This document shows positions 1 through 64,000 of a stretch of 64,000 nt of DNA, piece by piece. This DNA comes from Loxodes magnus (Eukaryota > Ciliophora > Karyorelictea > Loxodida > Loxodidae). Position 1 is the first letter of the stretch, and each line of letters opens with the position of its first letter. Under the pieces are notes generated by a model. It was not told the origin of the DNA. It worked only from the letters and a program-made list of their open reading frames with translations, and ran no database searches. The stretch is from positions 1 to 64,000 of the forward strand of contig CAMPDV010000219.1 of NCBI GenBank assembly GCA_946699065.1, in the 5' to 3' direction. Both the position numbers and the translations under genes were made by a program.

Positions 1-1059
1 TCTATTAGTACCTAGTTATTACGAGAAATATTACCTATTAGTACCTAGTTGTTACGAGTAGTAGTACCTATTTGAACATAGTCGTACCTAGTCGTACCTA
101 ATATAAACTAGTCGTACCTAATGGTACCTAGTTATAGAGAGAAAAAGTACCCATTATTACCTAGTCATAACGAGAAATAGTACCTAATAGTACCTAGTAG
201 TAGTACCTAGTTGAAACTTAGTCGTACCAAGTTGTACCGAGAAGTTGTACCTAGTAGAACCAAGTCGTACCTATTAGTACCTAGTTACAAAGAGAAATAT
301 TACCTATTAGTACCTAGTAGTAGTATTTATTTGAACCGTGTCGTACCTAGTTGTACCTAGTCGTACCTAGTCGTACCTAGTCGTACCTAGTTGTACCGAG
401 AAGTTTTACCTAGTAGAACTTAGTCGTACCTAGTTGTACCAAGAAGTTGTACCTAATAGTACATAGTCGTACCTATTAGTACCTAGTTATAACGAGAAAT
501 AGTACTTATTAATACCGTATTCGTACCGAGTAATAGTACCTAGTAGAACTTAGTCGTACCTATTAGTACCTATTTACAAAGAGAAATATTACCTATTAGT
601 ACCTAGTTGTTACGAGTAGTAGTACCTATTTGAACATAGTCGTACCTAGTCGTACCTAATATAAACTAGTCGTACCTAATGGTACCTAGTTATAGAGAGA
701 AAAAGTACCCATTATTACCTAGTCATAACGAGAAATAGTACCTAAACGTACCTAGTAGTAGTACCTAGTTGAACTTAGTCGTACCAAGTTGTACCGAGAA
801 GTTGTACCTAGTAGAACCGAGTCGTACCTATTAGTACCTAGTTACAAAGAGAAATATTACCTATTAGTACCTAGTAGTAGTATTTATTTAAACCGTGTCG
901 TACCTAGTCGTACCTAGTCGTACCTATTCGTACCTAGTTGTACCTAGTTGTACCGAGAAGTTTTACCTAGTAGAACTTAGTCGTACCTAGTTGTACCGAG
1001 TAGCAACATAGTCATATATATTAGTACCTAGTTATTACGAGAAATATTACCTATTAGTA

Positions 1060-1075
1060 ACTCGTTGTTACGAGT
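1060..1075. other. Perfect 6-bp hairpin variant (first of about 37)
   Basis: Stem ACTCGT (1060-1065), loop TGTT, stem ACGAGT (1070-1075). The ordinary form at this unit position reads ACCTAGT before TGTTACGAGT and has no such stem. Other copies start near 2385, 5580, 8231, 9529, 10,788, 13,569, 16,352, 18,870, 27,846, 28,301, 30,049, 31,696, 40,829, 45,959, 50,688, 60,805, 61,807, 62,525 and 63,559. One copy (53,336-53,351) has a mismatch in the right arm. Confidence 0.85.
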
Positions 1076-1400
1076 AGTAGTACCTATTTGAACATAGTCG
1101 TACCTAGTCGTACCTAATATAAACTAGTCGTACCTAATGGTACCTAGTTATAGCGAGAAAAAGTACCCATTATTACCTAGTCATAACGAGAAATAGTACC
1201 TAATAGTACCTAGTAGTACCTAGTTGAACTTAGTCGTACCAAGTTGTACCGAGAAGTTTTACCTAGTAGAACCTAGTCGTACCTATTAGTACCTAGTTAT
1301 AAAGAGAAATATTACCTATTAGTACCTAGTAGTAGTATTATTTGAACCGTGTCGTACCTAGTCGTACCTAGTCGTACCTAGTCGTACCTATTCGTACCTA

Positions 1401-1486
1401 GTTGTACCGAGAAGTTTTACCTAGTAGAACTTAGTCGTACCTAGTTGTACGAGAAGTTTTACCTAGTAGAACTTAGTCGTACCTAG
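1401..1486. repeat. 43-bp local tandem duplication
   Basis: The stretch from GTTGTACCGAG through TTAGTCGTACCTA (10- and 13-bp units, 43 bp in total) is present twice, at 1401 and 1444. The second copy has lost one C (TGTACGAG). The matching place in copy 2 (5923 and 5966) has both copies intact, while copy 3 (near 8575) lacks the 43-bp duplication and has one extra decamer instead. This explains the 496/498 versus 465 bp unit lengths. Confidence 0.85.
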
Positions 1487-2115
1487 TTGTACCGAGTAGC
1501 AACATAGTCGTATATATTAGTACCTAGTTATTACGAGAAATATTACCTATTAGTACCTAGTTGTTACGAGTAGTAGTACCTATTTGAACATAGTCGTACC
1601 TAGTCGTACCTAATATAAACTAGTCGTACCTAATAGTACCTAGTTATAGCGAGAAAAAGTACCCATTATTACCTAGTCATAACGAGTTATAGTACCTAAT
1701 AGTACCTAGTAGTAGTACCTAGTTGAACTTAGTCGTACCAAGTTGTACCGAGAAGTTGTACCTAGTAGAACCAAGTCGTACCTATTAGTACCTAGTTACA
1801 AAGAGAAATATTACCTATTAGTACCTAGTAGTAGTATTTATTTGAACCGTGTCGTACCTAGTCGTACCTAGTCGTACCTAGTCGTACCTATTCGTACCTA
1901 GATGTACCGAGAAGTTTTACCTGGTAGAACTTAGTCGTACCTAGTTGTACCAAGAAGTTTTGCCTAATAGTACGTTGTAGTGTCTATTAGTACCTAGTTA
2001 AAACAAGAAATAGTACTTATTAATACCTATTCGTACCGAGTAATAGTACCTAGTAGAACTTAGTCGTACCTAGTTGTATCTAGTAGAACCTAGTCGTACC
2101 TATTAGTACCTAGTT

Positions 2116-3160
2116 GAAAACGAGAAATATTACCTATTAGTACCTAGTTATAACGAGTAGTAGTACCTAATTGAACCTAGTCGTACCTAGTTGTACCAAG
2201 AAGTTGTACCTAATAGTACATAGTCGTACCTATTAGTACCTAGTTATAACGAGAAATAGTACTTATTAATACCTATTCGTACCGAGTAATAGTACCTAGT
2301 AGAACTTAGTCGTACCTAGTTGTACCGAGTAGCAACATAGTCGTATATATTAGTACCTAGTTATTACGAGAAATATTACCTATTAGTAACTCGTTGTTAC
2401 GAGTAGTAGTACCTATTTGAACATAGTCGTACCTAGTCGTACCTAATATAAACTAGTCGTACCTAATGGTACCTAGTTATAGAGAGAAAAAGTACCCATT
2501 ATTACCTAGTCATAACGAGAAATAGTACCTAATAGTACCTAGTAGTAGTACCTAGTTGAACTTAGTCGTACCAAGTTGTACCGAGAAGTTTTACCTAGTA
2601 GAACCTAGTCGTACCTATTAGTACCTAGTTACAAAGAGAATATTACCTATTAGTACCTAGTAGTATTTATTTGAACCGTGTCGTACCTAGTCGTACCTAG
2701 TCGTACCTAGTCGTACCTATTCGTACCTAGTTGTACCGAGAAGTTTTACCTAGTAGAACTTAGTCGTACCTAGTTGTACCGAGTAGCAACATAGTCATAT
2801 ATATTAGTACCTAGTTATTACGAGAAATATTACCTATTAGTACCTAGTTGTTACGAGTAGTAGTACCTATTTGAACATAGTCGTACCTAGTCGTACCTAA
2901 TATAAACTAGTCGTACCTAAAGTACCTAGTTATAGCGAGAAAAAGTACCTATTATTACCTAGTCATAACGAGAAATAGTACCTAATAGTACCTAGTAGTA
3001 GTACCTAGTTGAACTTAGTCGTACCAAGTTGTACTGAGAAGTTGTACCTAGTAGAACCAAGTCGTACCTATTAGTACCTAGTTACAAAGAGAAATATTAC
3101 CTATTAGTACCTAGTAGTAGTATTTATTTGAACCGTGTCGTACCTAGTCGTACCTAGTCG
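2116..3160. repeat. Extension shared by triplicated copies 1 and 3 (first occurrence)
   Basis: Beyond 2115 the sequence continues to match the region after 9258 at an offset of about 7141-7142, through landmarks 2446 and 2900, including TGTACTGAGAAG at about 3030 (10177 in the partner). Copy 2 instead switches to TTATTACGAG. The match fades around the decamer run near 3150, where this copy has two and the partner three GTACCTAGTC units after GAACCGTG. The 2900 unit has CCTAAAGTACC where others have CCTAATAGTACC, a 2-bp loss. Confidence 0.8.
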
Positions 3161-4418
3161 TACCTATTCGTACCTAGTTGTACCGAGAAGTTTTACCTAG
3201 TAGAACTTAGTCGTACCTAGTTGTACCAAGAAGTTGTACCTAATAGTACGTTGTAAGTGTCTATTAGTACCAAGTCATAACAAGAAATAGTACTTATTAA
3301 TACTATTCGTACCGAGTAATAGTACCTAGTAGAACTTAGTCGTACCTAGTTGTACCGAGTAGCAACATAGTCATATATATTAGTACCTAGTTATTACGAG
3401 AAATATTACCTATTAGTACCTAGTTGTTACGAGTAGTAGTACCTATTTGAACATAGTCGTACCTAGTCGTACCTAATATAAACTAGTCGTACCTAATAGT
3501 ACCTAGTTATAGCGAGAAAAAGTACCCATTATTACCTAGTCATAACGAGAAATAGTACCTAATAGTACCTAGTAGTAGTACCTAGTTGAACTTAGTCGTA
3601 CCAAGTTGTACTGAGAAGTTGTACCTAGTAGAACCAAGTCGTACCTATTAGTACCTAGTTACAAAGAGAAATATTACCTATTAGTACCTAGTAGTAGTAT
3701 TTATTTGAACCGTGTCGTACCTAGTCGTACCTAGTCGTACCTAGTCGTACCTATTCGTACCTAGTTGTACCGAGAAGTTTTACCTAGTAGAACTTAGTCG
3801 TACCTAGTTGTACCAAGAAGTTGTACCTAATAGTACGTTGTAGTGTCTATTAGTCAAGTCATAACAAGAAATAGTACTTATTAATACCTATTCGTACCGA
3901 GTAATAGTACCTAGTAGAACTTAGTCGTACCTAGTTGTATCTAGTAGAACCTAGTCGTATATATTAGTACCTAGTTATTACGAGAAATATTACCTATTAG
4001 TACCTAGTTGTTACGAGTAGTAGTACCTATTTGAACATAGTCCGTACCTAGTCGTACCTAATATAAACTAGTCGTACCTAATGGTACCTAGTTATAGAGA
4101 GAAAAAGTACCCATTATTACCTAGTCATAACGAGAAATAGTACCTAAACGTACCTAGTAGTAGTACCTAGTTGAACTTAGTCGTACCAAGTTGTACCGAG
4201 AAGTTGTACCTAGTAGAACCGAGTCGTACCTATTAGTACCTAGTTACAAAGAGAAATATTACCTATTAGTACCTAGTAGTAGTATTTATTTGAACCGTGT
4301 CGTACCTAGTCGTACCTAGTCGTACCTATTCGTACCTAGTTGTACCTAGTTGTACCGAGAAGTTTTACCTAGTAGAACTTAGTCGTACCTAGTTGTACCT
4401 AGTAGAACTTAGTCGTAC
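3161..4418. repeat. Two ~580-bp satellite units between the triplicated segments
   Basis: Landmarks at 3476 and 4061 are spaced 576 and 585 bp. Both preceding stretches contain the GTACGTTGTAG element followed by CATAACAAG, as in the 586-bp units of region 2. Small private changes are an extra A in GTTGTAAGTGTC near 3248, a 10-bp shortening near 3855 (TATTAGTCAAG) and an extra C in ATAGTCCGTACC near 4040. Confidence 0.8.
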
Positions 4419-4700
4419 CTATTAGTACCTAGTTATTACGAGAAATATTACCTATTAGTACCTAGTTGTTACGAGTAGTAGTACCTATTTGAACATAGTC
4501 GTACCTAGTCGTACCTAATATAAACTAGTCGTACCTAATGGTACCTAGTTATAGAGAGAAAAAGTACCCATTATTACCTAGTCATAACGAGAAATAGTAC
4601 CTAATAGTACCTAGTAGTAGTACCTAGTTGAACTTAGTCGTACCAAGTTGTACCGAGAAGTTGTACCTAGTAGAACCAAGTCGTACCTATTAGTACCTAG

Positions 4701-4912
4701 TTACAAAGAGAAATATTACCTATTAGTACCTAGTAGTAGTATTTATTTGAACCGTGTCGTACCTAGTTGTACCTAGTCGTACCTAGTCGTACCTATTAGT
4801 ACCTAGTTACAAAGAGAAATATTACCTATTAGTACCTAGTAGTAGTATTTATTTGAACCGTGTCGTACCTAGTTGTACCTAGTCGTACCTAGTCGTACCT
4901 AGTCGTACCTAG
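4701..4912. repeat. 106-bp local tandem duplication
   Basis: The stretch starting at TTACAAAGAG (4701) and including GTATTTATTTGAACCGTG is repeated starting at 4807, a 106-bp step (eight 10-bp plus two 13-bp units). It accounts for the 662-bp landmark spacing 4518-5180, against about 556-566 bp in the equivalent places (101-659 and 7266-7832). Confidence 0.88.
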
Positions 4913-5922
4913 TTGTACCGAGAAGTTTTACCTAGTAGAACTTAGTCGTACCTAGTTGTACCAAGAAGTTGTACCTAATAGTACATAGTCGTACCTATTA
5001 GTACCTAGTTATAACGAGAAATAGTACTTATTAATACCTATTCGTACCGAGTAATAGTACCTAGTAGAACTTAGTCGTACCTATTAGTACCTATTTACAA
5101 AGAGAAATATTACCTATTAGTACCTAGTTGTTACGAGTAGTAGTACCTATTTGAACATAGTCGTACCTAGTCGTACCTAATATAAACTAGTCGTACCTAA
5201 TGGTACCTAGTTATAGAGAGAAAAAGTACCCATTATTACCTAGTCATAACGAGAAATAGTACCTAAACGTACCTAGTAGTAGTACCTAGTTGAACTTAGT
5301 CGTACCAAGTTGTACCGAGAAGTTGTACCTAGTAGAACCGAGTCGTACCTATTAGTACCTAGTTACAAAGAGAAATATTACCTATTAGTACCTAGTAGTA
5401 GTATTTATTTAAACCGTGTCGTACCTAGTCGTACCTAGTCGTACCTATTCGTACCTAGTTGTACCTAGTTGTACCGAGAAGTTTTACCTAGTAGAACTTA
5501 GTCGTACCTAGTTGTACCGAGTAGCAACATAGTCATATATATTAGTACCTAGTTATTACGAGAAATATTACCTATTAGTAACTCGTTGTTACGAGTAGTA
5601 GTACCTATTTGAACATAGTCGTACCTAGTCGTACCTAATATAAACTAGTCGTACCTAATGGTACCTAGTTATAGCGAGAAAAAGTACCCATTATTACCTA
5701 GTCATAACGAGAAATAGTACCTAATAGTACCTAGTAGTACCTAGTTGAACTTAGTCGTACCAAGTTGTACCGAGAAGTTTTACCTAGTAGAACCTAGTCG
5801 TACCTATTAGTACCTAGTTATAAAGAGAAATATTACCTATTAGTACCTAGTAGTAGTATTTATTTGAACCGTGTCGTACCTAGTCGTACCTAGTCGTACC
5901 TAGTCGTACCTATTCGTACCTA

Positions 5923-6008
5923 GTTGTACCGAGAAGTTTTACCTAGTAGAACTTAGTCGTACCTAGTTGTACCGAGAAGTTTTACCTAGTAGAACTTAGT
6001 CGTACCTA
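5923..6008. repeat. 43-bp local tandem duplication (intact pair)
   Basis: Two adjacent copies of the 43-bp GTTGTACCGAG...CGTACCTA block, starting at 5923 and 5966. They are the counterpart of 1401-1486 but without the single-base deletion there. Confidence 0.85.
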
Positions 6009-6638
6009 GTTGTACCGAGTAGCAACATAGTCGTATATATTAGTACCTAGTTATTACGAGAAATATTACCTATTAGTACCTAGTTGTTACGAGTAGTAGT
6101 ACCTATTTGAACATAGTCGTACCTAGTCGTACCTAATATAAACTAGTCGTACCTAATGGTACCTAGTTATAGAGAGAAAAAGTACCCATTATTACCTAGT
6201 CATAACGAGAAATAGTACCTAATAGTACCTAGTAGTAGTACCTAGTTGAACTTAGTCGTACCAAGTTGTACCGAGAAGTTGTACCTAGTAGAACCAAGTC
6301 GTACCTATTAGTACCTAGTTACAAAGAGAAATATTACCTATTAGTACCTAGTAGTAGTATTTATTTGAACCGTGTCGTACCTAGTCGTACCTAGTCGTAC
6401 CTAGTCGTACCTATTCGTACCTAGATGTACCGAGAAGTTTTACCTGGTAGAACTTAGTCGTACCTAGTTGTACCAAGAAGTTTTGCCTAATAGTACGTTG
6501 TAGTGTCTATTAGTACCTAGTTAAAACAAGAAATAGTACTTATTAATACCTATTCGTACCGAGTAATAGTACCTAGTAGAACTTAGTCGTACCTAGTTGT
6601 ATCTAGTAGAACCTAGTCGTACCTATTAGTACCTAGTT

Positions 6639-7167
6639 ATTACGAGAAATATTACCTATTAGTACCTAGTTGTTACGAGTAGTAGTACCTATTTGAACAT
6701 AGTCGTACCTAGTCGTACCTAATATAAACTAGTCGTACCTAATGGTACCTAGTTATAGAGAGAAAAAGTACCCATTATTACCTAGTCATAACGAGAAATA
6801 GTACCTAATAGTACCTAGTAGTAGTACCTAGTTGAACTTAGTCGTACCAAGTTGTACCGAGAAGTTGTACCTAGTAGAACCAAGTCGTACCTATTAGTAC
6901 CTAGTTACAAAGAGAAATATTACCTATTAGTACCTAGTAGTAGTATTTATTTGAACCGTGTCGTACCTAGTCGTACCTAGTCGTACCTATTCGTACCTAG
7001 TTGTACCGAGAAGTTTTACCTAGTAGAACTTAGTCGTACCTAGTTGTACCAAGAAGTTGTACCTAATAGTACATAGTCGTACCTATTAGTACCTATTCGT
7101 ACCGAGTAATAGTACCTAGTAGAACTTAGTCGTACCTAGTTGTACCTAGTAGCAACATAGTCATATA
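6639..7167. repeat. Satellite linker between triplicated copies 2 and 3
   Basis: About 530 bp of ordinary units around landmark 6722 (spacings 586 and 544). Near 7084-7100 a 33-bp GTACCTAGTTATAACGAG-type module is missing compared with the equivalent place at 5000-5040, so CCTATTAGTACC runs straight into CCTATTCGTACCGAG. Confidence 0.75.
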
Positions 7168-9258
7168 TATTAGTACCTAGTTATTACGAGAAATATTACC
7201 TATTAGTACCTAGTTGTTACGAGTAGTAGTACCTATTTGAACATAGTCGTACCTAGTCGTACCTAATATAAACTAGTCGTACCTAATGGTACCTAGTTAT
7301 AGAGAGAAAAAGTACCCATTATTACCTAGTCATAACGAGAAATAGTACCTAAACGTACCTAGTAGTAGTACCTAGTTGAACTTAGTCGTACCAAGTTGTA
7401 CCGAGAAGTTGTACCTAGTAGAACCAAGTCGTACCTATTAGTACCTAGTTACAAAGAGAAATATTACCTATTAGTACCTAGTAGTAGTATTTATTTGAAC
7501 CGTGTCGTACCTAGTTGTACCTAGTCGTACCTAGTCGTACCTAGTCGTACCTAGTCGTACCTAGTTGTACCGAGAAGTTTTACCTAGTAGAACTTAGTCG
7601 TACCTAGTTGTACCAAGAAGTTGTACCTAATAGTACATAGTCGTACCTATTAGTACCTAGTTATAACGAGAAATAGTACTTATTAATACCTATTCGTACC
7701 GAGTAATAGTACCTAGTAGAACTTAGTCGTACCTATTAGTACCTATTTACAAAGAGAAATATTACCTATTAGTACCTAGTTGTTACGAGTAGTAGTACCT
7801 ATTTGAACATAGTCGTACCTAGTCGTACCTAATATAAACTAGTCGTACCTAATGGTACCTAGTTATAGAGAGAAAAAGTACCCATTATTACCTAGTCATA
7901 ACGAGAAATAGTACCTAAACGTACCTAGTAGTAGTACCTAGTTGAACTTAGTCGTACCAAGTTGTACCGAGAAGTTGTACCTAGTAGAACCGAGTCGTAC
8001 CTATTAGTACCTAGTTACAAAGAGAAATATTACCTATTAGTACCTAGTAGTAGTATTTATTTAAACCGTGTCGTACCTAGTCGTACCTAGTCGTACCTAT
8101 TCGTACCTAGTTGTACCTAGTTGTACCGAGAAGTTTTACCTAGTAGAACTTAGTCGTACCTAGTTGTACCGAGTAGCAACATAGTCATATATATTAGTAC
8201 CTAGTTATTACGAGAAATATTACCTATTAGTAACTCGTTGTTACGAGTAGTAGTACCTATTTGAACATAGTCGTACCTAGTCGTACCTAATATAAACTAG
8301 TCGTACCTAATGGTACCTAGTTATAGCGAGAAAAAGTACCCATTATTACCTAGTCATAACGAGAAATAGTACCTAATAGTACCTAGTAGTACCTAGTTGA
8401 ACTTAGTCGTACCAAGTTGTACCGAGAAGTTTTACCTAGTAGAACCTAGTCGTACCTATTAGTACCTAGTTATAAAGAGAAATATTACCTATTAGTACCT
8501 AGTAGTAGTATTTATTTGAACCGTGTCGTACCTAGTCGTACCTAGTCGTACCTAGTCGTACCTATTCGTACCTAGTTGTACCTAGTTGTACCGAGAAGTT
8601 TTACCTAGTAGAACTTAGTCGTACCTAGTTGTACCGAGTAGCAACATAGTCGTATATATTAGTACCTAGTTATTACGAGAAATATTACCTATTAGTACCT
8701 AGTTGTTACGAGTAGTAGTACCTATTTGAACATAGTCGTACCTAGTCGTACCTAATATAAACTAGTCGTACCTAATAGTACCTAGTTATAGCGAGAAAAA
8801 GTACCCATTATTACCTAGTCATAACGAGAAATAGTACCTAATAGTACCTAGTAGTAGTACCTAGTTGAACTTAGTCGTACCAAGTTGTACCGAGAAGTTG
8901 TACCTAGTAGAACCAAGTCGTACCTATTAGTACCTAGTTACAAAGAGAAATATTACCTATTAGTACCTAGTAGTAGTATTTATTTGAACCGTGTCGTACC
9001 TAGTCGTACCTAGTCGTACCTAGTCGTACCTATTCGTACCTAGATGTACCGAGAAGTTTTACCTGGTAGAACTTAGTCGTACCTAGTTGTACCAAGAAGT
9101 TTTGCCTAATAGTACGTTGTAGTGTCTATTAGTACCTAGTTAAAACAAGAAATAGTACTTATTAATACCTATTCGTACCGAGTAATAGTACCTAGTAGAA
9201 CTTAGTCGTACCTAGTTGTATCTAGTAGAACCTAGTCGTACCTATTAGTACCTAGTTG
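7168..9258. repeat. Triplicated segment, copy 3 (~2.1 kb)
   Basis: Third copy of the 2-2115 segment (landmarks 7266, 7832, 8290, 8755). It carries TAAACGTACC in the units near 7350 and 7915, a variant it shares only partly with copies 1 and 2. It lacks the 43-bp double, but a GTACCTAGTT decamer is doubled near 8573-8592. Confidence 0.85.
7507..7566. repeat. Run of six undegenerated decamers
   Basis: Six consecutive units GTACCTAGTT, four GTACCTAGTC and GTACCTAGTT, all exactly 10 bp, followed by the 13-bp unit GTACCGAGAAGTT. This is among the longest pure-decamer runs. Most equivalent places hold two to four GTACCTAGTC units after GAACCGTGTC, so this is the most length-variable spot of the unit. 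A similar expanded run (four GTACCTAGTC units) is at about 34,555-34,605. Confidence 0.88.
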
Positions 9259-10310
9259 AAACGAGAAATATTACCTATTAGTACCTAGTTATAACGAGTA
9301 GTAGTACCTAATTGAACCTAGTCGTACCTAGTTGTACCAAGAAGTTGTACCTAATAGTACATAGTCGTACCTATTAGTACCTAGTTATAACGAGAAATAG
9401 TACTTATTAATACCTATTCGTACCGAGTAATAGTACCTAGTAGAACTTAGTCGTACCTAGTTGTACCGAGTAGCAACATAGTCGTATATATTAGTACCTA
9501 GTTATTACGAGAAATATTACCTATTAGTAACTCGTTGTTACGAGTAGTAGTACCTATTTGAACATAGTCGTACCTAGTCGTACCTAATATAAACTAGTCG
9601 TACCTAATGGTACCTAGTTATAGAGAGAAAAAGTACCCATTATTACCTAGTCATAACGAGAAATAGTACCTAATAGTACCTAGTAGTAGTACCTAGTTGA
9701 ACTTAGTCGTACCAAGTTGTACCGAGAAGTTTTACCTAGTAGAACCTAGTCGTACCTATTAGTACCTAGTTACAAAGAGAAATATTACCTATTAGTACCT
9801 AGTAGTATTTATTTGAACCGTGTCGTACCTAGTCGTACCTAGTCGTACCTAGTCGTACCTATTCGTACCTAGTTGTACCGAGAAGTTTTACCTAGTAGAA
9901 CTTAGTCGTACCTAGTTGTACCGAGTAGCAACATAGTCATATATATTAGTACCTAGTTATTACGAGAAATATTACCTATTAGTACCTAGTTGTTACGAGT
10001 AGTAGTACCTATTTGAACATAGTCGTACCTAGTCGTACCTAATATAAACTAGTCGTACCTAATAGTACCTAGTTATAGCGAGAAAAAGTACCCATTATTA
10101 CCTAGTCATAACGAGAAATAGTACCTAATAGTACCTAGTAGTAGTACCTAGTTGAACTTAGTCGTACCAAGTTGTACTGAGAAGTTGTACCTAGTAGAAC
10201 CAAGTCGTACCTATTAGTACCTAGTTACAAAGAGAAATATTACCTATTAGTACCTAGTAGTAGTATTTATTTGAACCGTGTCGTACCTAGTCGTACCTAG
10301 TCGTACCTAG
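9259..10310. repeat. Extension shared by triplicated copies 1 and 3 (second occurrence)
   Basis: Partner of 2116-3160, with landmarks 9587 and 10042. It contains TTGAAACGAG, GTTATAACGAGTAG, an AACTCGTTGTTACGAG hairpin variant near 9529 and TGTACTGAG near 10177, in the same order as the partner. Its right end merges into the GATGTACCGAG and TTGCCTAATAG elements that begin region 2. Confidence 0.8.
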
Positions 10311-10843
10311 TCGTACCTATTCGTACCTAGATGTACCGAGAAGTTTTACCTAGTAGAACTTAGTCGTACCTAGTTGTACCAAGAAGTTTTGCCTAATAGT
10401 ACGTTGTAGTGTCTATTAGTACCTAGTTAAAACAAGAAATAGTACTTATTAATACCTATTCGTACCGAGTAATAGTACCTAGTAGAACTTAGTCGTACCT
10501 ATTAGTACCTAGTTGAAACGAGAAATATTACCTATTAGTACCTAGTTATAACGAGTAGTAGTACCTAATTGAACCTAGTCGTACCTAGTTGTACCAAGAA
10601 GTTGTACCTAATAGTACATAGTCGTACCTATTAGTACCTAGTTATAACGAGAAATAGTACTTATTAATACCTATTCGTACCGAGTAATAGTACCTAGTAG
10701 AACTTAGTCGTACCTAGTTGTACCGAGTAGCAACATAGTCGTATATATTAGTACCTAGTTATTACGAGAAATATTACCTATTAGTAACTCGTTGTTACGA
10801 GTAGTAGTACCTATTTGAACATAGTCGTACCTAGTCGTACCTA

Positions 10844-13626
10844 ATATAAACTAGTCGTACCTAATGGTACCTAGTTATAGAGAGAAAAAGTACCCATTAT
10901 TACCTAGTCATAACGAGAAATAGTACCTAATAGTACCTAGTAGTAGTACCTAGTTGAACTTAGTCGTACCAAGTTGTACCGAGAAGTTTTACCTAGTAGA
11001 ACCTAGTCGTACCTATTAGTACCTAGTTACAAAGAGAAATATTACCTATTAGTACCTAGTAGTATTTATTTGAACCGTGTCGTACCTAGTCGTACCTAGT
11101 CGTACCTAGTCGTACCTATTCGTACCTAGTTGTACCGAGAAGTTTTACCTAGTAGAACTTAGTCGTACCTAGTTGTACCGAGTAGCAACATAGTCATATA
11201 TATTAGTACCTAGTTATTACGAGAAATATTACCTATTAGTACCTAGTTGTTACGAGTAGTAGTACCTATTTGAACATAGTCGTACCTAGTCGTACCTAAT
11301 ATAAACTAGTCGTACCTAATAGTACCTAGTTATAGCGAGAAAAAGTACCCATTATTACCTAGTCATAACGAGAAATAGTACCTAATAGTACCTAGTAGTA
11401 GTACCTAGTTGAACTTAGTCGTACCAAGTTGTACTGAGAAGTTGTACCTAGTAGAACCAAGTCGTACCTATTAGTACCTAGTTACAAAGAGAAATATTAC
11501 CTATTAGTACCTAGTAGTAGTATTTATTTGAACCGTGTCGTACCTAGTCGTACCTAGTCGTACCTAGTCGTACCTATTCGTACCTAGTTGTACCGAGAAG
11601 TTTTACCTAGTAGAACTTAGTCGTACCTAGTTGTACCAAGAAGTTGTACCTAATAGTACGTTGTAGTGTCTATTAGTACCAAGTCATAACAAGAAATAGT
11701 ACTTATTAATACCTATTCGTACCGAGTAATAGTACCTAGTAGAACTTAGTCGTACCTAGTTGTATCTAGTAGAACCTAGTCGTACCTATTAGTACCTAGT
11801 TATTACGAGAAATATTACCTATTAGTACCTAGTTGTTACGAGTAGTAGTACCTATTTGAACATAGTCGTACCTAGTCGTACCTAATATAAACTAGTCGTA
11901 CCTAATGGTACCTAGTTATAGCGAGAAAAAGTACCCATTATTACCTAGTCATAACGAGAAATAGTACCTAATAGTACCTAGTAGAACCTAGTTGAACTTA
12001 GTCGTACCAAGTTGTACCGAGAAGTTTTACCTAGTAGAACCTAGTCGTACCTATTAGTACCTAGTTATAAAGAGAAATATTACCTATTAGTACCTAGTAG
12101 TATTTATTTGAACCGTGTCGTACCTAGTCGTACCTAGTCGTACCTAGTCGTACCTATTCGTACCTAGTTGTACCGAGAAGTTTTACCTAGTAGAACTTAG
12201 TCGTACCTAGTTGTACCGAGTAGCAACATAGTCATATATATTAGTACCTAGTTATTACGAGAAATATTACCTATTAGTACCTAGTTGTTACGAGTAGTAG
12301 TACCTATTTGAACATAGTCGTACCTAGTCGTACCTAATATAAACTAGTCGTACCTAATAGTACCTAGTTATAGCGAGAAAAAGTACCCATTATTACCTAG
12401 TCATAACGAGAAATAGTACCTAATAGTACCTAGTAGTAGTACCTAGTTGAACTTAGTCGTACCAAGTTGTACCGAGAAGTTGTACCTAGTAGAACCAAGT
12501 CGTACCTATTAGTACCTAGTTACAAAGAGAAATATTACCTATTAGTACCTAGTAGTAGTATTTATTTGAACCGTGTCGTACCTAGTCGTACCTAGTCGTA
12601 CCTAGTCGTACCTATTCGTACCTAGTTGTACCGAGAAGTTTTACCTAGTAGAACTTAGTCGTACCTAGTTGTACCGAGTAGCAACATAGTCATATATATT
12701 AGTACCTAGTTATTACGAGAAATATTACCTATTAGTACCTAGTTGTTACGAGTAGTAGTACCTATTTGAACATAGTCGTACCTAGTCGTACCTAATATAA
12801 ACTAGTCGTACCTAATAGTACCTAGTTATAGCGAGAAAAAGTACCCATTATTACCTAGTCATAACGAGAAATAGTACCTAATAGTACCTATTAGTAGTAC
12901 CTAGTTGAACTTAGTCGTACCAAGTTGTACCGAGAAGTTGTACCTAGTAGAACCAAGTCGTACCTATTAGTACCTAGTTACAAAGAGAAATATTACCTAT
13001 TAGTACCTAGTAGTAGTATTTATTTGAACCGTGTCGTACCTAGTCGTACCTAGTCGTACCTAGTCGTACCTATTCGTACCTAGATGTACCGAGAAGTTTT
13101 ACCTAGTAGAACTTAGTCGTACCTAGTTGTACCAAGAAGTTTTGCCTAATAGTACGTTGTAGTGTCTATTAGTACCTAGTTAAAACAAGAAATAGTACTT
13201 ATTAATACCTATTCGTACCGAGTAATAGTACCTAGTAGAACTTAGTCGTACCTAGTTGTATCTAGTAGAACCTAGTCGTACCTATTAGTACCTAGTTGAA
13301 ACGAGAAATATTACCTATTAGTACCTAGTTATAACGAGTAGTAGTACCTAATTGAACCTAGTCGTACCTAGTTGTACCAAGAAGTTGTACCTAATAGTAC
13401 ATAGTCGTACCTATTAGTACCTAGTTATAACGAGAAATAGTACTTATTAATACCTATTCGTACCGAGTAATAGTACCTAGTAGAACTTAGTCGTACCTAG
13501 TTGTACCGAGTAGCAACATAGTCGTATATATTAGTACCTAGTTATTACGAGAAATATTACCTATTAGTAACTCGTTGTTACGAGTAGTAGTACCTATTTG
13601 AACATAGTCGTACCTAGTCGTACCTA
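10844..13626. repeat. 2,783-bp HOR, copy A
   Basis: Runs landmark to landmark as 455, 586, 452, 458 and 832 bp. Places checked against copy B (+2783) were identical, including distinctive variants: AACTCGTTGTTACGAG at the start, CCAAGTCATAACAAG after GTACGTTGTAG (about 11,690), CCTAGTAGAACCTAG (about 11,980) and CCTATTAGTAG (about 12,888). Confidence 0.92.
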
Positions 13627-16409
13627 ATATAAACTAGTCGTACCTAATGGTACCTAGTTATAGAGAGAAAAAGTACCCATTATTACCTAGTCATAACGAG
13701 AAATAGTACCTAATAGTACCTAGTAGTAGTACCTAGTTGAACTTAGTCGTACCAAGTTGTACCGAGAAGTTTTACCTAGTAGAACCTAGTCGTACCTATT
13801 AGTACCTAGTTACAAAGAGAAATATTACCTATTAGTACCTAGTAGTATTTATTTGAACCGTGTCGTACCTAGTCGTACCTAGTCGTACCTAGTCGTACCT
13901 ATTCGTACCTAGTTGTACCGAGAAGTTTTACCTAGTAGAACTTAGTCGTACCTAGTTGTACCGAGTAGCAACATAGTCATATATATTAGTACCTAGTTAT
14001 TACGAGAAATATTACCTATTAGTACCTAGTTGTTACGAGTAGTAGTACCTATTTGAACATAGTCGTACCTAGTCGTACCTAATATAAACTAGTCGTACCT
14101 AATAGTACCTAGTTATAGCGAGAAAAAGTACCCATTATTACCTAGTCATAACGAGAAATAGTACCTAATAGTACCTAGTAGTAGTACCTAGTTGAACTTA
14201 GTCGTACCAAGTTGTACTGAGAAGTTGTACCTAGTAGAACCAAGTCGTACCTATTAGTACCTAGTTACAAAGAGAAATATTACCTATTAGTACCTAGTAG
14301 TAGTATTTATTTGAACCGTGTCGTACCTAGTCGTACCTAGTCGTACCTAGTCGTACCTATTCGTACCTAGTTGTACCGAGAAGTTTTACCTAGTAGAACT
14401 TAGTCGTACCTAGTTGTACCAAGAAGTTGTACCTAATAGTACGTTGTAGTGTCTATTAGTACCAAGTCATAACAAGAAATAGTACTTATTAATACCTATT
14501 CGTACCGAGTAATAGTACCTAGTAGAACTTAGTCGTACCTAGTTGTATCTAGTAGAACCTAGTCGTACCTATTAGTACCTAGTTATTACGAGAAATATTA
14601 CCTATTAGTACCTAGTTGTTACGAGTAGTAGTACCTATTTGAACATAGTCGTACCTAGTCGTACCTAATATAAACTAGTCGTACCTAATGGTACCTAGTT
14701 ATAGCGAGAAAAAGTACCCATTATTACCTAGTCATAACGAGAAATAGTACCTAATAGTACCTAGTAGAACCTAGTTGAACTTAGTCGTACCAAGTTGTAC
14801 CGAGAAGTTTTACCTAGTAGAACCTAGTCGTACCTATTAGTACCTAGTTATAAAGAGAAATATTACCTATTAGTACCTAGTAGTATTTATTTGAACCGTG
14901 TCGTACCTAGTCGTACCTAGTCGTACCTAGTCGTACCTATTCGTACCTAGTTGTACCGAGAAGTTTTACCTAGTAGAACTTAGTCGTACCTAGTTGTACC
15001 GAGTAGCAACATAGTCATATATATTAGTACCTAGTTATTACGAGAAATATTACCTATTAGTACCTAGTTGTTACGAGTAGTAGTACCTATTTGAACATAG
15101 TCGTACCTAGTCGTACCTAATATAAACTAGTCGTACCTAATAGTACCTAGTTATAGCGAGAAAAAGTACCCATTATTACCTAGTCATAACGAGAAATAGT
15201 ACCTAATAGTACCTAGTAGTAGTACCTAGTTGAACTTAGTCGTACCAAGTTGTACCGAGAAGTTGTACCTAGTAGAACCAAGTCGTACCTATTAGTACCT
15301 AGTTACAAAGAGAAATATTACCTATTAGTACCTAGTAGTAGTATTTATTTGAACCGTGTCGTACCTAGTCGTACCTAGTCGTACCTAGTCGTACCTATTC
15401 GTACCTAGTTGTACCGAGAAGTTTTACCTAGTAGAACTTAGTCGTACCTAGTTGTACCGAGTAGCAACATAGTCATATATATTAGTACCTAGTTATTACG
15501 AGAAATATTACCTATTAGTACCTAGTTGTTACGAGTAGTAGTACCTATTTGAACATAGTCGTACCTAGTCGTACCTAATATAAACTAGTCGTACCTAATA
15601 GTACCTAGTTATAGCGAGAAAAAGTACCCATTATTACCTAGTCATAACGAGAAATAGTACCTAATAGTACCTATTAGTAGTACCTAGTTGAACTTAGTCG
15701 TACCAAGTTGTACCGAGAAGTTGTACCTAGTAGAACCAAGTCGTACCTATTAGTACCTAGTTACAAAGAGAAATATTACCTATTAGTACCTAGTAGTAGT
15801 ATTTATTTGAACCGTGTCGTACCTAGTCGTACCTAGTCGTACCTAGTCGTACCTATTCGTACCTAGATGTACCGAGAAGTTTTACCTAGTAGAACTTAGT
15901 CGTACCTAGTTGTACCAAGAAGTTTTGCCTAATAGTACGTTGTAGTGTCTATTAGTACCTAGTTAAAACAAGAAATAGTACTTATTAATACCTATTCGTA
16001 CCGAGTAATAGTACCTAGTAGAACTTAGTCGTACCTAGTTGTATCTAGTAGAACCTAGTCGTACCTATTAGTACCTAGTTGAAACGAGAAATATTACCTA
16101 TTAGTACCTAGTTATAACGAGTAGTAGTACCTAATTGAACCTAGTCGTACCTAGTTGTACCAAGAAGTTGTACCTAATAGTACATAGTCGTACCTATTAG
16201 TACCTAGTTATAACGAGAAATAGTACTTATTAATACCTATTCGTACCGAGTAATAGTACCTAGTAGAACTTAGTCGTACCTAGTTGTACCGAGTAGCAAC
16301 ATAGTCGTATATATTAGTACCTAGTTATTACGAGAAATATTACCTATTAGTAACTCGTTGTTACGAGTAGTAGTACCTATTTGAACATAGTCGTACCTAG
16401 TCGTACCTA
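13627..16409. repeat. 2,783-bp HOR, copy B
   Basis: Same length to the base as copy A and identical wherever I compared the two, so the duplication looks recent or well homogenised. It ends in the 832-bp unit with TTGCCTAATAG, TAAAACAAG, TGTATCTAG and TTGAAACGAG. Confidence 0.92.
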
Positions 16410-18928
16410 ATATAAACTAGTCGTACCTAATGGTACCTAGTTATAGAGAGAAAAAGTACCCATTATTACCTAGTCATAACGAGAAATAGTACCTAATAGT
16501 ACCTAGTAGTAGTACCTAGTTGAACTTAGTCGTACCAAGTTGTACCGAGAAGTTTTACCTAGTAGAACCTAGTCGTACCTATTAGTACCTAGTTACAAAG
16601 AGAAATATTACCTATTAGTACCTAGTAGTATTTATTTGAACCGTGTCGTACCTAGTCGTACCTAGTCGTACCTAGTCGTACCTATTCGTACCTAGTTGTA
16701 CCGAGAAGTTTTACCTAGTAGAACTTAGTCGTACCTAGTTGTACCGAGTAGCAACATAGTCATATATATTAGTACCTAGTTATTACGAGAAATATTACCT
16801 ATTAGTACCTAGTTGTTACGAGTAGTAGTACCTATTTGAACATAGTCGTACCTAGTCGTACCTAATATAAACTAGTCGTACCTAATGGTACCTAGTTATA
16901 GCGAGAAAAAGTACCCATTATTACCTAGTCATAACGAGAAATAGTACCTAATAGTACCTAGTAGTAGTACCTAGTTGAACTTAGTCGTACCAAGTTGTAC
17001 TGAGAAGTTGTACCTAGTAGAACCAAGTCGTACCTATTAGTACCTAGTTACAAAGAGAAATATTACCTATTAGTACCTAGTAGTAGTATTTATTTGAACC
17101 GTGTCGTACCTAGTCGTACCTAGTCGTACCTAGTCGTACCTATTCGTACCTAGTTGTACCGAGAAGTTTTACCTAGTAGAACTTAGTCGTACCTAGTTGT
17201 ACCAAGAAGTTGTACCTAATAGTACGTTGTAGTGTCTATTAGTACCAAGTCATAACAAGAAATAGTACTTATTAATACCTATTCGTACCGAGTAATAGTA
17301 CCTAGTAGAACTTAGTCGTACCTAGTTGTACCGAGTAGAAACATAGTCATATATATTAGTACCTAGTTATTACGAGAAATATTACCTATTAGTACCTAGT
17401 AGTATTTATTTGAACCGTGTCGTACCTAGTCGTACCTAGTCGTACCTAGTCGTACCTATTCGTACCTAGTTGTACCGAGAAGTTTTACCTAGTAGAACTT
17501 AGTCGTACCTAGTTGTACCGAGTAGCAACATAGTCATATATATTAGTACCTAGTTATTACGAGAAATATTACCTATTAGTACCTAGTTGTTACGAGTAGT
17601 AGTACCTATTTGAACATAGTCGTACCTAGTCGTACCTAATATAAACTAGTCGTACCTAATAGTACCTAGTTATAGAGAGAAAAAGTACCCATTATTACCT
17701 AGTCATAACGAGAAATAGTACCTAATAGTACCTAGTAGTAGTACCTAGTTGAACTTAGTCGTACCAAGTTGTACCGAGAAGTTGTACCTAGTAGAACCAA
17801 GTCGTACCTATTAGTACCTAGTTACAAAGAGAAATATTACCTATTAGTACCTAGTAGTAGTATTTATTTGAACCGTGTCGTACCTAGTCGTACCTAGTCG
17901 TACCTAGTCGTACCTATTCGTACCTAGTTGTACCGAGAAGTTTTACCTAGTAGAACTTAGTCGTACCTAGTTGTACCGAGTAGCAACATAGTCATATATA
18001 TTAGTACCTAGTTATTACGAGAAATATTACCTATTAGTACCTATTTGTTACGAGTAGTAGTACCTATTTGAACATAGTCGTACCTAGTCGTACCTAATAT
18101 AAACTAGTCGTACCTAATAGTACCTAGTTATAGCGAGAAAAAGTACCCATTATTACCTAGTCATAACGAGAAATAGTACCTAATAGTACCTATTAGTAGT
18201 ACCTAGTTGAACTTAGTCGTACCAAGTTGTACCGAGAAGTTGTACCTAGTAGAACCAAGTCGTACCTATTAGTACCTAGTTACAAAGAGAAATATTACCT
18301 ATTAGTACCTAGTAGTAGTATTTATTTGAACCGTGTCGTACCTAGTCGTACCTAGTCGTACCTAGTCGTACCTATTCGTACCTAGATGTACCGAGAAGTT
18401 TTACCTAGTAGAACTTAGTCGTACCTAGTTGTACCAAGAAGTTTTGCCTAATAGTACGTTGTAGTGTCTATTAGTACCTAGTTAAAACAAGAAATAGTAC
18501 TTATTAATACCTATTCGTACCGAGTAATAGTACCTAGTAGAACTTAGTCGTACCTAGTTGTATCTAGTAGAACCTAGTCGTACCTATTAGTACCTAGTTG
18601 AAACGAGAAATATTACCTATTAGTACCTAGTTATAACGAGTAGTAGTACCTAATTGAACCTAGTCGTACCTAGTTGTACCAAGAAGTTGTACCTAATAGT
18701 ACATAGTCGTACCTATTAGTACCTAGTTATAACGAGAAATAGTACTTATTAATACCTATTCGTACCGAGTAATAGTACCTAGTAGAACTTAGTCGTACCT
18801 AGTTGTACCGAGTAGCAACATAGTCGTATATATTAGTACCTAGTTATTACGAGAAATATTACCTATTAGTAACTCGTTGTTACGAGTAGTAGTACCTATT
18901 TGAACATAGTCGTACCTAGTCGTACCTA
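16410..18928. repeat. 2,783-bp HOR, copy C, shortened by 264 bp
   Basis: Spacings are 455, 774, 458 and 832. The 586+452 pair is replaced by 774, a loss of 264 bp. The rest follows copies A and B, but landmark unit 16865 has AATGGTACC where A and B have AATAGTACC, a variant shared with copy D (19384). Copies C and D are therefore closer to each other at that unit. Confidence 0.9.
17385..17402. other. Deletion junction (264 bp lost) in HOR copy C
   Basis: Here ATTACCTATTAGTACCTAG is followed directly by TAGTATTTATTTG. In copies A and B the same left flank leads into TTGTTACGAG and a whole landmark, and the right flank comes 264 bp later after another ATTACCTATTAGTACCTAG. The breakpoint lies within this direct repeat, which is what unequal exchange or slippage between the two occurrences would leave. 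Confidence 0.85.
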
Positions 18929-20556
18929 ATATAAACTAGTCGTACCTAATGGTACCTAGTTATAGAGAGAAAAAGTACCCATTATTACCTAGTCATAACG
19001 AGAAATAGTACCTAATAGTACCTAGTAGTAGTACCTAGTTGAACTTAGTCGTACCAAGTTGTACCGAGAAGTTTTACCTAGTAGAACCTAGTCGTACCTA
19101 TTAGTACCTAGTTACAAAGAGAAATATTACCTATTAGTACCTAGTAGTATTTATTTGAACCGTGTCGTACCTAGTCGTACCTAGTCGTACCTAGTCGTAC
19201 CTATTCGTACCTAGTTGTACCGAGAAGTTTTACCTAGTAGAACTTAGTCGTACCTAGTTGTACCGAGTAGCAACATAGTCATATATATTAGTACCTAGTT
19301 ATTACGAGAAATATTACCTATTAGTACCTAGTTGTTACGAGTAGTAGTACCTATTTGAACATAGTCGTACCTAGTCGTACCTAATATAAACTAGTCGTAC
19401 CTAATGGTACCTAGTTATAGCGAGAAAAAGTACCCATTATTACCTAGTCATAACGAGAAATAGTACCTAATAGTACCTAGTAGTAGTACCTAGTTGAACT
19501 TAGTCGTACCAAGTTGTACTGAGAAGTTGTACCTAGTAGAACCAAGTCGTACCTATTAGTACCTAGTTACAAAGAGAAATATTACCTATTAGTACCTAGT
19601 AGTAGTATTTATTTGAACCGTGTCGTACCTAGTCGTACCTAGTCGTACCTAGTCGTACCTATTCGTACCTAGTTGTACCGAGAAGTTTTACCTAGTAGAA
19701 CTTAGTCGTACCTAGTTGTACCAAGAAGTTGTACCTAATAGTACGTTGTAGTGTCTATTAGTACCAAGTCATAACAAGAAATAGTACTTATTAATACCTA
19801 TTCGTACCGAGTAATAGTACCTAGTAGAACTTAGTCGTACCTAGTTGTACCGAGTAGCAACATAGTCATATATATTAGTACCTAGTTATTACGAGAAATA
19901 TTACCTATTAGTACCTAGTTGTTACGAGTAGTAGTACCTATTTGAACATAGTCGTACCTAGTCGTACCTAATATAAACTAGTCGTACCTAATGGTACCTA
20001 GTTATAGCGAGAAAAAGTACCCATTATTACCTAGTCATAACGAGAAATAGTACCTAATAGTACCTATTAGTAGTACCTAGTTGAACTTAGTCGTACCAAG
20101 TTGTACCGAGAAGTTGTACCTAGTAGAACCAAGTCGTACCTATTAGTACCTAGTTACAAAGAGAAATATTACCTATTAGTACCTAGTAGTAGTATTTATT
20201 TGAACCGTGTCGTACCTAGTCGTACCTAGTCGTACCTAGTCGTACCTATTCGTACCTAGTTGTACCGAGAAGTTTTACCTAGTAGAACTTAGTCGTACCT
20301 AGTTGTAGCAAGAAGTTGTACCTAATAGTACGTTGTAGTGTCTATTAGTACCAAGTCATAACAAGAAATAGTACTTATTAATACCTATTCGTACCGAGTA
20401 ATAGTACCTAGTAGAACTTAGTCGTACCTAGTTGTATCTAGTAGAACCTAGTCGTACCTATTAGTACCTAGTTATTACGAGAAATATTACCTATTAGTAC
20501 CTAGTTGTTACGAGTAGTAGTACCTATTTGAACATAGTCGTACCTAGTCGTACCTA
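18929..20556. repeat. 2,783-bp HOR, copy D, with an extra 587-bp unit
   Basis: Spacings are 455, 587, 586 and then 452, against 455, 586, 452 in copies A and B, so one additional 586-type unit (19384-19970 or 19971-20556) is present. The 19971 unit has the private variant TTGTAGCAAGAAG near 20,305. The copy passes into region 3 without a break, and the unit at 20557 is the same kind as 14668 and 11885. Confidence 0.85.
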
Positions 20557-22727
20557 ATATAAACTAGTCGTACCTAATGGTACCTAGTTATAGCGAGAAA
20601 AAGTACCCATTATTACCTAGTCATAACGAGAAATAGTACCTAATAGTACCTAGTAGAACCTAGTTGAACTTAGTCGTACCAAGTTGTACCGAGAAGTTTT
20701 ACCTAGTAGAACCTAGTCGTACCTATTAGTACCTAGTTATAAAGAGAAATATTACCTATTAGTACCTAGTAGTATTTATTTGAACCGTGTCGTACCTAGT
20801 CGTACCTAGTCGTACCTAGTCGTACCTATTCGTACCTAGTTGTACCGAGAAGTTTTACCTAGTAGAACTTAGTCGTACCTAGTTGTACCTAGTAGCAACA
20901 TAGTCATATATATTAGTACCTAGTTATTACGAGAAATATTACCTATTAGTACCTAGTTGTTACGAGTAGTAGTACCTATTTGAACATAGTCGTACCTAGT
21001 CGTACCTAATATAAACTAGTCGTACCTAATAGTACCTAGTTATAGCGAGAAAAAGTACCCATTATTACCTAGTCATAACGAGAAATAGTACCTAATAGTA
21101 CCTAGTAGTAGTACCTAGTTGAACTTAGTCGTACCAAGTTGTACCGAGAAGTTGTACATAGTAGAACCAAGTCGTACCTATTAGTACCTAGTTACAAAGA
21201 GAAATATTACCTATTAGTACCTAGTAGTAGTATTTATTTGAACCGTGTCGTACCTAGTCGTACCTATTTGTACCTAGTTGAAACGAGAAATATTACCTAT
21301 TAGTACCTAGTTGTAACGAGTAGTAGTACCTAATTGAACCTAGTCGTACCTAGTTGTACCAAGAAGTTGTACCTAATAGTACATAGTCGTACCTATTAGT
21401 ACATAGTTATAACGAGAAATAGTACTTATTAATACCTATACGTACCGAGTAATAGTACCTAGTAGAACTTAGTCGTACCTCGTTGTACCGAGTAGCAACA
21501 TAGTCGTATATATTAGTACCTAGTTATTACGAGAAATATTACCTATTAGTACCTAGTTGTTACGAGTAGTAGTACCTATTTGAACATAGTCGTACCTAGT
21601 CGTACCTAATATAAACTAGTCGTACCTAATGGTACCTAGTTATAGAGAGAAAAAGTACCCATTATTACCTAGTCATAACGAGAAATAGTACCTAATAGTA
21701 CCTAGTAGAACCTAGTTGAACTTAGTCGTACCAAGTTGTACCGAGAAGTTGTACCTAGTAGAACCAAGTCGTACCTATTAGTACCTAGTTACAAAGAGAA
21801 ATATTACCTATTAGTACCTAGTAGTAGTATTTATTTGAACCGTGTCGTACCTAGTCGTACCTAGTCGTACCTATTCGTACCTAGTTGTACCGAGAAGTTT
21901 TACCTAGTAGAACTTAGTCGTACCTAGTTGTACCAAGAAGTTGTACCTAATAGTACATAGTCGTACCTATTAGTACCTAGTTATAACGAGAAATAGTACT
22001 TATTAATACCTATTCGTACCGAGTAATAGTACCTAGTAGAACTTAGTCGTACCTATTAGTACCTAGTTACAAAGAGAAATTCTACCTATTAGTACCTAGT
22101 TGTTACGAGTAGTAGTACCTATTTGAACATAGTCGTACCTAGTCGTACCTAATATAAACTAGTCGTACCTAATGGTACCTAGTTATAGAGAGAAAAAGTA
22201 CCCATTATTACCTAGTCATAACGAGAAATAGTACCTAAACGTACCTAGTAGTAGTACCTAGTTGAACTTAGTCGTACCAAGTTGTACCGAGAAGTTGTAC
22301 CTAGTAGAACCTAGTCGTACCTATTAGTACCTAGTTACAAAGAGAAATATTACCTATTAGTACCTAGTAGTAGTATTTATTTGAACCGTGTCGTACCTAG
22401 TCGTACCTAGTCGTACCTATTCGTACCTAGTTGTACCGAGAAGTTTTACCTAGTAGAACTTAGTCGTACCTAGTTGTACCAAGAAGTTGTACCTAATAGT
22501 ACGTTGTAGTGTCTATTAGTACCAAGTCATAACAAGAAATAGTACTTATTAATACCTATTCGTACCGAGTAATAGTACCTAGTAGAACTTAGTCGTACCT
22601 AGTTGTATCTAGTAGAACCTAGTCGTACCTATTAGTACCTAGTTATTACGAGAAATATTACCTATTAGTACCTAGTTGTTACGAGTAGTAGTACCTATTT
22701 GAACATAGTCGTACCTAGTCGTACCTA
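20557..22727. repeat. 2,171-bp HOR, copy 1
   Basis: Units of 452, 600, 543 and 576 bp. Distinctive markers are CCTAGTAGAACCTAG near 20,650, GTACATAGTAG near 21,156, CCTCGTTGTACCGAG near 21,480 and GAAATTCTACC near 22,077. Confidence 0.88.
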
Positions 22728-24902
22728 ATATAAACTAGTCGTACCTAATGGTACCTAGTTATAGCGAGAAAAAGTACCCATTATTACCTAGTCATAACGA
22801 GAAATAGTACCTAATAGTACCTAGTAGAACCTAGTTGAACTTAGTCGTACCAAGTTGTACCGAGAAGTTTTACCTAGTAGAACCTAGTCGTACCTATTAG
22901 TACCTAGTTATAAAGAGAAATATTACCTATTAGTACCTAGTAGTATTTATTTGAAACGTGTCGTACCTAGTCGTACCTAGTCGTACCTAGTCGTACCTAT
23001 TCGTACCTAGTTGTACCGAGAAGTTTTACCTAGTAGAACTTAGTCGTACCTAGTTGTACCTAGTAGCAACATAGTCATATATATTAGTACCTAGTTATTA
23101 CGAGAAATATTACCTATTAGTACCTAGTTGTTACGAGTAGTAGTACCTATTTGAACATAGTCGTACCTAGTCGTACCTAATATAAACTAGTCGTACCTAA
23201 TAGTACCTAGTTATAGCGAGAAAAAGTACCCATTATTACCTAGTCATAACGAGAAATAGTACCTAATAGTACCTAGTAGTAGTACCTAGTTGAACTTAGT
23301 CGTACCAAGTTGTACCGAGAAGTTGTACATAGTAGAACCAAGTCGTACCTATTAGTACCTAGTTACAAAGAGAAATATTACCTATTAGTACCTAGTAGTA
23401 GTATTTATTTGAACCGTGTCGTACCTAGTCGTACCTATTTGTACCTAGTTGAAACGAGAAATATTACCTATTAGTACCTAGTTGTAACGAGTAGTAGTAC
23501 CTAATTGAACCTAGTCGTACCTAGTTGTACCAAGAAGTTGTACCTAATAGTACATAGTCGTACCTATTAGTACATAGTTATAACGAGAAATAGTACTTAT
23601 TAATACCTATTCGTACCGAGTAATAGTACCTAGTAGAACTTAGTCGTACCTCGTTGTACCGAGTAGCAACATAGTCGTATATATTAGTACCTAGTTATTA
23701 CGAGAAATATTACCTATTAGTACCTAGTTGTTACGAGTAGTAGTACCTATTTGAACATAGTCGTACCTAGTCGTACCTAATATAAACTAGTCGTACCTAA
23801 TAGTACCTAGTTATAGAGAGAAAAAGTACCCATTATTACCTAGTCATAACGAGAAATAGTACCTAATAGTACCTAGTAGTAGTACCTAGTTGAACTTAGT
23901 CGTACCAAGTTGTACCGAGAAGTTGTACCTAGTAGAACCAAGTCGTACCTATTAGTACCTAGTTACAAAGAGAAATATTACCTATTAGTACCTAGTAGTA
24001 GTATTTATTTGAACCGTGTCGTACCTAGTCGTACCTAGTCGTACCTATTCGTACCTAGTTGTACCGAGAAGTTTTACCTAGTAGAACTTAGTCGTACCTA
24101 GTTGTACCAAGAAGTTGTACCTAATAGTACATAGTCGTACCTATTAGTACCTAGTTATAACGAGAAATAGTACTTATTAATACCTATTCGTACCGAGTAA
24201 TAGTACCTAGTAGAACTTAGTCGTACCTATTAGTACCTAGTTACAAAGAGAAATTCTACCTATTAGTACCTAGTTGTTACGAGTAGTAGTACCTATTTGA
24301 ACATAGTCGTACCTAGTCGTACCTAATATAAACTAGTCGTACCTAATGGTACCTAGTTATAGAGAGAAAAAGTACCCATTATTACCTAGTCATAACGAGA
24401 AATAGTACCTAAACGTACCTAGTAGTAGTACCTAGTTGAACTTAGTCGTACCAAGTTGTACCGAGAAGTTGTACCTAGTAGAACCTAGTCGTACCTATTA
24501 GTACCTAGTTACAAAGAGAAATATTACCTATTAGTACCTAGTAGTAGTATTTATTTGAACCGTGTCGTACCTAGTCGTACCTAGTCGTACCTATTCGTAC
24601 CTAGTTGTACCGAGAAGTTTTACCTAGTAGAACTTAGTCGTACCTAGTTGTACCAAGAAGTTGTACCTAATAGTACGTTGTAGTGTCTATTAGTACCAAG
24701 TCATAACAAGAAATAGTACTTATTAATACCTATTCGTACCGTGTAATAGTACCTAGTAGAACTTAGTCGTACCTAGTTGTACCGAGTAGCAACATAGTCA
24801 TATATATTAGTACCTAGTTATTACGAGAAATATTACCTATTAGTACCTAGTTGTTACGAGTAGTAGTACCTATTTGAACATAGTCGTACCTAGTCGTACC
24901 TA
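22728..24902. repeat. 2,175-bp HOR, copy 2
   Basis: Units of 452, 600, 546 and 577 bp in the same order as copy 1, sharing GTACATAGTAG, CCTCGTTGTACCGAG and GAAATTCTACC. Differences include GAAACGTGTCG for GAACCGTGTCG near 22,955 and CCGTGTAATAG for CCGAGTAATAG near 24,740. In the 23780 unit AATAG replaces AATGG, and CCTAGTAGTAG replaces CCTAGTAGAACC. Confidence 0.88.
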
Positions 24903-25339
24903 ATATAAACTAGTCGTACCTAATAGTACCTAGTTATAGCGAGAAAAAGTACCCATTATTACCTAGTCATAACGAGAAATAGTACCTAATAGTACCTATT
25001 AGTAGTACCTAGTTGAACTTAGTCGTACCAAGTTGTACTGAGAAGTTGTACCTAGTAGAACCAAGTCGTACCTATTAGTACCTAGTTACAAAGAGAAATA
25101 TTACCTATTAGTACCTAGTAGTAGTATTTATTTGAACCGTGTCGTACCTAGTCGTACCTAGTCGTACCTAGTCGTACCTATTCGTACCTAGTTGTACCGA
25201 GAAGTTTTACCTAGTAGAACTTAGTCGTACCTAGTTGTACCAAGAAGTTGTACCTAGTAGAACCAAGTCGTACCTATTAGTACCTAGTTGTTACGAGTAG
25301 TAGTACCTATTTGAACATAGTCGTACCTAGTCGTACCTA
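24903..25339. repeat. 437-bp chimeric unit inserted in region 3
   Basis: The unit begins like the AATAG/GCGAG type with TGTACTGAG and proceeds to CCAAGAAGTTGTACC. It then jumps to TAGTAGAACCAAGTCG and straight to CCTAGTTGTTACGAG, skipping the usual GTACGTTGTAG, CATAACAAG and TTATTACGAG modules. It looks like the product of a large internal deletion between similar decamers and has no counterpart in copy 1. Confidence 0.82.
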
Positions 25340-26859
25340 ATATAAACTAGTCGTACCTAATGGTACCTAGTTATAGCGAGAAAAAGTACCCATTATTACC
25401 TAGTCATAACGAGAAATAGTACCTAATAGTACCTAGTAGAACCTAGTTGAACTTAGTCGTACCAAGTTGTACCGAGAAGTTTTACCTAGTAGAACCTAGT
25501 CGTACCTATTAGTACCTAGTTATAAAGAGAAATATTACCTATTAGTACCTAGTAGTATTTATTTGAACCGTGTCGTACCTAGTCGTACCTAGTCGTACCT
25601 AGTCGTACCTAGTCGTACCTATTCGTACCTAGTTGTACCGAGAAGTTTTACCTAGTAGAACTTAGTCGTACCTAGTTGTACCTAGTAGCAACATAGTCAT
25701 ATATATTACTACCTAGTTATTACGAGAAATATTACCTATTAGTACCTAGTTGTTACGAGTAGTAGTACCTATTTGAACATAGTCGTACCTAGTCGTACCT
25801 AATATAAACTAGTCGTACCTAATAGTACCTAGTTATAGCGAGAAAAAGTACCCATTATTACCTAGTATTAACGAGAAATAGTACCTAATAGTACCTAGTA
25901 GTAGTACCTAGTTGAACTTAGTCGTACCAAGTTGTACCGAGAAGTTGTACATAGTAGAACCAAGTCGTACCTATTAGTACCTAGTTACAAAGAGAAATAT
26001 TACCTATTAGTACCTAGTAGTAGTATTTATTTGAACCTTGTCGTACCTAGTCGTACCTATTTGTACCTAGTTGAAACGAGAAATATTACCTATTAGTACC
26101 TAGTTGTAACGAGTAGTAGTACCTAATTGAACCTAGTCGTACCTAGTTGTACCAAGAAGTTGTACCTAATAGTACATAGTCGTACCTATTAGTACATAGT
26201 TTTAACGAGAAATAGTACTTATTAATACCTATACGTACCGAGTAATAGTACCTAGTAGAACTTAGTCGTACCTCGTTGTACCGAGTAGCAACATAGTCGT
26301 ATATATTAGTACCTAGTTATTACGAGAAATATTACCTATTAGTACCTAGTTGTTACGAGTAGTAGTACCTATTTGAACATAGTCGTACCTAGTCGTACCT
26401 AATATAAACTAGTCGTACCTAATGGTACCTAGTTATAGAGAGAAAAAGTACCCATTATTACCTAGTCATAACGAGAAATAGTACCTAAACGTACCTAGTA
26501 GTAGTACCTAGTTGAACTTAGTCGTACCAAGTTGTACCTAGAAGTTGTACCTAGTAGAACCTAGTCGTACCTATTAGTACCTAGTTACAAAGAGAAATAT
26601 TACCTATTAGTACCTAGTAGTAGTATTTATTTGAACCGTGTCGTACCTAGTCGTACCTAGTCGTACCTATTCGTACCTAGTTGTACCTAGTTGTACCGAG
26701 AAGTTTTACCTAGTAGAACTTAGTCGTACCTAGTTGTACCGAGTAGCAACATAGTCGTATATATTAGTACCTAGTTATTACGAGAAATATTACCTATTAG
26801 TACCTAGTTGTTACGAGTAGTAGTACCTATTTGAACATAGTCGTACCTAGTCGTACCTA
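25340..26859. repeat. 2,171-bp HOR, copy 3, partial
   Basis: Units of 462, 600 and 458 bp. The first is one decamer longer than in copies 1 and 2 (four GTACCTAGTC units near 25,577-25,616). The copy carries GTACATAGTAG and CCTCGTTGTACCGAG. The 26402 unit has TAAACGTACC, like the third unit of copies 1 and 2, so a second-to-third unit fusion with loss of about one unit is likely. Confidence 0.8.
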
Positions 26860-28207
26860 ATATAAACTAGTCGTACCTAATAGTACCTAGTTATAGCGAG
26901 AAAAATTACCCATTATTACCTAGTCATAACGAGAAATAGTACCTAATAGTACCTAGTAGTAGTACCTAGTTGAACTTAGTCGTACCAAGTTGTACCGAGA
27001 AGTTGTACCTAGTAGAATCAAGTCGTACCTATTAGTACCTAGTTACAAAGAGAAATATTACCTATTAGTACCTAGTAGTAGTATTTATTTGAACCGTGTC
27101 GTACCTAGTCGTACCTAGTCGTACCTAGTCGTACCTATTCGTACCTAGTTGTACCGAGAAGTTTTACCTAGTAGAACTTAGTCGTACCTAGTTGTACCGA
27201 GTAGCAACATAGTCATATATATTAGTACCTAGTTATTACGAGAAATATTACCTATTAGTACCTAGTTGTTACGAGTAGTAGTACCTATTTGAACATAGTC
27301 GTACCTAGTCGTACCTAATATAAACTAGTCGTACCTAATAGTACCTAGTTATAGCGAGAAAAAGTACCCATTATTACCTAGTCATAACGAGAAATAGTAC
27401 CTAATAGTACCTAGTAGTAGTACCTAGTTGAACTTAGTCGTACCAAGTTGTACCGAGAAGTTGTACCTAGTAGAACCAAGTCGTACCTATTAGTACCTAG
27501 TTACAAAGAGAAATATTACCTATTAGTACCTAGTAGTAGTATTTATTTGAACCGTGTCGTACCTAGTCGTACCTAGTCGTACCTAGTCGTACCTATTCGT
27601 ACCTAGATGTACCGAGAAGTTTTACCTAGTAGAACTTAGTCGTACCTAGTTGTACCAAGAAGTTTTGCCTAATAGTACGTTGTAGTGTCTATTAGTACCT
27701 AGTTATAACGAGAAATAGTACTTATTAATACCTATTCGTACCGAGTAATAGTACCTAGTAGAACTTAGTCGTACCTAGTTGTACCGAGTAGCAACATAGT
27801 CGTATATATTAGTACCTAGTTATTACGAGAAATATTACCTATTAGTAACTCGTTGTTACGAGTAGTAGTACCTATTTGAACATAGTCGTACCTAGTCGTA
27901 CCTAATATAAACTAGTCGTACCTAATGGTACCTAGTTATAGAGAGAAAAAGTACCCATTATTACCTAGTCATAACGAGAAATAGTACCTAATAGTACCTA
28001 GTAGTAGTACCTAGTTGAACTTAGTCGTACCAAGTTGTACCGAGAAGTTTTACCTAGTAGAACCTAGTCGTACCTATTAGTACCTAGTTACAAATAGAAA
28101 TATTACCTATTAGTACCTAGTAGTATTTATTTGAACCGTGTCGTACCTAGTCGTACCTAGTCGTACCTAGTCGTACCTATTCGTACCTAGTTGTACCGAG
28201 AAGTTTT
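26860..28207. repeat. Region 4: transition units
   Basis: Landmarks at 26860, 27318 and 27905 are spaced 458 and 587, with 455 to the next. It repeats the AATAG/GCGAG 458-bp unit twice, then a unit with GATGTACCGAG and TTGCCTAATAG as in region 2. The 27905 unit has the hairpin variant AACTCGTTGTTACGAG and ACAAATAGAAATA for ACAAAGAGAAATA near 28,090. Confidence 0.82.
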
Positions 28208-29074
28208 ACCTAGTAGAACTTAGTCGTACCTAGTTGTACCGAGTAGCAACATAGTCGTATATATTAGTACCTAGTTATTACGAGAAATATTACCTATTAG
28301 TAACTCGTTGTTACGAGTAGTAGTACCTATTTGAACATAGTCGTACCTAGTCGTACCTAATATAAACTAGTCGTACCTAATGGTACCTAGTTATAGAGAG
28401 AAAAAGTACCCATTATTACCTAGTCATAACGAGAAATAGTACCTAATAGTACCTAGTAGTAGTACCTAGTTGAACTTAGTCGTACCAAGTTGTACCGAGA
28501 AGTTTTACCTAGTAGAACCTAGTCGTACCTATTAGTACCTAGTTACAAAGAGAAATATTACCTATTAGTACCTAGTAGTAGTATTTATTTGAACCGTGTC
28601 GTACCTAGTCGTACCTAGTCGTACCTAGTCGTACCTATTCGTACCTAGTTGTACCGAGAAGTTTTACCTAGTAGAACTTAGTCGTACCTAGTTGTACCAA
28701 GAAGTTGTACCTAATAGTACGTTGTAGTGTCTATTAGTACCAAGTCATAACAAGAAATAGTACTTATTAATACCTATTCGTACCGAGTAATAGTACTTAG
28801 TAGAACTTAGTCGTACCTAGTTGTATCTAGTAGAACCTAGTCGTACCTATTAGTACCTAGTTATTACGAGAAATATTACCTATTAGTACCTAGTTATAAC
28901 GAGTAGTAGTACTTAATTGAACCTAGTCGTATCTAGTTGTACCAAGAAGTTGTACCTAATAGTACATAGTCATATATATTAGTACCTAGTTATTACGAGA
29001 AATATTACCTATTAGTACCTAGTTGTTACGAGTAGTAGTACCTATTTGAACATAGTCGTACCTAGTCGTACCTA

Positions 29075-29506
29075 ATATAAACTAGTCGTACCTAATTGTA
29101 CCTAGTTATAGCGAGAAAAAGTACCTATTAGTAACTCGTTGTTACGAGTAGTAGTACCTATTTGAACATAGTCGTACCTAGTCGTACCGAGAAGTTTTAC
29201 CTAGTAGAACCTAGTCGTACCTATTAGTACCTAGTTACAAAGAGAAATATTACCTATTAGTATCTAGTAGTATTTATTTGAGCCGTGTCGTACCTAGTCG
29301 TACCTAGTCGTACCTAGTCGTACCTATTCGTACCTAGTTGTACCGAGAAGTTTTACCTAGTAGAACTTAGTCGTACCATGTTGTACCGAGTAGCAGCATA
29401 GTCATATATATTAGTACCTAGTTATTACGAGAAATATTACCTATTAGTACCTAGTTGTTACGAGTAGTAGTACCTATTTGAACATAGTCGTACCTAGTCG
29501 TACCTA
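29075..29506. repeat. 432-bp chimeric unit with a landmark-less second head
   Basis: After its landmark and GCGAGAAAAAG the unit jumps to CCTATTAGTAACTCGTTGTTACGAG, GTAGTAGTACC and GAACATAGTCG, which is the start of another unit. It then passes from CCTAGTCG directly into TACCGAGAAGTTTTACC without the expected ATAAACTAGT landmark. Two unit heads are therefore fused with both middles lost. The same arrangement is at 32469-32900, so it arose before the 3,394-bp duplication. Confidence 0.85.
29261..29401. repeat. Marked 141-bp block (GAGCC/CCATG/GCAGC haplotype), occurrence 1
   Basis: Carries four linked variants: TATCTAGTAGTATTT, TTTGAGCCGTG for TTTGAACCGTG, GTACCATGTTG for GTACCTAGTTG, and GTAGCAGCATAG for GTAGCAACATAG. 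The same linked set appears at 32655, 42151, 42606, 43661 and 45171. Confidence 0.88.
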
Positions 29507-31258
29507 ATATAAACTAGTCGTACCTAATAGTACCTAGTTATAGCGAGAAAAAGTACCCATTATTACCTAGTCATAACGAGAAATAGTACCTAATAGTACC
29601 TAGTAGTAGTACCTAGTTGAACTTAGTCGTACCAAGTTGTACCGAGAAGTTGTACCTAGTAGAACCAAGTCGTACCTATTAGTACCTAGTTACAAAGAGA
29701 AATATTACCTATTAGTACCTAGTAGTAGTATTTATTTGAACCGTGTCGTACCTAGTCGTACCTATTTGTACCTAGTTGAAACGAGAAATATTACCTATTA
29801 GTACCTAGTTGTAACGAGTAGTAGTACCTAATTGAACCTAGTCGTACCTAGTTGTACCAAGAAGTTGTACCTAATAGTACATAGTCGTACCTATTAGTAC
29901 ATAGTTATAACGAGAAATAGTACTTATTAATACCTATTCGTACCGATTAATAGTACCTAGTAGAACTTAGTCGTACCTAGTTGTACCGAGTAGCAACATA
30001 GTCGTATAAATTAGTACCTAGTTATTACGAGAAATATTACCTATTAGTAACTCGTTGTTACGAGTAGTAGTACCTATTTGAACATAGTCGTACCTAGTCG
30101 TACCTAATATAAACTAGTCGTACCTAATGGTACCTAGTTATAGAGAGAAAAAGTACCCATTATTACCTAGTCATAACGAGAAATAGTACCTAAACGTACC
30201 TAGTAGTAGTACCTAGTTGAACTTAGTCGTACCAAGTTGTACCGAGAAGTTTTACCTAGTAGAACCTAGTCGTACCTATTAGTACCTAGTTACAAAGAGA
30301 AATATTACCTATTAGTACCTAGTAGTATTTATTTGAACCGTGTCGTACCTAGTCGTACCTAGTCGTACCTATTCGTACCTAGTTGTACCGAGAAGTTTTA
30401 CCTAGTAGAACTTAGTCGTACCTAGTTGTACCAAGAAGTTGTACCTAATAGTACGTTGTAGTGTCTATTAGTACCAAGTCATAACAAGAAATAGTACTTA
30501 TTAATACCTATTCGTACCGAGTAATAGTACCTAGTAGAACTTAGTCGTACCTAGTTGTATCTAGTAGAACCTAGTCGTACCTATTAGTACCTAGTTGAAA
30601 CGAGAAATATTACCTATTAGTACCTAGTTATAACGAGTAGTAGTACCTAATTGAACCTAGTCGTACCTAGTTGTACCAAGAAGTTGTACCTAATAGTACA
30701 TAGTCGTACCTATTAGTACATAGTTATAACGAGAAATAGTACTTATTAATACAATTCGCACCGAGTAATAGTACCTAGTAGAACTTAGTCGTACCTAGTT
30801 GTACCGAGTAGCAACATAGTCGTATATATTAGTACCTAGTTATTACGAGAAATATTACCTATTAGTAACTCGTTGTTACGAGTAGTAGTACCTATTTGAA
30901 CATAGTCGTACCTAGTCGTACCTAATATAAACTAGTCGTACCTAATGGTACCTAGTTATAGAGAGAAAAAGTACCCATTATTACCTAGTCATAACGAGAA
31001 ATAGTACCTAATAGTACCTAGTAGTAGTACCTAGTTGAACTTAGTCGTACCAAGTTGTACCGAGAAGTTTTACCTAGTAGAACCTAGTCGTACCTATTAG
31101 TACCTAGTTACAAAGAGAAATATTACCTATTAGTACCTAGTAGTATTTATTTGAACCGTGTCGTACCTAGTCGTACCTAGTCGTACCTAGTCGTACCTAT
31201 TCGTACCTAGTTGTACCGAGAAGTTTTACCTAGTAGAACTTAGTCGTACCTAGTTGTA

Positions 31259-31601
31259 CCAAGAAGTTGTACCTAATAGTACGTTGTAGTGTCTATTAGT
31301 ACCAAGTCATAACAAGAAATAGTACTTATTAATACCTATTCGTACCGAGTAATAGTACCTAGTAGAACTTAGTCGTACCTAGTTGTATCTAGTAGAACCT
31401 AGTCGTACCTATTAGTACCTAGTTGAAACGAGAAATATTACCTATTAGTACCTAGTTATAACGAGTAGTAGTACCTAATTGAACCTAGTCGTACTTAGTT
31501 GTACCAAGAAGTTGTACCTAATAGTACATAGTCGTACCTATTAGTACATAGTTATAACGAGAAATAGTACTTATTAATACCTATTCGTACCGATTAATAG
31601 T
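31259..31601. repeat. Satellite spacer between the two 3.05 kb copies
   Basis: About 340 bp of the 829-bp unit type: CCAAGAAGTTG, GTACGTTGTAG, CATAACAAG, TGTATCTAG, TTGAAACGAG, then the variant GTACTTAGTTG (about 31,493) and CCGATTAATAG. The same module order occurs at about 35,119-35,460 and 35,950-36,290. Confidence 0.8.
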
Positions 31602-32468
31602 ACCTAGTAGAACTTAGTCGTACCTAGTTGTACCGAGTAGCAACATAGTCGTATAAATTAGTACCTAGTTATTACGAGAAATATTACCTATTAGTAACTC
31701 GTTGTTACGAGTAGTAGTACCTATTTGAACATAGTCGTACCTAGTCGTACCTAATATAAACTAGTCGTACCTAATGGTACCTAGTTATAGAGAGAAAAAG
31801 TACCCATTATTACCTAGTCATAACGAGAAATAGTACCTAATAGTACCTAGTAGTAGTACCTAGTTGAACTTAGTCGTACCAAGTTGTACCGAGAAGTTGT
31901 ACCTAGTAGAACCTAGTCGTACCTATTAGTACCTAGTTACAAAGAGAAATATTACCTATTAGTACCTAGTAGTAGTATTTATTTGAACCGTGTCGTACCT
32001 AGTCGTACCTAGTCGTACCTAGTCGTACCTATTCGTACCTAGTTGTACCGAGAAGTTTTACCTAGTAGAACTTAGTCGTACCTAGTTGTACCAAGAAGTT
32101 GTACCTAATAGTACGTTGTAGTGTCTATTAGTACCAAGTCATAACAAGAAATAGTACTTATTAATACCTATTCGTACCGAGTAATAGTACTTAGTAGAAC
32201 TTAGTCGTACCTAGTTGTATCTAGTAGAACCTAGTCGTACCTATTAGTACCTAGTTATTACGAGAAATATTACCTATTAGTACCTAGTTATAACGAGTAG
32301 TAGTACTTAATTGAACCTAGTCGTATCTAGTTGTACCAAGAAGTTGTACCTAATAGTACATAGTCATATATATTAGTACCTAGTTATTACGAGAAATATT
32401 ACCTATTAGTACCTAGTTGTTACGAGTAGTAGTACCTATTTGAACATAGTCGTACCTAGTCGTACCTA

Positions 32469-32900
32469 ATATAAACTAGTCGTACCTAATTGTACCTAGT
32501 TATAGCGAGAAAAAGTACCTATTAGTAACTCGTTGTTACGAGTAGTAGTACCTATTTGAACATAGTCGTACCTAGTCGTACCGAGAAGTTTTACCTAGTA
32601 GAACCTAGTCGTACCTATTAGTACCTAGTTACAAAGAGAAATATTACCTATTAGTATCTAGTAGTATTTATTTGAGCCGTGTCGTACCTAGTCGTACCTA
32701 GTCGTACCTAGTCGTACCTATTCGTACCTAGTTGTACCGAGAAGTTTTACCTAGTAGAACTTAGTCGTACCATGTTGTACCGAGTAGCAGCATAGTCATA
32801 TATATTAGTACCTAGTTATTACGAGAAATATTACCTATTAGTACCTAGTTGTTACGAGTAGTAGTACCTATTTGAACATAGTCGTACCTAGTCGTACCTA
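32469..32900. repeat. 432-bp chimeric unit, duplicated copy
   Basis: Exact counterpart of 29075-29506: a landmark, then a truncated second unit head with the AACTCGTTGTTACGAG hairpin near 32,525 and no ATAAACTAGT. It confirms that the fusion was copied as part of the larger duplication. Confidence 0.85.
32655..32795. repeat. Marked 141-bp block, occurrence 2
   Basis: Same four linked variants as 29261-29401, at +3,394 bp. Confidence 0.88.
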
Positions 32901-34783
32901 ATATAAACTAGTCGTACCTAATAGTACCTAGTTATAGCGAGAAAAAGTACCCATTATTACCTAGTCATAACGAGAAATAGTACCTAATAGTACCTAGTAG
33001 TAGTACCTAGTTGAACTTAGTCGTACCAAGTTGTACCGAGAAGTTGTACCTAGTAGAACCAAGTCGTACCTATTAGTACCTAGTTACAAAGAGAAATATT
33101 ACCTATTAGTACCTAGTAGTAGTATTTATTTGAACCGTGTCGTACCTAGTCGTACCTATTTGTACCTAGTTGAAACGAGAAATATTACCTATTAGTACCT
33201 AGTTGTAACGAGTAGTAGTACCTAATTGAACCTAGTCGTACCTAGTTGTACCAAGAAGTTGTACCTAATAGTACATAGTCGTACCTATTAGTACATAGTT
33301 ATAACGAGAAATAGTACTTATTAATACCTATTCGTACCGATTAATAGTACCTAGTAGAACTTAGTCGTACCTAGTTGTACCGAGTAGCAACATAGTCGTA
33401 TAAATTAGTACCTAGTTATTACGAGAAATATTACCTATTAGTAACTCGTTGTTACGAGTAGTAGTACCTATTTGAACATAGTCGTACCTAGTCGTACCTA
33501 ATATAAACTAGTCGTACCTAATGGTACCTAGTTATAGAGAGAAAAAGTACCCATTATTACCTAGTCATAACGAGAAATAGTACCTAAACGTACCTAGTAG
33601 TAGTACCTAGTTGAACTTAGTCGTACCAAGTTGTACCGAGAAGTTTTACCTAGTAGAACCTAGTCGTACCTATTAGTACCTAGTTACAAAGAGAAATATT
33701 ACCTATTAGTACCTAGTAGTATTTATTTGAACCGTGTCGTACCTAGTCGTACCTAGTCGTACCTATTCGTACCTAGTTGTACCGAGAAGTTTTACCTAGT
33801 AGAACTTAGTCGTACCTAGTTGTACCAAGAAGTTGTACCTAATAGTACGTTGTAGTGTCTATTAGTACCAAGTCATAACAAGAAATAGTACTTATTAATA
33901 CCTATTCGTACCGAGTAATAGTACCTAGTAGAACTTAGTCGTACCTAGTTGTATCTAGTAGAACCTAGTCGTACCTATTAGTACCTAGTTGAAACGAGAA
34001 ATATTACCTATTAGTACCTAGTTATAACGAGTAGTAGTACCTAATTGAACCTAGTCGTACCTAGTTGTACCAAGAAGTTGTACCTAATAGTACATAGTCG
34101 TACCTATTAGTACATAGTTATAACGAGAAATAGTACTTATTAATACAATTCGCACCGAGTAATAGTACCTAGTAGAACTTAGTCGTACCTAGTTGTACCG
34201 AGTAGCAACATAGTCGTATATATTAGTACCTAGTTATTACGAGAAATATTACCTATTAGTAACTCGTTGTTACGAGTAGTAGTACCTATTTGAACATAGT
34301 CGTACCTAGTCGTACCTAATATAAACTAGTCGTACCTAATGGTACCTAGTTATAGAGAGAAAAAGTACCCATTATTACCTAGTCATAACGAGAAATAGTA
34401 CCTAATAGTACCTAGTAGTAGTACCTAGTTGAACTTAGTCGTACCAAGTTGTACCGAGAAGTTTTACCTAGTAGAACCTAGTCGTACCTATTAGTACCTA
34501 GTTACAAAGAGAAATATTACCTATTAGTACCTAGTAGTATTTATTTGAACCGTGTCGTACCTAGTCGTACCTAGTCGTACCTAGTCGTACCTAGTCGTAC
34601 CTATTCGTACCTAGTTGTACCGAGAAGTTTTACATAGTAGAACTTAGTCGTACCTAGTTGTACCGAGTAGCAACATAGTCATATATATTAGTACCTAGTT
34701 ATTACGAGAAATATTACCTATTAGTACCTAGTTGTTACGAGTAGTAGTACCTATTTGAACATAGTCGTACCTAGTCGTACCTA

Positions 34784-36444
34784 ATATAAACTAGTCGTAC
34801 CTAATAGTACCTAGTTATAGCGAGAAAAAGTACCCATTATTACCTAGTCATAACGAGAAATAGTACCTAATAGTACCTAGTAGTAGTACCTAGTTGAACT
34901 TAGTCGTACCAAGTTGTACCGAGAAGTTGTACCTAGTAGAACCAAGTCGTACCTATTAGTACCTAGTTACAAAGAGAAATATTACCTATTAGTACCTAGT
35001 AGTAGTATTTATTTGAACCGTGTCGTACCTAGTCGTACCTAGTCGTACCTAGTCGTACCTATTCGTACCTAGTTGTACCGAGAAGTTTTACCTAGTAGAA
35101 CTTAGTCGTACCTAGTTGTACCAAGAAGTTGTACCTAATAGTACGTTGTAGTGTCTATTAGTACCAAGTCATAACAAGAAATAGTACTTATTAATACCTA
35201 TTCGTACCGAGTAATAGTACCTAGTAGAACTTAGTCGTACCTAGTTGTATCTAGTAGAACCTAGTCGTACCTATTAGTACCTAGTTGAAACGAGAAATAT
35301 TACCTATTAGTACCTAGTTATAACGAGTAGTAGTACCTAATTGAACCTAGTCGTACTTAGTTGTACCAAGAAGTTGTACCTAATAGTACATAGTCGTACC
35401 TATTAGTACATAGTTATAACGAGAAATAGTACTTATTAATACCTATTCGTACCGATTAATAGTACCTAGTAGAACTTAGTCGTACCTAGTTGTACCGAGT
35501 AGCAACATAGTCGTATAAATTAGTACCTAGTTATTACGAGAAATATTACCTATTAGTAACTCGTTGTTACGAGTAGTAGTACCTATTTGAACATAGTCGT
35601 ACCTAGTCGTACCTAATATAAACTAGTCGTACCTAATGGTACCTAGTTATAGAGAGAAAAAGTACCCATTATTACCTAGTCATAACGAGAAATAGTACCT
35701 AATAGTACCTAGTAGTAGTACCTAGTTGAACTTAGTCGTACCAAGTTGTACCGAGAAGTTGTACCTAGTAGAACCTAGTCGTACCTATTAGTACCTAGTT
35801 ACAAAGAGAAATATTACCTATTAGTACCTAGTAGTATTTATTTGAACCGTGTCGTACCTAGTCGTACCTAGTCGTACCTAGTCGTACCTATTCGTACCTA
35901 GTTGTACCGAGAAGTTTTACCTAGTAGAACTTAGTCGTACCTAGTTGTACCAAGAAGTTGTACCTAATAGTACGTTGTAGTGTCTATTAGTACCAAGTCA
36001 TAACAAGAAATAGTACTTATTAATACCTATTCGTACCGAGTAATAGTACCTAGTAGAACTTAGTCGTACCTAGTTGTATCTAGTAGAACCTAGTCGTACC
36101 TATTAGTACCTAGTTGAAACGAGAAATATTACCTATTAGTACCTAGTTATAACGAGTAGTAGTACCTAATTGAACCTAGTCGTACTTAGTTGTACCAAGA
36201 AGTTGTACCTAATAGTACATAGTCGTACCTATTAGTACATAGTTATAACGAGAAATAGTACTTATTAATACCTATTCGTACCGATTAATAGTACCTAGTA
36301 GAACTTAGTCGTACCTAGTTGTACCGAGTAGCAACATAGTCGTATAAATTAGTACCTAGTTATTACGAGAAATATTACCTATTAGTAACTCGTTGTTACG
36401 AGTAGTAGTACCTATTTGAACATAGTCGTACCTAGTCGTACCTA
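34784..36444. repeat. Two tandem ~830-bp units
   Basis: Spacings of 832 and 829 bp, the full-length form of the unit: landmark, GCGAG or GAGAG, CATAACGAG, ACAAAGAG, GTATTTATTT, decamer run, CCAAGAAG, GTACGTTGTAG, CATAACAAG, TGTATCTAG, TTGAAACGAG, GTACTTAGTTG, GTACATAGTTATAACGAG, CCGATTAATAG, GTATAAATTAG, hairpin. The 3-bp difference is GTAGTAGTATTT versus GTAGTATTT. The shorter 455- and 600-bp units are internal deletions of this layout. Confidence 0.88.
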
Positions 36445-37944
36445 ATATAAACTAGTCGTACCTAATGGTACCTAGTTATAGAGAGAAAAAGTACCCATTA
36501 TTACCTAGTCATAACGAGAAATAGTACCTAAACGTACCTAGTAGTAGTACCTAGTTGAACTTAGTCGTACCAAGTTGTACCGAGAAGTTGTACCTAGTAG
36601 AACCTAGTCGTACCTATTAGTACCTAGTTACAAAGAGAAATATTACCTATTAGTACCTAGTAGTATTTATTTGAACCGTGTCGTACCTAGTCGTACCTAG
36701 TCGTACCTAGTCGTACCTATTCGTACCTAGTTGTACCGAGAAGTTTTACCTAGTAGAACTTAGTCGTACCTAGTTGTACCGAGTAGCAACATAGTCATAT
36801 ATATTAGTACCTAGTTATTACGAGAAATATTACCTATTAGTACCTAGTTGTTACGAGTAGTAGTACCTATTTGAACATAGTCGTACCTAGTCGTACCTAA
36901 TATAAACTAGTCGTACCTAATAGTACCTAGTTATAGCGAGAAAAAGTACCCATTATTACCTAGTCATAACGAGAAATAGTACCTAATAGTACCTAGTAGT
37001 AGTACCTAGTTGAACTTAGTCGTACCAAGTTGTACCGAGAAGTTGTACCTAGTAGAACCAAGTCGTACCTATTAGTACCTAGTTACAAAGAGAAATATTA
37101 CCTATTAGTACCTAGTAGTAGTATTTATTTGAACCGTGTCGTACCTAGTCGTACCTATTTGTACCTAGTTGAAACGAGAAATATTACCTATTAGTACCTT
37201 GTTGTAACGAGTAGTAGTACCTAATTGAACCTAGTCGTACCTAGTTGTACCAAGAAGTTGTACCTAATAGTACATAGTCGTACCTATTAGTACATAGTTA
37301 TAACGAGAAATAGTACTTATTAATACCTATTCGTACCGAGTAATAGTACCTAGTAGAACTTAGTCGTACCTAGTTGTACCGAGTAGCAACATAGTCGTAT
37401 AAATTAGTACCTAGTTATTACGAGAAATATTACCTATTATTAACTCGTTGTTACGAGTAGTAGTACCTATTTGAACATAGTCGTACCTAGTCGTACCTAA
37501 TATAAACTAGTCGTACCTAATGGTACCTAGTTATAGAGAGAAAAAGTACCCATTATTACCTAGTCATAACGAGAAATAGTACCTAATAGTACCTAGTAGT
37601 AGTACCTAGTTGAACTTAGTCGTACCAAGTTGTACCGAGAAGTTTTACCTAGTAGAACCTAGTCGTACCTATTAGTACCTAGTTACAAAGAGAAATATTA
37701 CCTATTAGTACCTAGTAGTATTTATTTGAACCGTGTCGTACCTAGTCGTACCTAGTCGTACCTATTCGTACCTAGTTGTACCGAGAAGTTTTACCTAGTA
37801 GAACTTAGTCGTACCTAGTTGTACCGAGTAGCAACATAGTCATATATATTAGTACCTAGTTATTACGAGAAATATTACCTATTAGTACCTAGTTGTTACG
37901 AGTAGTAGTACCTATTTGAACATAGTCGTACCTAGTCGAACCTA
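36445..37944. repeat. 455-, 600- and 445-bp unit series
   Basis: Three consecutive units, the last one decamer shorter than the usual 455 bp (two instead of three GTACCTAGTC units near 37,740). The 36900 unit has CCTTGTTGTAACGAG near 37,198, and the hairpin near 37,440 is preceded by ATTATTAACTCG rather than ATTAGTAACTCG. Both are single-copy changes. Confidence 0.82.
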
Positions 37945-38776
37945 ATATAAACTAGTCGTACCTAATGGTACCTAGTTATAGAGAGAAAAAGTACCCATTA
38001 TTACCTAGTCATAACGAGAAATAGTACCTAATAGTACCTAGTAGTAGTACCTAGTTGAACTTAGTCGTACCAAGTTGTACCGAGAAGTTTTACCTAGTAG
38101 AACCTAGTCGTACCTATTAGTACCTAGTTACAAAGAGAAATATTACCTATTAGTACCTAGTAGTAGTATTTATTTGAACCGTGTCGTACCTAGTCGTACC
38201 TAGTCGTACCTAGTCGTACCTATTCGTACCTAGTTGTACCGAGAAGTTTTACCTAGTAGAACTTAGTCGTACCTAGTTGTACCAAGAAGTTGTACCTAAT
38301 AGTACGTTGTAGTGTCTATTAGTACCAAGTCATAACAAGAAATAGTACTTATTAATACCTATTCGTACCGAGTAATAGTACCTAGTAGAACTTAGTCGTA
38401 CCTAGTTGTATCTAGTAGAACCTAGTCGTACCTATTAGTACCTAGTTGAAACGAGAAATATTACCTATTAGTACCTAGTTATAACGAGTAGTAGTACCTA
38501 ATTGAACCAAGTCGTACTTAGTTGTACCAAGAAGTTGTACCTAATAGTACATAGTCGTACCTATTAGTACATAGTTATAACGAGAAATAGTACTTATTAA
38601 TACCTATTCGTACCGATTAATAGTACCTAGTAGAACTTAGTCGTACCTAGTTGTACCGAGTAGCAACATAGTCGTATAAATTAGTACCTAGTTATTACGA
38701 GAAATATTACCTATTAGTAACTCGTTGTTACGAGTAGTAGTACCTATTTGAACATAGTCGTACCTAGTCGTACCTA
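37945..38776. repeat. Single 832-bp unit
   Basis: Full-length unit of the type at 34784-36444, starting with the private GTCGAACCTAATATAAAC variant. It has GAACCAAGTCGTACTTAG near 38,505, a variant seen again near 40,615. Confidence 0.82.
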
Positions 38777-41700
38777 ATATAAACTAGTCGTACCTAATGG
38801 TACCTAGTTATAGAGAGAAAAAGTACCCATTATTACCTAGTCATAACGAGAAATAGTACCTAATAGTACCTAGTAGTAGTACCTAGTTGAACTTAGTCGT
38901 ACCAAGTTGTACCGAGAAGTTGTACCTAGTAGAACCTAGTCGTACCTATTAGTACCTAGTTACAAAGAGAAATATTACCTATTAGTACCTAGTAGTATTT
39001 ATTTGAACCGTGTCGTACCTAGTCGTACCTAGTCGTACCTAGTCGTACCTATTCGTACCTAGTTGTACCGAGAAGTTTTACCTAGTAGAACTTAGTCGTA
39101 CCTAGTTGTACCGAGTAGCAACATAGTCATATATATTAGTACCTAGTTATTACGAGAAATATTACCTATTAGTACCTAGTTGTTACGAGTAGTAGTACCT
39201 ATTTGAACATAGTCGTACCTAGTCGAACCTAATATAAACTAGTCGTACCTAATGGTACCTAGTTATAGAGAGAAAAAGTACCCATTATTACCTAGTCATA
39301 ACGAGAAATAGTACCTAATAGTACCTAGTAGTAGTACCTAGTTGAACTTAGTCGTACCAAGTTGTACCGAGAAGTTGTACCTAGTAGAACCAAGTCGTAC
39401 CTATTAGTACCTAGTTACAAAGAGAAATATTACCTATTAGTACCTAGTAGTAGTATTTATTTGAACCGTGTCGTACCTAGTCGTACCTATTTGTACCTAG
39501 TTGAAACGAGAAATATTACCTATTAGTACCTAGTTGTAACGAGTAGTAGTACCTAATTGAACCTAGTCGTACCTAGTTGTACCAATAAGTTGTACCTAAT
39601 AGTACATAGTCGTACCTATTAGTACATAGTTATAACGAGAAATAGTACTTATTAATACCTATTCGTACCGAGTAATAGTACCTAGTAGAACTTAGTCGTA
39701 CCTAGTTGTACCGAGTAGCAACATAGTCATATATATTAGTACCTAGTTATTACGAGAAATATTACCTATTAGTACCTAGTTGTTACGAGTAGTAGTACCT
39801 ATTTGAACATAGTCGTACCTAGTCGAACCTAATATAAACTAGTCGTACCTAATGGTACCTAGTTATAGAGAGAAAAAGTACCCATTATTACCTAGTCATA
39901 ACGAGAAATAGTACCTAATAGTACCTAGTAGTAGTACCTAGTTGAACTTAGTCGTACCAAGTTGTACCGAGAAGTTTTACCTAGTAGAACCTAGTCGTAC
40001 CTATTAGTACCTAGTTACAAAGAGAAATATTACCTATTAGTACCTAGTAGTATTTATTTGAACCGTGTCGTACCTAGTCGTACCTAGTCGTACCTAGTCG
40101 TACCTATTCGTACCTAGTTGTACCGAGAAGTTTTACCTAGTAGAACTTAGTCGTACCTAGTTGTACCGAGTAGCAACATAGTCATATATATTAGTACCTA
40201 GTTATTACGAGAAATATTACCTATTAGTACATAGTTGTTACGAGTAGTAGTACCTATTTGAACATAGTCGTACCTAGTCGTACCTAATATAAACTAGTCG
40301 TACCTAATAGTACCTATTTATAGCGAGTAAAAGTACCCATTATTACATAGTCATAACGAGAAATAGTACCTAATAGTACCTAGTAGTAGTACCTAGTTGA
40401 ACTTAGTCGTACCAAGTTGTACCGAGAAGTTTTACCTAGTAGAACCTAGTCGTACCTATTAGTACCTAGTTACAAAGAGAAATATTACCTATTAGTACCT
40501 AGTAGTAGTATTTATTTGAACCGTGTCGTACCTAGTCGTACCTATTTGTACCTAGTTGAAACGAGAAATATTACCTATTAGTACCTAGTTGTAACGAGTA
40601 GTAGTACCTAATTGAACCAAGTCGTACTTAGTTGTACCAAGAAGTTGTACCTAATAGTACATAGTCGTACCTATTAGTACATAGTTATAACGAGAAATAG
40701 TACTTATTAATACCTATTCGTACCGATTAATAGTACCTAGTAGAACTTAGTCGTACCTAGTTGTACCGAGTAGCAACATAGTCGTATAAATTAGTACCTA
40801 GTTATTACGAGAAATATTACCTATTAGTAACTCGTTGTTACGAGTAGTAGTACCTATTTGAACATAGTCGTACCTAGTCGTACCTAATATAAACTAGTCG
40901 TACCTAATGGTACCTAGTTATAGAGAGAAAAAGTACCCATTATTACCTAGTCATAACGAGAAATAGTACCTAATAGTACCTAGTAGTAGTACCTAGTTGA
41001 ACTTAGTCGTACCAAGTTGTACCGAGAAGTTTTAAATAGTAGAACCTAGTCGTACCTATTAGTACCTAGTTACAAAGAGAAATATTACCTATTAGTACCT
41101 AGTAGTATTTATTTGAACCGTGTCGTACCTAGTCGTACCTAGTCGTACCTAGTCGTACCTATTCGTACCTAGTTGTACCGAGAAGTTTTACCTAGTAGAA
41201 CTTAGTCGTACCTAGTTGTACCGAGTAGCAACATAGTCATATATATTAGTACCTAGTTATTACGAGAAATATTACCTATTAGTACCTAGTTGTTACGAGT
41301 AGTAGTACCTATTTGAACATAGTCGTACCTAGTCGAACCTAATATAAACTAGTCGTACCTAATGGTACCTAGTTATAGAGAGAAAAAGTACCCATTATTA
41401 CCTAGTCATAACGAGAAATAGTACCTAATAGTACCTAGTAGTAGTACCTAGTTGAACTTAGTCGTACCAAGTTGTACCGAGAAGTTTTACCTAGTAGAAC
41501 CTAGTCGTACCTATTAGTACCTAGTTACAAAGAGAAATATTACCTATTAGTACCTAGTAGTAGTATTTATTTGAACCGTGTCGTACCTAGTCGTACCTAT
41601 TTGTACCTAGTTGAAACGAGAAATATTACCTATTAGTACCTAGTTGTAACGAGTAGTAGTACCTAATTGAACCTAGTCGTACCTAGTTGTACCAAGAAGT

Positions 41701-41941
41701 TGTACCTAATAGTACATAGTCGTACCTATTAGTACATAGTTATAACGAGAAATAGTACTTATTAATACCTATTCGTACCGAGTAATAGTACCTAGTAGAA
41801 CTTAGTCGTACCTAGTTGTACCGAGTAGCAACATAGTCGTATAAATTAGTACCTAGTTATTACGAGAAATATTACCTATTAGTAACTCGTTGTTACGAGT
41901 AGTAGTACCTATTTGAACATAGTCGTACCTAGTCGTACCTA
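38777..41941. repeat. 1,055-bp HOR (455+600 bp), three tandem copies
   Basis: Landmarks 38777, 39832, 40887 and 41942 are exactly 1,055 bp apart, each pair split 455+600. Single-copy changes include CCAATAAGTTG (39,591), TACCTATTTATAGCGAGTAAAAG and TTACATAGTCATAACG in the 40287 unit, and TTTTAAATAGTAG (41,031) where others read TTTTACCTAGTAG. Confidence 0.92.
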
Positions 41942-42150
41942 ATATAAACTAGTCGTACCTAATGGTACCTAGTTATAGAGAGAAAAAGTACCCATTATTA
42001 CCTAGTCATAACGAGAAATAGTACCTAATAGTACCTAGTAGTAGTACCTAGTTGAACTTAGTCGTACCAAGTTGTACCGAGAAGTTTTACCTAGTAGAAC
42101 CTAGTCGTACCTATTAGTACCTAGTTACAAAGAGAAATATTACCTATTAG

Positions 42151-42291
42151 TATCTAGTAGTATTTATTTGAGCCGTGTCGTACCTAGTCGTACCTAGTCG
42201 TACCTAGTCGTACCTATTCGTACCTAGTTGTACCGAGAAGTTTTACCTAGTAGAACTTAGTCGTACCATGTTGTACCGAGTAGCAGCATAG
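42151..42291. repeat. Marked 141-bp block, occurrence 3
   Basis: Linked variants TATCTAG, GAGCCGTG, CCATGTTG and GCAGCATAG inside a 455-bp unit. The next occurrence is 455 bp on. Confidence 0.88.
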
Positions 42292-42605
42292 TCATATATA
42301 TTAGTACCTAGTTATTACGAGAAATATTACCTATTAGTACCTAGTTGTTACGAGTAGTAGTACCTATTTGAACATAGTCGTACCTAGTCGAACCTAATAT
42401 AAACTAGTCGTACCTAATGGTACCTAGTTATAGAGAGAAAAAGTACCCATTATTACCTAGTCATAACGAGAAATAGTACCTAATAGTACCTAGTAGTAGT
42501 ACCTAGTTGAACTTAGTCGTACCAAGTTGTACCGAGAAGTTTTACCTAGTAGAACCTAGTCGTACCTATTAGTACCTAGTTACAAAGAGAAATATTACCT
42601 ATTAG

Positions 42606-42746
42606 TATCTAGTAGTATTTATTTGAGCCGTGTCGTACCTAGTCGTACCTAGTCGTACCTAGTCGTACCTATTCGTACCTAGTTGTACCGAGAAGTTTTA
42701 CCTAGTAGAACTTAGTCGTACCATGTTGTACCGAGTAGCAGCATAG
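42606..42746. repeat. Marked 141-bp block, occurrence 4
   Basis: Same four linked variants, 455 bp after occurrence 3, which shows that the 455-bp unit was duplicated with the block inside it. Confidence 0.88.
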
Positions 42747-43660
42747 TCATATATATTAGTACCTAGTTATTACGAGAAATATTACCTATTAGTACCTAGT
42801 TGTTACGAGTAGTAGTACCTATTTGAACATAGTCGTACCTAGTCGTACCTAATATAAACTAGTCGTACCTAATAGTACCTAGTTATAGCGAGAAAAAGTA
42901 CCCATTATTACCTAGTCATAACGAGAAATAGTACCTAATAGTACCTAGTAGTAGTACCTAGTTGAACTTAGTCGTACCAAGTTGTACCGAGAAGTTGTAC
43001 CTAGTAGAACCAAGTCGTACCTATTAGTACCTAGTTACAAAGAGAAATATTACCTATTAGTACCTAGTAGTAGTATTTATTTGAACCGTGTCGTACCTAG
43101 TCGTACCTATTTGTACCTAGTTGAAACGAGAAATATTACCTATTAGTACCTAGTTGTAACGAGTAGTAGTACCTAATTGAACCTAGTCGTACCTAGTTGT
43201 ACCAAGAAGTTGTACCTAATAGTACATAGTCGTACCTATTAGTACATAGTTATAACGAGAAATAGTACTTATTAATACCTATTCGTACCGAGTAATAGTA
43301 CCTAGTAGAACTTAGTCGTACCTAGTTGTACCGAGTAGCAACATAGTCGTATAAATTAGTACCTAGTTATTACGAGAAATATTACCTATTAGTAACTCGT
43401 TGTTACGAGTAGTAGTACCTATTTGAACATAGTCGTACCTAGTCGTACCTAATATAAACTAGTCGTACCTAATGGTACCTAGTTATAGAGAGAAAAAGTA
43501 CCCATTATTACCTAGTCATAACGAGAAATAGTACCTAATAGTACCTAGTAGTAGTACCTAGTTGAACTTAGTCGTACCAAGTTGTACCGAGAAGTTGTAC
43601 CTAGTAGAACCTAGTCGTACCTATTAGTACCTAGTTACAAAGAGAAATATTACCTATTAG

Positions 43661-43801
43661 TATCTAGTAGTATTTATTTGAGCCGTGTCGTACCTAGTCG
43701 TACCTAGTCGTACCTAGTCGTACCTATTCGTACCTAGTTGTACCGAGAAGTTTTACCTAGTAGAACTTAGTCGTACCATGTTGTACCGAGTAGCAGCATA
43801 G
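43661..43801. repeat. Marked 141-bp block, occurrence 5
   Basis: Same four linked variants, 1,055 bp after occurrence 4. Confidence 0.88.
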
Positions 43802-44506
43802 TCATATATATTAGTACCTAGTTATTACGAGAAATATTACCTATTAGTACCTAGTTGTTACGAGTAGTAGTACCTATTTGAACATAGTCGTACCTAGTCG
43901 AACCTAATATAAACTAGTCGTACCTAATGGTACCTAGTTATAGAGAGAAAAAGTACCCATTATTACCTAGTCATAACGAGAAATAGTACCTAATAGTACC
44001 TAGTAGTAGTACCTAGTTGAACTTAGTCGTACCAAGTTGTACCGAGAAGTTTTACCTAGTAGAACCTAGTCGTACCTATTAGTACCTAGTTACAAAGAGA
44101 AATATTACCTATTAGTACCTAGTAGTAGTATTTATTTGAACCGTGTCGTACCTAGTCGTACCTATTTGTACCTAGTTGAAACGAGAAATATTACCTATTA
44201 GTACCTAGTTGTAACGAGTAGTAGTACCTAATTGAACCTAGTCGTACCTAGTTGTACCAAGAAGTTGTACCTAATAGTACATAGTCGTACCTATTAGTAC
44301 ATAGTTATAACGAGAAATAGTACTTATTAATACCTATTCGTACCGAGTAATAGTACCTAGTAGAACTTAGTCGTACCTAGTTGTACCGAGTAGCAACATA
44401 GTCGTATAAATTAGTACCTAGTTATTACGAGAAATATTACCTATTAGTAACTCGTTGTTACGAGTAGTAGTACCTATTTGAACATAGTCGTACCTAGTCG
44501 TACCTA

Positions 44507-46461
44507 ATATAAACTAGTCGTACCTAATGGTACCTAGTTATAGAGAGAAAAAGTACCCATTATTACCTAGTCATAACGAGAAATAGTACCTAATAGTACC
44601 TAGTAGTAGTACCTAGTTGAACTTAGTCGTACCAAGTTGTACCGAGAAGTTTTACCTAGTAGAACCTAGTCGTACCTATTAGTACCTAGTTACAAAGAGA
44701 AATATTACCTATTAGTACCTAGTAGTATTTATTTGAACCGTGTCGTACCTAGTCGTACCTAGTCGTACCTAGTCGTACCTATTCGTACCTAGTTGTACCG
44801 AGAAGTTTTACCTAGTAGAACTTAGTCGTACCTAGTTGTACCGAGTAGCAACATAGTCATATATATTAGTACCTAGTTATTACGAGAAATATTACCTATT
44901 AGTACCTAGTTGTTACGAGTAGTAGTACCTATTTGAACATAGTCGTACCTAGTCGAACCTAATATAAACTAGTCGTACATAATTGTACCTAGTTATAGAG
45001 AGAAAAAGTACCCATTATTACCTAGTCATAACGAGAAATAGTACCTAATAGTACCTAGTAGTAGTACCTAGTTGAACTTAGTCGTACCAAGTTGTACCGA
45101 GAAGTTTTACCTAGTAGAACCTAGTCGTACCTATTAGTACCTAGTTACAAAGAGAAATATTACCTATTAGTATCTAGTAGTATTTATTTGAGCCGTGTCG
45201 TACCTAGTCGTACCTAGTCGTACCTAGTCGTACCTATTCGTACCTAGTTGTACCGAGAAGTTTTACCTAGTAGAACTTAGTCGTACCATGTTGTACCGAG
45301 TAGCAGCATAGTCATATATATTAGTACCTAGTTATTACGAGAAATATTACCTATTAGTACCTAGTTGTTACGAGTAGTAGTACCTATTTGAACATAGTCG
45401 TACCTAGTCGTACCTAATATAAACTAGTCGTACCTAATAGTACCTAGTTATAGCGAGAAAAAGTACCCATTATTACCTAGTCATAACGAGAAATAGTACC
45501 TAATAGTACCTAGTAGTAGTACCTAGTTGAACTTAGTCGTACCAAGTTGTACCGAGAAGTTGTACCTAGTAGAACCAAGTCGTACCTATTAGTACCTAGT
45601 TACAAAGAGAAATATTACCTATTAGTACCTAGTAGTAGTATTTATTTGAACCGTGTCGTACCTAGTCGTACCTATTTGTACCTAGTTGAAACGAGAAATA
45701 TTACCTATTAGTACCTAGTTGTAACGAGTAGTAGTACCTAATTGAACCTAGTCGTACCTAGTTGTACCAAGAAGTTGTACCTAATAGTACATAGTCGTAC
45801 CTATTAGTACATAGTTATAACGAGAAATAGTACTTATTAATACCTATTCGTACCGAGTAATAGTACCTAGTAGAACTTAGTCGTACCTAGTTGTACCGAG
45901 TAGCAACATAGTCGTATAAATTAGTACCTAGTTATTACGAGAAATATTACCTATTAGTAACTCGTTGTTACGAGTAGTAGTACCTATTTGAACATAGTCG
46001 TACCTAGTCGTACCTAATATAAACTAGTCGTACCTAATGGTACCTAGTTATAGAGAGAAAAAGTACCCATTATTACCTAGTCATAACGAGAAATAGTACC
46101 TAATAGTACCTAGTAGTAGTACCTAGTTGAACTTAGTCGTACCAAGTTGTACCGAGAAGTTTTACCTAGTAGAACCTAGTCGTACCTATTAGTACCTAGT
46201 TACAAAGAGAAATATTACCTATTAGTACCTAGTAGTATTTATTTGAACCGTGTCGTACCTAGTCGTACCTAGTCGTACCTATTCGTACCTAGTTGTACCG
46301 AGAAGTTTTACCTAGTAGAACTTAGTCGTACCTAGTTGTACCGAGTAGCAACATAGTCATATATATTAGTACCTAGTTATTACGAGAAATATTACCTATT
46401 AGTACCTAGTTGTTACGAGTAGTAGTACCTATTTGAACATAGTCGTACCTAGTCGTACCTA
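44507..46461. repeat. 2,565-bp HOR, copy 2, partial
   Basis: Spacings 455, 455, 600 and 445, matching copy 1 at +2,565 bp until the last unit, which is one decamer short. The 44962 landmark is followed by CGTACATAATTGTACC, a private double change. The 44507 and 46017 units have ordinary GAACCGTG where copy 1 has the marked block, so the copies have diverged or been converted separately. Confidence 0.85.
45171..45311. repeat. Marked 141-bp block, occurrence 6
   Basis: Same four linked variants, 2,565 bp after occurrence 4 and therefore part of the 2,565-bp HOR. It is the last occurrence in the window. Confidence 0.88.
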
Positions 46462-47177
46462 ATATAAACTAGTCGTACCTAATAGTACCTAGTTATAGCG
46501 AGAAAAAGTACCCATTATTACCTATTCATAACGAGAAATAGTACCTAATAGTACCTAGTAGTAGTACCTAGTTGAACTTAGTCGTACCAAGTTGTACCGA
46601 GAAGTTTTACCTAGTAGAACTTAGTCGTACCAAGTCGTACCGAGAAGTTTTACCTAGTAGAACTTAGTCGTACCTAGTTGTACCAAGAAGTTGTACCTAA
46701 TAGTACATAGTCGTACCTATTAGTACCTAGTTATAACGAGAAATAGTACTTATTAATACCTATTCGTACCGAGTAATAGTACCTAGTAGAACTTAGTCGT
46801 ACCTAGTTGTACCTAGTAGAACCTAGTCGTACCTATTTGTACCTAGTTGAAACGAGAAATATTACCTATTAGTACCTAGTTGTAACGAGTAGTAGTACCT
46901 AATTGAACCTAGTCGTACCTAGTTGTACCAAGAAGTTGTACCTAATAGTACATAGTCGTACCTATTAGTACATAGTTATAACGACAAAAAGTACCCATTA
47001 GTACCTATTCGTACCGAGTAATAGTACCTAGTAGAACTTAGTCGTACCTAGTTGTACCGAGTAGCAACATAGTCGTATATATTAGTACCTAGTTATTGCG
47101 AGAAATATTACCTATTAGTACCTAGTTGTTACGAGTAGTAGTACCTATTTGAACATAGTCGTACCTAGTCGTACCTA
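46462..47177. repeat. 716-bp unit of region 7
   Basis: First unit of the new subfamily. It contains a 43-bp double (CCAAGTTGTACCGAGAAG, then CCAAGTCGTACCGAGAAG), CCTATTTGTACC, TTGAAACGAG, ACGACAAAAAG and TTATTGCGAG. It matches the following 683-bp unit except for a 33-bp module (CCCATTATTACCTATTCATAACGAG region) present only here. Confidence 0.87.
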
Positions 47178-48178
47178 ATATAAACTAGTCGTACCTAATA
47201 GTACCTAGTTATAGCGAGAAAAAGTACCTAATAGTACCTAGTAGTAGTACCTAGTTGAACTTAGTCGTACCAAGTTGTACCGAGAAGTTTTACCTAGTAG
47301 AACTTAGTCGTACCAAGTCGTACCGAGAAGTTTTACCTAGTAGAACTTAGTCGTACCTAGTTGTACCAAGAAGTTGTACCTAATAGTACATAGTCGTACC
47401 TATTAGTACCTAGTTATAACGAGAAATAGTACTTATTAATACCTATTCGTACCGAGTAATAGTACCTAGTAGAACTTAGTCGTACCTAGTTGTACCTAGT
47501 AGAACCTAGTCGTACCTATTTGTACCTAGTTGAAACGAGAAATATTACCTATTAGTACCTAGTTGTAACGAGTAGTAGTACCTAATTGAACCTAGTCGTA
47601 CCTAGTTGTACCAAGAAGTTGTACCTAATAGTACATAGTCGTACCTATTAGTACATAGTTATAACGACAAAAAGTACCCATTAGTACCTATTCGTACCGA
47701 GTAATAGTACCTAGTAGAACTTAGTCGTACCTAGTTGTACCGAGTAGCAACATAGTCGTATATATTAGTACCTAGTTATTGCGAGAAATATTACCTATTA
47801 GTACCTAGTTGTTACGAGTAGTAGTACCTATTTGAACATAGTCGTACCTAGTCGTACCTAATATAAACTAGTCGTACCTAATAGTACCTAGTTATAGCGA
47901 GAAAAAGTACCTAATAGTACCTAGTAGTAGTACCTAGTTGAACTTAGTCGTACCAAGTTGTACCGAGAAGTTTTACCTAGTAGAACTTAGTCGTACCAAG
48001 TCGTACCGAGAAGTTTTACCTAGTAGAACTTAGTCGTACCTAGTTGTACCAAGAAGTTGTACCTAATAGTACATAGTCGTACCTATTAGTACCTAGTTAT
48101 AACGAGAAATAGTACTTATTAATACCTATTCGTACCGAGTAATAGTACCTAGTAGAACTTAGTCGTACCTAGTTGTAC
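47178..48178. repeat. 683-bp tandem unit plus partial repeat, lacking a 33-bp module
   Basis: Units at 47178 and 47861 are 683 bp apart and near-identical. In both, GCGAGAAAAAGTACC runs directly into TAATAGTACC, skipping the 10+10+13 module with CATAACGAG that follows in the 46462 unit. The second copy diverges near 48,178, where CCGAGTAGCAACATAG replaces CCTAGTAGAACCTAG. Confidence 0.87.
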
Positions 48179-48213
48179 CGAGTAGCAACATAGTCGTATA
48201 TATTAGTACCTAG

Positions 48214-48330
48214 TTATAACGAGAAATAGTAATTATTAACACCTATTCGTACCGAGTAATAGTACCTAGTAGAACTTAGTCGTACCTAGTTGTACCGAGT
48301 AGCAACATAGTCGTATATATTAGTACCTAG
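48214..48330. repeat. 117-bp inserted module with TAATTATTAA, occurrence 1
   Basis: From TTATAACGAGAAATAGTAATTATTAA to the next TTATTACGAG is 117 bp, a duplication of the preceding CCGAGTAATAG...GCAACATAG...GTATATATTAG stretch. This occurrence has TTAACACC instead of TTAATACC. Confidence 0.85.
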
Positions 48331-49966
48331 TTATTACGAGAAATATTACCTATTAGTACCTAGTTGTTACGAGTAGTAGTACCTATTTGAACATAGTCGT
48401 ACCTAGTCGTACCTAATATAAACTAGTCGTACCTAATAGTACCTAGTTATAGCGAGAAAAAGTACCCATTATTACCTAGTCATAACGAGAAATAGTACCT
48501 AATAGTACCTAGTAGTAGTACCTAGTTGAACTTAGTCGTACCAAGTTGTACCGAGAAGTTGTACCTAGTAGAACCAAGTCGTACCTATTAGTACCTAGTT
48601 GAAATGAGAAATATTACCTATTAGTACCTAGTTGTAACGAGTAGTAGTATTTATTTGAACCGTGTCGTACCTAGTCGTACCTAGTTGTACCAAGAAGTTG
48701 TACCTAGTAGAACATAGTCGTATATATTAGTACCTAGTTATAACGAGAAATATTACCTATTAGTACCTATTCGTATCGAGTAATAGTACCTAGTAGAACT
48801 TAGTCGTACCTAGTTGTACCGAGTAGCAACATAGTCGTATATATTAGTACCTAGTTATTGCGAGAAATATTACCTATTAGTACCTAGTTGTTACGAGTAG
48901 TAGTACCTATTTGAACATAGTCGTACCTAGTCGTACCTAATATAAACTAGTCGTACCTAATAGTACCTAGTTATAGCGAGAAAAAGTACCCATTATTACC
49001 TATTCATAACGAGAAATAGTACCTAATAGTACCTAGTAGTAGTACCTAGTTGAACTTAGTCGTACCAAGTTGTACCGAGAAGTTTTACCTAGTAGAACTT
49101 AGTCGTACCAAGTCGTACCGAGAAGTTTTACCTAGTAGAACTTAGTCGTACCTAGTTGTACCAAGAAGTTGTACCTAATAGTACATAGTCGTACCTATTA
49201 GTACCTAGTTATAACGAGAAATAGTACTTATTAATACCTATTCGTACCGAGTAATAGTACCTAGTAGAACTTAGTCGTACCTAGTTGTACCTAGTAGAAC
49301 CTAGTCGTACCTATTTGTACCTAGTTGAAACGAGAAATATTACCTATTAGTACCTAGTTGTAACGAGTAGTAGTACCTAATTGAACCTAGTCGTACCTAG
49401 TTGTACCAAGAAGTTGTACCTAATAGTACATAGTCGTACCTATTAGTACATAGTTATAACGACAAAAAGTACCCATTAGTACCTATTCGTACCGAGTAAT
49501 AGTACCTAGTAGAACTTAGTCGTACCTAGTTGTACCGAGTAGCAACATAATCGTATATATTAGTACCTAGTTATTACGAGAAATATTACCTATTAGTACC
49601 TAGTTGTTACGAGTAGTAGTACCTATTTGAACATAGTCGTACCTAGTCGTACCTAATATAAACTAGTCGTACCTAATAGTACCTAGTTATAGCGAGAAAA
49701 AGTACCCATTATTACCTAGTCATAACGAGAAATAGTACCTAATAGTACCTAGTAGTAGTACCTAGTTGAACTTAGTCGTACCAAGTTGTACCGAGAAGTT
49801 TTACCTAGTAGAACCAAGTCGTACCTATTAGTACCTAGTAGTAGTATTTATTTGAACCGTGTCGTACCTAGTCGTACCTAGTCGTACCTATTCGTACCTA
49901 GTTGTACCGAGAAGTTTTACCTAGTAGAACTTAGTCGTACCTAGTTGTACCAAGAAGTTGTACCTA
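48331..49966. repeat. ~1.6 kb duplicated segment, copy 1 (partner 55,328)
   Basis: Landmarks 48416, 48940 and 49656 match 55413, 55937 and 56653 at exactly +6,997 bp (spacings 524 and 716 in both). TTGAAATGAG and GTAACGAGTAGTAGTATTT are shared. Scattered substitutions (CGTATCGAG near 48,774, CATAATCG near 49,547) show older divergence than the region 2 or region 5 duplicates. Confidence 0.82.
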
Positions 49967-50114
49967 ATAGTACGTTGTAGTGTCTATTAGTACCTAGTTA
50001 TAACGAGAAATAGTACTTATTAATACCTATTCGTACCGAGTAATAGTACCTAGTAGAACTTAGTCGTACCTAGTTGTACCGAGTAGCAACATAGTCGTAT
50101 ATATTAGTACCTAG

Positions 50115-50231
50115 TTATAACGAGAAATAGTAATTATTAATACATATTCGTACCGAGTAATAGTACCTAGTAGAACTTAGTCGTACCTAGTTGTACCGAG
50201 TAGCAACATAGTCGTATATATTAGTACCTAG
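50115..50231. repeat. 117-bp TAATTATTAA module, occurrence 2
   Basis: Same 117-bp module, here with TACATATTCG in place of TACCTATTCG. Confidence 0.85.
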
Positions 50232-50316
50232 TTATTACGAGAAATATTACCTATTAGTACCTAGTTGTTACGAGTAGTAGTACCTATTTGAACATAGTCG
50301 TACCTAGTCGTACCTA

Positions 50317-51436
50317 ATATAAACTAGTCGTACCTAATAGTACCTAGTTATAGCGAGAAAAAGTACCATTATTACCTAGTCATAACGAGAAATAGTACCT
50401 AATAGTACCTAGTAGTAGTACCTAGTTGAGCTTAGTCGTACCAAGTTGTACCGAGAAGTTTTACCTAGTAGAACCTAGTCGTACCTAGTTGTACCAAGAA
50501 GTTGTACCTAATAGTACATAGTCGTACCTATTAGTACATAGTTATAACGAGAAATAGTACTTATTAATACCTATTCGTACCGAGTAATAGTACCTAGTAG
50601 AACTTAGTCGTACCTAGTTGTACCGAGTATCAACATAGTCGTATATATTAGTACCTAGTTATTACGAGAAATATTACCTATTAGTAACTCGTTGTTACGA
50701 GTAGTAGTACCTATTTGAACATAGTCGTACCTAGTCGTACCTAATATAAACTAGTCGTACCTAATAGTACCTAGTTATAGCGAGAAAAAGTACCCATTAT
50801 TACCTAGTCATAACGAGAAATAGTACCTAATAGTACCTAGTAGTAGTACCTAGTTGAACTTAGTCGTACCAAGTTGTACCGAGAAGTTGTACCTAGTAGA
50901 ACCAAGTCGTACCTATTAGTACCTAGTTGAAATGAGAAATATTACCTATTAGTACCTAGTAGTAGTATTTATTTGAACCGTGTCGTACCTAGTCGTACCT
51001 AGTCGTACCTATTCGTACCTAGTTGTACCGAGAAGTTTTACCTAGTAGAACTTAGTCGTACCTAGTTGTACCAAGAAGTTGTACCTAATAGTACATAGTC
51101 GTACCTATTAGTACCTAGTTATAACGAGAAATAGTACCCATTAGTACCTATTCGTACCGAGTAATAGTACCTAGTAGAACTTAGTCGTACCTAGTTGTAC
51201 CTAGTAGAACCTAGTCGTATATATTAGTACCTAGTTATAACGAGAAATAGTAATTATTAATACCTATTCGTACCGAGTAATAGTACCTAGTAGAACTTAG
51301 TCGTACCTAGTTGTACCGAGTAGCAACATGGTCGTATATATTAGTACCTAGTTATTACGAGAAATATTACCTATTAGTACCTAGTTGTTACGAGTAGTAG
51401 TACCTATTTGAACATAGTCGTACCTAGTCGTACCTA
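50317..51436. repeat. 427-bp and 693-bp units
   Basis: Landmarks 50317, 50744 and 51437. The first unit is a shortened form: after GAACCTAGTCG it passes directly to CCTAGTTGTACCAAGAAG without the ACAAAGAG or GTATTTATTT modules. It also has AAGTACCATTATT (one C short) near 50,363 and GAGCTTAG near 50,428. The hairpin variant AACTCGTTGTTACGAG recurs near 50,688. Confidence 0.8.
51235..51351. repeat. 117-bp TAATTATTAA module, occurrence 3
   Basis: Same 117-bp module, ending in the CAACATGGTCG variant. Confidence 0.85.
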
Positions 51437-52772
51437 ATATAAACTAGTCGTACCTAATAGTACCTAGTTATAGCGAGAAAAAGTACCCATTATTACCTAG
51501 TCATAACGAGAAATAGTACCTAATAGTACCTAGTAGTAGTACCTAGTGGAACTTAGTCGTACCAAGTTGTACCGAGAAGTTTTACCTAGTAGAACTTAGT
51601 CGTACCAAGTTGTACCGAGAAGTTTTACCTAGTAGAACCATGTCGTACCTATTAGTACCTAGTTACAAAGAGAAATATTACCTATTGGTACCTAGTAGTA
51701 GTATTTATTTGAACCGTGTCGTACCTAGTCGTACCTAGTCGTACCTATTCGTACATAGTTGTACCGAGAAGTTTTACCTAGTAGAACTTAGTCGTACCTA
51801 GTTGTACCAAGAAGTTGTACCTAATAGTATATAGTCGTACCTATTAGTACCTAGTTATAACGAGAAATAGTACCCATTAGTACCTATTCGTACCGAGTAA
51901 TATTAACTAGTAGTACTTAGTCGTACCTAGTTGTACCGAGTAGCAACATAGTCGTATATATTAGTACCTAGTTATAACGAGAAATATTACCTATTTGTAA
52001 CTCGTTGTTACGAGTAGTAGTACCTATTTGAACATAGTCGTACCTAGTCGTACCTAATATAAACTAGTCGTACCTAATAGTACCTAGTTATAGCGAGAAA
52101 AAGTACCCATTATTACCTAGTCATAACGAGAAATAGTACCTAATAGTACCTAGTAGTAGTACCTAGTGGAACTTAGTCGTACCAAGTTGTACCGAGAAGT
52201 TTTACCTAGTAGAACTTAGTCGTACCAAGTTGTACCGAGAAGTTTTACCTAGTAGAACTTAGTCGTACCTAGTTGTACCAAGAAATTGTACCTAATAGTA
52301 CATAGTCGTACCTATTAGTACATAGTTATAACGAGAAATAGTACTTATTAATACCTATTCGTACCGAGTAATAGTACCTAGTAGAACTTAGTCGTACCTA
52401 GTTGTACCTAGTAGAACCTAGTCGTACCTATTTGTACCTAGTTGAAACGAGAAATATTACCTATTAGTACCTAGTTGTAACGAGTAGTAGTACCTAATTG
52501 AACCTAGTCGTACCTAGTTGTACCAAGAAGTTGTACCTAATAGTACGTTGTAGTGCCTATTAGTACCTAGTTATAACGACAAAAAGTACCCATTAGTACC
52601 TATTCGTACCGAGTAATAGTACCTAGTAGAACTTAGTCGTACCTAGTTGTACCGAGTATCAACATAGTCGTATATATTAGTACCTAGTTATTACGAGAAA
52701 TATTACCTATTAGTACCTAGTTGTTACGAGTAGTAGTACCTATTTGAACATAGTCGTACCTAGTCGTACCTA
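51437..52772. repeat. 1,336-bp HOR (620+716 bp), copy 1
   Basis: Landmarks 51437-52057-52773. It contains AGTGGAACTTAG, the 43-bp CCAAGTTG double, GAACCATGTCG, CCTATTGGTACC (a GGTACC site at 51,687), GTACATAGTTG, AGTATATAGTCG, AATATTAACTAGTAGTAC, CCTATTTGTAACTCG, AAGAAATTG and GTAGTGCCTATT. All recur 1,336 bp later. Confidence 0.9.
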
Positions 52773-54108
52773 ATATAAACTAGTCGTACCTAATAGTACC
52801 TAGTTATAGCGAGAAAAAGTACCCATTATTACCTAGTCATAACGAGAAATAGTACCTAATAGTACCTAGTAGTAGTACCTAGTGGAACTTAGTCGTACCA
52901 AGTTGTACCGAGAAGTTTTACCTAGTAGAACTTAGTCGTACCAAGTTGTACCGAGAAGTTTTACCTAGTAGAACCATGTCGTACCTATTAGTACCTAGTT
53001 ACAAAGAGAAATATTACCTATTGGTACCTAGTAGTAGTATTTATTTGAACCGTGTCGTACCTAGTCGTACCTAGTCGTACCTATTCGTACATAGTTGTAC
53101 CGAGAAGTTTTACCTAGTAGAACTTAGTCGTACCTAGTTGTACCAAGAAGTTGTACCTAATAGTATATAGTCGTACCTATTAGTACCTAGTTATAACGAG
53201 AAATAGTACCCATTAGTACCTATTCGTACCGAGTAATATTAACTAGTAGTACTTAGTCGTACCTAGTTGTACCGAGTAGCAACATAGTCGTATATATTAG
53301 TACCTAGTTATAACGAGAAATATTACCTATTTGTAACTCGTTGTTACGATTAGTAGTACCTATTTGAACATAGTCGTACCTAGTCGTACCTAATATAAAC
53401 TAGTCGTACCTAATAGTACCTAGTTATAGCGAGAAAAAGTACCCATTATTACCTAGTCATAACGAGAAATAGTACCTAATAGTACCTAGTAGTAGTACCT
53501 AGTGGAACTTAGTCGTACCAAGTTGTACCGAGAAGTTTTACCTAGTAGAACTTAGTCGTACCAAGTTGTACCGAGAAGTTTTACCTAGTAGAACTTAGTC
53601 GTACCTAGTTGTACCAAGAAATTGTACCTAATAGTACATAGTCGTACCTATTAGTACATAGTTATAACGAGAAATAGTACTTATTAATACCTATTCGTAC
53701 CGAGTAATAGTACCTAGTAGAACTTAGTCGTACCTAGTTGTACCTAGTAGAACCTAGTCGTACCTATTTGTACCTAGTTGAAACGAGAAATATTACCTAT
53801 TAGTACCTAGTTGTAACGAGTAGTAGTACCTAATTGAACCTAGTCGTACCTAGTTGTACCAAGAAGTTGTACCTAATAGTACGTTGTAGTGCCTATTAGT
53901 ACCTAGTTATAACGAGAAAAAGTACCCATTAGTACCTATTCGTACCGAGTAATAGTACCTAGTAGAACTTAGTCGTACCTAGTTGTACCGAGTATCAACA
54001 TAGTCGTATATATTAGTACCTAGTTATTACGAGAAATATTACCTATTAGTACCTAGTTGTTACGAGTAGTAGTACCTATTTGAACATAGTCGTACCTAGT
54101 CGTACCTA
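52773..54108. repeat. 1,336-bp HOR (620+716 bp), copy 2
   Basis: Landmarks 52773-53393-54109, matching copy 1 at +1,336 bp. Differences are ACGATTAG for ACGAGTAG at about 53,346, which breaks one pair of the hairpin stem, and ACGAGAAAAAG for ACGACAAAAAG near 53,911. Confidence 0.9.
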
Positions 54109-54984
54109 ATATAAACTAGTCGTACCTAATAGTACCTAGTTATAGCGAGAAAAAGTACCCATTATTACCTAGTCATAACGAGAAATAGTACCTAATAGTA
54201 CCTAGTAGTAGTACCTAGTTGAACTTAGTCGTACCAAGTTGTACCGAGAAGTTTTACCTAGTAGAACCTAGTCGTACCTATTTGTACCTAGTTGAAATGA
54301 GAAATATTACCTATTAGTACCTAGTTGTAACGAGTAGTAGTACCTAATTGAACCTAGTCGTACCTAGTTGTACCAAGAAGTTGTACCTAGTAGAACATAG
54401 TCGTACCTATTAGTACCTAGTTATAACGAGAAATAGTACTTATTAATACCTATTCGTACCGAGTAATAGTACCTAGTAGAACTTAGTCGTACCTAGTTGT
54501 ACCTAGTAGAACCTAGTCGTACCTATTTGTACCTAGTTGAAACGAGAAATATTACCTATTAGTACCTAGTTGTAACGAGTAGTAGTACCTAATTGAACCT
54601 AGTCGTACCTAGTTGTACCAAGAAGTTGTACCTAATAGTACATAGTCGTACCTATTAGTACCTAGTTATAACGACAAAAAGTACCCATTAGTACCTATTC
54701 GTACCGAGTAATAGTACCTAGTAGAACTTAGTCGTACCTAGTTGTACCGAGTATCAACATAGTCGTATATATTAGTACCTAGTTATTACGAGAAATAGTA
54801 ATTATTAATACCTATTCGTACCGAGTAATAGTACCTAGTAGAACTTAGTCGTACCTAGTTGTACCGAGTAGCAACATGGTCGTATATATTAGTACCTAGT
54901 TATTACGAGAAATATTACCTATTAGTACCTAGTTGTTACGAGTAGTAGTACCTATTTGAACATAGTCGTACCTAGTCGTACCTA
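54109..54984. repeat. 876-bp unit with a 245-bp tandem pair and a 117-bp module
   Basis: TTGAAATGAG at 54,292 and TTGAAACGAG at 54,537 mark two tandem 245-bp blocks. A 117-bp TAATTATTAA module follows at 54,783. Removing the module leaves 759 bp, the same core as the 1004-bp units without one 245-bp block. The counterpart at 58649-59524 is also 876 bp. Confidence 0.85.
54783..54899. repeat. 117-bp TAATTATTAA module, occurrence 4
   Basis: Same module with CAACATGGTCG, as in occurrences 3 and 5. Confidence 0.85.
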
Positions 54985-55412
54985 ATATAAACTAGTCGTA
55001 CCTAATAGTACCTAGTTATAGCGAGAAAAAGTACCCATTATTACCTAGTCATAACGAGAAATAGTACCTAATAGTACCTAGTAGTAGTACCTAGTTGAAC
55101 TTAGTCGTACCAAGTTGTACCGAGAAGTTTTACCTAGTAGAACTTAGTCGTACCTAGTTGTACCAAGAAGTTGTACCTAATAGTACGTTGTAGTGTCTAT
55201 TAGTACCTAGTTATAACGAGAAATAGTACTTATTAATACCTATTCGTACCGAGTAATAGTACCTAGTAGAACTTAGTCGTACCTAGTTGTACCGAGTAGA
55301 AACATAGTCGTATATATTAGTACCTAGTTATAACGAGAAATATTACCTATTAGTACCTAGTTGTTACGAGTAGTAGTACCTATTTGAACATAGTCGTACC
55401 TAGTCGTACCTA
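54985..55412. repeat. 428-bp short unit
   Basis: A shortened unit with GTACGTTGTAGTGTC followed by TTATAACGAG, and the variant GTAGAAACATAG for GTAGCAACATAG near 55,298. It lacks the ACAAAGAG and GTATTTATTT modules. Confidence 0.8.
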
Positions 55413-56963
55413 ATATAAACTAGTCGTACCTAATAGTACCTAGTTATAGCGAGAAAAAGTACCCATTATTACCTAGTCATAACGAGAAATAGTACCTAAT
55501 AGTACCTAGTAGTAGTACCTAGTTGAACTTAGTCGTACCAAGTTGTACCGAGAAGTTGTACCTAGTAGAACCAAGTCGTACCTATTAGTACCTAGTTGAA
55601 ATGAGAAATATTACCTATTAGTACCTAGTTGTAACGAGTAGTAGTATTTATTTGAACCGTGTCGTACCTAGTCGTACCTAGTTGTACCAAGAAGTTGTAC
55701 CTAGTAGAACATAGTCGTATATATTAGTACCTAGTTATAACGAGAAATATTACCTATTAGTACCTATTCGTACCGAGTAATAGTACCTAGTAGAACTTAG
55801 TCGTACCTAGTTGTACCGAGTAGCAACATAGTCGTATATATTAGTACCTAGTTATTGCGAGAAATATTACCTATTAGTACCTAGTTGTTACGAGTAGTAG
55901 TACCTATTTGAACATAGTCGTACCTAGTCGTACCTAATATAAACTAGTCGTACCTAATAGTACCTAGTTATAGCGAGAAAAAGTACCCATTATTACCTAT
56001 TCATAACGAGAAATAGTACCTAATAGTACCTAGTAGTAGTACCTAGTTGAACTTAGTCGTACCAAGTTGTACCGAGAAGTTTTACCTAGTAGAACTTAGT
56101 CGTACCAAGTCGTACCGAGAAGTTTTACCTAGTAGAACTTAGTCGTACCTAGTTGTACCAAGAAGTTGTACCTAGTAGAACATAGTCGTACCTATTAGTA
56201 CCTAGTTATAACGAGAAATAGTACTTATTAATACCTATTCGTACCGAGTAATAGTACCTAGTAGAACTTAGTCGTACCTAGTTGTACCTAGTAGAACCTA
56301 GTCGTACCTATTTGTACCTAGTTGAAACGAGAAATATTACCTATTAGTACCTAGTTGTAACGAGTAGTAGTACCTAATTGAACCTAGTCGTACCTAGTTG
56401 TACCAAGAAGTTGTACATAATAGTACATAGTCGTACCTATTAGTACCTAGTTATAACGACAAAAAGTACCAATTAGTACCTATTCGTACCGAGTAATAGT
56501 ACCTAGTAGAACTTAGTCGTACCTAGTTGTACCGAGTATCAACATAGTCGTATATATTAGTACCTATTTATTACGAGAAATATTACCTATTAGTAACTCG
56601 TTGTTACGAGTAGTAGTACCTATTTGAACATAGTAGTACCTAGTCGTACCTAATATAAACTAGTCGTACCTAATAGTACCTAGTTATAGCGAGAAAAAGT
56701 ACCCATTATTACCTAGTCATAACGAGAAATAGTACCTAATAGTACCTAGTAGTAGTACCTAGTTGAACTTAGTCGTACCAAGTTGTACCGAGAAGTTTTA
56801 CCTAGTAGAACCAAGTCGTACCTATTAGTACCTAGTAGTAGTATTTATTTGAACCGTGTCGTACCTAGTCGTACCTAGTCGTGCCTATTCGTACCTAGTT
56901 GTACCGAGAAGTTTTACCTAGTAGAACTTAGTCGTACCTAGTTGTACCAAGAAGTTGTACCTA
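55328..56963. repeat. ~1.6 kb duplicated segment, copy 2
   Basis: Partner of 48331-49966 at +6,997 bp, landmarks 55413, 55937 and 56653. Private changes are TTGTACATAATAG near 56,413, CCAATTAGTACC near 56,470, CATAGTAGTACC near 56,630 and CGTGCCTATTCG near 56,881. Confidence 0.82.
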
Positions 56964-58756
56964 ATAGTACATAGTCGTACCTATTAGTACCTAGTTATAA
57001 CGAGAAATAGTACCCATTAGTACCTATTCGTACCGAGTAATAGTACCTAGTAGAACTTAGTCGTACCTAGTTGTACCTAGTAGAACCTAGTCGTATATAT
57101 TAGTACCTAGTTATTACGAGAAATAGTAATTATTAATACCTATTCGTACCGAGTAATAGTACCTAGTAGAACTTAGTCGTACCTAGTTGTACCGAGTAGC
57201 AACATGGTCGTATATATTAGTATCTAGTTATTACGAGAAATATTACCTATTAGTACCTAGTTGTTACGAGTAGTAGTACCTATTTGAACATAGTCGTACC
57301 TAGTCGTACCTAATATAAACTAGTCGTACCTAATAGTACCTAGTTATAGCGAGAAAAAGTACCCATTATTACCTAGTCATAACGAGAAATAGTACCTAAT
57401 AGTACCTAGTAGTAGTACCTAGTGGAACTTAGTCGTACCAAGTTGTACCGAGAAGTTTTACCTAGTAGAACTTAGTCGTACCAAGTTGTACCGAGAAGTT
57501 TTACCTAGTAGAACCATGTCGTACCTATTAGTACCTAGTTACAAAGAGAAATATTACCTATTAGTACCTAGTAGTAGTATTTATTTGAACCGTGTCGTAC
57601 CTAGTCGTACCTAGTCGTACCTATTCGTACATAGTTGTACCGAGAAGTTTTACCTAGTAGAACTTAGTCGTACCTAGTTGTACCAAGAAGTTGTACCTAA
57701 TAGTATATAGTCGTACCTATTAGTACCTAGTTATAACGAGAAATAGTACCCATTAGTACCTATTCGTACCGAGTAATATTAACTAGTAGTACTTAGTCGT
57801 ACCTAGTTGTACCGAGTAGCAACATAGTCGTATATATTAGTACCTAGTTATAACGAGAAATATTACCTATTTGTAACTCGTTGTTACGAGTAGTAGTACC
57901 TATTTGAACATAGTCGTACCTAGTCGTATCTAATATAAACTAGTCGTACCTAATAGTACCTAGTTATAGCGAGAAAAAGTACCCATTATTACCTAGTCAT
58001 AACGAGAAATAGTACCTAATAGTACCTAGTAGTAGTACCTAGTGGAACTTAGTCGTACCAAGTTGTACCGAGAAGTTTTACCTAGTAGAACTTAGTCGTA
58101 CCAAGTTGTACCGAGAAGTTTTACCTAGTAGAACTTAGTCGTACCTAGTTGTACCAAGAAATTGTACCTAATAGTACATAGTCGTACCTATTAGTACATA
58201 GTTATAACGAGAAATAGTACTTATTAATACCTATTCGTACCGAGTAATAGTACCTAGTAGAACTTAGTCGTACCTAGTTGTACCTAGTAGAACCTAGTCG
58301 TACCTATTTGTACCTAGTTGAAACGAGAAATATTACCTATTAGTACCTAGTTGTAACGAGTAGTAGTACCTAATTGAACCTAGTCGTACCTAGTTGTACC
58401 AAGAAGTTGTACCTAATAGTACGTTGTAGTGCCTATTAGTACCTAGTTATAACGAGAAAAAGTACCCATTAGTACCTATTCGTACCGAGTAATAGTACCT
58501 AGTAGAACTTAGTCGTACCTAGTTGTACCGAGTATCAACATAGTCGTATATATTAGTACCTAGTTATTACGAGAAATATTACCTATTAGTACCTAGTTGT
58601 TACGAGTAGTAGTACCTATTTGAACATAGTCGTACCTAGTCGTACCTAATATAAACTAGTCGTACCTAATAGTACCTAGTTATAGCGAGAAAAAGTACCC
58701 ATTATTACCTAGTCATAACGAGAAATAGTACCTAATAGTACCTAGTAGTAGTACCT
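56827..58756. repeat. ~1.9 kb duplicated segment, copy 2
   Basis: Partner of 50951-52880 at +5,876 bp. It differs by TAGTATCTAGTTATTACG near 57,220, ATTAGTACC for ATTGGTACC near 57,563, and CGTATCTAATATAAAC just before the landmark at 57,933. Confidence 0.83.
57111..57227. repeat. 117-bp TAATTATTAA module, occurrence 5
   Basis: Same module with CAACATGGTCG, 5,876 bp after occurrence 3. Confidence 0.85.
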
Positions 58757-59524
58757 AGTTGAACTTAGTCGTACCAAGTTGTACCGAGAAGTTTTACCTA
58801 GTAGAACCAAGTCGTACCTATTTGTACCTAGTTGAAATGAGAAATATTACCTATTAGTACCTAGTTGTAACGAGTAGTAGTACCTAATTGAACCTAGTCG
58901 TACCTAGTTGTACCAAGAAGTTGTACCTAGTAGAACATAGTCGTACCTATTATTACCTAGTCATAACGAGAAATAGTACTTATTAATACCTATTCGTACC
59001 GAGTAATAGTACCTAGTAGAACTTAGTCGTACCTAGTTGTACCTAGTAGAACCTAGTCGTACCTATTTGTACCTAGTTGAAACGAGAAATATTACCTATT
59101 AGTACCTAGTTGTAACGAGTAGTAGTACCTAATTGAACCTAGTCGTACCTAGTTGTACCAAGAAGTTGTACCTAATAGTACATAGTCGTACCTATTAGTA
59201 CCTAGTTATAACGACAAAAAGTACCCATTAGTACCTATTCGTACCGAGTAATAGTACCTAGTAGAACTTAGTCGTACCTAGTTGTACCGAGTATCAACAT
59301 AGTCGTATATATTAGTACCTAGTTATTACGAGAAATAGTAATTATTAATACCTATTCGTACCGAGTAATAGTACCTAGTAGAACTTAGTCGTACCTAGTT
59401 GTACCGAGTAGCAACATAGTCGTATATATTAGTACCTAGTTATTACGAGAAATATTACCTATTAGTACCTAGTTGTTACGAGTAGTAGTACCTATTTGAA
59501 CATAGTCGTACCTAGTCGTACCTA
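57313..59524. repeat. 2,212-bp HOR (620+716+876 bp), copy 1
   Basis: Spacing series 620-716-876, starting at 57313 and repeating as 620-716 from 59525. The same series lies at 52773-54984 (offset 4,540 bp), so this block exists at least twice with intervening sequence before its tandem repetition. Confidence 0.87.
59323..59439. repeat. 117-bp TAATTATTAA module, occurrence 6
   Basis: Same module but with CAACATAGTCG rather than CATGGTCG. Last occurrence in the window. Confidence 0.85.
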
Positions 59525-60144
59525 ATATAAACTAGTCGTACCTAATAGTACCTAGTTATAGCGAGAAAAAGTACCCATTATTACCTAGTCATAACGAGAA
59601 ATAGTACCTAATAGTACCTAGTAGTAGTACCTAGTGGAACTTAGTCGTACCAAGTTGTACCGAGAAGTTTTACCTAGTAGAACTTAGTCGTACCAAGTTG
59701 TACCGAGAAGTTTTACCTAGTAGAACCAAGTCGTACCTATTAGTACCTAGTTACAAAGAGAAATATTACCTATTAGTACCTAGTAGTAGTATTTATTTGA
59801 ACCGTGTCGTACCTAGTCGTACCTAGTCGTACCTATTCGTACATAGTTGTACCGAGAAGTTTTACCTAGTAGAACTTAGTCGTACCTAGTTGTACCAAGA
59901 AGTTGTACCTAATAGTATATAGTCGTACCTATTAGTACCTAGTTATAACGAGAAATAGTACCCATTAGTACCTATTCGTACCGAGTAATATTAACTAGTA
60001 GTACTTAGTCGTACCTAGTTGTACCGAGTATCAACATAGTCGTATATATTAGTACCTAGTTATTACGAGAAATATTACCTATTTGTAACTCGTTGTTACG
60101 AGTAGTAGTACCTATTTGAACATAGTCGTACCTAGTCGTACCTA

Positions 60145-61864
60145 ATATAAACTAGTCGTACCTAATAGTACCTAGTTATAGCGAGAAAAAGTACCCATTA
60201 TTACCTAGTCATAACGAGAAATAGTACCTAATAGTACCTAGTAGTAGTACCTAGTGGAACTTAGTCGTACCAAGTTGTACCGAGAAGTTTTACCTAGTAG
60301 AACTTAGTCGTACCAAGTTGTACCGAGAAGTTTTACCTAGTAGAACTTAGTCGTACCTAGTTGTACCAAGAAATTGTACCTAATAGTACATAGTCGTACC
60401 TATTAGTACATAGTTATAACGAGAAATAGTACTTATTAATACCTATTCGTACCGAGTAATAGTACCTAGTAGAACTTAGTCGTACCTAGTTGTACCTAGT
60501 AGAACCTAGTCGCACCTATTTGTACCTAGTTGAAACGAGAAATATTACCTATTAGTACCTAGTTGTAACGAGTAGTAGTACCTAATTGAACCTAGTCGTA
60601 CCTAGTTGTACCAAGAAGTTGTACCTAATAGTACATAGTCGTACCTATTAGTACATAGTTATAACGACAAAAAGTACCCATTAGTACCTATTCGTACCGA
60701 GTAATAGTACCTAGTAGAACTTAGTCGTACCTAGTTGTACCGAGTATCAACATAGTCGTATATATTAGTACCTAGTTATTACGAGAAATATTACCTATTA
60801 GTAACTCGTTGTTACGAGTAGTAGTACCTATTTGAACATAGTCGTACCTAGTCGTACCTAATATAAACTAGTCGTACCTAATAGTACCTAGTTATAGCGA
60901 GAAAAAGTACCCATTATTACCTAGTCATAACGAGAAATAGTACCTAATAGTACCTAGTAGTAGTACCTAGTTGAACTTAGTCGTACCAAGTTGTACCGAG
61001 AAGTTTTACCTAGTAGAACCTAGTCGTACCTATTTGTACCTAGTTGAAATGAGAAATATTACCTATTAGTACCTAGTTGTAACGAGTAGTAGTACCTAAT
61101 TGAACCTAGTCGTACCTAGTTGTACCAAGAAGTTGTACCTAGTAGAACATAGTCGTACCTATTAGTACCTAGTTATAACGAGAAATAGTGCTTATTAATA
61201 CCTATTCGTACCGAGAAGTTTTACCTAGTAGAACCTAGTCGTACCTATTAGTACCTAGTAGAACCTAGTCGTACCTATTTGTACCTAGTTGAAATGAGAA
61301 ATATTACCTATTAGTACCTAGTTGTAACGAGTAGTAGTACCTAATTGAACCTAGTCGTACCTAGTTGTACCAAGAAGTTGTACCTAGTAGAACATAGTCG
61401 TACCTATTAGTACCTAGTTATAACGAGAAATAGTACTTATTAATACCTATTCGTACCGAGTAATAGTACCTAGTAGAACTTAGTCGTACCTAGTTGTACC
61501 TAGTAGAACCTAGTCGTACCTATTTGTACCTAGTTGAAACGAGAAATATTACCTATTAGTACCTAGTTGTAACGAGTAGTAGTACCTAATTGAACCTAGT
61601 CGTACCTAGTTGTACCAAGAAGTTGTACCTAATAGTACATAGTCGTACCTATTAGTACCTAGTTATAACGACAAAAAGTACCCATTAGTACCTATTCGTA
61701 CCGAGTAATAGTACCTAGTAGAACTTAGTCGTACCTAGTTGTACCGAGTATCAACATAGTCGTATATATTAGTACCTAGTTATTACGAGAAATATTACCT
61801 ATTAGTAACTCGTTGTTACGAGTAGTAGTACCTATTTGAACATAGTCGTACCTAGTCGTACCTA
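60145..61864. repeat. 1,720-bp HOR (716+1004 bp), copy 1
   Basis: Recurs at 61865 with shared rare variants TCGCACC, AATAGTGCTTATT (61,190 and 62,910, exactly 1,720 bp apart) and AGAAATTGTACC. This is the newest-looking HOR in region 7. Confidence 0.9.
61044..61778. repeat. 245-bp tandem triplication
   Basis: TTGAAATGAG at 61,044, TTGAAATGAG at 61,289 and TTGAAACGAG at 61,534 mark three tandem blocks 245 bp apart. The first has AGTGCTTATT followed by CCGAGAAGTTTTACC, while the others have the usual CCGAGTAATAG module, so the first two blocks are not identical. Confidence 0.86.
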
Positions 61865-63617
61865 ATATAAACTAGTCGTACCTAATAGTACCTAGTTATA
61901 GCGAGAAAAAGTACCCATTATTACCTAGTCATAACGAGAAATAGTACCTAATAGTACCTAGTAGTAGTACCTAGTGGAACTTAGTCGTACCAAGTTGTAC
62001 CGAGAAGTTTTACCTAGTAGAACTTAGTCGTACCAAGTTGTACCGAGAAGTTTTACCTAGTAGAACTTAGTCGTACCTAGTTGTACCAAGAAATTGTACC
62101 TAATAGTACATAGTCGTACCTATTAGTACATAGTTATAACGAGAAATAGTACTTATTAATACCTATTCGTACCGAGTAATAGTACCTAGTAGAACTTAGT
62201 CGTACCTAGTTGTACCTAGTAGAACCTAGTCGCACCTATTTGTACCTAGTTGAAACGAGAAATATTACCTATTAGTACCTAGTTGTAACGAGTAGTAGTA
62301 CCTAATTGAACCTAGTCGTACCTAGTTGTACCAAGAAGTTGTACCTAATAGTACATAGTCGTACCTATTAGTACCTAGTTATAACGAGAAAAAGTACCCA
62401 TTAGTACCTATTCGTACCGAGTAATAGTACCTAGTAGAACTTAGTCGTACCTAGTTGTACCGAGTATCAACATAGTCGTATATATTAGTACCTAGTTATT
62501 ACGAGAAATATTACCTATTAGTAACTCGTTGTTACGAGTAGTAGTACCTATTTGAACATAGTCGTACCTAGTCGTACCTAATATAAACTAGTCGTACCTA
62601 ATAGTACCTAGTTATAGCGAGAAAAAGTACCCATTATTACCTAGTCATAACGAGAAATAGTACCTAATAGTACCTAGTAGTAGTACCTAGTTGAACTTAG
62701 TCGTACCAAGTTGTACCGAGAAGTTTTACCTAGTAGAACCTAGTCGTACCTATTTGTACCTAGTTGAAATGAGAAATATTACCTATTAGTACCTAGTTGT
62801 AACGAGTAGTAGTACCTAATTGAACCTAGTCGTACCTAGTTGTACCAAGAAGTTGTACCTAGTAGAACATAGTCGTACCTATTAGTACCTAGTTATAACG
62901 AGAAATAGTGCTTATTAATACCTATTCGTACCGAGAAGTTTTACCTAGTAGAACCTAGTCGTACCTATTAGTACCTAGTAGAACCTAGTCGTACCTATTT
63001 GTACCTAGTTGAAATGAGAAATATTACCTATTAGTACCTAGTTGTAACGAGTAGTAGTACCTAATTGAACCTAGTCGTACCTAGTTGTACCAAGAAGTTG
63101 TACCTAGTAGAACATAGTCGTACCTATTAGTACCTAGTTATAACGAGAAATAGTACTTATTAATACCTATTCGTACCGAGTAATAGTACCTAGTAGAACT
63201 TAGTCGTACCTAGTTGTACCTAGTAGAACCTAGTCGTACCTATTTGTACCTAGTTGAAACGAGAAATATTACCTATTTGTACCTAGTTGAAACGAGAAAT
63301 ATTACCTATTAGTACCTAGTTGTAACGAGTAGTAGTACCTAATTGAACCTAGTCGTACCTAGTTGTACCAAGAAGTTGTACCTAATAGTACATAGTCGTA
63401 CCTATTAGTACCTAGTTATAACGACAAAAAGTACCCATTAGTACCTATTCGTACCGAGTAATAGTACCTAGTAGAACTTAGTCGTACCTAGTTGTACCGA
63501 GTATCAACATAGTCGTATATATTAGTACCTAGTTATTACGAGAAATATTACCTATTAGTAACTCGTTGTTACGAGTAGTAGTACCTATTTGAACATAGTC
63601 GTACCTAGTCGTACCTA
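61865..63617. repeat. 1,720-bp HOR, copy 2 (1,753 bp with a 33-bp insertion)
   Basis: Landmarks 61865, 62581 and 63618 (716 and 1037). It matches copy 1 at +1,720 bp. The extra 33 bp is the tandem duplication at 63,241. Three 245-bp blocks are at 62,764, 63,009 and 63,254. Confidence 0.9.
63241..63306. repeat. 33-bp local tandem duplication (10+10+13)
   Basis: TATTTGTACC followed by TAGTTGAAACGAGAAATATTACC occurs twice, at 63,241 and 63,274. It is one full 33-bp module and accounts for 1037 versus 1004 bp. Confidence 0.92.
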
Positions 63618-64000
63618 ATATAAACTAGTCGTACCTAATAGTACCTAGTTATAGCGAGAAAAAGTACCCATTATTACCTAGTCATAACGAGAAATAGTAC
63701 CTAATAGTACCTAGTAGTAGTTACTAGTTGAACTTAGTCGTACCAAGTTGTACCGAGAAGTTTTACCTAGTAGAACCTAGTCGTACCTATTTGTACCTAG
63801 TTGAAATGAGAAATATTACCTATTAGTACCTAGTTATAACGAGAAATAGTGCTTATTAATACCTATTCGTACCGAGAAGTTTTACCTAGTAGAACCTAGT
63901 CGTACCTATTAGTACCTAGTAGAACCTAGTCGTACCTATTTGTACCTAGTTGAAACGAGAAATATTACCTATTAGTACCTAGTTGTAACGAGTAGTAGTA
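63618..64000. repeat. Partial unit at the right edge with a 96-bp internal deletion
   Basis: The landmark unit resembles 62581 (AGTTGAAC type, with TAGTTACTAG replacing TAGTACCTAG at 63,718). AATAGTGCTTATT comes 96 bp earlier than in 62581. The lost stretch ran between two occurrences of CCTATTAGTACCTAGTT and equals seven 10-bp and two 13-bp units. The array continues past 64,000. Confidence 0.85.

Follow-up and report, generated by a model that had tools for sequence, protein, structure and literature searches.

Two word lengths, 10 and 13 bp, in a long tandem array of the karyorelict ciliate Loxodes magnus

In this study, a stretch of 64,000 bp of Loxodes magnus DNA (the window) was found to be a tandem array of 10-bp and 13-bp words over its whole length (1..64000, + strand, HMM segmentation), with all the words in the same orientation. 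The length pattern is real and it looks like the product of ordinary repeat growth. With a probability of about 0.85, the array is a noncoding satellite of more than 70 kb whose growth came about by slippage, by unequal exchange and by the duplication of blocks; its kind is known, and its short words are unusually clear. Tandem repeats make up about one third of the published assembly of this karyorelict ciliate, and the array offers a clean case of layered satellite growth, with a decamer, its 3-bp variant, a phrase of 33-53 bp and a kilobase block as the layers.

Results

Two quantised word lengths of 10 and 13 bp, as had been proposed in the initial annotation, emerged alike from the GTAC spacings, the autocorrelation, the free-indel HMM and the two-class segmentation. 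Exact GTAC occurs 3454 times, and 3342 of the 3453 spacings are made up of 10s and 13s (10 bp, 1426; 20 bp, 621; 33 bp, 521; 13 bp, 328; 23 bp, 327; plus smaller classes), the remainder being 95 spacings of 31 bp and 16 others. The autocorrelation has the foreseen peaks at 10 (0.59), 33 (0.556) and 43 bp (0.543) and a local peak at 13 bp (0.38), together with peaks at 20 (0.514), 53 (0.512) and 23 bp (0.46); at lag 11 it reaches 0.19 against 0.27 by chance. The free-indel cyclic 10-state HMM divided the window into 6008 words with a mean length of 10.65 bp, of which 4623 are of ten, 1272 of thirteen, 100 of eleven and 13 of other lengths. Relative to the decamer, 1273 of its 1377 insertion runs are of 3 bp, while 101 are of 1 bp, two of 2 bp and one of 4 bp. 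The in-register two-class segmentation, which presupposes 10 and 13 as the main length classes, gave 6007 words (4543 of ten, 1353 of thirteen, 82 of eight, 20 of eleven and 9 other). The commonest decamer, GTACCTAGTT, is present in 902 copies, with an example at 8..17 (+ strand), and it is followed at 18..30 (+) by the 13-bp word ATTACGAGAAATA, present in 100 copies.

The rare 11-bp piece reported earlier is present, and it belongs to a 21-bp composite of about 80 copies, in which a 13-mer is followed by a decamer without 2 bp. An example lies at 993..1013 (+ strand) and reads GTACCGAGTAGCA followed by ACATAGTC, 13 + 8 bp; the two parts occur in 79 and 71 copies, respectively, in the in-register segmentation. 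Two other free-length segmentations cut many of the 23-bp pairs as 7+16 or 17+6, and hence the word boundaries within a pair are model-dependent. Length-specific full-word models were overfitted and split the 10+13 pairs elsewhere, and for this reason they were left out of the counts.

In control sequences of Markov order 1 the lengths were evenly spread over 6-18 bp. The order-3 control retained weak peaks at 7, 10 and 13 (377, 308 and 196 of 1811 words) because local words are preserved in it; local composition alone hints at the lengths, at far lower regularity than in the array. Array DNA outside the training stretch (contig positions 64,001-70,280) gave 585 words, 427 of ten, 139 of thirteen and 19 of other lengths, whereas in unique flank DNA the same word model gave spread lengths. 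Odd-length words account for 13 of the 42 single-copy types and for 6 of the 99 multi-copy types (Fisher p 0.0002). Several of the single-copy ones, judged by eye, look like homopolymer indels, which are changes that long-read assemblies get wrong, and these singletons look like sequencing errors.

No two 13-mers are adjacent in the in-register segmentation (307 pairs in shuffles), and the free-indel segmentation gave 9 such pairs against 313. Runs of two decamers make up 548 of 1386 runs in the latter. The 1356 steps from one 13-mer to another measure 33 (359), 43 (292), 53 (198), 83 (176), 23 (154) and 41 bp (81), besides rarer ones. The word order is thus far from random, yet it is not fixed, and the initial annotation's fixed order over 64 kb does not hold, as steps of 33, 43, 53, 83 and 23 bp are mixed and the kilobase blocks vary in size. 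The 33-bp mid-level period stood as the commonest step and failed as the best period, since 43 bp surpasses it in held-out score per base (0.742 against 0.702). Longer models carry more parameters, and the blocks of the training and held-out parts have common ancestors; on this scale 53 bp scored 0.736, 86 bp 0.774, 116 bp 0.848 and 149 bp 0.798, with 96 bp also above 33 bp; the 33-bp period was accordingly rejected as the explanation. Periods of 11 (0.299), 12 (0.27), 13 (0.379) and 21 bp (0.48) were rejected as a single base period as all of them fall below 10 bp (0.588), including the 11-bp period which had been named beforehand as a possible better fit.

In the in-register segmentation the consensus decamer is GTACCTAGTA and the consensus 13-mer is GTACCGAGAAGTA. 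On removal of bases 6-8, 541 of the 1353 13-mers became an exact decamer of the array, while the fraction among shuffled 13-mers was 0.0; this bears out the earlier suggestion that the 13-mer is a decamer with 3 bp added. Removal of bases 9-11 gave 341 exact matches, that of 11-13 gave 325 and that of 1-3 gave none. The mean decamer-model score was highest with bases 9-11 removed (2.13 bits, against 1.6 with bases 6-8 removed), both values being far below the 12.6 of true decamers, and 517 of the 13-mers without bases 6-8 still differ from the nearest decamer by 3-4 substitutions. The triplet at 6-8 is GAG, TAG or AAG in 1328 13-mers and that at 9-11 is AAA, TAG, AAG or TAA in 1352; these triplets resemble each other and the TAG/TAT/TAA/AAG of the decamers, which fits a triplet duplication and subsequent substitutions. 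Further, the 38 types of 13-mer form one network at up to 2 substitutions and eight components at up to 1, so more than one insertion event may have occurred. Judged from the letters of the words, an internal triplet added to a decamer is supported as the make-up of the 13-mer, the place of this triplet being not unique. For this reason, and because the 13-mers have diverged, we can only infer the insertion history.

Kilobase blocks are duplicated within the array. At 10644..16300 (+ strand), 100-word samples near 10.6, 12.8 and 14.9 kb have a word match of 1.00 at a distance of 2783 bp, and at 29791..34000 (+) such samples are identical at a lag of 3394 bp. Near-identical copies of 100-word samples were found at many distances, for example 2783, 3394, 2519, 2171 and 4540 bp, and the lags of exact repeats include 2783, 3394 and 2519 bp. 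Exact repeats of at least 200 bp cover 94.4% of the window, those of at least 400 bp 76.9% and those of at least 1600 bp 22.0%. The array has been homogenised and duplicated in blocks within itself, and a single higher-order unit of fixed length, of the alpha-satellite type, was not found in the window, where many lags occur and none dominates.

The array is cut at position 1 by the contig start, the repeat being present from the first base of the contig. It continues beyond the window to about position 70,280 of contig C219 (far edge in L001), where it decays and is followed by unique, repeat-free DNA of about 25% GC. Over more than 70 kb, related units follow one another head to tail in the same orientation; of 1396 distinct 10-mers only 6, and of 2491 16-mers none, also occur in the reverse complement. 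The word scores drop over the last 800 bp before the edge to about 1.0 bits per base, compared to 1.2-1.3. Array edges are expected to be less homogenised, and the degraded last 800 bp therefore fits a mechanism of unequal exchange. Positions 1-2000 of the window gave no match among plasmids, and exact 25-bp matches were absent from viral_contigs and genome_contigs; from each of these three sets the source genome may itself be missing. In a literature text search with four decamer strings, no title among the matches listed was about satellites.

Discussion

The array would have started from an ancestral decamer close to GTACCTAGTA. One lineage may have gained one extra NAG-like triplet, probably by slippage, and so have given rise to the 13-bp word. 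Short phrases, each of one 13-mer and a few decamers, would then have been amplified in tandem, and the lack of adjacent 13-mers is expected from the amplification of phrases with one 13-mer each. Later, kilobase blocks of phrases were presumably duplicated repeatedly and irregularly through unequal exchange or a similar process. Unequal exchange is established as a motor of satellite growth and is probably the motor here as well. This course would account for every layer of the array. In this order of events, the two lengths would be old alleles fixed by amplification; a function is not needed as an explanation, and a sequence-specific one is probably absent.

A protein-coding repeat is hardly credible. 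This reading supposes that TAA and TAG stand for glutamine in the ciliate, and with 10 and 13 both being 1 modulo 3, three words keep the reading frame; under translation table 6, the window holds 92 open frames of at least 400 aa. However, these are found on both strands and in several overlapping frames, which follows from TGA and TCA being rare in the words. Moreover, every word is read in all three frames by turns and the 21-bp composite (about 80 copies) breaks the modulo rule, so the array appears to keep no conserved coding frame. With TAA and TAG as glutamine its longest open frame has 1860 aa, and gene finders that use this code could predict spurious genes there. Open frames of the flank are compatible with the ciliate code, which is weak evidence; one of them, with 15 reassigned codons, had hits to leucine-rich repeat models at E 0.002-0.003, which falls short of the curated cut-off, and the other three of the four flank frames gave no convincing match. 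It is extremely unlikely that the order of blocks, or a part of the array, is an artefact of misassembled repeats, since a long read is far longer than the 10/13-bp words, the phrases of 33-53 bp or the blocks of a few hundred bp, and array DNA beyond the window has the same word lengths. Misassembly puts at risk only how the kilobase blocks are ordered at large scale.

A helically phased satellite, in which 13-bp spacers offset the drift of the 10-bp words and keep them on one face of the helix for packing by nucleosomes or other proteins, appears very unlikely, although several measurements lean towards it. The mean word length of 10.65 bp stays within 10.58-10.73 per 100 words (sd 0.034 against 0.128 shuffled), the phase coherence over 150 bp at 10.65 bp is 0.774 against 0.553 shuffled, and WW, SS and AA/TT steps have a peak at 10.7 bp. 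The lengths of neighbouring decamer runs show a negative correlation (-0.25 for 282 distinct pairs, with none of 5000 permutations as low). However, the array is locally just as even after whole runs are shuffled (residual 1.156 bp; 1.161 in the observed order), so this evenness follows from the run lengths alone. The run correlation weakens to -0.19 with stronger removal of duplicates (89 pairs, p 0.03; 55 pairs, p 0.08) and to -0.13 over 36 distinct length pairs. In addition, TA steps lack the 10.7-bp peak of WW and SS, and the phase coherence is lower at 10.5 bp than at 10.65 bp. As all the blocks descend from a few ancestors, the array holds little independent evidence on phasing. It is likewise most unlikely that the mix of 10 and 13 bp is a length code under selection, in which the 13-mers hold a mean pitch of about 10.65 bp, so that all words face the same side of the helix across a nucleosome, and other lengths are kept from spreading; the rarity of odd lengths among the multi-copy types could reflect a filter against their spread. 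Ordinary satellite growth is the reading we prefer over these.

The mix of two unit lengths, considered unusual in the initial annotation, turned out to have parallels both in the same genome and in mouse. Among 17 tandem loci of this genome checked for unit spacing, two lengths are clearly mixed in three, L020 (79/84), L021 (102/91) and L048 (87/80), and weakly in L045 (100 seven times, 82 twice and 85 once), while most of the others are uniform or nearly so (e.g. L023, L028, L031, L032, L039, L046 and L057). Another locus, L005 (contig C219, 500,001-504,722, the last 4722 bases of the contig), is a 37-bp satellite of 12% GC, where an 11-bp motif returns inside the unit after 21 and 16 bp. 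L020, L021 and L048 resemble the 10/13 array in their mixed unit lengths and L005 in its motif spacing, whereas their units of 37-180 bp and their sequences are different. The mouse major (gamma) satellite, as described in PMC3218096, is built on subunits of 7-11 bp and has subunits of 28/30 bp, units of 58+60+58+58 bp and a tetramer of 234 bp among its larger higher-order units. Compared by layout and not by sequence, it is likewise a tandem array with two interleaved unit lengths, but its 234-bp unit is regular, whereas the Loxodes array is without a single higher-order length and its words are still recognisable at 10/13 bp. Two unit lengths are thus not rare, but they are not the rule. The decamer satellites of Drosophila, Prodsat AATAACATAG and a 10-mer of D. 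simulans, listed as centromeric in PMC8122249, share the 10-bp basic unit and the long arrays; their letters differ from the Loxodes decamer, and the entries for them in that source give no second word length.

The macronuclear assembly of Loxodes magnus is reported to have 706 Mbp with 231 Mbp of tandem repeats (PMC11441545); the assembly used here has 705,730,643 bases in 7843 contigs. In 40 random 1-kb stretches (40 of 80 drawn, sites interpolated within about the first 70% of contigs), 14,162 of 40,000 bases are tandem repeat, which is 35% compared to 33% in PMC11441545, and the 10/13 array was found in none of the 40. The words 'satellite' and 'centromer' are absent from the main text of PMC11441545, in which Loxodes satellites look little described. 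In these stretches (L026-L065), 14 of 40 are more than 70% tandem repeat with units, by their periods only, most often near 80 bp, which is half of the 160-bp nucleosome spacing given in PMC11441545. Two of the 40, L039 and L057, hold a 123-bp satellite of 43% GC compared to 25% for the genome, and in L039 the GTACC counts are equal on both strands.
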